Shown: positions 1-64,000 of the stretch, one piece after another
Position numbering within the stretch: the stretch's first letter is position 1
How the letters are laid out: every line of letters begins with the position of its first letter
Source: Clostridiales bacterium
Lineage (GTDB): Bacteria > Bacillota > Clostridia > Lachnospirales > Lachnospiraceae
Direction of reading: 5' to 3'
Assembly (NCBI GenBank): GCA_012519695.1
Contig: JAAYPT010000060.1
Location: forward strand, 1-64,000
DNA length: 64,000 nt
Made by a program: the position numbers and the translations under genes
The notes under the pieces: generated by a model
Told to the model about the DNA's origin: nothing
What the model saw: the letters and a program-made list of their open reading frames with translations, nothing else
Database searches by the model: none

Positions 1-686
1 CGTTCTAAAAGCACCGCAATTACCTTTTTGGTTATCTGACTTAAGATGGTACTTCGCACACCTCTGATATTGCGGTCAGTCTGCCCCAACAGATTTCCAA
101 TAAAAAGAGTGCTGTAATCTCGGATATACAGATAATAGATAAGCTCTTTGTAACTGTCCTTCAAGTCATAAATAATCTTGGAATAATCCTCATCCGTAAG
201 AAATTCATGCATTTCAAAGGGACAGTCAAATATTACATCCAGAAAATCACCTTTCATCATCTGCCGCCAGTAGGTGTGATGGATGGGGTAGGGAATTACC
301 AGCGGGTCTTTTGGAGCATCCTCTGTTAACCGGTTCATTTCCCTACCTATTTCGTGATAGCGTTCTTTTCGTTCCCGGTTATCATCTAAGTGATCCCACT
401 GCTTTATGACTTCCTTAAAATCTTCTTCGGTTCTCGCACCATCTTCCAGTCTTAAAAGAGCCTGTGCACGAAGCTCCCGTTTTAACAGTGTGCGTGAGGC
501 TGCTTCTGTAGCTTCTTCCTCCGGTACATCAGCATCCGGTTCAGGGTAAGCAGCCATTTCTAATTCTATTTCTGCAAGCGCAGCCTGCTCAATGATTCGT
601 GCCTGTTCCAGTTCATCCATATACATAAGTTCATCAGAGGCTATACTATCTTCGTTTTCTAATAAATCTTCGTAATCTGTTCTCAA
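1..686 (-). CDS. Sigma-70-like protein of a mobile element, partial
   Basis: Reading the reverse strand from TTG at 686 gives an open frame that runs off the left edge, about 228 residues. The N-terminal third is very acidic. The C-terminal part (YSKIIYDLKDSYKELIYYLY followed by a helix-turn-helix-like stretch with LLGQTDRNIRGVRS) resembles sigma-70 region 4, so a promoter-recognition or accessory regulatory role is inferred. TTG is chosen because a stop lies just upstream in frame and AAGGA precedes it by about 11 nt. A short ATG reading frame ends across this TTG (ATTGA), suggesting translational coupling. It is divergent from the recombinase unit on the right. The distal end is outside the window. 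Confidence 0.55.
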   Translation of the reverse strand, partial: MRTDYEDLLENEDSIASDELMYMDELEQARIIEQAALAEIELEMAAYPEPDADVPEEEATEAASRTLLKRELRAQALLRLEDGARTEEDFKEVIKQWDHLDDNRERKERYHEIGREMNRLTEDAPKDPLVIPYPIHHTYWRQMMKGDFLDVIFDCPFEMHEFLTDEDYSKIIYDLKDSYKELIYYLYIRDYSTLFIGNLLGQTDRNIRGVRSTILSQITKKVIAVLLE

Positions 687-922
687 TTTATATCAATCCT
701 TGTCATTTTTTCAAAAACACTTCCGCAAAACCACTTCTGTTTCTCCTATTAGTGAAGGGGTAATCTTTTTGCAACTAAAAGGATTACTTTGTGCGTTAGC
801 TGATTCTTATAGAAGAAGTATAACATAAAACAAACATATGTTCTATAACTTTTTATAAGAGTTTTGGAGTACGCGTGCAGACTTGGAACGAAACAGTAGG
901 AATTATGAAGGGAGGTTTTGCT

Positions 923-1114
923 ATGGAATGGTGTCAGTTAGATGCAAAGAAATGTCTGGAATTTAGCAGGAAGATGGCAGTGCTTAGAAAACTGGTTCGT
1001 CTTGGATTGATTTCAGAGAATGAATATATTCTGGCAAAGAATAAGATTATGAGTTCGTATCATATTCTGGAGTCGGAATATTTCAAATCCGGTACAGGAA
1101 ATAAGGTTGCTTAG
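923..1114 (+). CDS. SHOCT-like small protein
   Basis: A 63-residue protein starting at ATG 923, which has GGGAGG 7-8 nt upstream; the longer open frame upstream lacks such a site. The body (ARKLVRLGLISENEYILAKN-like; here AVLRKLVRLGLISENEY) resembles the SHOCT short C-terminal fold: a basic helix, then LGLISENEY, then a second helix. Genes of this kind commonly sit directly before large serine recombinases in Lachnospiraceae elements, as here with the recombinase about 180 nt downstream. Its function is unknown; it may help the recombinase or be an oligomerisation module. Confidence 0.55.
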   Translation: MEWCQLDAKKCLEFSRKMAVLRKLVRLGLISENEYILAKNKIMSSYHILESEYFKSGTGNKVA

Positions 1115-1290
1115 CAGCCATAATCAGTATTGGGGAAGATAAGGAGCCTGTGTATGCATGAAAATGTGTATGCAGGCTCTTTTGTTATGGGATGAACAAT
1201 ATTTATTTTGTATGTTCGTTCATATTTTCATTTTTTAGTATGCTTGGTATGAAGGATAAACCAAGCACGGATTTAAGAAGGAGGATTTTT

Positions 1291-2982
1291 ATGGCAGAAG
1301 TAGAAGTTATCAAGGCGGTGGAGGGACCTATACTCCGCAAGAGAGATTATGAGGGTAAACCACTCGTTATTACAAGACAGAGAGTTGCGGCATATGTCCG
1401 TGTAAGTACGGATGATGACGAGCAGCTTGAGAGTTTTCAGTCACAGAAGCAGTATTATCAGGACAAAATATCTGAAAACAGAGACTGGGTTATGGTGGGG
1501 ATTTATGCAGATGAAGCCATCACCGGAACAAAGGTGGATAAGCGAGAGCAGTTTCAGAGGATGATACAGGATTGTATGGATGGAAAGATTGATGTGATTA
1601 TGACAAAATCAGTATCCCGATTTTCCAGAAATACAGTTGATATTCTCCAGTATGTCCGTCTTCTGAAGGAAAGAGGCATAGCGGTTATTTTTGAAAAGGA
1701 AAATATTAATACCATGACGGAGCAGGGTGAAATGATGCTTACCCTTATGGGGACACTGGCACAGAATGAGGTGGAGTCCACATCCAAGAATGTGAAGATG
1801 GGCATCAAGATGAAAATGAAGCGTGGGGAGCTGATGGGCTTTAACGGATGTCTCGGTTATGATTATCACCCGGAAGACAAAACCATTACGGTGAATGAGG
1901 CAGAAGCAGAAACCGTGCGATTGATTTTTGAACTGTATCTGCAGGGATACGGAACTTATACCATAGCAAGGCGTCTGGAGGCACTGGGGAAACTCAATAA
2001 AAAAGGTGTGGCAAAATGGACGGACAGTGGTGTGCGAGGCATTATCAAGAATGAGAAGTATAAAGGCGATTTGCTTTTACAGAAAACCATTACCACTGAT
2101 CCGATTTCCAAGAGACGAATCGAGAATTTTGGTGAAGAGGAGCAGTATTATGTCCGAGACCATCATGAGCCCATTGTAAGCAGAGAGGTTTGGGAGCAGG
2201 CAAAAGAAATTCGCTTATCCCGCAACCATCAGTCAGATAAAAAGGCAGATGGAAAGAGAGAAAAGTATACGAAAAAGTATGCATTTTCCAGTATGTGTGA
2301 GTGCGGTTTCTGTGGTACGAAGCTGACCAGACGTACCCTTCACAGTAGCTCCAAGTATGAAACACCGGTCTGGTATTGCAGAAATGCAGCCAATAAAGGC
2401 AAGCATAACTGCCCTAATAGTAAATCTGTTCATGAATCTATCCTGGAAAATGCTTTCCTTGAGGCATATAAGCTGTTGGCAGGAAGCTTTGATGATGTGA
2501 TTGATTCTGTGATTGGAACGATTGAAAGCATAGGCTCAAATAATGATGATATTGCCAGACTCAAAAAAGAGCAGAAAGCTCTTGATAATCTGGAGCAGCG
2601 AAGAAAGAAGCTTACGGATATATATCTTGACGATGGTCTTACCAAGGAGGCATATGATGAGAAGTATGAGGAGCTTACCATGAAAATCCAGAAGTCGAAG
2701 GAGTCCATAGAGCTTCTACAGAAGAATGTTTCTAATCAGAAGGATGTGGGCAAGAGAATGGCTTCCCTTAAGAAAGCACTTGCTGATGGGGATATTCTGG
2801 ATGAGTTTGACAGAGTGGTATTTGAAAGTATTGTGGATAAGGTCATCGTGGGAGAGACAAACGAAGATGGAACAGTAGATCCTTACAAGCTGACTTTTGT
2901 TATGAAAGGAAATGGGAACAGTGTTGTTCCTAATGCGAAGGAGTGGTTTAAGGCTGAAAAAAGTGGAATACAGCCAGCGTAG
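1291..2982 (+). CDS. Large serine recombinase (resolvase/integrase family)
   Basis: A 563-residue site-specific recombinase expected to catalyse integration or excision through a serine-DNA linkage. The resolvase domain is near the start (RVAAYVRVSTDDDEQLESFQ, with the catalytic Ser in VRVST), followed by SVSRFSRNTVD and EKENINTMTEQGEMM. The Recombinase domain follows (LGYDYHPEDK, NEKYKGDLLLQKT). A zinc-ribbon has Cys pairs (CECGFCGTKLTRR and WYCRNAANKGKHNCPN), then a coiled-coil and a C-terminal tail. ATG 1291 is chosen because AAGGAGG lies 9 nt upstream; the open frame extends further left without a site. The last ~90 codons are duplicated at 17346-17612. It appears intact and is the only complete recombinase here. 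Confidence 0.93.
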   Translation: MAEVEVIKAVEGPILRKRDYEGKPLVITRQRVAAYVRVSTDDDEQLESFQSQKQYYQDKISENRDWVMVGIYADEAITGTKVDKREQFQRMIQDCMDGKIDVIMTKSVSRFSRNTVDILQYVRLLKERGIAVIFEKENINTMTEQGEMMLTLMGTLAQNEVESTSKNVKMGIKMKMKRGELMGFNGCLGYDYHPEDKTITVNEAEAETVRLIFELYLQGYGTYTIARRLEALGKLNKKGVAKWTDSGVRGIIKNEKYKGDLLLQKTITTDPISKRRIENFGEEEQYYVRDHHEPIVSREVWEQAKEIRLSRNHQSDKKADGKREKYTKKYAFSSMCECGFCGTKLTRRTLHSSSKYETPVWYCRNAANKGKHNCPNSKSVHESILENAFLEAYKLLAGSFDDVIDSVIGTIESIGSNNDDIARLKKEQKALDNLEQRRKKLTDIYLDDGLTKEAYDEKYEELTMKIQKSKESIELLQKNVSNQKDVGKRMASLKKALADGDILDEFDRVVFESIVDKVIVGETNEDGTVDPYKLTFVMKGNGNSVVPNAKEWFKAEKSGIQPA

Positions 2983-2995
2983 ATTGTGGTATACT
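2716..2995 (+). repeat. Direct repeat, recombinase 3' end, copy 1
   Basis: The last ~90 codons of the recombinase and the first bases after its stop (TAGATTGTGGTATA) recur at 17345-17625 in the same orientation with about 90% identity by eye. Homologous recombination between the copies would delete or circularise about 14.6 kb carrying the cargo between them. Confidence 0.85.
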
Positions 2996-3076
2996 ATGTA
3001 AGGTAACAAGGCACTTGTTTCTATATGGTAGGGACAGGTGCCCTGATATAAAAACATTCATAAGGAGGGCTTGATT

Positions 3077-3361
3077 ATGGCTAATCAGACACAAATTTTG
3101 AATGTTAGTGATGAGATGAAATTTGACGATAATGTGCAGACGGACAATGTGAAGGAGCAGGAAGAAAATATGTATTCTTCTTCATCAGACACTACTGAAG
3201 AATTGTGTTCTTTTCGGGCAACCGACACATGTGGAGACGGTTTGTCTTTTGTCAAGGAAAGCCCGGTAAATCAAAGGGTTGCGCCGATTTGGGGCAAAAA
3301 GGGTTGTGTGTTTCAGTTTCCGCAGAAGACACATGCGGAAACGGATTTACCCCAGGGGTAA
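3077..3361 (+). CDS. Recombinase-linked small ORF, copy A
   Basis: Starts at ATG 3077 behind a strong AAGGAGGGCTTGATT. Its first part reads MANQTQILNVSDEMKFDD and its conserved end TCGDGLSFVKES. A paralogue with the same leader and the same end is at 18506-18694. The residues after FVKES (to 3361) are not shared with that copy, so the true conserved unit may be only about 60 residues. The leader from about 3046 (ATAAAAACATTCATAAGGAG) is identical in both copies. I do not recognise a family. Candidates are a leader peptide regulating downstream cargo, a small antitoxin, or a remnant. Confidence 0.45.
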   Translation: MANQTQILNVSDEMKFDDNVQTDNVKEQEENMYSSSSDTTEELCSFRATDTCGDGLSFVKESPVNQRVAPIWGKKGCVFQFPQKTHAETDLPQG

Positions 3362-3380
3362 GAGTTTCGGAATTGTTGAT

Positions 3381-3418
3381 ATACATTTTGGCAAAAGGGA
3401 TACCTTTTCGCAAAAGGC
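3381..3418 (+). repeat. Inverted repeat, left arm
   Basis: A 38-nt element (beginning ATACATTTTGGCAAAAGGGA) just before the two-gene unit 3439-4869. Its reverse complement occurs at 5124-5161 with 33 of 38 matches. It contains an internal dyad GCAAAAGG/CCTTTTCGC. A partial relative (ATACTTTTTTGCAAAAGG) is near 15664. Confidence 0.7.
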
Positions 3419-3438
3419 AAAGTGTAGGGAGGATACAT

Positions 3439-4134
3439 ATGAATTTAAGTATTTTATTAACTGACTTTATTGATACGAAAGGAATGCTCAAAACATATAG
3501 GTTTATACCCATTAATCAATATAATAGAATAGTGGTTGATAGATTATCTGATATTTGTACAGATGTAAAGGGAAATACAGATAAGGATGTGGGATTGCTA
3601 AGAGTATATAACTCTGACAAATGTCAGTTGCTTTCTACTACTTGTAAAATCAAAGATTTTACAGACAGTTATGGTAAGATTTTTTTCTGTTTTGAGCATA
3701 TGTTTATACCTGTTGAGAGTTCTAGATATGGAAGCTGTGGTATTTATAATTTTATTTTACCTGTAGACTATAGATTGACAGAATTACATATTGTAGATCC
3801 TTTTGATGATAATAAAAATTTAAAAAAGAAAAAGCACTTTAAATATGATGTTTTTTATGATTGCGAAAGCCATATTCAAGTTGTACAAATGCAGTTACGT
3901 TCGGCAAGAGGAAATTTTTCTTTTATTCTTACAGGAGAAGCATGTATTGATGATGGTAAGAACAAATTTATAGACTGTAAAGAGCAAAACATATACTTAG
4001 ATGAGGATATTCGAGAATTCTTTTTTGATGATGGTATAAAGAAGTCATTTTGGGAAAATTTGAAAGAATCAATATTATTAGAGCCTAATTTTAATGGGAT
4101 CGGGATAGATTTAAAGAAATTATTTCAAAAATAG
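3439..4134 (+). CDS. Unknown cargo protein, first gene of a pair
   Basis: A 231-residue protein. ATG 3439 has TAGGGAGG 5-6 nt upstream; an open frame extends further left over the small ORF but that is probably chance. The sequence is rich in predicted beta strands (FILPVDYRLTELHIVDPF, SHIQVVQMQLRSARGNFSF), with a lysine run NLKKKKHF. There is no signal peptide or membrane segment, and I recognise no family. It is followed after 21 nt by the 4156 gene, so the two form an operon. Location behind a recombinase, bracketed by inverted repeats and beside other defence-like cargo, suggests mobile accessory or anti-phage function; this is inference. Confidence 0.6.
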   Translation: MNLSILLTDFIDTKGMLKTYRFIPINQYNRIVVDRLSDICTDVKGNTDKDVGLLRVYNSDKCQLLSTTCKIKDFTDSYGKIFFCFEHMFIPVESSRYGSCGIYNFILPVDYRLTELHIVDPFDDNKNLKKKKHFKYDVFYDCESHIQVVQMQLRSARGNFSFILTGEACIDDGKNKFIDCKEQNIYLDEDIREFFFDDGIKKSFWENLKESILLEPNFNGIGIDLKKLFQK

Positions 4135-4155
4135 TATAAGATTGGAGGGTAAAGA

Positions 4156-4869
4156 TTGAGAACAGCGAATGAATATGAGATTGCAATTTTTAAGAAAGAA
4201 TATTGTAAAAATGGAGAGGCTAGAATCAGTATAGGAAAAGATTTTGAAGTTGATGTAGAGTCTTTTGAAGAATTATTGCCTGGGAAAATTGTCAGCAGTT
4301 ATGCAACGGGTAATCGTGATATTGAAAATTCTTTCATAATGTTTAGAGTTTGTGACGTAATCAAGGATATCCAATTTTTCCCGGTTTTTTCAGAGACAGT
4401 TGGAAGGAAAATGCTTAAGAGTTGGAATAAACCAGTACCAAAGAAGCGAAGTATTTTCATAGAAGATAACAATGGTGTAGGAAGAGGTAATGGTGGAACT
4501 GGAAATGGGAATAAAAACAATGTAGAAAATTCTAAATTAAGAAGTTTGATTTTGTTTGCACGTTCATTAATGATTTTACATATTAATGATCCGCAACCAA
4601 TGAATGGAATGCTAAAAGAAATATATGAAAAATTAGAATTACATCCATATTGGAATGTGAGAAATTATGAGGTCAAAGCTGTAAATACTGCGATAGGAAG
4701 TTTTTTACGGAAAGATATTAATGTTCAAAATGAAAATTTTCAAAACTTGCAGGACTATATACTTTATTTGCAAACAAATGTAACTGGAAGGCGTTTAAGA
4801 AATACTAATTTCGATACGTTACGAAATATTATGAGAACAGAATACCCGGCAGAACAAGTATATTTTTGA
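4156..4869 (+). CDS. Unknown cargo protein, second gene of a pair
   Basis: A 237-residue protein beginning at TTG 4156 with TGGAGGG upstream. The N-terminal ~100 residues are mixed alpha/beta. A Gly/Asn-rich linker (GRGNGGTGNGNKNN, about residues 114-127) leads to a helical C-terminal domain (LRSLILFARSLMILHINDPQ, GRRLRNTNFDTLRNIMRTEY). No family is recognised and no catalytic motif is obvious. The linker separating two domains suggests sensor and effector parts. It is in an operon with 3439-4134. Confidence 0.6.
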   Translation: MRTANEYEIAIFKKEYCKNGEARISIGKDFEVDVESFEELLPGKIVSSYATGNRDIENSFIMFRVCDVIKDIQFFPVFSETVGRKMLKSWNKPVPKKRSIFIEDNNGVGRGNGGTGNGNKNNVENSKLRSLILFARSLMILHINDPQPMNGMLKEIYEKLELHPYWNVRNYEVKAVNTAIGSFLRKDINVQNENFQNLQDYILYLQTNVTGRRLRNTNFDTLRNIMRTEYPAEQVYF

Positions 4870-5122
4870 GTTAAAAAATATGTGAAGAAATATCAAAGAA
4901 GTAAAACACTACCCCAATCCTGAATATACATTACATACTTTTGCAATGTAGTATAAAATCCCTGTTACTGTAAATATTAAAACCGTCTGTCTGCTTTCAA
5001 GGAAACCTTGATTTTCTGCGGTTTGTGGGATGTTAAGGGGCGAAAATGGATGTGTGTTTTGTAGCCTTATGAATGAAACATTTGAATATCGTAGCAGAGG
5101 GGGGGAGACTCTGCTGAATAAT

Positions 5123-5187
5123 AGGCTTTTGCTAAAAGGTATCACTTTTGTGAAAATGTATGATACCCTCCGGCAGAAGCCTTTTTA
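5123..5187 (+). terminator. Terminator-like hairpin after the two-gene cargo
   Basis: An outer stem AGGCTTTTGC pairs with GCAGAAGCCT, followed by TTTTTAT. An inner stem GGTATCA pairs with TGATACC. A second hairpin, AGCAGAG/CTCTGCT, lies just upstream at 5092-5116. Together they probably end transcription of 3439-4869. The rest of 4870-5199 holds no gene I can support. Confidence 0.5.
5124..5161 (-). repeat. Inverted repeat, right arm
   Basis: Reverse complement of 3381-3418 with 33 of 38 matches, so the two-gene unit lies between the arms. The arm is embedded in a terminator-like hairpin (AGGCTTTTGC / GCAGAAGCCT). Confidence 0.7.
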
Positions 5188-5199
5188 TATAAAGATAAC

Positions 5200-5228
5200 T
5201 TGACTTCTAAATCTTACTGATGTAATAT
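5200..5228 (+). promoter_or_regulatory. Promoter with overlapping BlaI operator
   Basis: TTGACT (5200-5205), a 17-nt spacer and TAATAT (5223-5228). The dyad TTACTGATGTAA (5214-5225) covers the spacer and -10. The same TTAC-N4-GTAA pattern is found at 5280, 8992, 9069 and 9092, so BlaI repression of the 5401 gene is expected. Confidence 0.75.
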
Positions 5229-5279
5229 TTGCATGGGTGTAACAGGTGCTCAAAAGGAAAATTTTTTTGCGTTGAAATC

Positions 5280-5291
5280 TTACATATGTAA
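5280..5291 (+). promoter_or_regulatory. Second BlaI operator in the 5' leader
   Basis: A perfect dyad TTACATATGTAA within the context AAATCTTACATATGTAATAAA, nearly identical to the operator upstream of blaI (8992). It lies about 55 nt downstream of the promoter and would add a roadblock. Confidence 0.7.
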
Positions 5292-5310
5292 TAAAAGGAG
5301 GGTTGAGAAG

Positions 5311-5337
5311 ATGGTTGTATTTAGAATGTTGATGTAA
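5311..5337 (+). CDS. Possible 8-codon leader peptide
   Basis: ATG 5311 follows AAAGGAGGGTTGAGAAG and reads MVVFRMLM then stop. The ribosome site is strong for such a short frame. It may be a leader peptide or the stub of a gene deleted between the operator and 5401. Low confidence. Confidence 0.25.
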   Translation: MVVFRMLM

Positions 5338-5400
5338 AAATTGTTCGTGGATTAGGAAGTAAAAGTTAAAAGAAGTTACAGAAGAAAGGAAGATTTTGGG

Positions 5401-6321
5401 ATGAAACTAAAACGATGTATGATAATGGGTATAACTGCTTGCTTGATTATAGGAAGTATGTCAGGATGCAGTTCAAAAGAGAATGGAAACAGCCAATCAA
5501 ATCAAAAGGAACAGACAATACAGATTAATCAAACCGAAGAAGAAATAAGTGAAAACGAGGATGTGAAGAATGAAGAGGAACTGCAGCCGACAACAGTCAC
5601 TGTAGATTATGCGGAAGCGTTTCAATCAATCCAAGGGTGTGCAGTTATTTTGAATTCAGAAAATAATACATATACTTTTTATAATGAAGACAAATGCAGA
5701 ACGAGGGTATCTCCTAATTCTACGTTCAAAGTAATCTCAGCTTTAATAGGAATTCATAATCAAGTGGTAACGTCAGAGGATAGTAAAATGGGGTATGATG
5801 GAATGAATTACCCAGTTGATGCATGGAATGCCGATTTAAGACTGGAAGATGCATTTCGAAGTTCTTGCATTTGGTACTTTAGAAAAGTAATAGAAGAGGT
5901 GGGACAAGAGACAATCCAAGAGGAATTAAACAAATTGGATTATGGAAATTGTGACATATCTGAATGGAGTGGAAGTGGTGTGAACTCTTTTCCAGAACTT
6001 AATGGTTTTTGGATTGAATCATCTTTGTTGATTTCTCAGATAGAGCAGGTGGAAGTTTTGCATAAGATTATGGAAGGGGAAACTATATATACAGAATCAG
6101 AGATAGAAATTCTAAAAAGCATTATGTTACTTGAGGCTAGTGATTCAAAAAAAATATATGGAAAAACAGGAACGGGAACAGACGGTACAGCATGGTTCAT
6201 CGGTTTTGTCGAAAAAGAAAATACTAATATATATTTTGCTATATATTTAGATGATAATTTTTCGAATGAAATTAGTGGGACAAAGGCACAGGAAATAGCA
6301 TTTAATATCCTAGAGGAGTAA
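5401..6321 (+). CDS. Class D beta-lactamase-like lipoprotein
   Basis: A 306-residue lipoprotein with signal peptide and lipobox GSMSGC (Cys near residue 23), then an Asn/Glu-rich spacer. The penicillin-recognising domain has the class D motifs: STFK (active Ser and Lys), SCI in place of SxV, YGN (LDYGNCD), WIESSL...EQVE and KTGTG. It is strongly similar to the sensor domain of the BlaR1 encoded at 6781-8583 (STYK, YGNHD, WAESSLKISPIEQVE, KTGTG). Either a secreted, membrane-tethered beta-lactamase or a soluble-side sensor is possible; BlaI operators upstream favour an inducible beta-lactamase. The start has AAAGGAAG upstream. Confidence 0.75.
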   Translation: MKLKRCMIMGITACLIIGSMSGCSSKENGNSQSNQKEQTIQINQTEEEISENEDVKNEEELQPTTVTVDYAEAFQSIQGCAVILNSENNTYTFYNEDKCRTRVSPNSTFKVISALIGIHNQVVTSEDSKMGYDGMNYPVDAWNADLRLEDAFRSSCIWYFRKVIEEVGQETIQEELNKLDYGNCDISEWSGSGVNSFPELNGFWIESSLLISQIEQVEVLHKIMEGETIYTESEIEILKSIMLLEASDSKKIYGKTGTGTDGTAWFIGFVEKENTNIYFAIYLDDNFSNEISGTKAQEIAFNILEE

Positions 6322-6324
6322 TCA

Positions 6325-6729
6325 AGAGAAGTTAAGATTTTACTATGTGTTGCTGGTATATTTATTGCAATGATAGCTGCACTTTGGCTTTGCTTCGTTT
6401 ATGAGACGGATTATAAAAAGACAATATGCGATACAGCAATCTCGCCAGATAAAAAATATGAACTGATACTGGAAGCCGTTGGAGAAGCTGAGTGGCCATT
6501 TGGATCAGCTAGTGGTCGATTGATTCTTAAAGAAGGAAAAAACAAAATATCATAAGTGGGTTTTGAGTTACGGAATGATGGTAAAAGCATAAGCAGCAAT
6601 TGTTGGAAAGTGACTTGGTATGAGGATTATGTAGAAGGCATTCTTTCTGGAGAGGAACAAGCTGATGAACAGATTCTCTTATATTTCAATGGAGAGAATG
6701 AGAGACAGCAGTTAACAGATGAAGAATAG
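6325..6729 (+). pseudogene. Broken small membrane-anchored protein
   Basis: The frame just after the 5401 gene reads REVKILLCVAGIFIAMIAAL (membrane segment) and continues through a TAA at 6553-6555 into VGFELRNDGKSISSN and on to a stop at 6729. The segments on both sides belong together (SASGRLILKEGKNKIS then VGFELRNDG), typical of small proteins with one membrane helix and an extracellular domain. No ATG is present before the helix; ATG 6370 is inside it. I read it as a pseudogene with a lost start and a nonsense codon. Confidence 0.55.
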
Positions 6730-6736
6730 TAAAGAA

Positions 6737-6782
6737 GGTAAAGGGTCAAAGTGTTTCATCTGGAGACCCTTTACCTTTTTTC
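6737..6782. terminator. Bidirectional terminator
   Basis: A perfect 11-bp stem GGTAAAGGGTC / GACCCTTTACC followed by TTTTTT, and preceded by A-rich sequence for the reverse strand. It separates the convergent 5401/6325 unit and blaR1. Confidence 0.85.
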
Positions 6783-8583
6783 AATACCAGATATTCATGT
6801 CTGATAATATAGATAAAGCAATATCAGATGCTTTGCTTCCGGTAGCATTTTCAGTGGCTCCGATATTTAAGGCAAAGAAATACGTATTATCTGAAGTTTC
6901 GATATATCCAATGAACCATCCGCTTATGTTCTCTCCATTAATATTTCCTGTTCCGGTTTTGCCGTATAGGTTACCATTAGCAGTGGAAGAAAGTAATAAG
7001 GCATTCTTTACAGTCTGAATATTATCTGCATCAAAATTAAATTCATTGATGTACAGTCGTTGGAGCATTTCGACCTGCTCAATAGGAGAAATTTTGAGGG
7101 AAGATTCTGCCCAAAAGGAAGAAACGCCACCTGACAGGTCATGATTGCCATAATTAATATATGCATAGAAGTCTTCTAAAGTTTCTAATCCGGCAGTTTG
7201 GTCTAATGATTGAAAGTACCAATTGACAGAGTTTTGAAATGCTGTAGTAAGGTTTTGATTGGCATTCCACTCTGCAATAGGGTATTCTTGCCCATTCCAT
7301 GTCATTTCGTTTGAAGCCGAAGTTATATATCTGTTTTCCAAACCTAACAGGGCACTGTATATTTTATATGTCGAATCCGGCGAAATTCGTTTTTGTGCCA
7401 TTGCTTTGTTATAAATTTGCCAACTGTCGGTAGTTGCATCAAACAGGACAAAACAACCTTGATAATCGTTAAAATATGATGATAAATCAATATAAGAGAT
7501 ATTGCTGTCGTTTTTATTTATTTGATAGGTGTTTTCTATTTCTATTGCAGCATTGACAGAAAGCATGGGCATAAATGTTAACAAAAGGCAGGCAATCAGA
7601 AAATAGGAGCAAACGCCCTTTACTCTTTTCATAAATGTCGGCTTCTCATAAGAGGCAATATTGATGATTCTTCGTTTCATCTGTTTCATGTTTCCACCAA
7701 GGCCGGCAGCAAATGGAAAAGGAGTAAGAGATACTTTTTCCGCAAAGTTAATGAGAATATTCCCATAATCCTCGTAAGCATCCTCTTCAAGCATTTTCAA
7801 AACGGAAGTGTCACAGGCAACCTCTCTGTCATTACGCATTTCTTTCAGTGCGTACCAGACAAGAGGATTGAACCAATATACTATCCCGGCAAGATTCATC
7901 AGATAACTGGCAACAGCATCTTTGTGTTTATAGTGCTGCAGTTCGTGCAACAGCATATACCGCATATCGGATTCGTTGTAATCAGAGATCAGATGAATCG
8001 GCAGATAAATACACGGTTTCAAAAGTCCCACAATAATCGGGGATTTCAAAAATGCAGTACTGTAAACAGGGATATTTCTGTGAATTTCCATTTTCTCCAA
8101 ACATCGATGATATAGTCTGCGTACTTCCGGGTTCTGGAGGGGAAGTGCAGATTTCTCCAAATTGCGTAGGCGGAGAGAGGATTTGATTACTAATATGATC
8201 ATTGCAAAAATGCCTACAATCCATATCCCTAATAGTATGTATCCTGCGATGGATGGTGTCTCACTATTTACCGAAAGAGTAAAGTCGTTCATCCAATTTG
8301 TATTTCCAGTTGTAACCGCTTCTGCGGTGCTTGCAATATTGGTGCCAGCACCGGAAGAAGGAGAACTTCTCAGGCTGCCAAGCCAGGAGAAGATTTGTGG
8401 TAGACCGATGAAACGGAACGGTATAAATGGAACTGCTAAAAGTCCGAGCAGCAGAAACCACAGATTATACTGCATCCGGCTGGACAGGCTGTTTTTGAAT
8501 ATCCGTTTGACAATCAAAAGAATTCCAATGATACCGCTGATAAACACATTGCATATGAAAAAGCGTATCATAAAATTAGCCAC
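6781..8583 (-). CDS. blaR1: BlaR1/MecR1 beta-lactam sensor-transducer
   Basis: A 600-residue membrane sensor. The N-terminal half has several membrane helices and an M56 zinc peptidase with HELQH (His213, Glu214, His217) and the sequence YLMNLAGIVYWFNPLVWYAL. A further helix lies near 320-345. The extracellular C-terminal sensor has class D-like motifs STYK (Ser404), NSVNWYF, YGN and KTGTG. When a beta-lactam acylates Ser404 the peptidase is expected to trigger cleavage of BlaI. The start is GTG 8583, one base after the blaI stop, with GGAGG inside the end of blaI, so the genes are co-transcribed. Confidence 0.93.
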   Translation of the reverse strand: MANFMIRFFICNVFISGIIGILLIVKRIFKNSLSSRMQYNLWFLLLGLLAVPFIPFRFIGLPQIFSWLGSLRSSPSSGAGTNIASTAEAVTTGNTNWMNDFTLSVNSETPSIAGYILLGIWIVGIFAMIILVIKSSLRLRNLEKSALPLQNPEVRRLYHRCLEKMEIHRNIPVYSTAFLKSPIIVGLLKPCIYLPIHLISDYNESDMRYMLLHELQHYKHKDAVASYLMNLAGIVYWFNPLVWYALKEMRNDREVACDTSVLKMLEEDAYEDYGNILINFAEKVSLTPFPFAAGLGGNMKQMKRRIINIASYEKPTFMKRVKGVCSYFLIACLLLTFMPMLSVNAAIEIENTYQINKNDSNISYIDLSSYFNDYQGCFVLFDATTDSWQIYNKAMAQKRISPDSTYKIYSALLGLENRYITSASNEMTWNGQEYPIAEWNANQNLTTAFQNSVNWYFQSLDQTAGLETLEDFYAYINYGNHDLSGGVSSFWAESSLKISPIEQVEMLQRLYINEFNFDADNIQTVKNALLLSSTANGNLYGKTGTGNINGENISGWFIGYIETSDNTYFFALNIGATENATGSKASDIALSILSDMNIWY

Positions 8584-8584
8584 G

Positions 8585-8971
8585 TTAATTGCCTCCTTTT
8601 TTTGACCTCTTGGAAAGAAGGGAGCGGAGTGTGTCTATTTCTGTTTCAGACAGTCTGTCATTTTCTATATAGGCAGACAGCATGGCAGTGATATCCCCGT
8701 CATAGTATCGTTCCAGAAAAGAGTTGCTTTCCTGGCCGATGTATTCGCTTTCTTTCACGACTGGGGTATAAACAAACACTCGGCCCTGTTTTTCATAAGT
8801 TAGAACGCCTTTTGTTACGAGACGTTTGATTAAAGTCTGTATCGTCTTAGGACTCCAGCTTGTGGTCTGTAATAATTTATCTGTTATTTCATTGGTACTG
8901 ATTGGCGCATGTTTCCATACGATTTTCATAACTTCAAATTCAGCTTCAGAAATCTGTGGTAAATCGCTCAT
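8585..8971 (-). CDS. blaI: BlaI/MecI-family repressor
   Basis: A 128-residue winged-helix repressor (LPQISEAEFEVMKIVWKHAP, TTSWSPKTIQTLIKRLVTKG, LTYEKQGRVFVYTPVV) with a C-terminal dimerisation helix pair. It is expected to bind TTAC-N4-GTAA dyads at its own promoter and at the 5401 gene. AAGGAGGG precedes the ATG. It forms an operon with blaR1. Confidence 0.93.
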   Translation of the reverse strand: MSDLPQISEAEFEVMKIVWKHAPISTNEITDKLLQTTSWSPKTIQTLIKRLVTKGVLTYEKQGRVFVYTPVVKESEYIGQESNSFLERYYDGDITAMLSAYIENDRLSETEIDTLRSLLSKRSKKGGN

Positions 8972-8991
8972 TTCAAATCCCTCCTTAAATC

Positions 8992-9039
8992 TTACATCTG
9001 TAATAAATATATTATAGACGTTATTTATGTGGTTGTCAA
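8992..9039 (-). promoter_or_regulatory. blaI-blaR1 promoter and operator
   Basis: On the reverse strand TTGACA (9039-9034), a 17-nt spacer and TATAAT (9016-9011), with the dyad TTACAGATGTAA (9003-8992) just downstream of the -10. This is a near-consensus promoter with a BlaI autoregulatory site. Confidence 0.85.
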
Positions 9040-9055
9040 TTTCAGAAAAAACATA

Positions 9056-9103
9056 TTGACTTGAAATCTTACTTGCGTAATAATTGAAATATTACAAGCG
9101 TAA
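9056..9103 (+). promoter_or_regulatory. Forward BlaI-type promoter with paired operators, now without its gene
   Basis: TTGACT (9056-9061), then operator TTACTTGCGTAA (9069-9080) over a TAATAA -10, then a second operator TTACAAGCGTAA (9092-9103). The two operators and flanks form a large imperfect inverted repeat. The layout copies that at 5200-5228. The region downstream is an unrelated gene tail and recombinase debris, so the original divergent gene seems to be gone. Confidence 0.6.
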
Positions 9104-9130
9104 GATTTGGAGATGGCAACAAAAAGAAAA

Positions 9131-9160
9131 GAACCAGAATCACAACGGATTAGCTGGTTC
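9131..9160 (-). terminator. Terminator after the 9163 fragment
   Basis: On the reverse strand GAACCAG and CTGGTTC form a stem followed by TTTTCTTTTT, directly after the stop of the fragment at 9163. Confidence 0.55.
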
Positions 9161-9162
9161 CT

Positions 9163-9273
9163 TTACTCGTTTGAATTACCTCTTTTATGTATGAGTGCTA
9201 AGAGGTATTCAATTGCTGGAAGAATCTCGGCTGCCTCTTGCTCATCACATTCCTGTAGCATCAATAACAATTT
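9163..9273 (-). pseudogene. 3' fragment of an unidentified gene
   Basis: The reverse strand reads LQECDEQEAAEILPAIEYLL then ALIHKRGNSNE and a stop at 9163, followed by a good terminator. It looks like the C-terminal tail of a real gene whose front was replaced by the recombinase fragment that begins at about 9270. The family cannot be told from 35 residues; a small regulator tail is a guess. Confidence 0.4.
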
Positions 9274-10332
9274 TTGTTGAAAGATTTGGGGATAGGAATT
9301 ATTTTTGAAAAGGAAAATATCAATACTCTCGATGCAAAGGGTGAAGTGCTGCTTACCATTCTTTCTTCACTGGCACAGGATGAGAACCAATCCATTTTAG
9401 AGAACTGCATATGGGGAATCTGCAGAAGGTTTGAGACAGGGAAGCACAAAATGAGTAAAAAGCGTTTTCTTGGCTACGATACGGATGAAACGGGGAAGCT
9501 GGTAATCAATAGGACACAGGAGCCGATTGTGGTTCGGCTGTATCAGGAATTCATGGACGGAAAAACAACCGATTACATCAAGAGGATTTTTGAATGGGAA
9601 GGTGTGAAAAACTGGAATGGCGGTACGAAGTGGCAGTCCACAACCTTAATGAGTATGTTGGAAAATGAAAAATACAAGGGTGATGCCTTGCTGCAGAAAA
9701 GTTATACGGTGGATTTCCTCACCAAGAAACGGACACAGAACAAAGGGGAAATTCAGATGTTTTATGTGGAGAATGACCATGATGCCATCATTTCAAAGCG
9801 GATATGGGAATGTGTACAGCTTGAAATAAAACGCAGGAAAAAGTATCTGGAGGAGCATGGGACAAACTCCCATTCCCACCGGCCGGAAAGCAATCCATTT
9901 GCATCCAAGATAATTTGCGGAGACTGTAATAAGGTGTTTGCACGGAAAGGCTAGCGGAGCAGCACGGGCGTTGACCGTAAGGTATGGCAGTGCAGTGAAC
10001 GGTACAAGGTAAAAGGAGTCATGGGATGTGCCAACCGCCACGTGGAGGAAGAAACGCTGATAAAGGCATATCTGATGGCGTGGAATGCGTTGGTGGAGAA
10101 TCGAGAGGATTTCATGGGGCAGTGGACGGAACAGCTGCAGAGCGAGAACCTCTTGGAAGGTTATCGGGCAGAGAAGTTCATAGAATATACTGATGAGGCA
10201 GAGCCTTTGACGGAGATGGACACGGACTTCATGCTGAAAACACTGGACCACATCAAGGTTTTTGAGGATGGAACATTGTTGGTAGTGTTCCTGGATGGAA
10301 CGGAGATTGAATGTAAAAATGAAGAGGAGTAA
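9274..10332 (+). pseudogene. Large serine recombinase remnant
   Basis: Missing the N-terminal catalytic part: it begins inside the resolvase domain at LGIGIIFEKENINTLDAKGE. The Recombinase domain (LGYDTDETGK, NEKYKGDALLQKS) and zinc-ribbon start (ICGDCNKVFARKG) are followed by TAG at 9952-9954. The same frame continues (RSSTGVDRKVWQCSERYKVK) to a stop at 10332, so the TAG is a single nonsense codon, probably TGG to TAG. It is a relative of the 1291 recombinase, not a copy. It is inactive. Confidence 0.85.
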
Positions 10333-10418
10333 GAAAAGATGCCGATTGGGAGTTGCGATTCCTGATCGGCTTTAAAAGCGTATCAAAAATAAATTAAAAT
10401 AAAAATGATACAATAAGA

Positions 10419-10447
10419 TTGACAAAACGTTGATAAAACAGTATAAT
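10419..10447 (+). promoter_or_regulatory. Promoter of the ATPase-subtilase operon
   Basis: TTGACA (10419-10424), a 17-nt spacer and TATAAT (10442-10447), with AAGAGGAAATG before the start at 10489. GTATCA/TGATAC half-sites (around 10380, 10408 and 10459) surround it and could be an operator. A hairpin GCCGAT...GATCGGC at about 10340-10372 may end the upstream remnant. Confidence 0.75.
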
Positions 10448-10488
10448 TTTAATGTATCAAAAAAATAAAAAAAGAGGAAATGATATAA

Positions 10489-11583
10489 ATGGTAGTATAT
10501 GAATTGATTCCTAAATTAATAAGAGCAGCATTAAATAATGATAAGAAGGCTGTAGAATCGATTTCTCTCATGATAGGGAGAAAAATAAAAAAAGAGTATC
10601 CTCAAATAGCATCGGAAATTATGCAAATAACCGCCAATAGCAGTGTGGGGGCTGACACATTGAGAACATTGGATTTGACTCCCGCTCCAGTTGATAGAGA
10701 AACTCGAAGCCAATTGGTGAAGGTAGAAGAACCGATAATGGTAGAAGAACCGATATTATCGCCAGAGGTTTGGCATCAACTAAAGGATTTTTTGCTAGAA
10801 CGCGAATTGTTGGAAAGATTTTTGGAAGAGGATATTGTTCCACCTAATAGTATATTATTGAGCGGAAAACCAGGGGTAGGTAAAACGTATATAACAAAAT
10901 GGCTTTCTTATAAACTTAATTTACCAATAGTGACGGTTGATTTGGCAACATCGATATCAAGTTACTTGGGTAGAAGTGGACAAAATATAAAAAGTATATT
11001 TGACTATGCTAAATCCCAAAATGTTATTTTGTTTTTGGATGAGTTAGATGCTATTGCAAAAAGAAGAGATGATATGGGAGATTTAGGAGAACTTAAACGG
11101 TTGGTAAATGTCCTTCTAAAAGAATTGGAAGAATGTCCGGTTACTTGTGTGATTGTAGGTGCTACTAATCACCCAGAGATATTGGATAAAGCAATATGGA
11201 GGCGATTCGACAGGAACATAGAAATCCCTATGCCTGGAAAGGAAGAACGCAGGAAACTTGTTGAGAGAACATTGGGTAATAAGTTCGGTGAGATGAAAAG
11301 TGATACAATAAAGTTCATTGTTGGAAATACAGAAACTGTTTCTGCTTCTGAAATTTGTAAACTATGTGAACATATAAAGCGTCAGATGGTGATGAATCGC
11401 GATGACAAGCCAGATATACTTGCTTTGAGAGAGTGCTGCCGCATAATTGAATTAAAAGATCGAAATGAAAAAGTTCAATTATGTAAGCGGATAAAGAATG
11501 AATTTCCAGAATTATCGTTGAGAGATATTTCAAATATTACTATGATTTCATCGGCATCAGTTGGAAGATATATAAAGGAGTGA
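10489..11583 (+). CDS. AAA+ ATPase of a two-gene ATPase-subtilase module
   Basis: A 364-residue protein with classical AAA+ features: Walker A GKPGVGKT (residues 126-133), Walker B ILFLDELDA (180-188), sensor-like VIVGATNHPE and the arginine motif AIWRRFDRN. The N-terminal ~100 residues are family-specific. The last ~25 (LSLRDISNITMISSASVGRY) look like a helix-turn-helix. The subtilase gene starts 5 nt after the stop. Such AAA+/S8 pairs are found in defence islands, where the ATPase is thought to control or feed a protease effector. The anti-phage role here is inference from family and context. Confidence 0.8.
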   Translation: MVVYELIPKLIRAALNNDKKAVESISLMIGRKIKKEYPQIASEIMQITANSSVGADTLRTLDLTPAPVDRETRSQLVKVEEPIMVEEPILSPEVWHQLKDFLLERELLERFLEEDIVPPNSILLSGKPGVGKTYITKWLSYKLNLPIVTVDLATSISSYLGRSGQNIKSIFDYAKSQNVILFLDELDAIAKRRDDMGDLGELKRLVNVLLKELEECPVTCVIVGATNHPEILDKAIWRRFDRNIEIPMPGKEERRKLVERTLGNKFGEMKSDTIKFIVGNTETVSASEICKLCEHIKRQMVMNRDDKPDILALRECCRIIELKDRNEKVQLCKRIKNEFPELSLRDISNITMISSASVGRYIKE

Positions 11584-11587
11584 TGAT

Positions 11588-13891
11588 ATGGAAAAAGGAA
11601 AATATCCCATTATTGCAAATGGAGAATTATATGTAGAGCCGATTAGTAAAAAAATGAATTTTCCACCTAAAGAATGGCCGCATGATTATAACGACGCAAA
11701 AATAAATATTTGCAATGATTTGAATAATATCAAAAAGAAGATCGAAGATAAAGAAGAAATATTTTTGGATGAAAAAGTTCTGTGTATTCGATTGGAGCCT
11801 AAATTGGAAGCAAAATCATATGTTCCAGATTCTTTGATGATATCGGAAGACATGCAGATTATAGGTGGAAGAAAATATGCCTTTGTAGATGAAAATGGCG
11901 AAAAAAAAGATGCAAAATTGTATTTTGTCAAGGCAAAAAATGCAGGAATAGATAAATTAGAAAAAACACTGAGAAATGGAAGTAAGGATACTGTCGAAAA
12001 ATGGAGAAGACAGATACAGTCTATAAAGAATATAGACCTGCTAAGTAGCGAGGAGAAGGTTCAGGGATTGACAGAGGATTGGACGAAAGGAACAATAGAA
12101 ATTGTTCTTCATCCTTTGGAAAATAGTGTCCAGAAAATGATAGATGCATTTATGGAAATTTCAGGTTTATCTTCAAATGAAATAAAGATAAAAAGCTATG
12201 AAAAAGGTTTAACTTTTATCAGTGCAGTTTGCGATCGGGAAATAATAGCAGCTATTGAAAAGTTTAATCCATTGAGGTCTTTGCACCCTATGGGAGATAT
12301 TGATCTTGAACCAATGCGAATGGTGCAGGAAGTGGAAGGCCCTAGGCCGGCAAAAAAGAAAATGCGTTCTAATATAACAGTAGGAATGTTTGATGGTGGT
12401 ATAATTGAAGATCATGTCTTGTTAAAAGGTTATGCAAAGGAAAATGATGTAGTAAATACAACGGCCACATCAAATTCGTTACAACATGGGAATTCAGTGT
12501 GCGGAGCTATATTGCATGGTCACTTAGGTGGAAAAACACCATCAGATGAATTGAAAAATCCCTCTGTATTCGTAGAGTCATTTAGAGTGTTGCCAGCTGA
12601 AACACAGATAACGAGTACACGAGATGCTGAATCGGTACATGGAATGTACGAAACTATTGATCAAATTGAAGCTGTTGTAGCTGAACGTAAAGATATAAAA
12701 TTATATAACTTATCATTTGGTCCTAAAGAACCGATTTTGGATGATAATATAAGTCGATTTACATATGCATTGGATCGTCTGACATATAATGTAGAGGAAG
12801 GAGAAATTAACCCGCTTTTTTGTACTGCTGTCGGTAATGATGGTAATAGAGGGGAGTATTTGAACCGTATTCAAACCCCGTCTGATATGGTAAATGGACT
12901 TGCGGTGGGAGCATATACATATAATTTGTTTGGTGAAAAAATCAGAGCAGATTATAGCAGTGTAGGTCCTGGAAGAGAAGGAGCAAAAACAAAACCTGAT
13001 TTGTTAGAGTTTGGTGGCAGTCAGGAACGGCCGTTCATTGTTGTTGGAAGAGGTAATGATAAGGTTGGTATTAGTGCAGGGACAAGTTTGGCAACTCCTG
13101 TGGCAACGGGAAAAATTGGTCAGATGATGGCACATTCACCATCAATTACTCCACATTTGGGACGAACATTATTGATTCATAATGCGACCTCTATGTCTGG
13201 GGTGCGGGATAATGAATGTGGATATGGATTTGGTAAAGAGGATGTTGATGATATTTTAAAATGTATTGGAAATAAAGTGACAATACTATATTCGGGAGAT
13301 TTGCCTGCTGCGAGTACGGTTAAATTACCTATTTTTTCACCTGGAGTTAATCAATCAACAGGAAATGTGAGTGTTATATGGACGATAACAACTATTGTTA
13401 ATCCGGATATAACAGATACGGATGCATATACCAATAACTGTATAGAAGATACATTTTATCCTAACAGTGCGGTGTTTAACTTTTCGAAAAAAGGGAAAAA
13501 GACAATAAAGCTAAATCTTACAAAAACAGAAGATGCACTGCAGATGGAAAAATTATTGGAGCAAGGATATAAAATGTCGGAATTACCTGTAAGTGGTGCT
13601 GCAAAAAAAGATAAAAGTGAGAATGCACTTAGAAATAAAGATTTAAAATGGGATACTGTTATAAAGAAAACCAAATCTATGAGAGCAACATCATTGTTAA
13701 ACCCATTTTTAACATTGCATGCGATTGGAAGAAATGGGTATGAGCATGAAAATATTAAGTATTTTGTAGCAGTTACTATTGAAGCCAAAGGGTATAAAGG
13801 GAATTTGTATGATAATATACTACAGACATACTCTAACTTGTTGCCGATAGAAATCCATAATGTGAACAAAGTTATGGTTCCTGTTGAATAA
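11588..13891 (+). CDS. Subtilisin-like serine protease (S8) paired with AAA+ ATPase
   Basis: A 767-residue protein with no signal peptide, so it is likely cytoplasmic, unlike most subtilases. The N-terminal ~260 residues are unassigned. The peptidase domain keeps the full triad: Asp269 (VGMFDGGII), His300 (LQHGNSVCGAILHG) and Ser500 (SAGTSLATPVATG), with oxyanion Asn in AVGNDGNRG. A C-terminal beta-rich domain of about 200 residues follows. It shares an operon with the AAA+ gene and a terminator follows. It may be a latent effector protease released on infection, or may process a partner. I see no missing catalytic residue. Confidence 0.85.
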   Translation: MEKGKYPIIANGELYVEPISKKMNFPPKEWPHDYNDAKINICNDLNNIKKKIEDKEEIFLDEKVLCIRLEPKLEAKSYVPDSLMISEDMQIIGGRKYAFVDENGEKKDAKLYFVKAKNAGIDKLEKTLRNGSKDTVEKWRRQIQSIKNIDLLSSEEKVQGLTEDWTKGTIEIVLHPLENSVQKMIDAFMEISGLSSNEIKIKSYEKGLTFISAVCDREIIAAIEKFNPLRSLHPMGDIDLEPMRMVQEVEGPRPAKKKMRSNITVGMFDGGIIEDHVLLKGYAKENDVVNTTATSNSLQHGNSVCGAILHGHLGGKTPSDELKNPSVFVESFRVLPAETQITSTRDAESVHGMYETIDQIEAVVAERKDIKLYNLSFGPKEPILDDNISRFTYALDRLTYNVEEGEINPLFCTAVGNDGNRGEYLNRIQTPSDMVNGLAVGAYTYNLFGEKIRADYSSVGPGREGAKTKPDLLEFGGSQERPFIVVGRGNDKVGISAGTSLATPVATGKIGQMMAHSPSITPHLGRTLLIHNATSMSGVRDNECGYGFGKEDVDDILKCIGNKVTILYSGDLPAASTVKLPIFSPGVNQSTGNVSVIWTITTIVNPDITDTDAYTNNCIEDTFYPNSAVFNFSKKGKKTIKLNLTKTEDALQMEKLLEQGYKMSELPVSGAAKKDKSENALRNKDLKWDTVIKKTKSMRATSLLNPFLTLHAIGRNGYEHENIKYFVAVTIEAKGYKGNLYDNILQTYSNLLPIEIHNVNKVMVPVE

Positions 13892-13894
13892 ATG

Positions 13895-13932
13895 AAAAAA
13901 ATCAATTGGAGTGTTTTCCGATTGATTTTTTT
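13895..13932 (+). terminator. Terminator of the ATPase-subtilase operon
   Basis: The stem AAAAAAATCAATTGG pairs with CCGATTGATTTTTTT with one mismatch and ends in a T run. Confidence 0.75.
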
Positions 13933-13987
13933 ATGTATAATTATGTCATGAACAGTTTTTATATTATTATCCATGAGAGGTGCTAGT

Positions 13988-14767
13988 ATGGGATATGAAA
14001 TAGAGTTTAAATTAATTGATATAAAAGATATAAATAAAATTCAATGTGTCGAAGAAACAGAAGGTCTCTTTGGAGATGATGTTAAAGTTGTATGTAGACA
14101 TGATATTACAGATGAATATTGCAAAACTATAATGCAGAGAGCAATGACGAGAATAGCTATAGAATGTGAGTGGCGTTATATTGGATGTACAGAAAGAATA
14201 GGTCATCATGAGTTTGAAGTATCAGGACTAGTAAATAAGTATATAGTAATATTCCAACAAGATACATATGAATGGAATGTGCAATTAACGGTAGAAATAG
14301 GATATAAGAATTCATGTCATAAAAGCGAACAAAGTTATGATGCTTTTTTGGAAAAATTGAAACTTGCTATTAAAAATAGCATGGTACGAGATTGGTATAA
14401 ATGTGTGTGGATTAGTGATAGCCAATCTTTATGGTTATCAAGAGAAGTTTATTCAGAAATCTATATGGCAGAAAATGAACTTCGAGCATTTGTAAGTAAA
14501 GTGATGATTGATAATTTTGGGGCTGAGTGGCATGATAGACCAGAGTTTTCCAAGTTAAGTGCCAGTATTGAATTAAATGCAGATAATGTGAAAAGAAATG
14601 TTCCTAATTTTGCCAATATTGATGTGAATTTGTATACGGTCACTTTAGAAGGGCTGATGGATACTGTACAGTCAGATATATATATACTGACGCCATGTCA
14701 TCTGATTCAGAAGTTCAAAAGAGAATTAAAAGTAAAATTTTTTCAACAACCCAATTGGATAAAATGA
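13988..14767 (+). CDS. N-terminal part of a split HEPN-type protein
   Basis: ATG 13988 has GAGAGG upstream. The first ~165 residues are a beta-rich domain of unknown type. Then ENELRAFVSKVMIDNFGAEW and VNLYTVTLEGLMDTVQSD match the early part of Swt1-like HEPN domains, where a later RNxxxH motif is expected. That motif is present but in another frame in the next gene. After the (AT) tract at 14676-14686 this frame gives 24 unrelated residues and stops, overlapping 14695 by 73 nt. Best read as the front part of one gene broken by a 2-nt slip. Confidence 0.55.
   Translation: MGYEIEFKLIDIKDINKIQCVEETEGLFGDDVKVVCRHDITDEYCKTIMQRAMTRIAIECEWRYIGCTERIGHHEFEVSGLVNKYIVIFQQDTYEWNVQLTVEIGYKNSCHKSEQSYDAFLEKLKLAIKNSMVRDWYKCVWISDSQSLWLSREVYSEIYMAENELRAFVSKVMIDNFGAEWHDRPEFSKLSASIELNADNVKRNVPNFANIDVNLYTVTLEGLMDTVQSDIYILTPCHLIQKFKRELKVKFFQQPNWIK
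14676..14686 (+). repeat. AT dinucleotide tract at the frame break
   Basis: ATATATATATA (five AT units plus A). Removing one AT unit would join the frame of 13988 to that of 14695 to give DIYTDAMSSDSEVQKR without a stop. Confidence 0.6.
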
Positions 14768-15621
14768 AATCTGCATTGGATTTTCTGAGAAATCAATACA
14801 CTAAAAAATACAATATTTGGGACAAGTTTTTTATTCCTTTTATTGATAAGCCGGAGGAATTCCAAACCTCATTAACAAGTTTTATAGCGAATAGGAATCA
14901 TGTTGCACACAATAAATTGTTGGATTATTCCGCAAAAGAGAAAATGTTATATGACACTCATGCGTTTAGAGGTTATATAAAGGAAGCTGTTAGAAAATTC
15001 GATAGTGAAAATCGTTCTGAAGAAGTAGAAGAGACTTTGCAAGCTATAGAGGATCAAAAAGAATATGAACGAGAAGCACATTTAGAAATAGTACAGTCTG
15101 AAGCAGGAATATCAATAAGGGATAGAAAAAAGATATTGGCTTTATTTAGAGAAGTGATAAGGGATATTTATAGAGATATACATGAAATTCTATACTTTAA
15201 TGAAGTGTTGGATGTTAACGAAATAAACTCTCTAAAAGATGAAATGGATGAACAGCTTTTGTTTACAATATTTAATGGACGGCAGGAACTTTTAAATGTA
15301 TATGGACTGGTAGATATTGATGATTCTGAGGGAGCAACAAGTGTACTGAAAATAAGTGTAGTTGGAGGAAATGATGAAGATGTTGCTACTGAAAGTATTG
15401 AATACGTTAATGGCGAAGCGGAATACAACTTGGAGCAGACCAGTTATATGCCAGTAGTAAAAGATTCATTAGATGATGGCAATAAGGAAGCTGTCAAAGA
15501 GGCTGTTAATGAGTTTGTGCTAAGGATAATGGATGATTGCGAAACAATGGGATATAGCGAAGAAAGACGGACGGAGGAAGACTGGGATGCAGATGCTGCT
15601 GACATTTTAGAAAACAGATAG
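14695..15621 (+). CDS. C-terminal part of a split HEPN-type protein
   Basis: A 308-residue frame whose first ~75 residues end with FIANRNHVAHNKLLD, the R-N-x3-H signature of HEPN ribonucleases (Arg and His six positions apart inclusive). It is followed by an acidic helical region and an alpha/beta tail. No ribosome site fits ATG 14695, which supports reading it as the continuation of 13988 through a 2-nt slip. HEPN proteins are common toxins or abortive-infection effectors. If the slip is a sequence error or reversible, the full protein would be about 540 residues. Confidence 0.55.
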   Translation: MSSDSEVQKRIKSKIFSTTQLDKMKSALDFLRNQYTKKYNIWDKFFIPFIDKPEEFQTSLTSFIANRNHVAHNKLLDYSAKEKMLYDTHAFRGYIKEAVRKFDSENRSEEVEETLQAIEDQKEYEREAHLEIVQSEAGISIRDRKKILALFREVIRDIYRDIHEILYFNEVLDVNEINSLKDEMDEQLLFTIFNGRQELLNVYGLVDIDDSEGATSVLKISVVGGNDEDVATESIEYVNGEAEYNLEQTSYMPVVKDSLDDGNKEAVKEAVNEFVLRIMDDCETMGYSEERRTEEDWDADAADILENR

Positions 15622-15994
15622 ATTATCATGTGGGGTAAAGGCTATCCCTCCTAAGTGGAGTATATACTTTTTTGCAAAAGGTTTCAGTTTCGCTATTTAG
15701 TATAAGAAGAAACTTTCACCGCATGTGGAGTGCGTGACAATGCTCCAAAGGAAAAATACCTGAAACTCCTTGAATTTAGGCACTTTGAGCGACATATCCT
15801 GTTTTCTCAAAGTGACCGAAAAGACAAGAAAAAGGCAATTTCCAGTGGTGTAAACGTACAAGTGGTTGTGAGGGTGTAGTTCGGAAACACAAAAATCTGT
15901 CGTTCATATTTCATCTTAAATGCAATGAGCCAGCACCCTCGAAACTGCGGGGCATAGAAGAAAAGCTGCATGTAAATGGGCGGGACTTAACTGT
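15622..15994. other. Intergenic, degraded repeat sequence
   Basis: No gene I can support. It holds ATACTTTTTTGCAAAAGG (near 15664), related to the left half of the 3381 inverted repeat, and GTTTCAGTTTCGC and CCGCATGTGGAG, which echo sequence after the small ORF at 3077. A 51-codon GTG frame near 15730 (KEKYLKLLEFRHFERHILFS) is unassigned. Confidence 0.4.
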
Positions 15995-16633
15995 ATGCCT
16001 GTGGTAGTTCGTGATTTGGATGATAATCAGGCGGTAATCGCCATGGTTGATAGCAATTTACAGCGTGAACATCTGAAGCCAAGCGAGAAAGCGTTTGCTT
16101 ATAAGATGAAGCTGGAGGCGATGAAGAGGCAGGGAGCAAGAACGGATTTAACTTCGTCACAAGTTGTGACAGAAACTTCGAATCAAGCAGGATCGAGGCT
16201 GGAGAATCCTACTATAAAGGATTATTCATTGCAATCAGATTATGATACGGATGGTAATTGGTGTGTCACGCAAGGAGATATGATTTTTCCCGGCATCAGA
16301 TCAGACGAATTGTTAGCAAAACAGGTGGGAGAAAATCGTATGACCATACAGCGTTATATCCGACTTACCAATCTGATACCCAAAGTGCTCGATATGGTAG
16401 ATGATGGAAAAATTGCTTTTACCATAGCGGTAGAACTTTCCTATCTGACAGAGGAGCAGCAGTATGAGCTTTATGAGGTTATGGATATCGAACAATGTAC
16501 GCCTTCCCTGTCGCAAGCGAACCGTATGAAGCGTATGAGCCAGTCGGGTAAGCATAATGGCGATTATAAAGCATATTTCTGTGAAGAACAGATTTTATTC
16601 GGATGCAGTGGAGTATCTGACATGCAAATTTGA
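15995..16633 (+). pseudogene. parB-like partition gene, both ends lost
   Basis: Begins inside a ParB/Spo0J-type protein at VVVRDLDDNQAVIAMVDSNL (N-terminal nuclease-like part missing). It continues through SNLQREHLKPSEKAFAYKMK, the helix-turn-helix area (ENRMTIQRYIRLTNLIPKVL) and LSYLTEEQQYELYEVM. After SQSGK (about 16550) the frame runs into the start of the relaxase in a different frame, so the C-terminus is gone. Probably a relic of an integrative or mobilisable element. Confidence 0.75.
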
Positions 16634-17345
16634 TGAGTAAACGAATAAACCGATTCTGGATGAAAAAGGAAGAATACAGGAGAGAGATTCTTATCTGATA
16701 GATGGAGTAAACTGCGATGCAGATATCTTTGGTGCAGAATGCATTGAAACAAACCAGCTGTATGGCAAGAATAACGCTGTAAAAGATGTGAAGGCTCATC
16801 ACTATATTATCAGCTTTGAGCCAACAGATATTATTACCATGGAATAGGCAATGGAGTTTGGAAAGCAGTGGTTATCTGTATTTGCTCCTGGACATCAGGC
16901 AGTGCTTGCGGTGCATCCGGATGGACACAATGGCAGCCAAAATATACATGTTCATATTGTGATAAATTCCGTCAGGAAGTATGAGGGAAGGAAAGAAAAG
17001 TGGCATGACAAGCCCTGCGAATGGAAGCAGGGCTGCAAGCACAAAAGTACCGGAAAGATGATGCACTATGCAAAGAAGTGGGTGATGGAAAGTTGTATCC
17101 GACATGGGTTTGGACAGGTGGATCTGCTTACCAAGAAGCACAGAGATAATTACTGGGTGGAAAAGCGGCTTATGGATAAAAACGCCAGCGATGGTGTCGG
17201 CGTCACATCGAATCGGGAACTGATTCGTAACACTATTGATAAGATATTGCCTGCTGTAGATTCCTTTGAACAGATGGTAGAATGCCTGAAGGGGATATAT
17301 GGCTGGAATATCCGTGTTGCGGATAGAACTGTAACCTTTAGAATT
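16557..17345 (+). pseudogene. Relaxase (MobA/VirD2-like) with two nonsense codons
   Basis: From ATG 16557 the frame reads MAIIKHISVKNRFYSDAVEY, a typical relaxase start. It passes TAA (16638-16640), continues TNKPILDEKGRIQERDSYLI and VKAHHYIISFEPTD, passes TAG (16845-16847), then AMEFGKQW and the metal-binding motif HPDGHNGSQNIHVHIVINSV. It then fuses in frame at about 17345 to the tail of a serine recombinase. The gene is dead and its C-terminal half is missing. Confidence 0.85.
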
Positions 17346-17625
17346 CTTCAAGATAATGTCTCTAATCAGAAGGATGTCAGCAAGAGAATGAGCAGCCTTA
17401 AGAAAGCACTTGCGGATGGTGATATTTTGGATGAGTTCGATAGAGTTGTATTTGAAAGCATTGTGGAGAAGGTTATCGTTGGAGAAATCAATGATGATGG
17501 CACGGTAGATCCGTTTAAGCTGACCTTTGTTATGAAAGGGAATGGCAACAGTGTTGTCCCGAATGCAAAGGCATGGTTCAAGGCTGAAAAAAGTACAACA
17601 AAGACCGCATAGATTGTGGTATAAT
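17345..17625 (+). repeat. Direct repeat, recombinase 3' end, copy 2
   Basis: Matches 2716-2995 in the same orientation, including TAGATTGTGGTATA after the stop codon. Confidence 0.85.
17346..17612 (+). pseudogene. Serine recombinase C-terminal fragment fused to relaxase remnant
   Basis: NVSNQKDVSKRMSSLKKALA through VPNAKAWFKAEK is about 90% identical to the end of the 1291 recombinase. The frame is shared with the relaxase fragment upstream. Only ~88 residues remain, with no catalytic domain. It forms the second copy of the direct repeat at 2716. Confidence 0.85.
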
Positions 17626-17682
17626 TTCCTTAGTTATATATTGTACAGATTATAACAATGAAGTATGGAGGAGGGATAGGCC

Positions 17683-18474
17683 ATGAACATTAATATGCCT
17701 TTGATTTCGCCACTTTCAAGAAAGTATTTTAACTATGCGCAGGAAAAAGAAAATAGAAAGCATTACAGAGCAGAAGATATAAGAATTTGTATTGAGTATA
17801 TATGCGATGAGATTGTATATGAATTTGTATCTGAAACAGATAAAGGAAAGTGGAATGATTATGATTTGCATGATAAATTGACGACATCTAAGCAATTTAT
17901 GGATAAAACCGTAGTGAATAGGCTTATAAAAGCTAAAACTGTGGGAAATAAAGGCGTTCATAAAGGTGAAGAAGGAAAATATACCGAAGCAAATATAGAA
18001 AAAGCAATTGAAGCAGTAAGAGAATTTTCCTTAGAAGTATTTGTTGCTTATTTTAAGCATAACGGATTTGGAATAGTAACAAATTCATGGATGCCTACAG
18101 CTTTTAGCACTCTTCCACCAGTATATAGAGTGGTTATTCTGAAGCGGTATTATGCATCAGACAATTCGATTATTGTTATAGATAAACTTTCAAAAGCATA
18201 TACAAAAGCAGGATTGGGAGATGAGGCAAATGAGTTTTTAAAAGAATGCTACGATAAAAAAGAGTTAGACATGGAACAATATGGAGTTTTATTGAATGAT
18301 GTTGAATTGCTAAAACGTAATCTTGATAAATTGCCAATAGCAAATGACTTAGAAACAGCCAAGAATAATTTCAACAGTTTGATTGAGGTAATTCCAGAAG
18401 AAAACAGGGATAGCTTTATCTGCCTTATATCTACAATACTGAATGGATATAGCGGAACTAATAAATCAAAATAA
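17683..18474 (+). CDS. Unknown cargo protein, DUF4145/HEPN-like
   Basis: A 263-residue protein with GGAGGAGGG upstream of ATG 17683. The segment RLIKAKTVGNKGVHKGEEGK followed by an acidic helix resembles the G-N-x-x-V-H motif of DUF4145/HEPN-like domains. The rest is helical (LSKAYTKAGLGDEANEFLKE) and could be a small repeat-type scaffold. There is no signal peptide. In copy 1 of the repeat the recombinase tail is followed at once by the small ORF; here this gene is inserted between them, so it looks like exchangeable cargo. The family call is tentative. Confidence 0.5.
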   Translation: MNINMPLISPLSRKYFNYAQEKENRKHYRAEDIRICIEYICDEIVYEFVSETDKGKWNDYDLHDKLTTSKQFMDKTVVNRLIKAKTVGNKGVHKGEEGKYTEANIEKAIEAVREFSLEVFVAYFKHNGFGIVTNSWMPTAFSTLPPVYRVVILKRYYASDNSIIVIDKLSKAYTKAGLGDEANEFLKECYDKKELDMEQYGVLLNDVELLKRNLDKLPIANDLETAKNNFNSLIEVIPEENRDSFICLISTILNGYSGTNKSK

Positions 18475-18505
18475 ATATAAAAACATTCATAAGGAGGGCT
18501 TGATT

Positions 18506-18694
18506 ATGGCTAATCAGACTTTACCATTGAATGTTAGTGATGAGATGAAATTAGACGATGAAAGACAGAATTGTGTAGGAATGGAGAATGAGGAAGTATT
18601 GTGTTCTTTTTCATCAGACGCTGCTGAAGAATTGTATTCTTCTTCGGTAACCGATGCATGTGGAGACGGTTTGTCTTTTGTCAAGGAAAGATAA
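18506..18694 (+). CDS. Recombinase-linked small ORF, copy B
   Basis: 62 residues with the same leader (ACATTCATAAGGAGGGCTTG) and the same ends (MANQTLPLNVSDEMK and ACGDGLSFVKE) as copy A at 3077. The middle differs and has Ser/Glu-rich repeats. It lies just before McrBC. Two conserved copies, each before a cargo unit, suggest a functional leader or regulatory peptide. The 226 nt that follow (18695-18920) carry no gene I can support. Confidence 0.5.
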   Translation: MANQTLPLNVSDEMKLDDERQNCVGMENEEVLCSFSSDAAEELYSSSVTDACGDGLSFVKER

Positions 18695-18920
18695 ATAAGG
18701 GCCAAAAAGTGGCGTATTTCCGGGCTTTTTGCGAGGTTAGCATCATCAGGGAAGCCTTGTGGAAAGCTCGGTTTTCTTGTATGGAAACATATCTACTTTT
18801 TAGTCTAATCGTAGTCTAATCGAAGTAAAAGTGGATAGTCGGAAAATCACAGTAATCTTGTGGATTTGTGCCACTTGGTAGTTCAAAGATGGAATAATGC
18901 ATAAGGAGGTGCTTTATTGA

Positions 18921-21407
18921 ATGCAATATGATTGGATAAATTTTTACACGGAGTTTGCAACAAAACTCCTGCCTTTCAAAACTGATAGAAAGGCTCTTAT
19001 TCAGAAAATATATGCGGTGTATGACACTGCTGGAATTAGTGTTCCGAAACTTGAAAGTGGCGATGAGATTATTGATATCGATCCGTTCACCATCTTTGGC
19101 ACATTCAACAAGGGGATCACAAATGCCAATAGAATCGCCATCCTTAACGGGATCGCGTCAGAGTTTGGAATTTCTGCAACTGTGCCGAGCAATTTTGATG
19201 GAATTCCAGTTCTAAATAATCTGAAGGCTACGTTCTATGGATTTAAGGGTGATAGAAAAGCAGATGATATTGATAACCTGTGGAGCTTGTTTGAGATAGC
19301 TCTTACATTTGCTGATCATGACACAGAAGATAACCGTCAGAAATTTTCCGCGGCTTATGACAAGGTACATGATCAGCTTTGCATTCGCTGGAATATTACA
19401 ATGGGCCTTTATTGGATTCGCCCATATACATTTATCAACTTAGATTCCAGAAATCGCTGGTTTATAATGGATGCCAAGAATATGCCTGGCAAGTTTGTTG
19501 TCGCAGCCGAGAAAAAGCTTAAGAAAGTGCCGTATGCTGCAGATTATCTTGAAATAAAAGATTTGTGTAAGAAAGCTTTGGATACAGGTGAATATGAATA
19601 CAAGAGCTTTCCTGATTTATCCTATACGGCATGGGTTATCTCTGAGCAAGTCAATCAGGAAAAGTCTGCTGAAAAAGGTAAAAAGACTTCCAAAGCGGAA
19701 TTTCTCAAATGGTTTATGCCGTTGCTACAAGCGTTACGTGATCTTGGAGGCTCTGCAACACCGGTAGATGCAAGGAAGAAAATTATAGAAAACGAACACT
19801 TGTCGGACGAGGTAGTAAACGAAACCAGAGGAAAAACGAAGGTTAACAAATTTGAAAATGATGTTGCTTTTGCTAGAAACTATCTCGTTGGAGCGGGATA
19901 TATCGATAAAAGCGTAAGAGGCGTGTGGACACTTACCGAAGCAGGCAAGTCAGTAGAATTAACAGCGGAGATGGCATCGGATATTTTCAAAAAAGGTGTC
20001 TTTGATGCAAAGAGTAAGAAAACGAATGATAGCGATGCTCTTGCAGACGGTGATGTCGATACCATTCAGTACTGGATTTATGCTCCGGGACAAAACGCTG
20101 ATAAATGGGAAGAGTGTTATAAGAACGGCTATATGCTGCTGGGCTGGGGCGAGATTGGAGATCTTGGAGTATTCAGCTCTAAGGATGAAATGAAACAGCA
20201 GATGAAGAAAGAATACGGCGATAGCAGTTCCTATAAGAATTCAGCTCATGCTACGTGGCAGTTTGTACATGATATTAAGATTGGCGACGTGGTATTCGTT
20301 AAGAAAGGCAACAATGGCATTCTTGGTAAAGGAATTGTTGAGTCTGATTATGAATATGATGCAGATCGCACAGATGAATATTCTAATGTTAGAAAAGTAA
20401 ATTGGACTAACAAGGGAGAGTGGACTATTAATCATCAGTCTCCTCAGAAGACTTTGACTGATATTACGCCATATAGTGACTTCGTGCAAGAAATTAAGGA
20501 GTTGTTTGAGGAAGACGATATTGCCGATGATGAGCAGGAAATTACCTATCCGGAGTACACAGTAGAAAATTACCTGGATGATGTGTACATGTCTGAAGAG
20601 GATTATACCAGATTAGTTGGTTTGCTTAGAAATAAGAAAAATATTATCTTGCAGGGTGCACCAGGAGTAGGAAAAACATATGCTGCTAAGCGCTTGGCCT
20701 ATTCCATGATGGGTGTAAAAGATGTAGAGCGTGTCATGATGGTACAGTTCCATCAGAGTTATTCCTATGAAGATTTTATTATGGGCTTTCGTCCATCTGC
20801 TACAGGATTTGAACTGAAGAAGGGTGCATTTTACAATTTCTGCAAGAAGGCCGAGATAGATAGTGATAACGAGTATTTCTTTATCATAGATGAAATCAAT
20901 CGCGGCAATCTGAGTAAGATCTTCGGTGAGCTGTTTATGCTGATTGAAAATGATAAGCGCGGAAATGCGCTACAGCTTCTGTATTCGGATGAAAAGTTTG
21001 CGGTTCCGAAAAATGTCTATATCATCGGCATGATGAATACCGCAGACAGAAGCCTTGCTATGCTGGATTATGCACTTCGTAGAAGGTTTGCTTTCTTTGA
21101 TATCAAGCCAGGGTTCGAGACTCCGGGTTTCCGTGAGTACCGCATGGCATTAGATAATGAGAAATTCAACAAACTGATCAGTTGCGTTGAGAGTTTGAAT
21201 AGAGAGATTTCTGCCGATGAATCTCTGGGCGAAGGGTTCTGCATTGGTCACAGTTACTTCTGCAATTTACAGCCTGACACAATTGACGATAGTTGGTTTT
21301 ATGGTGTTGTGGAATATGAACTGATACCTTTACTGAAAGAATACTGGTTTGATGAACCTATGAAGGTGAAAGATTGGAGCGAAAATCTAAGGAGTACGAT
21401 TAAGTGA
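18921..21407 (+). CDS. mcrB: McrB-type AAA+ GTPase of a type IV restriction system
   Basis: An 828-residue motor and recognition subunit. The N-terminal ~240 residues are a specificity region. Residues about 255-345 are a winged-helix Mrr_N-like domain (MPLLQALRDLGGSATPVDAR). Residues about 385-530 are an EVE/PUA-like domain (YWIYAPGQNADKWEECYKNG, WEGIGDL-like GWGEIGDLG). Then comes the McrB AAA+ domain with Walker A GAPGVGKTY, Walker B FFIIDEINRGNLSKIFGE and MNTADRS. EVE-type domains read modified bases, so cleavage of DNA carrying modified cytosine is the likely role. ATG 18921 follows AAGGAGGT. It overlaps mcrC by 4 nt. Confidence 0.92.
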   Translation: MQYDWINFYTEFATKLLPFKTDRKALIQKIYAVYDTAGISVPKLESGDEIIDIDPFTIFGTFNKGITNANRIAILNGIASEFGISATVPSNFDGIPVLNNLKATFYGFKGDRKADDIDNLWSLFEIALTFADHDTEDNRQKFSAAYDKVHDQLCIRWNITMGLYWIRPYTFINLDSRNRWFIMDAKNMPGKFVVAAEKKLKKVPYAADYLEIKDLCKKALDTGEYEYKSFPDLSYTAWVISEQVNQEKSAEKGKKTSKAEFLKWFMPLLQALRDLGGSATPVDARKKIIENEHLSDEVVNETRGKTKVNKFENDVAFARNYLVGAGYIDKSVRGVWTLTEAGKSVELTAEMASDIFKKGVFDAKSKKTNDSDALADGDVDTIQYWIYAPGQNADKWEECYKNGYMLLGWGEIGDLGVFSSKDEMKQQMKKEYGDSSSYKNSAHATWQFVHDIKIGDVVFVKKGNNGILGKGIVESDYEYDADRTDEYSNVRKVNWTNKGEWTINHQSPQKTLTDITPYSDFVQEIKELFEEDDIADDEQEITYPEYTVENYLDDVYMSEEDYTRLVGLLRNKKNIILQGAPGVGKTYAAKRLAYSMMGVKDVERVMMVQFHQSYSYEDFIMGFRPSATGFELKKGAFYNFCKKAEIDSDNEYFFIIDEINRGNLSKIFGELFMLIENDKRGNALQLLYSDEKFAVPKNVYIIGMMNTADRSLAMLDYALRRRFAFFDIKPGFETPGFREYRMALDNEKFNKLISCVESLNREISADESLGEGFCIGHSYFCNLQPDTIDDSWFYGVVEYELIPLLKEYWFDEPMKVKDWSENLRSTIK

Positions 21408-22441
21408 TACCGATTCAAAACATCTATTATATGCTGTCCTATGCATTTCAGGTATTGAATGAGCAAGGTTATAAGAATATAGCCACAGAACAATTTCATA
21501 ATACTGCTGAGCTGATGGCAGCTATCTTAGAAAAAGGTATCGCGATTCAGCTAAAGCGAGGACTTGGTAAAGAATATATTCCGCAGACGGAGGCACTCTC
21601 TTCTCTGCGAGGAAAGATTGATATTGCAGAGTCCATCAAGACACAGGCAATGCTACGGAAACAGCTAATCTGTACATACGATGAGTTTTCGGTTAACAGC
21701 ATCATGAATCGGATCATCAAATCTACAGTTGAACTTCTCCTTCGCTCGAATATATCGAAACAGCGCAAGAAAAATCTTAGAAAGCTAATGGTGTATTTTA
21801 GCGAAGTGGATTTTATTGATCTGTACACAATAAATTGGAATGTTCAGTACAATCGAAACAATCAGACCTATCGGATGCTGATCTCGATATGCTATTTGGT
21901 AGTAAAAGGCCTGTTGCAGACTCAATTAGATGGAAGCACCAAGCTGATGGATTTTCTGGACGAGCAGCGCATGTGCCGATTGTATGAAAAGTTCATTCTG
22001 GAATACTATAGGAGAGAGTTTAAAAATCAGATTACCGCAAATGCATCACAGATTCCGTGGCAATTGGACAACGACGAGAATTCTATGTTGCCGGTGATGC
22101 AAAGTGATATTATGCTCCAGCGTGATAATAGAGTTCTTATCATTGATGCAAAGTACTATGAGCATAGTACGCAGGTACAGTTTAACAAGCATACACTTCA
22201 CTCGGCTAATCTTTATCAGATTTTTACTTATGTGAAGAATAAGGAATATGAACTGAGAGAGAAGGACCATACGGTTTCAGGAATGCTTTTGTATGCGAAG
22301 ACTGATGAAGAGATATACCCGAATAACATATATCAGATGAGTGGTAACCAGATCACGGTCAGGACGCTGGATTTGAATTTACCATTTACTAAAATAGCAG
22401 GGCAGTTAAATACAATAGCAAAATCGCATTTCAATTTATAA
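21404..22441 (+). CDS. mcrC: McrC nuclease subunit of a type IV restriction system
   Basis: 345 residues, GTG start overlapping the mcrB stop (GTGA). The N-terminal beta-rich McrB-binding part (IPIQNIYYMLSYAFQVLNEQ) precedes a PD-(D/E)xK nuclease domain with QSDIMLQRDNRVLIIDAKYY. The Asp and the D-A-K triad are intact. It works with McrB, which supplies GTP-driven translocation. Confidence 0.92.
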   Translation: MIPIQNIYYMLSYAFQVLNEQGYKNIATEQFHNTAELMAAILEKGIAIQLKRGLGKEYIPQTEALSSLRGKIDIAESIKTQAMLRKQLICTYDEFSVNSIMNRIIKSTVELLLRSNISKQRKKNLRKLMVYFSEVDFIDLYTINWNVQYNRNNQTYRMLISICYLVVKGLLQTQLDGSTKLMDFLDEQRMCRLYEKFILEYYRREFKNQITANASQIPWQLDNDENSMLPVMQSDIMLQRDNRVLIIDAKYYEHSTQVQFNKHTLHSANLYQIFTYVKNKEYELREKDHTVSGMLLYAKTDEEIYPNNIYQMSGNQITVRTLDLNLPFTKIAGQLNTIAKSHFNL

Positions 22442-22455
22442 AGGAGGCCTCCTAT

Positions 22456-23208
22456 TTGAAAAAGAAAAAAGACGAAGTAACCATCCGTTCCAGCGCAGCG
22501 GAATATTTAAACTACGTTGCCTCTGTTGGCGACCAACAGGACAGCATTGAGATGCGTTACGAGGATGAGAATATATGGCTGACACAGAAGATGATGGCCA
22601 CACTATATGACGTAGATGTTCGTACAATCAATGAGCATATTAAGAAGATTTATTCCGACTCAGAGCTTGAGGAAGATGCAACTATCCGGAATTTCCGGAT
22701 AGTTCAAACCGAAGGTTCACGGCAGGTGACTCGTAGTACAAAGCACTATAATCTTCAAATGATTATTGCTGTTGGATTCAAGGTGAATAACGAGCGAGCA
22801 GTGCAGTTTCGCAAATGGGCCAATAGCATCGTGAAGGATTATACTATCAAAGGCTGGGTCATGGATGATGAACGCCTGAAAAATGGTGGATCTGTGCTTA
22901 CAGTAGAATACTTCGACCGTTTGCTTGAGCAGATTCGAGAAATTCGTTTGTCCGAGCGTAGATTTTATCAGAAGATAACAGACATCTATGCTACAGCTCT
23001 TGATTATGACCGAACTGCGAAAACAACAAAGCAGTTCTTTGCAAAGGTTCAAAACAAGATGCATTATGCGGTGCATGGACATACAGCAGCGGAGTTGATT
23101 TACGAGCGTGCAGATGCGGATAAGCCCCACATGGGATTAACTACATGGGCTGCAGCACCGGAAGGAAAGATTGTAAAAAGTGATTTGTATTCACCTATTA
23201 AAGAATAA
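22456..23208 (+). CDS. RhuM-family protein, C-terminally truncated
   Basis: 250 residues with a TTG start and AAGGAGG upstream; most RhuM proteins are about 330. The conserved core is present (IWLTQKMMATLYDVDVRTIN, FRIVQTEGSRQVTR, HYNLQMIIAVGFKVNNERAV, TTKQFFAKVQNKMHYAVHGH) up to APEGKIVKSD. It then diverges into LYSPIKE and stops, so the end seems replaced. RhuM proteins commonly ride in restriction loci; their function is unclear. It is 15 nt behind mcrC. Confidence 0.8.
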   Translation: MKKKKDEVTIRSSAAEYLNYVASVGDQQDSIEMRYEDENIWLTQKMMATLYDVDVRTINEHIKKIYSDSELEEDATIRNFRIVQTEGSRQVTRSTKHYNLQMIIAVGFKVNNERAVQFRKWANSIVKDYTIKGWVMDDERLKNGGSVLTVEYFDRLLEQIREIRLSERRFYQKITDIYATALDYDRTAKTTKQFFAKVQNKMHYAVHGHTAAELIYERADADKPHMGLTTWAAAPEGKIVKSDLYSPIKE

Positions 23209-23512
23209 TAGCTTAGTTCTTCCAATTTTTTAGTGGCATATTCGTGAGCAGGAATAGCAAGTTGTTTGTCATATTCGAGAGAAGGAGACAAAAAGTTATT
23301 CAGTAATATTGACCAGTGGATTCATACTTTGTACGATAAACAGTATGATGTGTATTTTAGATTTTGGTACTATAAGTTTGATTTAATGACGATATTGCAA
23401 TAAACATGACATGCAGTTGGCGTGTTTGCAATGTTATAATAAGGCAGGAAGTGAAAAATAGCCTGAAGCTAGATAGGCTTATAGGAATCGGATTATTTAA
23501 GGAGGATGAATT
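23209..23512. other. Gene fragments downstream of RhuM
   Basis: Forward, FSNIDQWIHTLYDKQYDVYF to a stop at about 23403 looks like the tail of a lost gene. Reverse, PSLEYDKQLAIPAHEYATKK (about 23215-23285) looks like a fragment of another gene. Neither family is recognised. The last 90 nt hold TATAAT-like sequence and the GGAGG site for the 23513 gene. Confidence 0.35.
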
Positions 23513-24055
23513 ATGCCAAGACCTAAGAATAAAGAGGAATTAATAACAGCAGCAAATACAAATTATGCGAAGCTACTTGAAATGATTGAAAATAGAACAG
23601 ATGCAGAAAAAGAGAGAGCGTATGATTTTAGCGCTGATAATAAGAAAAAAGAAGCACACTGGAAGCGTGACAAGAATCTTCGTGATGTTCTGATGCACTT
23701 GAATGAATGGCATTTGTTGTTGCTGGAATGGATTAAGAATCGGGAGAATGGAAGCAATAAACCGTTTTTGATGGAAGGTTATAACTGGAAAACTTATGGT
23801 GCTATGAATATTGTTTTCTATAATCGCTGCCAGAATATTTCAGAAGAAGAGGCACTTAAAAGATTTAAGGATTCCCACAGAAGGGTAATGGAAGCATTAA
23901 ATACTTTTTCGCAGGAAGAATTATTCACAAATACCTACTATCCATGGGTAGGTGGAAGTTGTATTGGGAGTTATTTTATCAGTAACACAAGCAGTCATTA
24001 TGACTGGGCTATCAAGAAAATGAAGTTGCACAAGAAAAACTGTATGAAAGAGTGA
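23513..24055 (+). CDS. ClbS/DfsB-family four-helix protein
   Basis: 180 residues, start preceded by AAGGAGGATGAATT. The family features are PRPKNKEELITAANTNYAKL, RDVLMHLNEWHLLLLEWI, PFLMEGYNWKTYGAMN and SCIGSYFISNTSSHYDWAIK. The founding member ClbS protects cells from colibactin by opening its cyclopropane; most other members are uncharacterised. It has its own promoter region and is closed off from the metallophore locus by terminators, so a link to that NRPS pathway is only a possibility. Confidence 0.85.
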   Translation: MPRPKNKEELITAANTNYAKLLEMIENRTDAEKERAYDFSADNKKKEAHWKRDKNLRDVLMHLNEWHLLLLEWIKNRENGSNKPFLMEGYNWKTYGAMNIVFYNRCQNISEEEALKRFKDSHRRVMEALNTFSQEELFTNTYYPWVGGSCIGSYFISNTSSHYDWAIKKMKLHKKNCMKE

Positions 24056-24116
24056 GGAAGGATAAAAAAATGGTATAAGACTTATTATAACAAAAGAATA
24101 TTTGAATCATAAAAAT

Positions 24117-24165
24117 TGCTTATCTTATTGTATGTACAATTGTATGTACAAAGATAAGCATTTTT
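24117..24165 (+). terminator. Terminator after the ClbS-like gene
   Basis: The stem TGCTTATCTT / AAGATAAGCA is followed by TTTTT. The loop contains two copies of TGTATGTACAA. Confidence 0.75.
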
Positions 24166-24201
24166 AATGTAATAGGAAATTGCGTTCTATTACATTAAAA
24201 A
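24161..24201. repeat. Perfect 15-bp inverted repeat
   Basis: TTTTTAATGTAATAG (24161-24175) and CTATTACATTAAAAA (24187-24201), perfect, with an 11-nt loop. Could act as a terminator on either strand. Confidence 0.7.
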
Positions 24202-24266
24202 CTTTCCGCTAAGGAAGCGCACATCGCAGAGATGAAATTAGTCATAAATGACACCGCTCGGGCGAG

Positions 24267-24291
24267 AAAGAGTCCGGGGAGCGGACTCTTT
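24267..24291 (+). terminator. GC-rich hairpin before the metallophore locus
   Basis: AAAGAGTCCG and CGGACTCTTT form a perfect 10-bp stem with a 5-nt loop, followed by GTGCTTT. With the two hairpins above it insulates the locus from the left. Confidence 0.65.
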
Positions 24292-24357
24292 GTGCTTTAA
24301 ATAATGAAAGTGCACTTATTTTCGACCAAAGTGGATAGAATTCAATTTAATGAATGT

Positions 24358-24385
24358 TATAATTCGTTAGGTAAGCCTAACTGAC
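24358..24385 (+). promoter_or_regulatory. Promoter with DtxR-like iron box
   Basis: TATAAT (24358-24363) is followed by the dyad GTTAGGTAAGCCTAAC (24366-24381) with perfect 6-bp arms. TTAGGTAAGCCTAACTGAC matches about 15 of 19 positions of the DtxR/IdeR consensus. It is positioned just after the -10, where a metal-loaded repressor would block the transporter genes. The -35 is weak. Confidence 0.6.
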
Positions 24386-24435
24386 TTTTAGGTTTAAAAT
24401 AAAATATTTCAATAAGGGATTATAAGGAGGAAGTT

Positions 24436-26217
24436 GTGAAGAAATTAGATGAAAAAACATCAAAGAAGAGTACCATCTCCTGGTTAATTGAATTTGCAGG
24501 AGAAAAAAAGCTTCATTACATCTTATCAGTAATATTTGCTGTATTGGGTGTGCTGGCAAGCTTGATTCCATATATAATTATGGGAACAATGATTTCACAA
24601 TTAATGAAAGGGAATACAGACTGGAGTTATTACCTCAATTTAATGGTGATAATTATAATCGCATGGGTATGCCGTGTGCTTCTTCATGCAGTATCTACGA
24701 CATTTTCACATGTAGCAACATTTCAGGTCTTAGGCTCTATGCGAAAGAGAGTATGTGAAAAGTTAGTTCGCATGCCGTTAGGGGCAATCAAAGATATGCA
24801 GTCAGGATCACTTAAAAATATTTTGGTAGAAAGAATTGACAGTATAGAAACAATTCTTGCCCATATCGTGCCTGAATTTACAGCAAATCTTATGGCACCA
24901 ATTTGTTTATTCATATATATGCTTAGGATTGATTGGAGAATGGCATTGCTTTCATTAGTTACGATACCGCTTGGAATGATAGCGTTTATGGGAATGATGT
25001 CAGGCAATGAAGAAAATCAGAAAAATGCTATAACTAAAACAAAAATTTTAAATGATACTGCGGTTGAATATATAAATGGTATAGAAGTAATTAAAGCCTT
25101 CGGAAAATCCAAAAGCTCATATGAGAAGTTTGTAATTGCTGCTAAGGAAGGTGCGGCATGCTACATAAACTGGATGAAAAGATGCAATATTTATATGAGT
25201 CTTTCTATGGCTATTTTGCCATCAACGTTAGTAACAGTTTTGCCATTTGGTGCAATGTTTGTAAAAAATGGAAGTTTAATGGCAAGTGATTTTATTATGT
25301 TGATTCTTCTTTCTATGGGGCTGATTACACCATTAATTACAATAAGTACATATATGGATGACCTTAATAAAATGAATCTTATAGTAAGTGAAGTGACAAA
25401 TATTCTTGAAGCAAAAGAGTTAGATAGACCGGAGAAGACCGTAAAACGTCCGGAAAGCTTTGATATAACGCTTCAAGATGTTCGATTTGCTTATAAGGAA
25501 AAGGAAGTACTTCATGGTATTAATATGGAGATTCCGGAAGCAAAGGTAACTGCTTTTGTTGGACCAAGTGGAAGCGGTAAATCTACAGTAGCAAAGCTGA
25601 TTGCTGGTCTTTGGGATATTGCGGAAGGTCAGATTAAAATTGGCGGAGTTGACATTAAGAATATTGCAACTGAAGATTATAACAGAATGATTGCATATGT
25701 ATCACAGGATAATTATTTGTTTAATGAAACCGTTATGGATAACATTAGAATGGGTAATCTTAATGCAACAGATGAACAGGTGATTGAAGTTGCAAAGGCA
25801 AGTGGTTGTCATGAATTTATAGAAGGTTTGGAAAATGGCTATCATACAATAGTGGGTGATAGTGGAGGACATTTGTCTGGTGGAGAACGTCAGCGTATTT
25901 CCATTGCACGAGCAATGTTAAAGAATGCACCAATTATTATTCTTGATGAAGCAACGGCTTATACTGATCCGGAAAATGAAGCAATTATTCAGGATTCTGT
26001 TGCGAAACTTGTTCAGGGTAAAACGTTGATAGTGATTGCACATCGTCTTTCTACAATTATGGATTCTGATAGAATTTATGTTATTAAAAATGGAAAAGTG
26101 GATTCTATGGGAACGCATGAACAGTTGCTTGCTCAGAATGGACTTTATGCATCTATGTGGAATGCACATATAGCGGTAAAGGATGAAAAAGAGGAAGGAG
26201 GCAGTGAAAATGTTTAG
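24436..26217 (+). CDS. YbtP-like fused ABC transporter (TMD-NBD)
   Basis: 593 residues, GTG start behind AAGGAGGAAGTT. Six membrane segments within residues 25-320, then an ATPase domain: Walker A GPSGSGKST, Q-loop VSQDNYLFNE, signature LSGGERQRISIARAM and Walker B IIILDEATA. It overlaps the next transporter gene by 8 nt, so the two likely form a heterodimer like YbtP/YbtQ, which import the metal-yersiniabactin complex. Import is inferred from that relationship; the fold alone would also fit export. Confidence 0.85.
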   Translation: MKKLDEKTSKKSTISWLIEFAGEKKLHYILSVIFAVLGVLASLIPYIIMGTMISQLMKGNTDWSYYLNLMVIIIIAWVCRVLLHAVSTTFSHVATFQVLGSMRKRVCEKLVRMPLGAIKDMQSGSLKNILVERIDSIETILAHIVPEFTANLMAPICLFIYMLRIDWRMALLSLVTIPLGMIAFMGMMSGNEENQKNAITKTKILNDTAVEYINGIEVIKAFGKSKSSYEKFVIAAKEGAACYINWMKRCNIYMSLSMAILPSTLVTVLPFGAMFVKNGSLMASDFIMLILLSMGLITPLITISTYMDDLNKMNLIVSEVTNILEAKELDRPEKTVKRPESFDITLQDVRFAYKEKEVLHGINMEIPEAKVTAFVGPSGSGKSTVAKLIAGLWDIAEGQIKIGGVDIKNIATEDYNRMIAYVSQDNYLFNETVMDNIRMGNLNATDEQVIEVAKASGCHEFIEGLENGYHTIVGDSGGHLSGGERQRISIARAMLKNAPIIILDEATAYTDPENEAIIQDSVAKLVQGKTLIVIAHRLSTIMDSDRIYVIKNGKVDSMGTHEQLLAQNGLYASMWNAHIAVKDEKEEGGSENV

Positions 26218-27949
26218 AGCATTAAAGAAGTTTTTTGAGTTTTCGGGACCTGTAAATAAGAAAAAATTTTATGGTGCAATTATTTTGGGTGTAATAAAAA
26301 CAATGGTTGAAGTAACCAAAGTGGCTGCTATTGGAATTTTGCTTCACCAGATGCTGAATGATGGAATAACAACAGCAGGAATTTGGGCAAGTTTTCTCAT
26401 AATAGTAGTAGGTATTATTTTACAGACACTAATCAGTAATAAAACAACAATGCTTCAAACAGAAGGTGGATACGAGACTTGCGCAAATAAACGTATCGAA
26501 ATAGCAGAACATATGAGATATCTGCCGATGGGATATTTTAATGCCAACAGTTTAGGAAACATTACATCAGTTGCCACCAATACAATGGAGGGATTGGCAG
26601 ATATAGCAACAAGAGTTGTTATGATGTGTACCCAGGGAATGATAACCACAGGTGTTATTACAGCATTTATAATTGTATATGATTACAGAGTGGGGTTAGC
26701 TACAGTGATTGGAGTACTCCTGTTTTATATCGTCAATATGATGCTTCAAAAGAGTTCAAAGAGTATTGCAGCAGAGAAAAATGAAGTGGATACAAATTTG
26801 GTTGGGCAGGTTATTGAGTATGTTCAAAACATTACAGAAGTTAAGAATTATAATCTTGCGGGTATTCGGGCAAAGAAACTTAATACAGCCATTGAAAAAA
26901 GCGCAAAAACAAATATAAAGTCGGAATTGTCATTTTTGCCTTTTATAACACTTCAAAATGCTATCAGTAAACTTACAGGTGTTGCAATATGTATGCTTTC
27001 AGTATGGTTTTATATTAACGGCACAATGCACATTGAAAAAACAATGTTACTTATGCTGTGTTCCTTTATGATTTATTCTGGACTGGAAGTTGCCGGAGTT
27101 TACTCAAGCTTACTTCGTACTGTGTCTATGGGAGTAGATAAAGCCAATGCCATATTAGAAACACCGACCATGGATATTGAAGGCGAAGACATTACACCTG
27201 CTAATCATGATATTGATCTTAAGAATGTTGTTTTCTCATATGACCAAAAAAGGGTAATTGATGGAATAAGTATTCATATTCCGGATAAGTCCACAACTGC
27301 AATTGTAGGACCAAGTGGTGGAGGAAAGACGACACTTTGTCATTTGATTTCCAGATTTTGGGATGTAGAAAGCGGTCAGGTATTGCTTGGCGGAGTGGAT
27401 GTCAAGAAATATAGTATGGATAGCCTTATGAAAAATTTTAGTTTTGTATTTCAGAATGTATATTTGTTCAATGATACAATTGCGAACAATATCAGGTTTG
27501 GTGCACCGGATACACCGATGGATAAGGTGATTGAAGCAGCTAAAAAGGCATGCTGCCATGATTTTATTATGCAATTACCGAATGGATATGAAACAATAAT
27601 CGGTGAAGGCGGAGCATCATTGTCAGGAGGAGAAAAGCAAAGAATTTCAATTGCCAGAGCTATTTTAAAAGATGCGCCAATTATCATACTTGATGAGGCA
27701 ACTGCTAATGTGGATCCAGAAAATGAAAAGGATCTTGTATCTGCCATTGATGAGTTGACAAAAGAAAAGACAATAATTATGATAGCTCACAGACTAAAAA
27801 CGGTTAGAAATGCAGATAATATTTTGGTAATAGAAAAAGGAAAAATTGTTCAGCAAGGAAATCATAATGAACTTATGAAGCAAGAAGGTATCTATAAGAG
27901 ATTTATAGATATGCGTGAGCGAGCTGTAAGCTGGAAATTAGCCAGATAA
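26210..27949 (+). CDS. YbtQ-like fused ABC transporter (TMD-NBD)
   Basis: 579 residues. ATG 26210 is chosen because GGAGGCAGTGAAA precedes it; the open frame starts earlier at 26183. Membrane domain in residues 15-300, then Walker A GPSGGGKTT, VFQNVYLFND, signature LSGGEKQRISIARAI, Walker B IIILDEATANVDPE and the switch His in IAHRLKT. Partner of the gene before it. The AraC-type gene converges on it, 6 nt from its stop. Confidence 0.85.
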   Translation: MFRALKKFFEFSGPVNKKKFYGAIILGVIKTMVEVTKVAAIGILLHQMLNDGITTAGIWASFLIIVVGIILQTLISNKTTMLQTEGGYETCANKRIEIAEHMRYLPMGYFNANSLGNITSVATNTMEGLADIATRVVMMCTQGMITTGVITAFIIVYDYRVGLATVIGVLLFYIVNMMLQKSSKSIAAEKNEVDTNLVGQVIEYVQNITEVKNYNLAGIRAKKLNTAIEKSAKTNIKSELSFLPFITLQNAISKLTGVAICMLSVWFYINGTMHIEKTMLLMLCSFMIYSGLEVAGVYSSLLRTVSMGVDKANAILETPTMDIEGEDITPANHDIDLKNVVFSYDQKRVIDGISIHIPDKSTTAIVGPSGGGKTTLCHLISRFWDVESGQVLLGGVDVKKYSMDSLMKNFSFVFQNVYLFNDTIANNIRFGAPDTPMDKVIEAAKKACCHDFIMQLPNGYETIIGEGGASLSGGEKQRISIARAILKDAPIIILDEATANVDPENEKDLVSAIDELTKEKTIIMIAHRLKTVRNADNILVIEKGKIVQQGNHNELMKQEGIYKRFIDMRERAVSWKLAR

Positions 27950-27955
27950 GAAGAA

Positions 27956-28345
27956 TTATTCAGACCTGTTAGAAACACGGTATTCAGAAGGGTAGCTTCC
28001 TGTATCTTCCATGAAGATATGGGAAAAACGCCCAGGATTGTTGTATCCTACCATGGATGCAACTTCAATGATTGGAATACTGGTGTTTTTGAGCAGGTCT
28101 TTTGCTTTATTTACGCGTACTTCGCGTATGTATTCGGTAACGGTACAATGAAAATATTGCTTGAAAAGAACTTTAAATTTTGTTCTTCCCATATATGTAA
28201 TTCGGCATAAAGAATCGATGCTAATATTTTCACTGTAATAGTCCTGGATATAATTGGTGGCTCTTTCAAGAGATGCCTTATCAAGTACATAAAGGCTTTT
28301 ATGCATGTTTTTTTCATTTAAGTAAGTATCATTCGGGTTTGACAT
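27956..28345 (-). CDS. Short AraC-type regulator
   Basis: 129 residues from ATG 28345 with AAGGAG about 11 nt upstream; the open frame extends to 28405 without a site. It holds essentially only the two helix-turn-helix motifs (ISIDSLCRITYMGRTKFKVL and IPIIEVASMVGYNNPGRFSH, ending GSYPSEYR). YbtA and PchR, which activate related loci when bound to their siderophore, are over twice this length, so the ligand-binding half is missing. There is no room upstream for it. It is divergent from the 28574 operon and probably controls one or both transporter units. Confidence 0.8.
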   Translation of the reverse strand: MSNPNDTYLNEKNMHKSLYVLDKASLERATNYIQDYYSENISIDSLCRITYMGRTKFKVLFKQYFHCTVTEYIREVRVNKAKDLLKNTSIPIIEVASMVGYNNPGRFSHIFMEDTGSYPSEYRVSNRSE

Positions 28346-28453
28346 ATCATAATTACTCCTTTTGTAAAGAAAGTTAATCATTAGGACAATTTGGTCGAAT
28401 TCCAATGTGTTTCATTGATTTTAATATATGCATGGGATATAATTTAAAACCAG

Positions 28454-28469
28454 GTTAGTTGACACTAAC
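28454..28469. promoter_or_regulatory. Second iron-box-like dyad in the divergent promoter region
   Basis: GTTAGTTGACACTAAC, perfect 6-bp arms and the same GTTAG-N6-CTAAC pattern and length as at 24366. It contains TTGACA (28459-28464), with GATAAG 17 nt later for the forward operon. On the reverse strand TTGACT-17-TATTTT ends right beside it for the AraC gene. Confidence 0.55.
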
Positions 28470-28573
28470 TAAAATAGCATAGATAAGTTATAAAGTCAAA
28501 TATGGTGATACAATTACAAGCTATTTGAAAACAAAAATTTATAGAGGCTAGGTTAATAGGAAGGATGGAAGTT

Positions 28574-29542
28574 ATGAAAAAAGTCAGTGCGTTGGTAGTG
28601 ATATTGGTTTTGATGGTTTCATCATGTATAGGTTGCGGAAAAACAAAGTCCAAAGAAGATTACACAATAAAAATAGGTGTGCTTAGTACAGCAGATAGCA
28701 TACCTTTATATGTTGCAAGCCAGGAAAAAACTTTTGAAAGAAATGGATGTAAAGTAGAACTTGTAGAATTCGGTAGTGCATCAGATCAGTCAAAAGCGAT
28801 GGAGGCAGGCGAACTTGACGGCATGATGACCGATATGGTTGTGCAATGCCTTGTGAAAAAAGGAGGTGTTGATCTTAAGACAGTTGCAATTGCACTTGGT
28901 GCGGAAGTTACAGAAGGAAAATTTCGCATTGTAGCTTCTCCAAACAGCAAGGTAGATTCTATAGATAATCTTGCCGGAAGTAAAGTTGCAATTTCGGAAG
29001 GGACGATGATGGAATTTTTAGTAGATTCCTATTGTGATGAACTTGGAATTGATATTGACAGTATCGAGAAAGTTAGTATACCGAGTCTATCATTACGATA
29101 TGAAACACTTATGGAAGGGAATGATGTGGATTGTGCAATTTTGCCTGAAACATTAAATGATTATGCTTTACAAAATGGTGCAAAACTAATTATTGATGAT
29201 ACCACTCTTCAGAATAACTATTCTAATAGTGTGATAGTTTTGCGGGATTCATTTATAAAGGAACAAAATGAATTAGCGCAGGCATTTGTGAAAGGGTATA
29301 ACGAAGCGATTGATAACATTGAAAATAATCCAGACAAGTACAAAGAGTTAGCACTTGAGGTTGCAAGAGTTCCGGAAGATATGGAAGATATATATGTTCT
29401 TCCACACTATACCAAAGGAGCAGTACCAACAGAGGAAACGGTTGATAAAATTGTAGACTGGATGGTGAAAAAAGGATTGCTGACAGAGGGATATTCATAC
29501 AAAGAGCTTGTTGCAGATGAGTTGCAGAACAAGACAAATTGA
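28574..29542 (+). CDS. SsuA/NMT1-type substrate-binding lipoprotein
   Basis: 322 residues from ATG 28574 behind AGGAAGG. Signal peptide with lipobox SCIGC. The mature part (IKIGVLSTADSIPLYVASQE, FGSASDQSKAMEAGELDGMM, SKVAISEGTMMEFL) is typical of NMT1/THI5 and SsuA-like binding proteins, which carry taurine, sulfonates, thiamine precursors or small aromatics. It is the first gene of the long operon. Its ligand is unknown; in this locus an aryl starter acid or a sulfur compound is a reasonable guess. Confidence 0.85.
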   Translation: MKKVSALVVILVLMVSSCIGCGKTKSKEDYTIKIGVLSTADSIPLYVASQEKTFERNGCKVELVEFGSASDQSKAMEAGELDGMMTDMVVQCLVKKGGVDLKTVAIALGAEVTEGKFRIVASPNSKVDSIDNLAGSKVAISEGTMMEFLVDSYCDELGIDIDSIEKVSIPSLSLRYETLMEGNDVDCAILPETLNDYALQNGAKLIIDDTTLQNNYSNSVIVLRDSFIKEQNELAQAFVKGYNEAIDNIENNPDKYKELALEVARVPEDMEDIYVLPHYTKGAVPTEETVDKIVDWMVKKGLLTEGYSYKELVADELQNKTN

Positions 29543-29570
29543 TATTCTGCATTTAAAGGAGAAAATAATA

Positions 29571-30317
29571 ATGCTTGAATTACATGGGATAGAAAAAGAA
29601 TATGCTCAGGGGAATAATGCATTTACTGCACTTCACAATATTAATTTAGCAGTGCCAACAGGAGAATGTCTTGCAGTAGTGGGAAAAAGTGGGTGTGGAA
29701 AGACTACATTATTAAATATTATTGCAGGATTAACAAAGCCCAGCAGAGGGACTGTAATGTATAACAAAAAAGAGATAAGTCAACCTAACCGGGATATAGC
29801 GGTTGTGTTTCAGCATTATGGACTTTTCCCATGGAAAACGGTAAGGGAAAACTTGAAGCTGCCTCTACAACTTAAACATGAAAAAGAACGATATGGAGAG
29901 GTTGAGAATATGCTGGAAAAATTAGAACTTACAGAGCATGCGGATAAGTATGTATGCCAGTTATCTGGTGGACAGAGGCAAAGAGTTGCGATAGGAAGAG
30001 CCTTACTTTGCAGAAAAAAAGTTCTTCTTATGGATGAACCGTTTTCTGCATTGGATCCTATCAGTCGGGAAAGGTTACAAAACAATATGCGAAAAATTTT
30101 TTCACAGAATAACATTACAGCGGTTGTTGTTACGCACAATATAAGTGAAGCAGTGTATCTTGGAGATAAGATTGCGGTTTTTTCTCGGGAAGGAAAAGAA
30201 ATTAGAAGAGTATTAGAAAACCCGGTATCAGGTATTGCGGAAAGACAGTCTGAAAAATATCTTTCTGTAAAGTATCAGGTGGAAAAAATAATGGCAGGAG
30301 AGAATGATGTTACATAG
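29571..30317 (+). CDS. SsuB/TauB-like ABC importer ATPase
   Basis: 248 residues; ATG 29571 follows AAAGGAGAAAATAATA, preferred over the open frame start at 29508. Walker A GKSGCGKTT, Q-loop VFQHYGLFPWKTVREN, signature LSGGQRQRVAIGRAL, Walker B VLLMDEPFSALDP and switch His. The PWKTV sequence after the Q-loop is typical of the nitrate/sulfonate/taurine subfamily. It overlaps the permease gene by 14 nt. Confidence 0.88.
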   Translation: MLELHGIEKEYAQGNNAFTALHNINLAVPTGECLAVVGKSGCGKTTLLNIIAGLTKPSRGTVMYNKKEISQPNRDIAVVFQHYGLFPWKTVRENLKLPLQLKHEKERYGEVENMLEKLELTEHADKYVCQLSGGQRQRVAIGRALLCRKKVLLMDEPFSALDPISRERLQNNMRKIFSQNNITAVVVTHNISEAVYLGDKIAVFSREGKEIRRVLENPVSGIAERQSEKYLSVKYQVEKIMAGENDVT

Positions 30318-31077
30318 AAGAAAAGAAATAGTAGCAACGGTATCTATTCTGATGTTATGGGAGATGTGCAGTCATCTTATGAAAAGAGAGTTTCTGCCAT
30401 GTGCAGTTGCTTCTGTAAGAGAACTATTTAAGCTGATCGCAGATGGAACCCTGATTCAGCATTTTTTGACAAGCTTTTATAGAATCGGTATAGGTACAGT
30501 AGCTGGAATGCTTATAGCGGTGCCGGTAGGACTGGTTATTGGTCAGAGTCAAAGACTTAATAACTATTTTGGAACCATTCTTAACATATTATATCCGGTA
30601 CCTAAAGTGGTATTTTTACCAATAATTGTAGTTGCAATGGGAATCGGTGATTTGCCTAAAATTTTTCTTATAGCAGTTGTATTGTTTTTCCAAGTCACCG
30701 TAATTGTAAGAGATGCATCGGTCAATATTCCGGCAGAGCTATCAAGAACAATGCATGCGTTAGGGGCAAATAATATGCAATATATGTATCATTTAGTGTT
30801 TTTGGGGTGCCTTCCGGATATTATGACTGCATTAAAAGGAACAATAGGTGTCTCAATGGCGATGTTATTTATAACAGAGAATTTTGCATCCACAAGCGGA
30901 CTTGGATATTATGTTTCGCGATGCATGGATAGCAGAGATTATGAAAAAATGTATGCAGGGATATTGCTTATGATAGCACTTGGTCTGTTTTTATATGGTC
31001 TTGTTGAAATGACTGAAAAAAAGGTGTGTAAATGGAAAATACTTGAAAATACTACAAAAACCCAGGAGGAAATGTGA
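30304..31077 (+). CDS. SsuC/TauC-like ABC importer permease
   Basis: 257 residues, about six membrane segments with the inner-membrane permease loop NIPAELSRTMHALGAN. Start at ATG 30304 or 30307 inside the end of the ATPase gene. Its stop overlaps the start of the acetyltransferase gene (ATGATGA). Forms the importer with 28574 and 29571. Confidence 0.86.
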   Translation: MMLHRRKEIVATVSILMLWEMCSHLMKREFLPCAVASVRELFKLIADGTLIQHFLTSFYRIGIGTVAGMLIAVPVGLVIGQSQRLNNYFGTILNILYPVPKVVFLPIIVVAMGIGDLPKIFLIAVVLFFQVTVIVRDASVNIPAELSRTMHALGANNMQYMYHLVFLGCLPDIMTALKGTIGVSMAMLFITENFASTSGLGYYVSRCMDSRDYEKMYAGILLMIALGLFLYGLVEMTEKKVCKWKILENTTKTQEEM

Positions 31078-31667
31078 TGAAAAGAATACAAACGATATTA
31101 GACGCAATTGCAAGAGGAGAAGAATTTTGCATTTATGAGTGCCCGGAAGGGTATCAGTATCTTTTGGAGGTTATAGAAAAGTGTACAGAGTACAATCAGT
31201 TAAACCCGCTTACGCAAGGAGAAGAACAGATTAAACTTTTAAAAGGACTTTTTAAGAAAACAGGAGATTTTCTTATGGTTACGCCACCATTTCATTGTAC
31301 TGTTGGAGGAACGATTGAAGTAGGGGAGAATTTTGAATGCAGTTACAATGTTACCATGCAAGATTTGGGAGGAATAAAAATAGGAGACAATGTTATGATT
31401 GGCCCGGATGTGTCTATTAATACATCTGGTCATGCGCTTGAATGGGAAAGAAGAATAGAGGGATGGTCATATGCTAATCCAATTACAATAGGAGACAATG
31501 TGTTTATTGGGGCCGGTTCGGTATTATGTGCCGGGGTAAAGAAAGGTTTACATATAGGAAATAATGTAACAATTGGAGCAGGGAGCGTTGTGACAAAAGA
31601 TATACCGGATAATGTGTTAGCTGCCGGAAATCCATGCAGAGTGATTAGAAAGCTTGGTGGAGAGTAG
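31074..31667 (+). CDS. Maa/LacA-type hexapeptide O-acetyltransferase
   Basis: 197 residues. The N-terminal helical part is followed by a left-handed beta-helix: GGTIEVGENFECSYNVTMQD, IKIGDNVMIGPDVSINTSGH (catalytic His), ITIGDNVFIGAGSVL, VTIGAGSVVTKDIPDNVLAA and GNPCRVIRKL. Likely acetylates a sugar or hydroxyl with acetyl-CoA. With the glycosyltransferase 5 nt downstream it suggests that the product, or a sugar on it, is tailored. A general maltose acetyltransferase captured by the operon is the alternative. Confidence 0.82.
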   Translation: MMKRIQTILDAIARGEEFCIYECPEGYQYLLEVIEKCTEYNQLNPLTQGEEQIKLLKGLFKKTGDFLMVTPPFHCTVGGTIEVGENFECSYNVTMQDLGGIKIGDNVMIGPDVSINTSGHALEWERRIEGWSYANPITIGDNVFIGAGSVLCAGVKKGLHIGNNVTIGAGSVVTKDIPDNVLAAGNPCRVIRKLGGE

Positions 31668-31672
31668 AAAAA

Positions 31673-32920
31673 ATGAAAATAGTTGCATTTGTGGTTGGCT
31701 CGGATGGCGATGTATTCCCTTTTATTGCGCTGGGAAAGGAAATGCAAAAACGAGGCCATATTTTTCAAATTGTTGCGTTTGAATGTTATAGGGAACGAAT
31801 CGAGAAGCAGGGAATAGTTTATGGAAAATTGCATGGAAACCCGGAAGAAATGATGCAGAAAATGTTATCAGACCAAGAGAAAGGACCGGGAGTTTTGAAT
31901 GCGATCAAAGAATTGCTTGGAAAATATCCGGAGCTATATGAGGATTTTAAAGAACCGTGTCAGTGGGCAGATGTAATCATGTATATGCAGTTCGGTGGAT
32001 TGGCTTATCATTTTGCAGAAAAACTAAATAAGCCGTGTGTAAGAACATTTGCTCTGCCGTATGATCCTACCAAGTTATATTCGCCACTATTTCCGTTTAT
32101 AAAACGCAATTCCATCAGATGTAAATACAGTTATGTAATGAGTGATGTCATGATGAATTGGGCATCACTTGCTCTGGTAAATAACTGGAGAAAGAGAATG
32201 AAATTAAGAAAATGGCATCTGTTTAGATTTTATAAAAAGATGAATGGAAAACCTATATTAACGTTATATCAATATAGTAATGCTTTGTTTCCGAGAGATA
32301 AAACCTGGAAGAAACATATATATGTTACGGGTGAATGGAATATGGAGCAAGAAGATGAGAAAGAGGAACAAATCGATAATAAATTAAAAGAATTTGTTAT
32401 GAGTGGAGAACCACCGTTGTATATCGGATTTGGAAGCATGATTTCTGAGCGGGTTCATGAACTTCAGAATAAATTTTTAGAGGCACTTGAAATAACAGGG
32501 CAAAGAGCTGTATTTGTATCAGCCTGGACGAAGTTTGATAGAAAAAAGTCCCTGCCTAATGTTTTTTATACAGAGTTTGTGCCGTTTACATGGTTGTTTC
32601 ATCATGTAAGTGCAGTAATTCATCATGGTGGGGCAGGAACTTTAAGCCTTGCTGTCAGAGCTGGAAAACCTAATCTTATACTAGCCTTTGGAGGAGATCA
32701 GTATTTTAGAGGAATGCAGGCATACGAGGCTGGAGTGGCACCTAAACCAATATATCTTCCAGAAGAAGAAATCACGGCAGATGACTTAGTAAGGCAGCTG
32801 AGGGAAATAGAGAAAGAAAAGTATAAGGTTGCAGCAGTAAAAGTAGCTGAACAGATGGAAAATGAGCATGGTTGCAGTAGAGCATGCGATATTATTGAAG
32901 AATATTTTGGAGCGAAATAA
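31673..32920 (+). CDS. GT1-type glycosyltransferase (UGT/MGT-like)
   Basis: 415 residues. The N-terminal acceptor domain (KIVAFVVGSDGDVFPFIALG) and C-terminal donor domain (SAVIHHGGAGTLSLAVRAGK, LAFGGDQYFRGMQAYEAG) match enzymes that glycosylate natural products and sterols, a group that also contains IroB of salmochelin synthesis. Its position between the importer genes and the NRPS suggests a glycosylated metallophore or intermediate. The sugar donor cannot be read from the sequence. Confidence 0.8.
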   Translation: MKIVAFVVGSDGDVFPFIALGKEMQKRGHIFQIVAFECYRERIEKQGIVYGKLHGNPEEMMQKMLSDQEKGPGVLNAIKELLGKYPELYEDFKEPCQWADVIMYMQFGGLAYHFAEKLNKPCVRTFALPYDPTKLYSPLFPFIKRNSIRCKYSYVMSDVMMNWASLALVNNWRKRMKLRKWHLFRFYKKMNGKPILTLYQYSNALFPRDKTWKKHIYVTGEWNMEQEDEKEEQIDNKLKEFVMSGEPPLYIGFGSMISERVHELQNKFLEALEITGQRAVFVSAWTKFDRKKSLPNVFYTEFVPFTWLFHHVSAVIHHGGAGTLSLAVRAGKPNLILAFGGDQYFRGMQAYEAGVAPKPIYLPEEEITADDLVRQLREIEKEKYKVAAVKVAEQMENEHGCSRACDIIEEYFGAK

Positions 32921-32924
32921 TATA

Positions 32925-35900
32925 ATGGAAAATATAGATTATAAAAAAATTATCAGACGTTTTTCTGATGCAGGAATCAGATTATGGGTTGATGGAGAAA
33001 AATTAAAATTTTCAGCATCTAAAACAGAAAATGGCACAGGTGGAATGGATGAGGAAAAATTAGCTTTTTTGAAGGCACATAAAAATGAAATAATAATGGA
33101 ATTGAAAAAAGATGAGAATCGTTTTCTTTTGACAGATATTCAGTCAGCATACCTCTTGGGGAGAATGGATACTTTTGATTATGGTGGAGTATCCTGTAAA
33201 ATTTATCTTGAAATAGATTATGAAGAACTGGATAAGGAACGTTGTCAATGGGCTTGGAATAAACTGGTGGAAAGACATGAAATGCTTAGAGCAATCATCT
33301 GCGATGACGGTTATCAGGTGATTCCAACAGATACTTCGGAGATAGAAGTTAAATATTATGATTTTACATCGGATATAGAGGGGCTTGCAAAGCTGAGAGA
33401 AGAAATGAGTGATAAGGTGTTTCCGATAGGTGCTTGGCCTTATTTTGAAATAGCGTTGTCCAAGCAGAAAGAAAAAACCGTTATGCATATATCCTTTGAT
33501 TTTCTTATTGCGGATTGGAATAGTATATGGATTCTGATACGCGAATTTGAAGATTTCTATTTTAATGGTGAAACAAAAAAGAAAGTACCATTAAGTTTTC
33601 AGGATTATCTAAGTCTGGAAAATGAGATGATTTCTAAGCCGGAAGGTCTTAGAGATAAGGAATATTGGAAAAAGAGGATAGAAAATCTTCCGCCTAGACC
33701 AATGTTACCGGCAAAAGATAAAAGTTGTATTGAAAGTGGATTTGACAGACTTATTTTTGAGTTGCCAAAGAATAAATGGGATAAATTTTGCGAATATGTA
33801 AATGCAACTGGTTGCACACCAACAGCAGCAGTTATGACCTGCTATGCATTGTGTCTTGGAAATTGGAGCCAGATAAAGGAGTTTTGTATAAATCTTACCT
33901 TGCTTAATAGATTACCTTTAAGTCCGGATGTGTATAGCATAGTGGGTGATTTTACATCGGTTAGTTTACTTGAAGTGAATTTACAAGAAAAAGAAAGCTT
34001 TGCAAAATTAACAAAAAGAATCCAATCTCAGATGATGATGGATTTAGACCACAGATTGTTTTCGGGTGTAAAAACAATGCGTGAATACGGTATTGTTCAC
34101 GGAAAAGACGCATCACTGTTCCCGTATGTGTTTACAGGTTCTATCGGTTTAGTTAATACTGGAAATTTCAAGGGAAAGATATCTGGGTACGGGAAAAGCT
34201 CAACTCCACAAGTGTTTATTGATTGCCAGGCAATGGATGGACCGGACGGACTAAGAATTAATTGGGATGTCAGAAGGGGAGTGTTTGATTCCAAATTGCT
34301 GGAATCTATGTTTGAATGTTTCAAAAATCTCCTTGAAAAATTAGCTGATGATAGCCGGATGTGGGAAAAAGAAGAACTTATTCTTGTGCCGTCCAGCCAG
34401 CTTGAAGTAAGAAATAAGGTAAATGCAACAGAAAAAATTTTTAATAAGAAAACGTTGTTTGAAATGGTATGGGATGCTATGAATCGAGAGGGCACAAAAG
34501 TTGCCGTAATAGATCAAAATGAGAGTATTACATATGGAGAGCTTAAAAACAGAGTGTGTAAGATAGCAGGAAATCTAAAAAGCATGGGCATCAAAAACCA
34601 AGATACCGTAGGGGTGTTGGTAGATAAGCAGGTAAATCAGATTTCAGCGGTATTGGCAGTTTTGGCATTAGGGGGAATCTATGTGCCAATTGACAGAGAG
34701 CAGCCATATCAGAGAATAAAGGGAATTGTTGATAAAGCAGAGATTAAAGTGTGTATATGCAATGAAAATAAGATTATGGATATGGGAGAGGGGGGTAAGT
34801 GTATCCCGGTTTCAGAACTGCTTGAAAGCGGAGAAAATAATTGGGATATTCAAGCATATCAAGGAAAAGGACAAGACATTGCATATATAATTTTTACATC
34901 TGGTTCCACTGGAATTCCCAAAGGTGTTCAAATAAGTAATCATGCAGCAGCAAATACAATTTTGGATGTAAATGATAGGTTCAATGTAGGAAAAACAGAT
35001 AAGGTGCTTGCGCTGTCGAAATTGAATTTTGATTTATCGGTATATGATATATTTGGAATTTTATCTGTTGGTGGTACACTTGTGTTTCCTGATGAAGAAC
35101 AGTATCTGGTTCCTTCGCATTGGCAAAAACTAATTTTGAAGCATGGAATTACCGTGTGGAATACAGTTCCGGCATTTATGTCAATGCTTATGGAGTATTG
35201 TGAAAGTACGGAAGAAGTGCTGCCTATAAAACTTGTACTGATGAGCGGCGATTGGATTCCGGTAACACTTCCGCAGCAGATTAGAAATCATACACAAAAT
35301 CCATTGATAGTATCACTTGGAGGAGCTACAGAGGCATCCATATGGTCCAATTATTATATTTGTAAACCGGAGGAAAACTTTGAAGTAAGTATTCCATATG
35401 GCTATCCATTATCAAATCAGGGATTCTATATAGCAGATAAGTGGCTTAAACCCGTACCGGATTATGTGCCAGGTGAGTTGTGCATATATGGCGCAGGTTT
35501 AGCCGAAGGATATTTAAAAGATGATGAACAGAATGAAAGTCATTTTGTTTATAGTGAATATTTAGGAAGGAATATATATAGAACCGGAGATTATGGGTAT
35601 TACAGAAAAGATGGTGTAATGATTTTTCTTGGAAGACGTGATGCACAGGTAAAAATACGAGGACATAGAATCGAACTTGGCGAAATAGAAAAGACCTTGA
35701 TGAAAGCAGATGCGGTCGAGGAGGCGTGTGCTGTTGTAGTGGAACGAGCAGGAAACAGCAAGGAAATCTTGGCGATTGTAACTTCTAAGACATTAAAAAT
35801 AAAAGATAAGAGTTATCGGTTAATAGAGGATGCCATTACAAAACAAGTGGTGCAATATGATGACAATACAAATCACAACTGGACTATATGCAGGGATAGA

Positions 35901-38336
35901 GCAGCACTTGCGGCTATGTTTATGGCGTTAAAAGAAGTTGGAATACTCGGAGAGGGAAAAAAGATAAACATTGCAGAAGCATGCAATGTTTTGCAGGTAA
36001 AAGAACAGTATAGATGGCTGTTAAAATATTGGATTATGGCACTTTACAAAGCGAAAATGCTGAATAAAGAAGGGGATTTATACAGTATTAGTGTAGGTGG
36101 GGAGAATTTAGATTTAGGAAAACTGTTAGAAGAATTGAAAATTTCAGGAAAGCAGTCAGAAAGTGCATTTGGTCAGTATATTGTGACTGCATTTGAAAAT
36201 GCCGGGGCAGTGCTTAAGGGAACGGTTAATCCTGTTGAACTTTTATATCCACAGGGAAGCACGAAGGTTCTTGAAAGTTTGTATGTGCAGAATAATACAG
36301 CAAAAATATTTAATGAGATGGTTGCAACAGCATGTATAACTCTTGCAAAGAATAAAAAGAAGACTTTTAGAATATTGGAAATCGGTGGTGGTAGTGCAGC
36401 TACCAGCAGATGTGTGCTGAGTGCGTTAAAGAAAAATGACATAGCATATGAATATTATTTTAGTGATGTAGCGGAAAGTTTTATGGCTGAGGCGAAAGGA
36501 CATCTTAAGGATTACCAAAATGTGCATTTTCAGTGTTTTGATATGGATAGGGATTATAGAGAACAGGGGATAAAACCGTCTTATTTTGATGTTGTAATTG
36601 CAACAGGAGTTATAGAAAATGCAAAAGATATAAAATATACGCTTAATCTCATTAAGGAAGTATTAGTTTCAGGAGGATATTTACTTGCAACAGAGCCGGT
36701 GAAAGAAGAAAATTGGATTCTTGCAGCACAGGCATTTATGATGACGAAACCATGCGATGAACTTAGAAAAGATATGCTTTACCTTGATGAAGATGCCTGG
36801 AGAGAGTTGCTTACAAATGAAATGTCTGGAGATTTGGCAGAATATCCGCCGCGGGGAGAAACATGTGGAAATTTGAAACTATGGATAAAACAAATGTCTT
36901 CAGAATTTGAATATGTTGATGAGGAAGAACTGATGAGAATTACAGAAACATATCTTCCTGAATATATGATTCCGGGGCAGATTCAGGTTGTTTCACATTT
37001 CCCATTAACAGGGAACGGAAAGATTGACAGAAAAACCATGAAAAACTGGTATGTAGAAAGAACTGATGAGGAGCAGCGTGATGATATAGAGGAGAGTGAT
37101 TTGGATGAATTTGAAAATCAAGTTGCATCCATTATTGCTGGTGCCTTAGGAATCGAACATATTCAAGTAGATAGAGATTTATATGAATATGGGATAGATT
37201 CACTTGTACAGGCACAGGTAGCGGGTAAACTTAAAACATATGCAGATGAAAGATTTAAAACAGATGCAGTGACCTTTGACAGGATTTTGAGGATTATGCT
37301 TAACGGCACTAGTACGCGAGAGTTAGCCACATTTATAAAAGAAAGTTGTGCCATTGCTGAGTCTGTAAGTTCAAATGAAAAGGAAGAAAGTATTGGTGAA
37401 ACAAGTAGGGAATCAGAACTTGGAGAATTTACCATGTTACAAGAAGGCGATGGAACATTGCTTGTGCTATTACCACCGGCGCTTGGAACACTAAGCGGTA
37501 TATCAGAACTCATAGAGGCAATTAAGGGAAAAGCGGCTCAACCAGTTGCGGCTTTGACCATAAAAAATGCAGATTGTTACACAAATATACAATCAGATGA
37601 TGTTATTGGAAAGGTGGCAGATTGTTACACAGAGCTGCTTAAACAGACAGGAAGGCAGGAATTTAGATTAATTGGCTACTGTATGGGTGGATTTCTGGCA
37701 CTGGAAATTGCAAGAAGACTACAGGAAGAAGATATTGCGGTAGAAAAACTTATTATGATTGACAGTACCCCGATTCTTGAAGAAATAGAGGACGATGTGT
37801 TGATAGAATTCTTATTTTTAAATGGATTTTATATGGCACCGGGAAAAATATTTAATGAAGTATCAGATGAGGAAATTGTTTCTGCAATTGAGTACATATT
37901 CAAGGCTAATAACAGAGTTGTATCTCAAGATAGCTACCGATTACTTGAAGGAAAGAAGGAGTATGAACGAGTATTTAAACTCTGGAAAAAACTTAAAACA
38001 ATGAAGCAGGAAGAAAGATTTGAAATATATACAAGAGCCATAGCTGGAGATACAAAGGAAAAAGCAACGTTGGAGATGATAACGGAACAGTATGAAGTAT
38101 ACGCTCAGAGTTTTAAAGCGTCAAAACTGGAAACAGAAAATTATTTTGGCGATATGCTTTTCCTGAAGGCAACAGAAGATCAACCATATGTATTTCTTGA
38201 TAGAGAGGCAGCGGTAAGCTTTTGGAAAGAGGTTTGTATCGGCGATGTAGAAGTTGAGTGTATTCCGGGAAATCATGATTCATGTATAGAAGGTAAAAAT
38301 GCAGAAAGTATTGCAAAAATTTTATTACAACAATGA
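32925..38336 (+). CDS. NRPS, terminal module: TubC-Cy-A(MT)-PCP-TE
   Basis: 1803 residues from ATG 32925. TubC-type docking domain (about 1-62; AGIRLWVDGEKLKF). Heterocyclisation domain (66-480) with the Cy motif DFLIADWNS. Adenylation domain (490-930) with YIIFTSGSTGIPKG and FDLSVYD; specificity positions read D-L-Y-N-L-S-L-I-W, the cysteine code. A methyltransferase-like insert (950-1330) has LEIGGGSAATS. The end of A is LTGNGKIDRKT. PCP with YGIDSL (Ser near 1421). TE (1500-1803) has GYCMGG, so Cys1586 stands where Ser is usual, and GNHDS near the end for His. It likely adds and cyclises the third cysteine and releases the chain. Confidence 0.9.
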   Translation: MENIDYKKIIRRFSDAGIRLWVDGEKLKFSASKTENGTGGMDEEKLAFLKAHKNEIIMELKKDENRFLLTDIQSAYLLGRMDTFDYGGVSCKIYLEIDYEELDKERCQWAWNKLVERHEMLRAIICDDGYQVIPTDTSEIEVKYYDFTSDIEGLAKLREEMSDKVFPIGAWPYFEIALSKQKEKTVMHISFDFLIADWNSIWILIREFEDFYFNGETKKKVPLSFQDYLSLENEMISKPEGLRDKEYWKKRIENLPPRPMLPAKDKSCIESGFDRLIFELPKNKWDKFCEYVNATGCTPTAAVMTCYALCLGNWSQIKEFCINLTLLNRLPLSPDVYSIVGDFTSVSLLEVNLQEKESFAKLTKRIQSQMMMDLDHRLFSGVKTMREYGIVHGKDASLFPYVFTGSIGLVNTGNFKGKISGYGKSSTPQVFIDCQAMDGPDGLRINWDVRRGVFDSKLLESMFECFKNLLEKLADDSRMWEKEELILVPSSQLEVRNKVNATEKIFNKKTLFEMVWDAMNREGTKVAVIDQNESITYGELKNRVCKIAGNLKSMGIKNQDTVGVLVDKQVNQISAVLAVLALGGIYVPIDREQPYQRIKGIVDKAEIKVCICNENKIMDMGEGGKCIPVSELLESGENNWDIQAYQGKGQDIAYIIFTSGSTGIPKGVQISNHAAANTILDVNDRFNVGKTDKVLALSKLNFDLSVYDIFGILSVGGTLVFPDEEQYLVPSHWQKLILKHGITVWNTVPAFMSMLMEYCESTEEVLPIKLVLMSGDWIPVTLPQQIRNHTQNPLIVSLGGATEASIWSNYYICKPEENFEVSIPYGYPLSNQGFYIADKWLKPVPDYVPGELCIYGAGLAEGYLKDDEQNESHFVYSEYLGRNIYRTGDYGYYRKDGVMIFLGRRDAQVKIRGHRIELGEIEKTLMKADAVEEACAVVVERAGNSKEILAIVTSKTLKIKDKSYRLIEDAITKQVVQYDDNTNHNWTICRDRAALAAMFMALKEVGILGEGKKINIAEACNVLQVKEQYRWLLKYWIMALYKAKMLNKEGDLYSISVGGENLDLGKLLEELKISGKQSESAFGQYIVTAFENAGAVLKGTVNPVELLYPQGSTKVLESLYVQNNTAKIFNEMVATACITLAKNKKKTFRILEIGGGSAATSRCVLSALKKNDIAYEYYFSDVAESFMAEAKGHLKDYQNVHFQCFDMDRDYREQGIKPSYFDVVIATGVIENAKDIKYTLNLIKEVLVSGGYLLATEPVKEENWILAAQAFMMTKPCDELRKDMLYLDEDAWRELLTNEMSGDLAEYPPRGETCGNLKLWIKQMSSEFEYVDEEELMRITETYLPEYMIPGQIQVVSHFPLTGNGKIDRKTMKNWYVERTDEEQRDDIEESDLDEFENQVASIIAGALGIEHIQVDRDLYEYGIDSLVQAQVAGKLKTYADERFKTDAVTFDRILRIMLNGTSTRELATFIKESCAIAESVSSNEKEESIGETSRESELGEFTMLQEGDGTLLVLLPPALGTLSGISELIEAIKGKAAQPVAALTIKNADCYTNIQSDDVIGKVADCYTELLKQTGRQEFRLIGYCMGGFLALEIARRLQEEDIAVEKLIMIDSTPILEEIEDDVLIEFLFLNGFYMAPGKIFNEVSDEEIVSAIEYIFKANNRVVSQDSYRLLEGKKEYERVFKLWKKLKTMKQEERFEIYTRAIAGDTKEKATLEMITEQYEVYAQSFKASKLETENYFGDMLFLKATEDQPYVFLDREAAVSFWKEVCIGDVEVECIPGNHDSCIEGKNAESIAKILLQQ

Positions 38337-38356
38337 TATTTGGGAAAGGATATTTT

Positions 38357-39418
38357 ATGAAAATTGGAGTTTTGGGTGCAACAGGACACGTTGGAAAAGG
38401 TGTCCTTCGGGTATTAGATAAAACAGATCATAAGATTAGTGCATATTATCATTCTCCGCAAAAGGCAGAAGTAATGAAAGCTGAATTCTTCGATAAAGTG
38501 ATATTTAAACACATTGATATATATGATGAAGAATTGCTTAACGGAGCATGCGGTGAATGTGACATGATTATAAATTGTACTGGACCATCAGGAAAAATTA
38601 TGAATCGAATAGCTGTTTTGTGTATGAAAGAAAATAAGATTTATATTGATGTTTCAGGAGGAAAAAAGCTGAAACAGATGATGGAAACAGAGTTTAGTTT
38701 CGGAAAAAATGGGACATGTGTACTTGGTGCTGGAATATATCCTGGGTTAACAGAAATTTTGGCAGGATATATTGTGCAAAAAAATCCCCAATTGCAGGAA
38801 CTGAAATTATATTTTTATGGAAATAGTCCTTTATCTGAAATTGCGGCATATGACATTGTAGCCGGAATGGAAGAATCTAATGGAGGAATGAGTTATGTAC
38901 GAAATGGAAAAATCACAAAATTGGCAGGCGTTGGAACAAATGAAGGAAATAAAATAGCACCATTTGACAAGCTTATTACAATGCCGGTTTTGAGTGATGA
39001 ATTTTATTCATTGGTGTGCAAAAAGAAAATACCGAAGGCTTATTTTTATCATAGTTTTCAGAATGATAAAGCACTTATGGATTTTATTATGATTAAGGCG
39101 ATGGAACAATATAAAACAGAAGAGCAAAAAAAGGCATCAGCAACTAAGATACAACAGTTATTTTTTTGTAAGGATAGACCCAAGGAAGTATGCATAATTG
39201 TTGAATATAAAATAGATGATTCCATTCATTATTTTAAATTAGAAAGTGAAGAGGACTGGAGCCTGATAACGGGCTATGTGGCTGGATTGACGGCTGTATT
39301 TTTGGCAGGAGCTGAAAATATTCATAACGGGGTTAATTATGTAGCAGAGGTTGTAGAACCGGAAGAAATAATAAAGAGCATTAATAAAATATGTCAGATA
39401 AATATGGATGAATGGTAA
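38357..39418 (+). CDS. Saccharopine-dehydrogenase-like oxidoreductase
   Basis: 353 residues from ATG 38357 behind GGAAAGGA. Rossmann start MKIGVLGATGHVGKGVLRVL, then DMIINCTGPSG and VLGAGIYPGLTEILAG, as in saccharopine dehydrogenase-like NAD(P) proteins. Inside the NRPS operon it may reduce or oxidise a ring, or supply a precursor. It is distinct from the Gfo/Idh-type reductase at 49742. The exact step is not clear. Confidence 0.75.
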   Translation: MKIGVLGATGHVGKGVLRVLDKTDHKISAYYHSPQKAEVMKAEFFDKVIFKHIDIYDEELLNGACGECDMIINCTGPSGKIMNRIAVLCMKENKIYIDVSGGKKLKQMMETEFSFGKNGTCVLGAGIYPGLTEILAGYIVQKNPQLQELKLYFYGNSPLSEIAAYDIVAGMEESNGGMSYVRNGKITKLAGVGTNEGNKIAPFDKLITMPVLSDEFYSLVCKKKIPKAYFYHSFQNDKALMDFIMIKAMEQYKTEEQKKASATKIQQLFFCKDRPKEVCIIVEYKIDDSIHYFKLESEEDWSLITGYVAGLTAVFLAGAENIHNGVNYVAEVVEPEEIIKSINKICQINMDEW

Positions 39419-39432
39419 GGGATGATGAGAAT

Positions 39433-41037
39433 ATGAAGGAAACGATTAGGAAAGATGTTGAGAATTATATTGAAAAAGGATTTTTGTTAAACCAGACATT
39501 TGGAGATGCTTTGTATGAGATTTGTCGAAAAAAAGGAACGGATATTGCGCTCATAGATGAAAAAAAGAGAATGAGCTATATGGAACTTCTCAGAGAAAGC
39601 AACAGGATAGCGGCTTTGATGTATGAGCAAGGGTTGAGAAAAGGGGATAATGTATTGCTGCATATGCCTAATAGTGTGGAATATGTAACAGTACTTTTTG
39701 CGCTGCTTACATTGGGAGCGCGCCCGGCATTGATGCTTCCAGACCATAGTGAGACAGAACTACTTGCAATTGGAAGAGTTTTAGAACCTAAGGCGATTAT
39801 TACGGTCAAAGAAGAAATGGGAGTTGAATATGGACAGCAAGCAAAAAGAGTAGCAGAGGAGCTCAAAAGTGTAGAGAAGATATTTCTGGATAAAGAGGCG
39901 GATTATGCGGTATCGATTTATCAAAAAAGTACACTTGCGCTGTTACCTTTTTCAGCAGAAAAGCCACAGCCTTATGATATAGCACTTTTTCTTCTGTCAG
40001 GCGGTACGACAGGAATCCCAAAGATTATTCCAAGACTTCATGCCGCATATATTACAAATGCGGTATTAAGCGCAAAACGTTGTTGTGTTACAGAAGAAAG
40101 TATTTATCTTGCTGTATTATCAACTTCCCATGACTATCCACTTTGTGCACCGGGAATATTTGGAACATTATTTGCAGGTGGAAAATGTATTCTTGCTAAA
40201 ACAGCAAGTCCAGAGGAAGCATTTGAATGGATAAGAAAAGAGAAAGCTACATTTACGCAGATAGTACCGGTAATCGCCGGACTTTGGGTAGAAGCGGCAA
40301 CACAAGAGAAAGATACATCAAGCCTTAAACTTAAGCATATAGAAGTTGGAGCTGCAAAACTGGAGTGGGAGATAGCGGAAAAATTGGAAAATACATTTTC
40401 ATGCAAAATTTTTCAAGGATATGGTTTGGGCGAAGGTATTACATGTTTTACAGCAATTGATGATTCAGATGAAATTACAAGAAGAACGCAGGGAAAACCA
40501 ATTTCACAGGCAGATAAAATACGAATAGTGGATGCTAATGGCAATGATGTTAAGCAGGGAGAAGCAGGTGAACTTTGGGAGACGGGACCATATACTTTTT
40601 ATGGTTATTACAAATCCCCGGAAAGAAATGAAGGTTTGTTTAGTGAAGATGGATACTTAAAAACCGGTGACAAGGCAATGCTTACACCAGAAGGAAATAT
40701 AGTGATTTTAGGTCGTGTAAGAGAGCAGATTAATCGGGCAGGGGAAAATATTATTCCGGAAGAAATCGAAAGTTTCATTAGACAATGGGAGTATGTTAAG
40801 GAGGTTGCCGTCATTGGTATTCCAGATGAACAACTGGGAGAAGCGGTATGTGCGGTAGTAATTAGTGAAGGCGAAGAGAAGAAACTGGAAAATCTTTGCG
40901 AATTTCTTGCAACATTAAAGATAGCACGTTATAAATATCCGGACCGTCTGATATATGTGGATAAAATACCATATGTAAATGTTGGAAAGGTAGATAAAAA
41001 GAAACTGAAGAAAATAATACTTGGAGAAGAAAAATAG
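39433..41037 (+). CDS. Aryl-acid AMP ligase (YbtE/DhbE-like)
   Basis: 534 residues; ATG 39433 has AAGGGA 10 nt upstream and gives the usual family start MKETIRKDVENYIEKGFLLN; the open frame begins at 39412. Motifs LLSGGTTGIPKIIPR, YGLGEG, YLKTGD, GRVREQINRAGENIIPEEIE and NVGKVDKKKLKK (catalytic Lys). Expected to activate salicylate, 2,3-dihydroxybenzoate or a similar acid and load the ArCP at the start of the next gene, whose ATG is 2 nt after this stop. Confidence 0.88.
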   Translation: MKETIRKDVENYIEKGFLLNQTFGDALYEICRKKGTDIALIDEKKRMSYMELLRESNRIAALMYEQGLRKGDNVLLHMPNSVEYVTVLFALLTLGARPALMLPDHSETELLAIGRVLEPKAIITVKEEMGVEYGQQAKRVAEELKSVEKIFLDKEADYAVSIYQKSTLALLPFSAEKPQPYDIALFLLSGGTTGIPKIIPRLHAAYITNAVLSAKRCCVTEESIYLAVLSTSHDYPLCAPGIFGTLFAGGKCILAKTASPEEAFEWIRKEKATFTQIVPVIAGLWVEAATQEKDTSSLKLKHIEVGAAKLEWEIAEKLENTFSCKIFQGYGLGEGITCFTAIDDSDEITRRTQGKPISQADKIRIVDANGNDVKQGEAGELWETGPYTFYGYYKSPERNEGLFSEDGYLKTGDKAMLTPEGNIVILGRVREQINRAGENIIPEEIESFIRQWEYVKEVAVIGIPDEQLGEAVCAVVISEGEEKKLENLCEFLATLKIARYKYPDRLIYVDKIPYVNVGKVDKKKLKKIILGEEK

Positions 41038-41039
41038 CT

Positions 41040-44000
41040 ATGGAAAAGATAAATAATCAAGAGATAGAAGTTTGTATAAAATCGGTATTGAATTTCGACG
41101 GAAATATTGAAAAAAATAAAAATTTACTTGAACTTGGGCTTTCTTCCATTCAGATTATGAATTTGACAAGCCAGTTTAGAAAAAAAGGATATGAGTGTAC
41201 TTTTGCAAAACTTATATCGCATCCCACGATTGAACAGTGGGAAAAAATACTTTCAGAGAAATCAGATGGACAAAAGAATAATATAACGGTAGATTCTAAT
41301 GAAGAAGATATGTATAAGCCATTTCCACTTACAGAGGTTCAGTATGCGTACTGGATTGGAAGAAAGGAAGGACAGGCTATAGGGCGTGTAGGGTGTCATG
41401 GATATCTTGAAATTGATGGGGAAAATGTTGACCCAAGAAGACTTGAATACGCATGGGATATGCTTCAGGTGCATCATCCGATGTTAAGAGTGGCTTATAC
41501 AAAAGATGGATTTCAAAAAATTTTAAAAAAACCATATAAAAATGGAATTACAGTATATGATTATCGAGAAAAAGATGCAACCGAACATCTTAAAAATATG
41601 AGGGAGAAACTTTCCCATAGGCTCATGGATATAGATCATGGACAAGTGGCAGAGTTACAGATTACATTGCTTCCGGATGGAAAAACCAAAATTCATTTTG
41701 ATATTGATTTACTTATATGTGATGTGAAGAGTTTTCAGATAATTTTAAGAGATTTGGGGCATACCTATGTAACTGGTGAGCTTCCGCCAGCACCGGCAGA
41801 ATGGAATTTTGCAGAATATATTTATAGAGATGAGCAAAGAAAGCTTATAAATAGCAGTGAGGCTGAAAAATATTGGAAAAAAAGACTTGAAACGCTACCG
41901 GGGAATCCGGAAATTCCAATGAGGCAGGTATCTAATAATGTAAAACCCCTATTTCATAGGCGTAAAGCAGTTCTTAGTATAGAAAAGTGGAAGAGATTTA
42001 AGAAGATAGCAACAAGTCATGGAATTACACCGGCTATGGCACTTCTTACGCTGTATGGAAGTGTGATTGCAAGATGGAGTCAGAATCAGGATTTCCTTAT
42101 GAATATCCCGTTATTTAACAGAAATGAAGAAGAAGAGGGTATAGAAAATGTTGTAGCGGACTTTACAACACTTCTTTTATTAGAGATGAATTTGGCTGAG
42201 AAGAGAAGTTTTATAAAAAGTGCAAAGAAGGTTCAAAACCAGTTTCATCAGGACATGGAATATATAGATTATTCAGGAATTAAGTTAGAAAGGGATTATA
42301 AAAAACTTCATCCGGAAACGGAAATGGTTGCGCCTATTGTTTTTTCATGTAACCTGGGGATTCCCCTGTTTAATCATGAATTCGAAGAATATCTTGGACA
42401 TATGTCATATATGATATCACAAACACCACAAGTATGGTTGGATTTTCAGCTATTTGATGTAAATGAAGGCATGATGATGATTTGGGATAGTGTGGATGAG
42501 GTGTTCCCGGAGCATTTACTGGATGATATGTTTGAGGCATATACAGATAGTCTTGAAAAACTTGCAACAAATGAAGAATTATGGGAAATGGAGAATGTTA
42601 TTTCCATTGATAGACAAATTCAAATAAGAAAAAGCTTTGAAGTCACAAGAAATGATATTCCGGATGGACCGATATACGGTAAATTTTTTGATATTGCAAA
42701 AAGTGACGGACAAAGAATTGCTGTTGTAGATGAAAAGCTGGGAAACATTACCTATGAAAAACTTGCTTATATGGCGAAGAGTGTTGTTGCATATCTTAGA
42801 ACGCAATCAGTAAAAAAGGGTGATAGTGTAGGAATCGCGTGTTGCAGAGGTGTCGGTCAGATCGCGGCAATGTTAGGTGTGCTGGCAAGTGGTGGAAAAT
42901 ATGTAATAGTTGGAAATACACAGCCACTGAATAGAAAAAAAGTAATCTGTGATAAAGCATCAATTCAATTGGTCATTACGGATGAGGAAAATAAATGGGA
43001 AGAGATACCGCAAGTTACAGTTGCTCAGATGCAGGAAATCGTTGATATAGACCCGGTTGCAAAGGTAGAGCTCATTGAGGGACATGAATCTGCATATGTT
43101 ATTTTTACATCAGGAACAACAGGTGAGCCGAAAGGGGTTGAAATCACACATCATGCGGCTGTGAATACCATATATAGCTTGAATCAGATGTATTCAATAG
43201 GGGAAAATGACAGTGTTTTGGCAGTATCAAATACGGATTTTGACTTATCGGTGTATGATGTATTTGGCATGCTGTCTGTAGGTGGAAAGATTGTTTTGTT
43301 GACAGACAATGACAGGGAAAATGCATTAAGGTGGTGTGAACTTGTAAAAGAGCAAGGGGTTACAGTGTGGAACTCAGTTCCTGTACTTTTAGATATGCTT
43401 ACCTTGGAAGCAAAGGCAAATGGATATACATTTGAAAGCCTCAGATATGCTATGCAAAGCGGTGACTGGATTGGAATGGATCTTCCGAAAAGACTCAACG
43501 AGGTTGCACCCAATGCAAGATTTATTGCCATGGGAGGAGCTACAGAAGCAGCTATCTGGTCAAATTATCAAGAGGTATTACTTCCAATTGAAAAAAGTTG
43601 GAAAACGATTCCGTATGGGCATCCATTACCAAATCAGAAATATCGAGTTGTAAATGCAATGATGTATGATTGTCCTGATCTTGTAGCAGGTGAATTATGG
43701 ATTGGTGGAGAAGGAGTGGCAGTTGGCTATATCAGTGAACCGGATCTTACAGATCAAAAATTCACAATTCAAAATGGAGAGAGATGGTATAAGACAGGAG
43801 ATTACGGTAGATTTTGGAAGGATGGAACAATAGAATTTCTTGGGCGAAGAGATTATCAGGTTAAAATTCGTGGACACAGAATTGAACTTGAAGAGATAGA
43901 AAATAATATAAAAAATCATAATTGTGTGGAACAGGCAATAGTTATGCCAATTGAAAATGAGCAGGGGCATAAGTATTTGTCTGGTTTTGTTGTACCAAAA

Positions 44001-47000
44001 TCTATCAATAATGAAAGCGTGGACGAAGTAATCAATGAAAAAGCAGAACAATTAAAAAGTGTTATGGATTCCATGAAAGAGGAACTTGCACCGGTTTCAA
44101 ATGCAGATGAAATTAAGGAAAACCTAGATGATTGTGCAATACAAATGATGGCATATTTATGCGAAGAAATAAGAAAATCAGGTAAACCGGTAGTAGAAGA
44201 ATATAAAAATCTTTATGAAATCTGGCTAGACAAAACAGCATCTATAAAAACAAATAATAATAGTGAGGTTATGTCTGAAATAGCGAAGGAGCTAAGGCTA
44301 TTTGAAGATAATGCAATACCGATGCTTACAGGGAAAATTGAACCATATGAGTTTATGGAATCAAATAATTTTTACAGTATGGATGAGTTTGCAGATAAAA
44401 CATCTGGTGCCACTGAAAAAAATACCCTTCTTTATAGATTGGCTTCCATATTAGCAAGAGGGAAAAAAGAAATTCGTATCTGGGAAATAGGAGCTGGTAA
44501 GGCAGAATACACAAAAGAATTGTTGGATAGTCTTAAAGGAATTAAGACAGAGTACATTATATCTGATAGTGCAGAGTCTCATCTTAGTAGAGCAAGAGAG
44601 GTACTGTTAAGTTATGATGTTAATTTTGCGGTTATGAATTTATCAGAGAGTGAATATGTGATTAAATCTCAAGCAGAGAAATTTGATGTAATAATAGCAG
44701 GTGATTCACTGCATCGAGAAAAGAATATATCAATGGCATTACGAAGAATAAGAGAATCTCTGAAAGATATAGGAGTACTTCTGGTTGGTGAAAAAACGCA
44801 AAAGGAAAATATAGCATATGTTACAGCCGGACTTTTGGCAAAGAAGGATGGAGGAAATATAACACTTTACAGTAATAGTGAATGGGAAAAATTATTTGAA
44901 CAGGAAAAATTTGCGTGTATAGTTGCAGATTGCGATATACACACAAAACTGGGACAATTTAACCAAAATGTATTTATAGGGATAACGAAGGAAAAAAGAG
45001 CAATTATTGACAAGGAGGAACTGACAGAATATCTCGAAACAGTGGTTCCTGAATATATGGTGCCTTCTATTATGTTATTCCTTGAGGAGATACCTATTAC
45101 AGGAAATGGAAAAATAGACAGGCGAACACTTCAGGGGCTGTTGGCTAATGAAAAGATTGAAAGTAAGAAAACAAAACCGGAAGGAGAACTCGCTCTTCAG
45201 GTGGCAGAAATTTGGAAGAGGATACTTCATACAGATGAAATTTATCTGGAGGATGACTTTTATCTTTTGGGAGGAGATTCACTTCTTGCAACTCAGATGA
45301 CAATTGGAATTAAAAAAGAATTGCATATGGAATTAGCACTTGAGGATATTTTCCAAAATCCGGTATTTGATGATTTTCTTAATTTAATTTTGGAAAAAAG
45401 AGAAGATATTGTAGATGTGGAAACGGATGAATTACCTGCCATAGTGTTTGAGCCGGAAAACATATATAAGCCGTTTCCGATGACAGATATACAGCAATCC
45501 TATTGGATAGGGCGAAGTGGAGCTTATGAACTGGGGGATGTGGGTGTACACTGCTATTTTGAGATGGACTGTGAACACCTTGATGTTGAGGAGTTAGAAA
45601 AAGCATGGAATAAGCTCATAGTGCGACATGATATGATGCGGGCTGTTATGCAAACCGATGGAAAGAATCAGATTATTTTGGAAAAGGTTCCATATTATCA
45701 TATTGATGAGGAAACATTTGGCAAAGAGGAAGCAGATAAACTTATAGGGGTAAGAAAGAAAATGGCAAATCATGTATTTCAGGTGACAGAATGGCCAATG
45801 TTTGAAGTAAGAGCTTCCCATATAGGTAATCAGAAGACAAGATTGCACCTGAGTTTTGATAATATTGTATTTGATGGATTCAGTATTTTTAGATTATTTA
45901 ATGAGTGGAAAGTCATATATAACCAAGAAGAATATTTACTTCTAGAGATAAGGGGAAGTTTTAGAGATTATTGTATGGCACAGGAAAAACTGAAAGATAC
46001 ACAGTTGTATGAAAAACAATTGAATTATTGGAAAGAAAGAGTTGAAACCATGCCACCGGCACCACAACTTCCACTTGTAGATGCAGATGAAGTAGAGAAT
46101 CAGCAATTTACAAGATTTGAATGGCATCTTTCACGCGAGGAAAGAGAGAAAATAAAAAAAATCACAGAGAAGTATCATCTGACAAGTACAATAGTATTCC
46201 TTACCGCATATGCACAGGTATTAGGGCGTTACAGTAAGAGTCAGCATTTCACATTGAATCTTACAAGATTTCAAAAGTTAGCGTTGTATGAAGGAGTAGA
46301 AGAGTTAATAGGAGATTTTACAACGCTTACCCTTCTGGAAATTGATTTAAGACAGGGAGTAAATTTCCTAGAGAGATGTAGAAATGTGCAAAAACAGCTT
46401 TTAGAAGATATGAAGAATGCACTTGTGAGTGGAGTTGTAGTTGAAAGAGAGTGGCAGAAGGCTCAGAATAACCAGGGAGTATCCATGCCAGTAGTATTTA
46501 CAAGTGGATTTGGTGTTAATTCAAAGGGTAACGCGGCAAATGAAGCGTTAGGAGATATTGTATATGGAGAGTCCCAGACATCGCAGGTATGGATTGATCA
46601 TCAGATATCTGAACAGAATGGGCAGTTATTTTTGTCATGGGATGCGGTTTGCGGATTGTTCCCAGACCACTTTGTTGAAAAGATGTTTCATAGCTACCAG
46701 GAACTTATCAGAGCACTTATGCTTCAGGAAAACTGGGAAAGCACAAAGAGTTTAATAAACTTAAAAGATGTAGAAAAAATACAGAAAAACACATGGGAAT
46801 ATGCACAAGTATCAGGTGAAACGTTAGTATCATTATATGAAAAAAGCGTAAATAGATATGGAGACAGAATAGCGATTGAAAGTGCACATGAAAAGGTAAC
46901 ATATTCACAATTGGATCACAGGGTAAACTTAGTGGCAGCTAGTCTTATTAATGAAGGGATAAAACCGGGGGATGTTGTTGGAATTCTTTTGGAAAAAGGA

Positions 47001-49739
47001 ATTAATCAGGTGTATGCAGCAATGGCAATACTTAAAGCGGGCGCGGTATATCTGCCGATTGATATTCATAATCCACGGAATCGAATTGAGAGCATATTGC
47101 GCCAGTCGCAGGCAAAACTAATGATAACGGAAAGTAATTGTAGTGAAGAATTAAAAGAAAGTTTTGCAGATTGGAATCCGTGTTGTATGGATGATTTGCT
47201 TTCAAGAAGAAAAGGTGATATTTACAATTATCCGATGGTAATAGATAGTGACATAGCATATATTATTTTTACATCAGGCTCTACGGGAGCACCCAAAGGA
47301 GTAGTAATTACTCATAGGGGAGCAGTAAATACGATTCTTGATGTAAATAAACGTTTTAACGTAACAAAGGAAGACGGAACAATATTTATTTCTAATCTGA
47401 ATTTTGATTTGTCAGTATATGACGTATTTGGAATGTTATGTGTAGGTGGAAAGATTGTTGTTCCGGATGCAGATAAAGTAAAAGAACCAGCACATTGGAT
47501 AGAGTTGCTTATAGAACATGGAGTCACTGTGTGGAATTCGGTTCCGGCATTTTTAACAATGTTGACTGATTATCAGGATGATAGAAAAGAACAGTTAGAA
47601 AATAGCCTTCGTCTTATTATGATGAGCGGGGACTGGATTCCGGTATCCCTGCCGGATAGGCTAAAAAATATATTTCATAATGTAAAGGTTGTATCACTTG
47701 GTGGAGCAACAGAGTGCTCTATCTGGTCTAATTATTATGTAGTTGAAGGTGAAGTACCACAAAACTGGAAATCAATTCCATATGGAAAACCTCTTACAAA
47801 TCAAAGATTCTTTATATTAAATGAAATGGGCGAGGATTGCCCGATATGGGTTCCGGGAGAATTATATATTGCAGGTGAAGGTGTCGCAAAAGGTTACTGT
47901 CGAGATGAGGAAAAAACGAAAGCTGCATTTATTTCTATAGAGGGTGATGTAAATAGCAGGATGTATAGAACCGGTGATTTAGGAAGGTTTATGGCGGATG
48001 GAAATATTGAATTTCTTGGACGTGAGGATAACCAGATTAAGAAGAATGGTCATAGAATCGAGTGTGGTGAAATAGAAAGTCAGATTCGTGGAATTAATGG
48101 TGTGGAGAATGCCGTGGTAACAGCAACCAGGGAACAGCAGGTAATGATTACCGCACATCTTACATTGACAGATGATAGTGAGTTTTATAGATATGAGGAA
48201 GAAACAGATATATATGAAACAGAGACGTTTTTTGAAAAATGTGAGGGATTACAGAGGTATTTATCAGATGAAAAGTTACTCCAGTTTATGAATGCAGTTA
48301 ATTTAGTTGCATTGGAATCTATGCTAAAGGATTTGATTACGCTCAATGGAAAAATTATGACTGAAAATCTCATAAATGAAATAGGTACAGAACGATATGG
48401 AGAAATAGGAAAGGCTGTTTTAAGTTTATATGTAGATATGCTTCAGGAGTCAGAAATATGGGCAGATGGAGAAAAATTAGATGAGGCTTTGATAGAAGTT
48501 GATAAACAATGGAGAAGTAACCCGAAAGTTGATGTTTTAATAGAGCTCTGGGAAAAGTTAGAGCAGAGTAGATCCCTGAGACTTATGATGCTTGAAGGAA
48601 AGAAGAGTGCAAAGGAAGTTATGGTAGAGGATACAGATATATTTCCTATGCCTGCCATTTTAGCAAAATATGATTTGGCAAAAGAAAAGTCCGATGACAG
48701 TTTAAGATGTTTGCTTGAAACATATGGCATTGCTTATGGTTCTAAAAAGGTAGAGGTTTTGGAAGTTGGATCAAGAGCAGCGGATGATACGAAAATACTA
48801 ATCGATATTTTTGGGGATAGAGGCACAGTAACATATGGTGATGAATCTTCGTACTACATAGATATTAAAAAGGAACAGTTTTACGATCAGATTGAATATA
48901 TGCAAATGAATCTTGAGGACGAACCGTCGTTTATAAAAGAACACAGGAAGTTTGATTTGATTGTAGCAGATAATACGTTACATAGAATGAAAGATTTGAA
49001 CAGAGCAGTTAAAAATCTGAAAGATAGACTTAAGGCGGGTGGTATGTTAATTTTGATAGAAAATTTACAGAATGTACCTTTAATGATGCTTACAACTGCG
49101 TATCTGGAAGAGGGATATCAATATTTAGAGGATGAACGCAGAAAAAGACATTTGCCAATGCTAGATAGAAATCAATGGATTAAAATCATGAAGGCGCAGC
49201 AGCTTGAACCTAGATTGGAAAATGTAATTGCAACAGAAAATCCGTGCAGTGGAAAACAGATAATGGTATTCCAAAAGGATGTTGTTGATGAGAAGGTACA
49301 GTATGAGTTACTTAGGGAGCAAATAAAGGAAAAGGTAGCAGAATATATGATGCCGGATAATATTTTAGTATATGAAAGATTTCCTTTATCAGCCAATGGA
49401 AAAGTGGATAGAAAGGTTTTGGTTAAGGTATCAGAGGATTTAGGTGAAGTTATTAAAAAGCAGGTAAAAGCAGCATCCACAGAACTTGAAAAACGACTGC
49501 TCGATGTGTGGACAAAAACAATGCATACAAAGGAGGCAAGCGTAGATGACAACTTCTTTACCAGTGGAGGGGATTCGCTTAAGGCAATTATATTTATTAA
49601 TGCATTAAAAGAGCAGGAACAGTTGGAAGTATCATTACAAGAACTTTTTGAAAATCCGTCAGTTGAGCAGTTAGCCCAACTTATAGAAAACAGGGTGCAG
49701 ACAGAAATAGTTGTAGATACAGAAGAAGGAGAACTGTAG
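41040..49739 (+). CDS. NRPS: ArCP-Cy-A(MT)-PCP-Cy-A(MT)-PCP
   Basis: 2899 residues. Aryl carrier (1-75) with ELGLSSIQ (Ser36 for phosphopantetheine). Cy1 (90-540) motif DLLICDVKS. A1 (550-960) with VIFTSGTTGEPKG; code D-L-Y-N-M-S-M-I-W. MT-like insert 1 (1010-1320) WEIGAGKAEYT. PCP1 LLGGDSLLA (about 1415). Cy2 (1477-1920) motif DNIVFDGFS. A2 (1935-2350), code D-L-Y-N-M-S-L-I-W. Insert 2 (2390-2750) has LEVGSRAADD, a damaged SAM motif. PCP2 SGGDSLKAI (about 2842) and an acidic tail DTEEGEL suited to bind the TubC domain of the other NRPS. It builds an aryl-Cys-Cys chain with two heterocycles. Codes were read by eye. Confidence 0.92.
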   Translation: MEKINNQEIEVCIKSVLNFDGNIEKNKNLLELGLSSIQIMNLTSQFRKKGYECTFAKLISHPTIEQWEKILSEKSDGQKNNITVDSNEEDMYKPFPLTEVQYAYWIGRKEGQAIGRVGCHGYLEIDGENVDPRRLEYAWDMLQVHHPMLRVAYTKDGFQKILKKPYKNGITVYDYREKDATEHLKNMREKLSHRLMDIDHGQVAELQITLLPDGKTKIHFDIDLLICDVKSFQIILRDLGHTYVTGELPPAPAEWNFAEYIYRDEQRKLINSSEAEKYWKKRLETLPGNPEIPMRQVSNNVKPLFHRRKAVLSIEKWKRFKKIATSHGITPAMALLTLYGSVIARWSQNQDFLMNIPLFNRNEEEEGIENVVADFTTLLLLEMNLAEKRSFIKSAKKVQNQFHQDMEYIDYSGIKLERDYKKLHPETEMVAPIVFSCNLGIPLFNHEFEEYLGHMSYMISQTPQVWLDFQLFDVNEGMMMIWDSVDEVFPEHLLDDMFEAYTDSLEKLATNEELWEMENVISIDRQIQIRKSFEVTRNDIPDGPIYGKFFDIAKSDGQRIAVVDEKLGNITYEKLAYMAKSVVAYLRTQSVKKGDSVGIACCRGVGQIAAMLGVLASGGKYVIVGNTQPLNRKKVICDKASIQLVITDEENKWEEIPQVTVAQMQEIVDIDPVAKVELIEGHESAYVIFTSGTTGEPKGVEITHHAAVNTIYSLNQMYSIGENDSVLAVSNTDFDLSVYDVFGMLSVGGKIVLLTDNDRENALRWCELVKEQGVTVWNSVPVLLDMLTLEAKANGYTFESLRYAMQSGDWIGMDLPKRLNEVAPNARFIAMGGATEAAIWSNYQEVLLPIEKSWKTIPYGHPLPNQKYRVVNAMMYDCPDLVAGELWIGGEGVAVGYISEPDLTDQKFTIQNGERWYKTGDYGRFWKDGTIEFLGRRDYQVKIRGHRIELEEIENNIKNHNCVEQAIVMPIENEQGHKYLSGFVVPKSINNESVDEVINEKAEQLKSVMDSMKEELAPVSNADEIKENLDDCAIQMMAYLCEEIRKSGKPVVEEYKNLYEIWLDKTASIKTNNNSEVMSEIAKELRLFEDNAIPMLTGKIEPYEFMESNNFYSMDEFADKTSGATEKNTLLYRLASILARGKKEIRIWEIGAGKAEYTKELLDSLKGIKTEYIISDSAESHLSRAREVLLSYDVNFAVMNLSESEYVIKSQAEKFDVIIAGDSLHREKNISMALRRIRESLKDIGVLLVGEKTQKENIAYVTAGLLAKKDGGNITLYSNSEWEKLFEQEKFACIVADCDIHTKLGQFNQNVFIGITKEKRAIIDKEELTEYLETVVPEYMVPSIMLFLEEIPITGNGKIDRRTLQGLLANEKIESKKTKPEGELALQVAEIWKRILHTDEIYLEDDFYLLGGDSLLATQMTIGIKKELHMELALEDIFQNPVFDDFLNLILEKREDIVDVETDELPAIVFEPENIYKPFPMTDIQQSYWIGRSGAYELGDVGVHCYFEMDCEHLDVEELEKAWNKLIVRHDMMRAVMQTDGKNQIILEKVPYYHIDEETFGKEEADKLIGVRKKMANHVFQVTEWPMFEVRASHIGNQKTRLHLSFDNIVFDGFSIFRLFNEWKVIYNQEEYLLLEIRGSFRDYCMAQEKLKDTQLYEKQLNYWKERVETMPPAPQLPLVDADEVENQQFTRFEWHLSREEREKIKKITEKYHLTSTIVFLTAYAQVLGRYSKSQHFTLNLTRFQKLALYEGVEELIGDFTTLTLLEIDLRQGVNFLERCRNVQKQLLEDMKNALVSGVVVEREWQKAQNNQGVSMPVVFTSGFGVNSKGNAANEALGDIVYGESQTSQVWIDHQISEQNGQLFLSWDAVCGLFPDHFVEKMFHSYQELIRALMLQENWESTKSLINLKDVEKIQKNTWEYAQVSGETLVSLYEKSVNRYGDRIAIESAHEKVTYSQLDHRVNLVAASLINEGIKPGDVVGILLEKGINQVYAAMAILKAGAVYLPIDIHNPRNRIESILRQSQAKLMITESNCSEELKESFADWNPCCMDDLLSRRKGDIYNYPMVIDSDIAYIIFTSGSTGAPKGVVITHRGAVNTILDVNKRFNVTKEDGTIFISNLNFDLSVYDVFGMLCVGGKIVVPDADKVKEPAHWIELLIEHGVTVWNSVPAFLTMLTDYQDDRKEQLENSLRLIMMSGDWIPVSLPDRLKNIFHNVKVVSLGGATECSIWSNYYVVEGEVPQNWKSIPYGKPLTNQRFFILNEMGEDCPIWVPGELYIAGEGVAKGYCRDEEKTKAAFISIEGDVNSRMYRTGDLGRFMADGNIEFLGREDNQIKKNGHRIECGEIESQIRGINGVENAVVTATREQQVMITAHLTLTDDSEFYRYEEETDIYETETFFEKCEGLQRYLSDEKLLQFMNAVNLVALESMLKDLITLNGKIMTENLINEIGTERYGEIGKAVLSLYVDMLQESEIWADGEKLDEALIEVDKQWRSNPKVDVLIELWEKLEQSRSLRLMMLEGKKSAKEVMVEDTDIFPMPAILAKYDLAKEKSDDSLRCLLETYGIAYGSKKVEVLEVGSRAADDTKILIDIFGDRGTVTYGDESSYYIDIKKEQFYDQIEYMQMNLEDEPSFIKEHRKFDLIVADNTLHRMKDLNRAVKNLKDRLKAGGMLILIENLQNVPLMMLTTAYLEEGYQYLEDERRKRHLPMLDRNQWIKIMKAQQLEPRLENVIATENPCSGKQIMVFQKDVVDEKVQYELLREQIKEKVAEYMMPDNILVYERFPLSANGKVDRKVLVKVSEDLGEVIKKQVKAASTELEKRLLDVWTKTMHTKEASVDDNFFTSGGDSLKAIIFINALKEQEQLEVSLQELFENPSVEQLAQLIENRVQTEIVVDTEEGEL

Positions 49740-49741
49740 AA

Positions 49742-51919
49742 ATGGCAGAAAAAGTGAAAATATTAGTTTGTGGTGCCAGGTTTGGGCAGTTTTATATGGA
49801 AGCAATCAAGAAAAATGAAAAGTATGAGCTTGCAGGAATATTAGCCAGGGGGAGTGACCTGGCTAAAGCCTGTGCAAGACGTTATGAAACAGAACTATAT
49901 ACGGACTTCGAGGAAGCTTCAAAAAATATAGATGTTGTATGTATTGCGGTAAAAACGGGAGTCCTTGGTGGAAATGGGACGGAATTAGCAATTCGTTTTC
50001 TTGAAAAAGGAATTGCAGTTATTTTGGAGCAGCCGGTTCATTATCAGGATTTGACAAAGTGCTATCGAATAGCAAGAAAATATAAAACGGCATTTCATGT
50101 GGGAAATTTGTACTTGAATCTTCCGCAGGTAAAAAGATTTTTGTCGCTTTCGGATAAACTTATGAGGAGACAGCAATTAGCGTATATAAATGTTGATATG
50201 GCTACGCAGGTTTCTTATCCGTTTATTCGTATTATGACAGAACTCTTAGGTAAGACAAATCAATTGACAATAGCAGTTTTAGAACAGGGAAATGGTATTT
50301 TTCAAACCATGAGATTAACCTGGAATGGAGTAGAAATTCAGGTAAGAGCACAGAATCAGGAGGGAAATTCAGTTTCGGATAACTGTATGCATGTGTTGTT
50401 TCAGATAACTTTGGGAACGCAAACAGGAAATTTATTGTTGACAGATGCATGTGGAACTCTTATGTGGAGAAATAGAATGGAAATCCCCTCAATTTCTTTT
50501 GTGCCAGGGGATTTAGAGAATTGTGGAACTGAAGCAATGAGAAATGAACCAGTAAAAGTAATTAGCAAAGATAAGGGCAGTTATGGTGAAATTCTTGAAA
50601 ATGTATGGACAAAGGCAGTAGATGCGGATATTGAAAAATTGCTTGAGATGAAAAAAGAAAGTAAGCTGATGGCAAAAGAAGGGGCATTAGAATTGTCGGC
50701 TTCTCAGAACTGGACAGTATTTACACAGGCACTTGGTTGTCCGGTAAAAATAGAGGAAACAGTTGTGCCGGAAAGTAGTTTTGAAGACATATTATCAGAA
50801 TATCGCACAAATGCGAGTATGATGGAAAGGTATGAGCTTCTTACAATAGAGGAAACAAAAGAGGCTGTGACTGAACTGAATAAGGCATCATTGTGGTCTA
50901 TTGTAAATTATTTTCAGGAAGAGGGGATTTTTCTTGAAGATGATAAAAAGGTCACAGAACAGGAAATTATTAACAGAATAGAGATAGACCATAAATTTGA
51001 TTTTGTTATAGACAGATGGCTCCAAATTTTGGAAAAAAATCATTTAATTAGCAGAAAGGACTTATATTATAATGCAATTAGTGGTATAATACTAAAGTTA
51101 GAAATAGCTAACCAATGGGAAAAGGCTTTGAGGTTTTGGAAAGAACGTTTGGGGACCCAAGCTGTTGGAGAATATTTTTACTCAAGTGCCATGGCTCTTA
51201 AAGAACAACTGCAAGGAAAGGTAAAAGCGAATTATCTATTATATCCACAGGGAGATAGAAAAATTGCAGATGATTTATACCGTAATACTATGATTGCGTG
51301 GTATATGAATAGAAAAATTGCCAGTGAAGTAGCAAAGCAATTTAAAATAGCGGGTAAGCTAAAAATTTTAGAAGTGGGTGCCGGTACAGGTGCAACTTCT
51401 GATGTAGTTATAGAAGAAATAAAAGCAAGGGGGTTGGAAGAAGGATTAGAGGAGTATTGTTATACCGATTTATCACCGTATTTTCTTGTTCAGGCCTCAG
51501 ATAGGTACAATCAGGCAAAATGGTTAGTTACCAGAGAATTAGATATTAATAAGGCACTTGACGAACAGGGAATAGCGGAACAGTCTTATGACATAATTAT
51601 TGCAGCAGGAGTAATAAATAATGTGGATGACACCGTATTTACATTAATGAATTTGGCAAAATGTCTGAAGCAAGATGGAAAGATATATGTGTCAGAGGCT
51701 ATTGGGGAATCTATACAAATGCTTATTTCACAAGTTTTCATGATGCAGAAGGCAACAGATGAAAGAGGAGGAGTAAATCAGACATTTATGTCAAGAGAAA
51801 TGTGGGAAAAAGCATTTGCAGGTGCTAACTTGAAGTTGGAAAAGATGATGCCGGATGAGGGTCATAAATTGCAGGCTTTAGAACAGAGTGTATTTGTTCT
51901 TAGAAGGGATGGCGTATAG
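49742..51919 (+). CDS. Thiazolinyl-imide reductase fused to a methyltransferase
   Basis: 725 residues. Residues 1-360 match the Gfo/Idh-type thiazolinyl imide reductases Irp3/YbtU and PchG (VKILVCGARFGQFYMEAIKK, VILEQPVHYQDLTKC, AFHVGNLYLNLPQ). Residues about 370-725 look like the methyltransferase inserts of the NRPSs, here standing outside an A domain, with intact LEVGAGTGATSDVV, YTDLSPYFL and IIAAGVINNVDD. In pyochelin and yersiniabactin synthesis the reductase is separate. The fusion suggests reduction of one thiazoline to thiazolidine followed by N-methylation. The ATG follows the NRPS stop by 2 nt. Confidence 0.85.
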   Translation: MAEKVKILVCGARFGQFYMEAIKKNEKYELAGILARGSDLAKACARRYETELYTDFEEASKNIDVVCIAVKTGVLGGNGTELAIRFLEKGIAVILEQPVHYQDLTKCYRIARKYKTAFHVGNLYLNLPQVKRFLSLSDKLMRRQQLAYINVDMATQVSYPFIRIMTELLGKTNQLTIAVLEQGNGIFQTMRLTWNGVEIQVRAQNQEGNSVSDNCMHVLFQITLGTQTGNLLLTDACGTLMWRNRMEIPSISFVPGDLENCGTEAMRNEPVKVISKDKGSYGEILENVWTKAVDADIEKLLEMKKESKLMAKEGALELSASQNWTVFTQALGCPVKIEETVVPESSFEDILSEYRTNASMMERYELLTIEETKEAVTELNKASLWSIVNYFQEEGIFLEDDKKVTEQEIINRIEIDHKFDFVIDRWLQILEKNHLISRKDLYYNAISGIILKLEIANQWEKALRFWKERLGTQAVGEYFYSSAMALKEQLQGKVKANYLLYPQGDRKIADDLYRNTMIAWYMNRKIASEVAKQFKIAGKLKILEVGAGTGATSDVVIEEIKARGLEEGLEEYCYTDLSPYFLVQASDRYNQAKWLVTRELDINKALDEQGIAEQSYDIIIAAGVINNVDDTVFTLMNLAKCLKQDGKIYVSEAIGESIQMLISQVFMMQKATDERGGVNQTFMSREMWEKAFAGANLKLEKMMPDEGHKLQALEQSVFVLRRDGV

Positions 51920-51920
51920 A

Positions 51921-52682
51921 ATGAGTGAATGGTTTCCGTTTCAGGATAATATGGGAAAAAAGCGTAAATTGTTGTATTGTTTTCATCATGCAGGTGGTAC
52001 AGCATCAGTGTATCGAAGTTACATAGGAGCATCGAACGATTTCACAGTACTTCCGGTAGAGTTGCCGGGAAAGGCAGTAAGAATAAAAGAAGATTTTATT
52101 GATGATATGAACGAACTGACGAATCAGATTGCCAATGCAATCTCATCTCATAGTGGAAATAGAGAGATATATCTTTTCGGACATAGTATGGGAGCAATTA
52201 TTGCCTTTTTAGTTGCAACAAAGTTAGAAAAAAAGTACCACAGAATACCAGAGGCATTGATTGTGGCAGGCAGACAACCACCTCATTTTCCCAATGTAGA
52301 TAGGTATCATTCTGATATGGGAACAGAGGAACTTTTAACGGAAATGATTCGGATAGACGGAGCACCCGAATATTTGCTTGAAAGCAAAGAATTACAGAAT
52401 TTTGTTCTGCCAATGATAAGAAGGGATTACAAGCTAAATGAATCTTTTCAGTATAATAATGAGCATGTATCCTGCCCGATATTTGCGTATGCGGGCAGTG
52501 ATGATGCAGATGCTTCAAAAGATGTAATGCAGTATTGGGCGGATGTAACGTCAGGAGAATTTTATCTGGATGAGATATCTGGAAATCATTTTTTTGTGAC
52601 AAGTGAAGAAAGTCATTTTTTTGAAAAAATGGAAAACGATTTATGCAGGATAGAATTTATGGAGCGTAAGTCTGCCGGTTAA
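51921..52682 (+). CDS. Type II thioesterase (YbtT-like)
   Basis: 253 residues from ATG 51921, 1 nt after the previous stop. GHSMG nucleophile motif (FGHSMGAIIAF), acid in YAGSDD and His in SGNHFFV. Start region KRKLLYCFHHAGGTASVYRS is typical. Expected to clear misloaded carrier proteins. Confidence 0.88.
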   Translation: MSEWFPFQDNMGKKRKLLYCFHHAGGTASVYRSYIGASNDFTVLPVELPGKAVRIKEDFIDDMNELTNQIANAISSHSGNREIYLFGHSMGAIIAFLVATKLEKKYHRIPEALIVAGRQPPHFPNVDRYHSDMGTEELLTEMIRIDGAPEYLLESKELQNFVLPMIRRDYKLNESFQYNNEHVSCPIFAYAGSDDADASKDVMQYWADVTSGEFYLDEISGNHFFVTSEESHFFEKMENDLCRIEFMERKSAG

Positions 52683-52723
52683 AATTGTAAACAGGGCATG
52701 GAAAGGGGAAGGAGAAAGATGGC

Positions 52724-53611
52724 TTGAATGTGCATATAAAATATGCTTGCATTATAGGATGTATTGCAATCGGTCTTTTAATATATTTTAGAGCTTTAGG
52801 ATATATAATTATGTACATGAATTTTCAAAGGAAAATAAAAATGAAATCATATCATAAGGATTATCATTTTGTGGAAGAAAATCATATGCAGCTCTTAAAT
52901 GGAAGCTTTTTATCTAATGGAAACAGGTTGAAAAGTTATTTCATTACAAAGAATACCGGAAATAGTAAGCAAGTGGTTGTTTTGTCAAAAGGACATGGAT
53001 GTTTTATTACAGATTATAAAGAGATAATTACGGAACTTGTTGGGGATGGCTATGATGTGTTTTCCTTTGATATTACAGGAAGTGGAGAGAGTGAAGGTGC
53101 ATATCCGGGTGGTTATCAACAGTGGGTGATAGATTTGCAGGCTGCACTTAAGGTGGTTAAGAAGCAATATGATGATATATATATTTTGGGACACAGTATA
53201 GGAGGGTATGCAGCAGCAGCAGTGCTTAAGGATTGTGATGTGCCAATAAAGGCAGTGGTAGCTGTTGCCCCTATAAATTCAGGAACAGAGTATGCAACTT
53301 ATATGCATAAGTGCATTCCCTGTATTTTTACAAAACAAGTTTGGATTGCGATGCATAAATATGAATTGAAACATTACAAAGAATATGTGGATTATACAGG
53401 GGTAGCCGGAGTAAATGCTACGGACATTCCGATACTTATTGTACAAGGGAAAAAAGATAGGTGGGTACCTGTAAAATGTAGTATTGCAGGATATAGCAAA
53501 CAAATTATAAATTCTAATGCAAACATTCTGTTTATTGAGAAGGGTAAGCATTATTTACTAAATGATGAGAATGTTAGAAGTAACATAAGAAAATATATAA
53601 AAAATATATAA
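52724..53611 (+). CDS. Membrane-anchored alpha/beta hydrolase
   Basis: 295 residues with a TTG start (52724) after GGAGAAAGATGGC. An N-terminal membrane helix (ACIIGCIAIGLLIYFRALGY) anchors a hydrolase with GHSIGG, Asp in VQGKKDRWVP and His in KGKHYLL. The catalytic part is likely outside the membrane. By analogy with IroE, also N-terminally anchored, it could trim or release the metallophore. That is inference; a general esterase is possible. Confidence 0.75.
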   Translation: MNVHIKYACIIGCIAIGLLIYFRALGYIIMYMNFQRKIKMKSYHKDYHFVEENHMQLLNGSFLSNGNRLKSYFITKNTGNSKQVVVLSKGHGCFITDYKEIITELVGDGYDVFSFDITGSGESEGAYPGGYQQWVIDLQAALKVVKKQYDDIYILGHSIGGYAAAAVLKDCDVPIKAVVAVAPINSGTEYATYMHKCIPCIFTKQVWIAMHKYELKHYKEYVDYTGVAGVNATDIPILIVQGKKDRWVPVKCSIAGYSKQIINSNANILFIEKGKHYLLNDENVRSNIRKYIKNI

Positions 53612-53625
53612 AAGGAGAGAAAACG

Positions 53626-54222
53626 ATGAAACAGGAAATGAAACTTACAGGAAAGGATTTAATTAACATAGGTATTTATACAGCAATATTATTTGTCTTA
53701 AATTTTGTGGCAATGTTTGCGGGAATTGTACCATTTTTATGGACGATTTTGCCTGGGACAGCAGCGTTGCTTACAGCGATTCCATTTGCAATGATGAATC
53801 TTAAAGTAAAAAAACCGGGAGCGATTCTTATTATGGGAGCAATTGTCGCATTGATATATTTTGTGACAGGTCAGTTTACAGTTCTTTTATTAATTACATT
53901 TGTTGTAGCTTGTATTGCATCAGAAGCAATTCGATTTGCCTTTCACTATAAGGATACTTTTGTAACAATGACAGTATCGTTTATTGCATTTAGTTTTGGA
54001 ATGATTGGTTCACCACTTCCAATTTGGTGTTATGGTGAATCCTTTTTTACACAGATTGCGGAAAATGGTATGACAAAGGAATATATTGACACACTTAGAG
54101 GTTTTGCAACAACTGAAAATTTAATTCTCATGCTGATTTCTCCTATCATTGGCGGTATATTAGGGATGCTTATTGCAAAAGTTTTGTTTAAGAAACATTT
54201 TAAAAATGCTGGAGTAGTTTAA
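53626..54222 (+). CDS. ECF transporter S component, MptD/Trep_Strep type
   Basis: 198 residues, AAAGGAGAGAAAACG before the ATG. About six membrane segments (NIGIYTAILFVLNFVAMFAG, AILIMGAIVALIYFVTG, ILMLISPIIGGILGMLIAKV). It resembles the MptD/Trep_Strep family of S components. Family members occur near siderophore-like gene sets, including in streptococci, by my recollection. It sets the specificity of the importer formed with the next two genes. Confidence 0.8.
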   Translation: MKQEMKLTGKDLINIGIYTAILFVLNFVAMFAGIVPFLWTILPGTAALLTAIPFAMMNLKVKKPGAILIMGAIVALIYFVTGQFTVLLLITFVVACIASEAIRFAFHYKDTFVTMTVSFIAFSFGMIGSPLPIWCYGESFFTQIAENGMTKEYIDTLRGFATTENLILMLISPIIGGILGMLIAKVLFKKHFKNAGVV

Positions 54223-54223
54223 A

Positions 54224-54952
54224 GTGGAAAAAATTATGGACAGAGAGTTACAGAGTTTGAAAAAGGAAAATAAATATAAAAAATCTCTTGATCCGCGTGC
54301 AGGTATTATTATTTTATTAATATCCAATGTAGTGGTATTTATGCAGAAGGCAGCTATGGTAGGTACGATTTATGTGATTTTTATGGGAATCTTATTGTTG
54401 GTATATGGATGTCCGAAAAGTTGTATTAAATTTTACATAGTGCTACTGGGGATGATAGCAGTTCAAAGATATATCTTTCCGTATGCTCCGTCCTGGATTG
54501 TAATTTTGTTTGGAATATTTACGAATTATGGAAGAAGAATGCTTCCGTGTCTGATGGCGGGAATTATGTTGATAAAGACAAATACGATGCACAGATTTAT
54601 TCTTGCAATGAGAAAAATGAGGTGGACAGAAAGTTTGGTTATTCCCGTTGCGGTGGCAATTAGATATTTTCCGGCTATAAGAGAAGAGTGGCAGCATGTG
54701 CATGAAGCAATGAAACTTAGAAAATTATCTGTAGCAGAAAAACTGGAGGGTTGTTTGGTTCCTATGATGCTTTCAGCAACGACCACTGCGGAAGAACTTG
54801 CACAGGCAGCAGTAACGCGCGGAATTGAAAATCCGGTCAGAAAAACAAGTTATGAAGAAATTAAGATTGAATGGATGGATATTGTTTCGGTTGGATTAAG
54901 CCTAATGGTAGCTATAATAGTTTTAGTAATTGATAATAGAGGTTTATTGTAG
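54224..54952 (+). CDS. ECF transporter T component (CbiQ/EcfT-like)
   Basis: 242 residues, GTG start 1 nt after the previous stop. Membrane segments in the N-terminal half, then a cytoplasmic helical part with the coupling motif EAMKLRKLSVAEKLEG and AAVTRGIENPVRK. It links the S component to the ATPases. The ATPase gene starts right after its stop. Confidence 0.85.
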   Translation: MEKIMDRELQSLKKENKYKKSLDPRAGIIILLISNVVVFMQKAAMVGTIYVIFMGILLLVYGCPKSCIKFYIVLLGMIAVQRYIFPYAPSWIVILFGIFTNYGRRMLPCLMAGIMLIKTNTMHRFILAMRKMRWTESLVIPVAVAIRYFPAIREEWQHVHEAMKLRKLSVAEKLEGCLVPMMLSATTTAEELAQAAVTRGIENPVRKTSYEEIKIEWMDIVSVGLSLMVAIIVLVIDNRGLL

Positions 54953-56357
54953 ATGGAAAATAGTAAATGCATAGAAATTAAGGATGTATCCTTTTCTTAT
55001 CTTGACAGACAAATACTGCATAATATTTCCTTAGAGGTGAGAAAAGGAGAATGTATACTTCTCTGTGGAAAAAGTGGCTGTGGAAAGACTAGTATTACCA
55101 AGCTGATTAATGGACTTATTCCTCATTTTATAGAAGGAAGTCATATAGAAGGACAAGTATTTGTAGAAGGTGACTTGATTGCCCAAAAAAAGATGTATAT
55201 GATTGCGGAAAAAATCGGATCGGTATTCCAAAATCCAAAGAGCCAGTTCTTTTATTTGGATTCTGATAGTGAACTTGCATTTGCGTTGGAAAATAGAGGC
55301 ATTGATTCCGATAGTATGAAAAAAAAGATTGATGAGACAATTAAAAGCCTTCATATAGAGGATTTGATTCATAGAAATGTATTTTCTATGTCTGGTGGAG
55401 AAAAACAGCTTTTGGCATTTGCATCTGTTTATGCGGGAAATCCTGATATATATGTTTTGGATGAACCATCGGCAAATCTAGACAGCAATGCAATGGAAAG
55501 ACTAAAAGAACAAATCAGACTAATTTGTGCGCAAGGAAAAACTGTAATTATAGCAGAACATAGGTTGGCATATCTTTCCGAGCTACTAGACCGGGCAGTA
55601 TATATAGAAGAGGGTAGAATTAAAAGAGTATACAGTAGGGAACAGTTTATGAGTTTGTCAGAAAAAGAACTTGCTTTAATGGGGCTTCGGACTACCAAAA
55701 AAGTCGTGTCTACAATAAAGCAAGAGCGGACAGACAAGAAGCAGGATGATTGTGATTTATTAGTTGATAATCTTGCTGTAGATAGAGGTGGAAAGCGGAT
55801 TATTTCAAATATAAGTTTTGGAGTAAAAGCAGGAGAAATAGTGGGGATTATGGGCAAAAATGGTGTTGGAAAATCTACACTTTTACGATGCTTATGTGGA
55901 CTTGAAAGTGAAGCAGAGGGTCAGATTTTCTTAAACGGAAAAAGAATAAAGAAGAAAGCAAGACAAAAGCAAATCTATATGGTTATGCAGGATGTTAATC
56001 ATCAACTTTTTGGAGAAACTGTTTTAGATGAATGTGAAATGTTGTCAGATGGTGAGAATGCAGAGGAAATAATCAAAGTATTGAAACAGTTTGATTTACT
56101 TGATATGAAAAACAGACACCCATTATCTTTGTCAGGGGGGGCAAAAACAGCGACTGGTTTTAGCAGGGGCTATTCTCGGTAAAAGTAAAGTATTAGTTTT
56201 AGATGAGCCGACGAGTGGACTTGATTATGGACATATGAAAGAAGTCAGTGAACTTCTTCGAGAACTTGCAACCAGGGGATATATGATTTTAATTGTTACA
56301 CATGATACGGAATTCCTCAATGCTACTTGTGATAGAAATATAGTAATCGGTCAATAA
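54953..56357 (+). pseudogene. ECF duplicated ATPase with a +1 frameshift at G7
   Basis: Two fused ATPase domains. The first is complete: GKSGCGKTS, FQNPKSQFF, MSGGEKQLLAFAS, IYVLDEPSANLD and the switch His. The second has GKNGVGKST, then at the signature LSLSGG meets a run of seven G (56135-56141) and falls out of frame, ending at 56182. In the other frame it continues KQRLVLAGAILGKSKVLVLD, EPTSGLDYGHMKE, VTHDTE and stops at 56357. With six G the gene would be whole at 467 residues. Sequence error, phase variation and true mutation are all open. Confidence 0.8.
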
Positions 56358-56466
56358 AAAGACTATTGCTGAAATCGGGGAAAATAATATAAAATATATT
56401 ATTATGAGTAAACATTCCAATCTTGTAGAAAGGAAGCTATTACAAAAGAGAAGGAGGAAATTTAAG

Positions 56467-57144
56467 ATGTATCTTATTATGGAAGTATTGATGATTATTT
56501 CAGTGGGAGGCTTGATTGGCGTAATGCAGGCAGGACTTACAGAATGGGAAATTGTATTGAAGTCCGTAGCCAGTCTTTTCTTTGTGCTGGAAGGATTTTT
56601 GGGGTATCGAAAAGCCAAGGGAAACAGAAAAGTTTCTTTCTATATTTTGTTTGCATTGATTGCTTCCCTGGGAGGGGACGTTTTTCTGGCATTAGATACC
56701 AATAAGGGGATCTTGTTTATTTTAGGAGTAGTAAGTTTTGCAGCAGCTCATGTAATGTTTTCCATTGCTTTTTCTAAAATGTCTAAGATTCGGAAAAGTG
56801 ATTTTGTCGTTGCAGGAGTCATATTAGGAGTACTGCTTGTTATTATGAGTATAGGAACATTTGATTTTCAGGGACTATTTCCGGTGGTAGTGGCTTATGC
56901 GGCAATTATTTCATTTATGGTGGCAAAGGCGTTGTCCCTTTGGAAATGCAGAAAGGGGAAAGAACGTGTAGTAGGGCTTATGATAGCAGGAGGAGTTTTC
57001 TTCCTTATTTCAGATGGAATATTACTGTTCTGGATGTTTGGAATCGGAGTGCCAAGGATAGCCCAATATGCAAACTGGATTATGTATTATTTAGGACAAC
57101 TGTTTCAGGCACGGGCATTAAACCAGAACTGGGAGGAAACGTAA
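56467..57144 (+). CDS. YhhN-family membrane protein
   Basis: 225 residues from ATG 56467 behind AAGGAGGAAATTTAAG; the open frame start at 56404 has no site. About eight membrane segments, with GGDVFLALD and YYLGQLFQARAL as conserved ends. YhhN/TMEM86 proteins include lysoplasmalogenases; the activity here is not proved. It lies about 110 nt after the ECF ATPase and may be a separate unit. Confidence 0.8.
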   Translation: MYLIMEVLMIISVGGLIGVMQAGLTEWEIVLKSVASLFFVLEGFLGYRKAKGNRKVSFYILFALIASLGGDVFLALDTNKGILFILGVVSFAAAHVMFSIAFSKMSKIRKSDFVVAGVILGVLLVIMSIGTFDFQGLFPVVVAYAAIISFMVAKALSLWKCRKGKERVVGLMIAGGVFFLISDGILLFWMFGIGVPRIAQYANWIMYYLGQLFQARALNQNWEET

Positions 57145-57281
57145 TGGAATAGGGACATTACGTTTCAGTTGAATTGAAAAAAGAGATATTTATCTCATTA
57201 TATGAAACATATGTCAACTGCACAAACGTAGCCATTTTCAATATAGTTATCTTATCAAAAAAGAAAGGAGAACTATAGAAA

Positions 57282-59081
57282 ATGAAAAAGTATTTGAAAC
57301 AAGTTTTTTCATTGCTTCTTGCACTGATCGTAACGATTCCTGTGATGTCAGTTCCGGTAAGAGCAGAAAATGGTCCATGCTTAGAAGAAGATTATCCATT
57401 TGCCTTCATTACATTGGGGGATACCGTTGTATTTTCTGCAACAGAAGCAAACGATGTAGCAGGTGTTGCATATGATAAGGGAAGCAACACTTTGACATTA
57501 ACAAATTATAATCAGCCAGGTACTGTGTTAAGTACCAATATGATGGGGGATGATTTTAAGCTAAACCTAGTGGGAGATAATCATCTGGCTGCCATAGCGG
57601 TTTGGGGAGATGGATGGGGCGGTTCCCTAAACATTTGTGGAAATGGAAACCTTACAGTCAATGAAACAAAAAGTCAGCAGTATGGTGTGAATTTGGTGGC
57701 AGAACACACTAGTTCCGTATTAAAAGTAGAGTCTTCCTGTAATGTTGTAATTTATGGTGGAAATGGTGGTTCCCCATTTAGCAGTTCTTATAATCTTACA
57801 GCGAATCCAATTGTGGCAAAAGGAAATGTAACGGACTTAGCGTTAGAGACAAGTCATCCATTTCAGCCAACAGAGGTATATGGAGGCTATTTTGATCCTA
57901 GTATTGCACCAGACACAAGTAGCATTTATACAAAAGCTGGTGATGATGGATTGTATATAATTACAACTATTACAGATATGGCTGGTAATACCAGTTACCG
58001 GATAGCAAAGTTACAAAGTTGTGAAGGTCTTGGTGCCGATTTAGCAGTTACAGTTGCAGATAACGCAACAGATGTTTCTGAGTATACAATGACAACACAG
58101 AATGCAACATATTATCCTACCAGTTCTATAAGTGGTGGTCCGTACTATTTAGTAAAGAAAACAGCTACAGGGGAAGCATACATTTATGATGGAAGTTATT
58201 ATGAAAATGGAGCGACCTATACTGCACTTTTCCCGGTTTTAACGTCTTTTATGGATGTGAAAATACAGCAGACACGTTATCTTATGGATATTAACCATCC
58301 GGTGTCTAAGACAGAGAAATCTCTTTCTGCCACAATTGATGAGGCACTTCCAGATGGATATGAACTTCAAGGAACAGATGTTGAAGGTGTATATAATTTT
58401 GTTTCGTCAGCATCATCACTTACATTCACAGCAGTTGCCAGTCCGGTAGAGATAAAAGACGGTGTTGTAGATGTGTCAGGAGGAAATACTACAATTTCAG
58501 CAGAAAGTTTCCAACAGATTCTTGAAGCAAACAAAAACAGTGACATTACAATTAAGTCTAATAATGGTATTACCTTTACTTTTGGAAAGGGTACCATGTC
58601 AGCGGTTGCCAATGTTACAAACTATGATTTTTCTGTAGTACTTACAAAAAAATACGGAGAACTTGGAGCACTTCCAAGTGCGGTATCTCAAAATATTTTT
58701 GTTGGAGAGATTAGATACAACTATTCCGGTCAACTTCCTGCCGAAGCACAGATTCGTATTCCGGTAGGGGTAGCGTATGCAGGGCAGACTTTATATTATA
58801 GTCAGTTATTAGATGATGGAACTATCCGAAATATTATGTCAGCCGTTGTAGATGCGGAAGGATATCTTACCATTAAGCAGAATCATTGCTCAACATACTT
58901 GATTACTAAGGAAAAACTTCCGGAAACGGCAGGAAAGGATGCAGCGACTGGTACGAATCAGGCAACTGCAAAAGCTCCAAAGACCGGAGATTCTTCTATG
59001 ATTCTTTTCTTCACAATACTTCTTATCGGAAGTATGGGAGCTGGAATTATTAGCATAAAAAAGAAAAATAGTTATAGATAA
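57282..59081 (+). CDS. Secreted surface protein with sortase-type anchor
   Basis: 599 residues. Signal peptide (FSLLLALIVTIPVMSVPVRA). The body is beta-rich (NTLTLTNYNQPGTVLSTNMM, SLNICGNGNLTVNETKSQQY) and resembles carbohydrate-binding or beta-helix surface domains. The C-terminus is APKTGDSS, a hydrophobic helix and KKKN, a variant LPxTG sorting signal. RBS AAAGGAGAACTATAGAAA. Expected to be cell-wall linked; ligand unknown. Confidence 0.8.
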   Translation: MKKYLKQVFSLLLALIVTIPVMSVPVRAENGPCLEEDYPFAFITLGDTVVFSATEANDVAGVAYDKGSNTLTLTNYNQPGTVLSTNMMGDDFKLNLVGDNHLAAIAVWGDGWGGSLNICGNGNLTVNETKSQQYGVNLVAEHTSSVLKVESSCNVVIYGGNGGSPFSSSYNLTANPIVAKGNVTDLALETSHPFQPTEVYGGYFDPSIAPDTSSIYTKAGDDGLYIITTITDMAGNTSYRIAKLQSCEGLGADLAVTVADNATDVSEYTMTTQNATYYPTSSISGGPYYLVKKTATGEAYIYDGSYYENGATYTALFPVLTSFMDVKIQQTRYLMDINHPVSKTEKSLSATIDEALPDGYELQGTDVEGVYNFVSSASSLTFTAVASPVEIKDGVVDVSGGNTTISAESFQQILEANKNSDITIKSNNGITFTFGKGTMSAVANVTNYDFSVVLTKKYGELGALPSAVSQNIFVGEIRYNYSGQLPAEAQIRIPVGVAYAGQTLYYSQLLDDGTIRNIMSAVVDAEGYLTIKQNHCSTYLITKEKLPETAGKDAATGTNQATAKAPKTGDSSMILFFTILLIGSMGAGIISIKKKNSYR

Positions 59082-59090
59082 TAAGAGGTG

Positions 59091-59127
59091 CCCTGTTTGA
59101 ATAGAAAGAATTGTTATTCAAACAGGG
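59091..59127. terminator. Bidirectional terminator
   Basis: CCCTGTTTGAATA pairs perfectly with TATTCAAACAGGG (13 bp). It separates the convergent surface-protein and LysR genes and overlaps the last codons of the LysR gene. Confidence 0.85.
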
Positions 59128-60004
59128 TATTGTTCTCTTTTTTTACAATACGAATAAACTCTTCCACATCCTGCGAAGGGTTTAAGGCATACAAAAGTCC
59201 GTATGGAATCGGAAAATCCCAGTCCATGGGGATAGTAACCAAGGCAGGATGAACATCTTTCCAACAGTCCAGAGTAATCATAATATTTTGTGTCTGTTCA
59301 CAACGATTAAATACATTAATGTCATAAAACTGAGGCGTGTCTTCAATGGTAATTTGTGGATGCTTGCGAATTTCCTCGCGAATACTATCCACCACAGCGG
59401 AATCGCCCTCTTTTACCATCATTAACGTTTCTCCGTAAAGGTCTTCTATGGAGAGGCGTTTTTTATTTGCAAGTGGGTGCTCCCGTGACATGGCGACACA
59501 GTGCTGATAAGTACCCAGCTTAAAAAAGTTACACAGATTCAGCCAAAGAGCAGAGTCGCAAACCCCAACCAGAAAGTCAAATTTATCTCCCAAAGAAGAA
59601 ATTTCAGTTAAGATGTCTTCGTGATTATCTTCAAAAGGAACAATGTGCAGTTTATAGCCCGGAAACTTTTGATTTACCTGATACCACAAGTCCATAAAAG
59701 GTTTACAAGGGTTTAAGATAGAACTTCCGATACAGAAGGTGGTTTTGGAGGATTTCACAGCCTTTTGCGCTTCCTCAATGGCTTTTGCAGAATAGTCAAA
59801 CATAAATTTGGCATGACGATAAATCACCTGTCCGGCAGGTGTCAGGCGGATACCCTGATTGGTTCGTTCAAAAAGTGTTACATTCAGATGTTTTTCCAGC
59901 GCATTGATTTGTTTCATTACAGAGGGTGGCGAGAGAAAGAGTTTTTCTGCTGCTTTATTAAAGCTACCACAGTTAATAGCATATTTTTCCAGAGCGGATG
60001 AAAA
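59114..60004 (-). pseudogene. LysR-family regulator, start lost
   Basis: The reverse frame is open to 60004 and reads SSALEKYAINCGSFNKAAEK, LFLSPPSVMKQINALEKHLN and VTLFERTNQGIRLTPAG, so the HTH is present except for its first ~8 residues. No start codon is available before the stop at 60005-60007; ATG 59917 lies inside the recognition helix. The effector-binding domain is complete to the stop at 59114. A deletion at the junction with the flavodoxin gene probably removed the start and the divergent promoter. Confidence 0.7.
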
Positions 60005-60470
60005 TTATTTCAGTGGTGCATTGCGTGTGATTCCTGTTGGGAATACAGAGGTTGCAGCGCAAATGATTCAGGAAATAACAGGCGCAGACCTATTTAAAAT
60101 AGAGCCAATACAACCTTATTCCAAGGACTATAACGAATGTATTGCTCAGGCACAGGACGATCAAAAAAGAGATGCAAGACCGGAATTAAAATCTTACCCG
60201 GACAGTTTAGACGAATACGATACAATTTATTTGGGCTATCCGAATTATTGGGGAACCATGCCAATGCCGGTATTTACATTTTTGGAGCATTTTGATTTGA
60301 AAGGAAAAACAATTTATCCATTTTGTACCCATGAAGGAAGCGGCATGGGACGAAGCGAACAGGATATCCGAAAATTATGCCCGGATGCAACTGTGGAAAA
60401 GGGAATTGCAATTCACGGAACGAATGTAAAACAATCCCAAGATGTTTTAAAGAAATGGCTAAAAAAGTAA
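59973..60470 (+). pseudogene. Flavodoxin family protein, start lost
   Basis: The flavodoxin fold reads LIAYFSRADENYFSGALRVI then PVGNTEVAAQMIQEITGADL (FMN phosphate loop), YPNYWGTMPMPVFTFLE and TIYPFCTHEGSGMGRSEQD. About 3-4 residues and the start codon are missing. The frame is open leftwards to 59859 but over LysR coding sequence. The first ~30 nt are also LysR coding sequence on the other strand. Probably not translated efficiently unless a fortuitous start is used. The CMD-cupin gene follows 40 nt later. Confidence 0.65.
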
Positions 60471-60510
60471 TAAATATAAAAAAGAGAGAAAGAGCGTAGG
60501 AGGAAGAAAA

Positions 60511-61248
60511 ATGGTAAAACAGACAGCAGGCAGAGATGCGTTAAACGATTTTGCACCAAAATTTGCAGAATTAAATGATGATGTATTATTTGGAGAAGTG
60601 TGGTCAAGAGAGGATAAGTTATCTCTTAAAATGCGTTCTATCGTGACACTTACAGCACTCATCAGCAAAGGAATCGTAGATAGTTCCCTGACCTATCATC
60701 TTACAACAGCCAAAAAGAACGGGGTAACACGCACTGAGATGGCAGAAATATTAACACATCTTGCTTTTTATGCAGGATGGCCCAATGCATGGGCAGCATT
60801 TCGTATGGCAAAGGAAGTATATGCAGAGGAATGCAGTACAGAAGAACATGGCGGATTCTTTGGAATAGGAGAGCCAAATGTAAACTTTGCTCAGTATTTT
60901 ATTGGAAACAGCTATTTAAATCCATTGACAAACCCAAAAGAAACCGTATTTATTGCAAATGTAACCTTTGAGCCGGGATGCCGCAATAATTGGCACATTC
61001 ATCATGCAGATAAAGGTGGCGGACAATTACTTATCTGTGTGGATGGCGAAGGTTGGTATCAGGAAGAAGGCAAGCCGGCACAGAGCTTGAAACCGGGAGA
61101 TGTTGTAACCATTCCCGCAGAAGTAAAACATTGGCATGGTGCGAAAAAAGACGGATGGTTCAGTCATCTTGCCGTAGAAGTTCCGGGAGAAAATACCAGC
61201 AATGAGTGGTGCGAACCGGTGACAGAGGAAGAATATAACAAACTGTAA
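60511..61248 (+). CDS. Carboxymuconolactone decarboxylase-like protein fused to a cupin
   Basis: 245 residues, AGGAGGAAGAAAA before the ATG. Residues 1-110 are a CMD/AhpD-like helical domain (SLKMRSIVTLTALISKGIVD, AEILTHLAFYAGWPNAWAAF) without the CxxC of peroxidase types. Residues 135-235 are a cupin (GCRNNWHIHHADKGGGQLLI, GDVVTIPAEVKHWHGA) with metal-binding His residues. Such fusions often sit with flavodoxins under LysR control, as here. Substrate unknown. Confidence 0.85.
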   Translation: MVKQTAGRDALNDFAPKFAELNDDVLFGEVWSREDKLSLKMRSIVTLTALISKGIVDSSLTYHLTTAKKNGVTRTEMAEILTHLAFYAGWPNAWAAFRMAKEVYAEECSTEEHGGFFGIGEPNVNFAQYFIGNSYLNPLTNPKETVFIANVTFEPGCRNNWHIHHADKGGGQLLICVDGEGWYQEEGKPAQSLKPGDVVTIPAEVKHWHGAKKDGWFSHLAVEVPGENTSNEWCEPVTEEEYNKL

Positions 61249-61260
61249 GGAGAAAAAGGC

Positions 61261-61374
61261 ATGAAAAAAGCATTAGTATTATACTATTCCTGGTCTTGTG
61301 GAAATACAGAGCGGATTGCAAAAATGTTGCAAGAAGCAACCGGAGCAGATATTCAAAAAATAGAGACAAGTTAG
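61261..61374 (+). pseudogene. Flavodoxin, N-terminal fragment only
   Basis: MKKALVLYYSWSCGNTERIA then KMLQEATGADIQKIETS and a stop, 37 residues, with GGAGAAAAAGGC before the ATG. The FMN phosphate loop is present; the other ~120 residues are missing. Sequence after the stop belongs to the MerR gene on the other strand, so a deletion ended it. Confidence 0.75.
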
Positions 61375-61409
61375 AAAATACAACGTTATGTATTGTAATA
61401 TCTAAAACC

Positions 61410-62188
61410 TCACTCCACCAACAAAGCCACCTGTGTAATAAACTTAATCGGATCTGTATGTGCCGGGGGACCTTCGAGATAAATATGTCGACAGGTTCCC
61501 TTTAAAGAAAATCCGTATTCCTTCGCATATGCGATCAGTCTGTTGCGTATGTCAGGGATAGATTCATAGCTGCCGTGGTAAAAAATGCAGAGCGCTTTTT
61601 CTTCCGGCAGTCTTTGGATGTATTCGCCCTCACTCTGTGGCGGAACAGCGAGACAATAGGAAATCAGGTTCCGATCATCTAACGGATATTCGATAAAATA
61701 CATGCGTTTGCTGGTGTCTGAGCCATATTTTCGCATAGCAGAAGGGATAATAAATATCCCGTAAATGCTCTTTTCTTTGATCTACGGTGTCAGCGTGCAT
61801 CGTGCGGCGGTAAATGGTCTGTTCCGGGATCGTGACCGTATGGAGTTCAAAGTCATTGTCACTTTTTACACGCTGTTTCAGTTTTTCAATATTGAGATTT
61901 AATTCATCACGAAGCTTTTCTAAACGCTCGATCATAGGTTGCATATCGGTAGTTCCGTCGTAATATGCCTGGATATCGTCTAAAGACAGACCAAGGTTTT
62001 GCAGTACGCGGATTGTCCGTATTTTGGTCAGGGAATCTGCCATGTAGTAACGGTTGCCGGTAGCGCCGTCTTTCACATCAGCCTGTAACAGATTTTTTTC
62101 TTCATAATTCAATATAATTCTTTGAGTGATGCCAAGAGATTTTGCAATTTCTCCGATAGACATCAGTCGTTCGTTTTTTTTGATTCAT
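61410..62188 (-). pseudogene. MerR-family regulator with GyrI-like domain, two frameshifts
   Basis: ATG 62188 has GGAGG 4 nt upstream and would read MNQKNERLMSIGEIAKSLGI if the A8 run (62174-62181) had seven A. As written it is out of frame with the HTH domain (MSIGEIAKSLGITQRIILNY). A second break near 61740 separates EHLRDIY from IPSAMRKYGSDTSKRMYFIE and the rest of the effector domain, which ends at 61410. Either a decayed regulator or a sequence with indel errors. Confidence 0.7.
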
Positions 62189-62235
62189 AAAACCTCCATA
62201 AAGGCTGTAAAATTTAGAAAAAACACTTGCATCGT

Positions 62236-62257
62236 ACACTAATGTACGGTGTAGTGT
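62236..62257. promoter_or_regulatory. Putative MerR operator
   Basis: ACACTAATGTACGGTGTAGTGT has ACACTA/TAGTGT ends, in the intergenic region between the MerR gene and the surface-protein gene at 62318. It could control both. Confidence 0.4.
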
Positions 62258-62317
62258 GATTATATAAAAAATGTAAAACTATGTCAATTTGGAAGTATGG
62301 ATTCAAGGAGGTAAAAT

Positions 62318-64000
62318 ATGAAACAGACAAATAAGATAAGAAAGGGAATTGCCTGGATGCTTTGCACAGTGCTGGTACTTGGAATATTGCCGATGCTGCC
62401 ACAAATGTCAATGCAGACATCTGCAGCAGAGAGTGCAGACAGCGTATTTATATATGGTGTGGAATTGCATGCGGGCAGTAAGGAGTATTTTAAGAATGGT
62501 GATACTGCTGCTAGCGGTGCAACAGGTACTTATGAGGACCATAGTGCATACTATAGTACGGCAGGTGAGCTTTGGCTGAATAATTTAGAGGCACATACGA
62601 TCAAAGCGGATGGAGATCTTGCCATATATGTATGCAACAATCGGGCAACAAATATGAATACCGTGACCGCGGCACAGAATGAAACAGCGATAGAGGTAAA
62701 AGGTTATTTGACAATCTGGTATGGCGGTTATGGTGGCGTAACGGGCAGCCTGACGGTGGAAAGTGATGGAAAAGAGGCAATACAGGCAGATTCAGGCATG
62801 ACTGTCACAAGTGGCGTGCAGGTAAAAGTTCAAGCGAAAAGTGGTGCTACAGCAGTCTCATTGGGAGGAGCTCTGACAATCAATGGAATTGGGACGAAGC
62901 TTGAAGCGGCGAGTGATGGCAGTGCGGGAAAAGGTATTGTTGCACAAAAGGGTATTTATGTGAAAAACTCTGCCACCCTGACAGCTTTTGGAGGTGCTGC
63001 TGCTTATGAGTCTCCTTCCGGTATAGATAAGAGTGGGTATGGTTATGAAGACTATAACGTATTTACCGGCGATGCTGCACCGGGAACACAGGCAGCGAAG
63101 GATACGGTATTAGATGGTTATAAATACATACGGATTGAACCGACAGGTGTTGCAAATGTTACGACACTGACTGATCTGAAGGCGGCAGCCAAAAATCAAT
63201 ATATCAGTCTTATCAATGTCATGAATGACATAACAATTACAGAGACGGTGTATGTCGGAAGGGCAGTGACGATTCAGAGTCCGGATGCATCTAATGTATC
63301 AAAGTTGATCAGGGGTAAGAATTATACAAAAGTAATGCTGGATTTTGATGGCGACAATGGTCATAAGTCAGATGTCGTTACATTGAAGAATATCATAGTG
63401 GATGGAAATAAGGACGGAAATACACAGACTGCATCACCTGCAATCAAATCCATTTATATTTTGGTAGATTTAGAAAGTGGCACCGTGATTGAGAATAACC
63501 ATGCAAAGGAAGGTGCAGCCGTATATGTAAATGATTCTAGTACGGTGACCATGCGGGAAGGCAGTGAGATCCGAAATAATGTATCCGAGAGTGACGGAAC
63601 GGTTTATGTAATTGGCAATGGTGGAAATTTTGAAATGACTGGTGGAACCATCAGTGGAAACACAGTTGCCGGCAATGGAGGCGGAATCTATGAATCCGGA
63701 GGTGGTTCTGCCCGCATGACCGGTGGAACCATCAGTGGAAATACTGCTAAAGGAAATGGCGGCGGTGTATATAATGTGGAGAAACTGTATGGAGGTACGA
63801 TCACCGGCAACAGTACAAGTGGAAACGGAGGCGGCGTTTTCGTTCCTGTAAGTGGAGCATGTCTTTTAAACAATGATATCAATATCAGTGGCAATTATAA
63901 GGACGGTATCTGGAGTACAACAGAGCAACGCTATACCGGGGGAACAGTAAATAATCTTTATTTGTCAGATTTCGGGTCCAATGTATATGTGGAAGGTTCC
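62318..64000 (+). CDS. Large secreted beta-helix surface protein, partial
   Basis: Open from ATG 62318 (TCAAGGAGGTAAAAT upstream) to the window end, 561 codons. Signal peptide (WMLCTVLVLGILPMLPQMSM). Then a beta-rich region, a pectate-lyase-like stretch (SLINVMNDITITETVYVGRA) and glycine-rich repeats of the type MTGGTISGNTAKGNGGGVYN at residues about 445-515, which form right-handed beta-helices. Likely a large adhesin or glycan-binding protein; the anchor would lie beyond the window. Richer in GC than the NRPS genes by eye. Confidence 0.8.
   Translation, partial: MKQTNKIRKGIAWMLCTVLVLGILPMLPQMSMQTSAAESADSVFIYGVELHAGSKEYFKNGDTAASGATGTYEDHSAYYSTAGELWLNNLEAHTIKADGDLAIYVCNNRATNMNTVTAAQNETAIEVKGYLTIWYGGYGGVTGSLTVESDGKEAIQADSGMTVTSGVQVKVQAKSGATAVSLGGALTINGIGTKLEAASDGSAGKGIVAQKGIYVKNSATLTAFGGAAAYESPSGIDKSGYGYEDYNVFTGDAAPGTQAAKDTVLDGYKYIRIEPTGVANVTTLTDLKAAAKNQYISLINVMNDITITETVYVGRAVTIQSPDASNVSKLIRGKNYTKVMLDFDGDNGHKSDVVTLKNIIVDGNKDGNTQTASPAIKSIYILVDLESGTVIENNHAKEGAAVYVNDSSTVTMREGSEIRNNVSESDGTVYVIGNGGNFEMTGGTISGNTVAGNGGGIYESGGGSARMTGGTISGNTAKGNGGGVYNVEKLYGGTITGNSTSGNGGGVFVPVSGACLLNNDINISGNYKDGIWSTTEQRYTGGTVNNLYLSDFGSNVYVEGS

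Follow-up and report, generated by a model that had tools for sequence, protein, structure and literature searches.

Little is known about the siderophores that strict anaerobes make. The nearest described relative of the locus presented here is equibactin of Streptococcus equi. Equibactin has been modelled as salicylate plus three cysteines, joined with no polyketide synthase (PKS) (PMC3672683). No product is firmly assigned to it, and LC-MS failed there. The proven operator of its repressor EqbA contains a GTTAG-N6-CTAAC core (PMC3672683). A further type, that of sorangibactin and coelibactin, has been described from myxobacteria, Streptomyces and Pseudomonas (PMC10127202). A Lacrimispora cluster reportedly has 28% of its genes similar to the Brevibacillus ulbactin F/G cluster, MIBiG BGC0002472 (PMC11316579).

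The window, a stretch of 64,000 nucleotides, comes from a Lachnospiraceae-family bacterium (genome 3.16 Mb, 111-contig draft). A metallophore-type cluster spans 24366-56354 and is composed of an aryl-acid ligase, an ArCP, three cysteine modules, a thiazolinyl imine reductase and transporters (Table 1). An earlier note placed the locus at 24358-56357, and these limits fit well: an operator starts at 24366 and traces of coding continue to about 56354. It is highly likely that the locus encodes an equibactin-type metallophore, and very probably the cluster joins three cysteines to an aromatic acid to give a compound that scavenges iron. The best overall explanation, and a probable one, is that of an accessory metallophore locus, equibactin-like in type and controlled by iron, with an altered starter. 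What is new here is the non-salicylate pocket and clade of the ligase, the association of ligase position 329 with tailoring enzymes, and an EqbA-type operator before both putative operons.

Table 1. Features of the metallophore locus (positions are those of the window).
Feature	Position	Strand	Basis or remark
GTTAG-N6-CTAAC palindrome, EqbA-type operator core, before exporter operon	24366..24381	.	Core as in the EqbA operator (PMC3672683)
ABC transporter, permease-ATPase half, EqbK/L- and YbtP/Q-like	24436..26217	+	
Second ABC permease-ATPase half, EqbK/L- and YbtP/Q-like	26183..27949	+	
Short AraC-type regulator (HTH_18), 149 aa	27956..28405	-	
Second GTTAG-N6-CTAAC palindrome, before biosynthetic operon	28454..28469	.	
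NMT1/SsuA-type substrate-binding lipoprotein (SBP); candidate starter-acid importer	28565..29542	+	
ABC ATPase of NMT1/SsuA-type importer	29508..30317	+	
ABC permease of NMT1/SsuA-type importer	30304..31077	+	
Maltose/galactoside O-acetyltransferase-like enzyme	31074..31667	+	
GT1-type glycosyltransferase	31673..32920	+	Best matches of known structure: sterol 3-beta-glucosyltransferases
NRPS last module: TubC-type docking, Cy3, A3 (Cys), methyltransferase, PCP, TE	32925..38336	+	
Saccharopine-dehydrogenase-type reductase, EqbM/SrbE-like	38333..39418	+	
Stand-alone aryl-acid AMP ligase, non-salicylate pocket DYAQEGGT	39412..41037	+	
NRPS: ArCP, Cy1, A1 (Cys), MT-like 1, PCP1, Cy2, A2 (Cys), MT-like 2, PCP2	41040..49739	+	
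Thiazolinyl imine reductase fused to SAM methyltransferase	49742..51919	+	
Type II thioesterase, GHSMG, EqbB-like	51888..52682	+	ORF limits; true start probably slightly downstream
Alpha/beta hydrolase, EqbN-like	52724..53611	+	N-terminal hydrophobic stretch (judged by eye)
Trep_Strep ECF-type S component, EqbHIJ-type importer	53626..54222	+	
CbiQ-type T component	54224..54952	+	
Duplicated ECF ATPase, frame-broken near 56.1 kb	54953..56182	+	Similarity resumes in another frame to ~56354

The two NRPS proteins carry three Condensation/Cy, three AMP-binding, four carrier and one Thioesterase domain by Pfam, and these Condensation domains are the only matches of their kind in the 3.16-Mb genome (E <= 0.001). 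The domain order is ArCP-(Cy-A-MTlike-PCP)x2, followed by Cy-A-MT-PCP-TE; the ORF of the last module opens at 32862, and its start at 32925 is preceded by GGAG. Much of the earlier note is borne out here: each of the three Cy domains has one DxxxxDxxS motif, the ArCP and TE are found as Pfam domains, the ligase matches salicylate- and DHB-AMP ligases whose structures have been solved, and scripted extraction of the A-domain codes (DLYNMSMIW, DLYNMSLIW and DLYNLSLIW) confirms that all are of the cysteine type. The YbtP/Q-like transporters, the glycosyltransferase and the acetyltransferase that it listed are also present. The domain search reported no PKS domain among the locus proteins, again as the note had said. 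Its argument that three cysteine modules without a PKS signal novelty fails, because equibactin was modelled in the same way (PMC3672683) and other Firmicutes have lines with three A domains. A single A domain serving three PCPs is not the arrangement here, and the variant with three A domains occurs in several Clostridia and Bacilli; such lines accompany a reductase-methyltransferase fusion in Lysinibacillus, Paenibacillus and Aneurinibacillus as well.

The earlier note's "tri-thiazoline" product is correct in its three cysteines and oversimplified in its rings. A methyltransferase-like domain sits inside every A domain, and that of module 3 has the motif LEIGGGSAATS. The thiazolinyl imine reductase scores 203.5 bits against TIGR01761 (NCBIfam cut-off 188.8), and the SAM methyltransferase fused to it has an intact motif, LEVGAGTGATS. 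Because of this fusion and the module-3 motif, at least one ring is predicted to be reduced and one or two to be methylated. A second reductase is of the saccharopine-dehydrogenase type (PF03435, 38.1 over 25.1). The TE motif GYCMG gives a cysteine nucleophile. We considered this cysteine as a mark of a sorangibactin-like thiolactone and dropped the idea; it is not diagnostic of the sorangibactin/coelibactin type, since among 28 aligned TEs from this group of loci 17 have Cys as nucleophile and 11 have Ser. The earlier note had overlooked the MT-like domains, the fusion, the saccharopine-dehydrogenase-type reductase, the TE cysteine and the odd ligase code.

From this domain content the following route may be proposed. 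The ligase would load the ArCP with a hydroxybenzoate-type acid, and each of the three Cy-A-PCP modules would add one cysteine and cyclise it. MT-like domains 1 and 2 probably serve epimerisation and not methylation. The fusion protein would reduce one thiazoline and methylate it, a second methyl group would come from the module-3 methyltransferase, and the TE would release the chain through its cysteine. The YbtPQ/EqbKL-like ABC pair and the EqbHIJ-type ECF importer (CbiQ/Trep_Strep), both present in the locus, would transport the product or its metal complex. For a chain of dihydroxybenzoate and three Cys with one reduction and two methyl groups, the calculated [M+H]+ is 440.0767, rising to 602.1295 with a hexose and to 644.1401 with an acetyl group as well; the corresponding values with salicylate are 424.0818, 586.1346 and 628.1452.

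The chief unusual feature of the locus is the pocket of the ligase. At positions 235/240/329/337 (DhbE numbering) it has D/A/G/T where salicylate-type ligases have N/C/V/I, and its full code, DYAQEGGT, departs from the salicylate type (NFCGQGII in EqbD). Position 235 is N, D or K among the compared ligases. The window ligase falls with those of Lysinibacillus and Lachnospiraceae RGIG3798 in a D clade (3 of 43 tree rows after removal of four duplicates; SH-aLRT 100). The sister ligases have Ser at 240 in place of Ala. A single-sequence AlphaFold prediction of the ligase had a pLDDT of 32 and was not used. A starter other than plain salicylate is somewhat favoured by this pocket. Along the C3-C4 edge of the ring it is opened and has polar character, from which we infer a C4-substituted hydroxybenzoate, and BasE V336G (329 by our numbering) favours 4-substituted salicylates (PMC12005286). 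The acid would be imported and not made, perhaps through the SBP transporter; a gene 50% identical to its NMT1/SsuA-type SBP adjoins the D-code ligase in Lachnospiraceae RGIG3798. The earlier note had passed over this importer, the frame-broken ECF importer and the short AraC-type regulator.

The locus could also be an ordinary equibactin-like system that uses scavenged salicylate, its ligase changes being drift, which we regard as fairly unlikely. Of chorismate-binding enzymes, TrpE alone was detected in the genome, and no salicylate synthase scores above the cut-off in any of the three D-clade genomes. This alone does not prove another acid, because 11 of the 15 Asn-235 genomes examined share the lack. 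Equibactin itself requires exogenous salicylate in defined medium, in a host with no identified salicylate synthase homologue (PMC3672683), and Asp-235 could take a hydrogen bond from the 2-OH. Drift is harder to reconcile with the joint retention of Asp235, Gly329 and Thr337 in three ligases that are just 46-49% identical. In loci with a salicylate synthase, moreover, Asn235 is retained and position 240 is Cys or Asn (Sporomusa ovata is unreadable there). The D-code sister loci differ from each other: that of RGIG3798 contains additional modules and has its two reductases unfused, and in Lysinibacillus the last module gave no methyltransferase match and the operon carries a DhbC-like isochorismate synthase, which would fit a salicylate- or DHB-like acid.

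An aniline cap binds iron more weakly, which speaks against an amino-aryl acid such as anthranilate or aminosalicylate, its amine accepted by Asp235 and Glu304; the sister ligases also have Leu or Met in place of Glu304. We hold this cap to be quite improbable, even though the genome produces anthranilate (TrpE), an evolved DhbE prefers 2-aminobenzoate (review PMC10296737) and the BasE V336G structure was solved with 4-aminosalicylate (PMC12005286).

Tailoring genes are associated with one position of the pocket. A small residue occupies position 329 in 4/4 loci with an O-methyltransferase (OMT) or glycosyltransferase (GT) and in 2/21 others (Fisher p 0.0012; 25 loci with a ligase inside the region, out of 34 regions). 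Three further regions, G273, G006 and G196 (locus type as G167), lie outside these 34. Since three of the four O-tailored loci fall in one ligase clade, about two lineages underlie the association. In this locus the extra hydroxyl of the starter would receive a sugar and an acetyl group, and in the two sister loci it would be O-methylated. The targets of the GT and acetyltransferase may also lie outside the metallophore. The changed ligase and the GT point to a product that differs from equibactin and is possibly glycosylated; a C4-oxygenated and glycosylated product is a tentative proposal. In its most general form the proposal is about as tentative: a natural stand-alone ligase clade (Asp235, Gly329, Thr337) might prime equibactin-type lines with an environmental C4-oxygenated or aminated hydroxybenzoate, whose extra group is O-methylated in some hosts and capped with an acetylated sugar here. 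Literature searches turned up nothing that fits a ligase of this kind or a thiazoline siderophore carrying a sugar, although this does not prove that none exists. If the starter reading is true, Firmicutes equibactin-type lines vary their aryl cap through a change of ligase pocket together with an O-tailoring enzyme, a natural counterpart to the BasE V336G engineering result. In the general form of the proposal, the product would be a glycosylated thiazoline siderophore, with a logic like that of salmochelin, under a clostridial EqbA/DtxR iron regulon.

The palindrome GTTAG-N6-CTAAC precedes both putative operons. The window has three copies against 0.02 expected, the third being intragenic at 51097. 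In 33 other regions (~0.99 Mb) there are 29 copies, distributed over 16 of them, and other spacings from 0 to 12 give 0 or 1 each; among the regions scanned, those of Bacilli had none. The whole genome has 18 copies against 2 of the reversed pattern, and one copy sits between feoA and a DtxR-family gene. In 2008 the EqbA operator was reportedly described as distinct from other iron boxes. Both palindromes are putative operators for an iron-responsive DtxR-family protein resembling EqbA. Neither an eqbA-like regulator nor a PPTase is present within the locus. When iron is ample, such a repressor would bind and switch both operons off. The copy shared with feoA and a DtxR-family gene argues against a compound that is not mainly an iron siderophore, such as one that binds zinc or copper, or an antibiotic against which the GT would protect its producer. 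We consider that improbable. EqbA responds to Fe2+, also to Zn2+ and partly to Mn2+, which leaves room for zinc; mupirochelin, a relative, has weak siderophore activity, binds zinc and is active against an oomycete (PMC10080011), and the GT resembles macrolide and sterol GTs. The recurrence of the operator before such loci and beside feoA offers a simple way to find iron-regulated clostridial metallophore loci and to test the regulon.

The broken ECF ATPase could be read as loss of function in a decaying locus, and the reductase-methyltransferase protein has no full-length match across the 28 same-genus genomes searched. Decay is nonetheless very unlikely: the large biosynthetic ORFs are open from end to end, contig C19 of this genome carries another Trep_Strep gene together with a GTTAG-N6-CTAAC operator, and the break may be an assembly error of the 111-contig draft.

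Gene content supports the earlier note's view of an aryl-capped three-cysteine metallophore with equibactin as its parallel. The eqbA-N genes of S. equi ICESe2, compared through their published description, share the ligase, ArCP, three Cy domains, three Cys-loading PCPs and lack of a PKS, the thiazoline reductase, Sacchrp_dh, hydrolase, type II TE, importer and ABC pair, the operator core and the lack of a salicylate synthase (PMC3672683). Equibactin has one A domain (DLYDMSMI) where this locus has three, and this locus also differs in its MT-like domain per module, reductase-MT fusion, GT, acetyltransferase and SBP importer. Lysinibacillus sphaericus OT4b.31 (L057, L137, L166-L168) shares the reductase (44%), the fused reductase-MT, the order of the two-module NRPS, a D-code ligase (49%), Red2 and TEII. 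It differs in that an O-methyltransferase replaces the GT and acetyltransferase, a PPTase and the isochorismate synthase are present, the 60 kb read has no SBP importer, and the transporters are oppositely oriented. Paenibacillus popilliae, P. sinensis, Paenibacillus sp. ACRRX and Aneurinibacillus (L058, L059, L062, L064) share the NRPS line, Red2 and the fusion, but their salicylate-type ligase (NFC-A/S-QGVI) belongs to an ORF of about 1000 aa that is extended at the C-terminus; the P. popilliae extension codes for a salicylate synthase (TIGR03494, 433.7 over 325.15 bits). Sorangibactin and coelibactin share the active-site-cysteine TE and the saccharopine-dehydrogenase protein, and sorangibactin has N-methyl-thiazolidines; it differs in its oxazole first ring, P450 and C-terminal homocysteine thiolactone (PMC10127202). 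Yersiniabactin and pyochelin share the aryl ligase, ArCP-Cy-A-MT/E-PCP, thiazolinyl imine reductase and YbtPQ-like ABC pair, whereas yersiniabactin has one A domain and a PKS module between its NRPS modules, and pyochelin uses two cysteines where this locus has three modules (PMC3672683).

The metallophore locus opens with two ABC half-transporters, the short AraC-type gene and an SBP/ATPase/permease importer. An acetyltransferase, a GT1 glycosyltransferase and the last-module NRPS follow, and then a saccharopine-dehydrogenase-type reductase, the aryl-acid ligase and the two-module NRPS. A thiazolinyl imine reductase-methyltransferase fusion, a type II TE and an alpha/beta hydrolase come next, and the locus ends with the components of an ECF importer (S, T and a duplicated A). 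The frame break in the ECF ATPase may be true decay or an assembly error. The recombinase and relaxase pieces left of the locus are perhaps the remains of a mobile element.

Features of the window by position
Feature	Position	Strand	Remark
Recombinase and relaxase pieces	1192-2982 and 15995-17612		Large serine recombinase, ParB-like HTH, short MobA/VirD2-like relaxase piece
Penicillin-binding transpeptidase domain protein, BlaR1-M56 sensor, BlaI-type repressor	5401-8971		
McrBC-type restriction genes (Mrr_N-AAA_5, McrC), then RhuM-family gene	18921-23208		Left of the metallophore locus
Metallophore locus	24366 to about 56354	+	Begins at operator; all genes + except short AraC-type gene
Short AraC-type gene	27956-28405	-	HTH_18, 149 aa
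ECF-type ATPase	54953-56182		Frame breaks near 56.1 kb; similarity resumes in another frame to about 56354

The three Condensation domains of the locus are the only ones genome-wide (E <= 0.001), and each of the three Cy domains contains DxxxxDxxS. The A-domain codes read DLYNMSMIW, DLYNMSLIW and DLYNLSLIW, and the codes that PMC3672683 tabulates for cysteine agree with these. The top solved-structure match of the two-module NRPS is PchE (7emy), and by analogy with PchE and HMWP2 the MT-like domains of modules 1 and 2 are likely epimerases. Motif I of the module 1 domain has the degenerate G-x-R form in 20 of 26 aligned rows, five of the 26 being gapped or unaligned at the motif; in the window it reads GAGKAEYT in module 1 and GSRAADDT in module 2. 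A methyltransferase-like motif is retained in module 3 (GGGSAATS) and in the reductase fusion (GAGTGATS). The methyltransferase part of the fusion may act on N or C, since its matches are to methyltransferases of the PKS type, AprA MT2 among them. The TE nucleophile in the last-module NRPS is Cys, as in the sorangibactin TE, where it is essential (PMC10127202); across the group it alternates between Cys (17/28) and Ser (11/28).

The starter ligase was read at DhbE positions 235, 236, 240, 277, 304, 306, 329 and 337. Ligases from loci with a salicylate synthase have the code NF(C/N)(A/G/S)QG(V/I)(I/L). Three ligases carry Asp235 (D-code): those of the window (DYAQEGGT), Lysinibacillus sphaericus OT4b.31 (DYSSLGGT) and Lachnospiraceae bacterium RGIG3798 (DYSSMGGT), the last from the same family as the window genome. 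This placement follows from the RGIG3798 ligase match, whose contig coordinates are identical under G474 and under G782, a genome listed in the family. Over 43 ligase rows position 235 is Asn in 34, Lys in five and Asp in three, with one row cut. In a quick tree, made without bootstrap, whose end branches run from 0.5 to 1.3 changes per column, a branch with SH-aLRT 100 separates the Asp rows from all others. The five Lys235 ligases, from related equibactin-type loci of Anaerococcus, C. senegalense and Lachnospiraceae (genomes G167 and G018, loci L150, L151 and L152), fall in two places of this tree, and Lys235 is probably another change of starter acid.

In BasE the hydroxyls are bound by Asn242 and Ser247, the pocket base near ring C4 consists of Phe243, Val336, Val344 and Tyr346, and V336G raises activity about 89-fold on 4-methylsalicylate and about 40-fold on 4-azidosalicylate (PMC12005286). 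BasE 242, 247, 243, 336, 344 and 346 were equated with DhbE 235, 240, 236, 329, 337 and 339 (a constant shift of 7; aligned letters agree), and Asn235 and Ser240 of DhbE are residues named in PMC10296737. Gly329 and Thr337 of the D-code clade lie at the equivalent of this pocket base and would thus predict room and polarity at C4. Of chorismate-binding enzymes, only the anthranilate synthase TrpE was found in the genome (TIGR00564, 541.3 over 517.7). Among 22 related genomes, a salicylate synthase scored above cut-off in four, each of them an Asn235 genome; the two D-code and the five K-code genomes gave none. Against a non-salicylate starter stands the absence of the synthase from 11 of the 15 Asn-235 genomes as well, as would be expected of scavengers such as S. 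equi. Asn235 is also the residue in the long ligase ORFs, about 1000 aa, of Aneurinibacillus, four Paenibacillus, Sporomusa KB1 and Anaeromicropila. The extension of the P. popilliae ligase is a salicylate synthase by profile, and BLAST with that sequence found it also in Sporomusa KB1, S. ovata and one further genome (G421).

A Methyltransf_2 enzyme adjoins the ligase in the Lysinibacillus and RGIG3798 loci (the two 31% identical); the window locus has the glycosyltransferase and acetyltransferase in its place. This pair recurs in one of the 33 other regions (G303a, ligase code NFCQIGSI). The 2-Mb genome G303 holds two equibactin-type loci, on C1 and C10, with ligase codes NFCQIGSI and NFCGQGII. 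Counting homologues of these particular OMT/GT proteins only, an OMT or GT is present in four of the 25 loci whose region includes the ligase. Position 329 is Gly or Ser in all four, versus Gly or Ala in two of the 21 others (Fisher p 0.0012, on phylogenetically non-independent loci and regions of unequal length). The D-code ligases serve unlike lines: the RGIG3798 locus contains additional A and Cy genes, and its two reductases are unfused. The SBP importer of the window is 50% identical to the one beside the RGIG3798 ligase; none occurs in 60 kb of the Lysinibacillus locus, where an isochorismate synthase is present (TIGR00543, 297.6 over 224.75). This suggests that the acid is imported in some hosts and made in others.

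The operator of EqbA, the iron-responsive repressor of S. equi, includes GTTAGATGTATCTAAC; binding required its palindrome, and its authors judged it unlike other iron boxes (PMC3672683). GTTAG-N6-CTAAC has three copies in the window versus 0.02 expected: one precedes the exporter operon, one the SBP operon, and the third is within a gene. The pattern was derived from the window and then tested on the 33 other regions (about 0.99 Mb), which hold 29 copies in 16 regions. By hand count, 19 lie near a labelled cluster-gene start, two inside genes and eight without a labelled neighbour. Other spacings from 0 to 12 gave 0 or 1 copies. Among the 320 half-sites with its G+C content (mean 1.26) GTTAG ranks first, and among all 1024 only TTTTT (36) exceeds it. 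No copy of the palindrome was found in the Bacilli regions, Lysinibacillus included. The window's own genome has 18 sites versus two for the reversed pattern. One has two feoA genes on one side and a 123-aa DtxR-family gene on the other, and several others adjoin genes without an evident iron link. Contig C19 (L236-L238) of this genome has copies before a second Trep_Strep gene, which is accompanied by a divergent AraC regulator, and before an ABC transporter; this is possibly another iron-uptake locus. Judged by sequence, the EqbA-type operator core is evidently shared with other loci.

A full reductase-methyltransferase match was absent from 28 other same-genus genomes, and the locus is therefore accessory; three same-genus matches spanned the methyltransferase part alone. 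At class level the reductase matched in 42 of 391 genomes (E <= 0.001), and at E <= 1e-30 in only nine, own included, all nearly full length. The ligase (E <= 1e-80) matched in 12/397 family and 9/398 phylum genomes, own included. Among the best 80 of 139 reductase relatives in named genomes, where the window's own record is perhaps absent, the nearest is that of L. sphaericus OT4b.31 (44%). The fusion and a two-module NRPS are shared by Lysinibacillus, Paenibacillus popilliae, P. sinensis, Paenibacillus sp. ACRRX and Aneurinibacillus. This NRPS has 2974 aa in Lysinibacillus and at least 2860-2945 aa elsewhere, where the locus edge cuts it short. The Lysinibacillus last module (1464 aa) gave no methyltransferase match.

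Clusters related to that of equibactin have been reported for C. kluyveri, C. difficile clade 3 and human-faecal Ruminococcus/Mediterraneibacter. The equibactin model comprises salicylate and three cysteines, without a PKS and with one A domain; production in defined medium requires added salicylate, and the compound was not identified by LC-MS in that work (PMC3672683). The window locus shares its biosynthetic logic and operator core. The defining salicylate ligase code and, in architecture, the single A domain are both missing from the window locus, so we term it equibactin-like and not an equibactin cluster. Unlike equibactin, it has a different starter ligase, extra tailoring and an extra importer, and these are what is new in it relative to the known equibactin kind.
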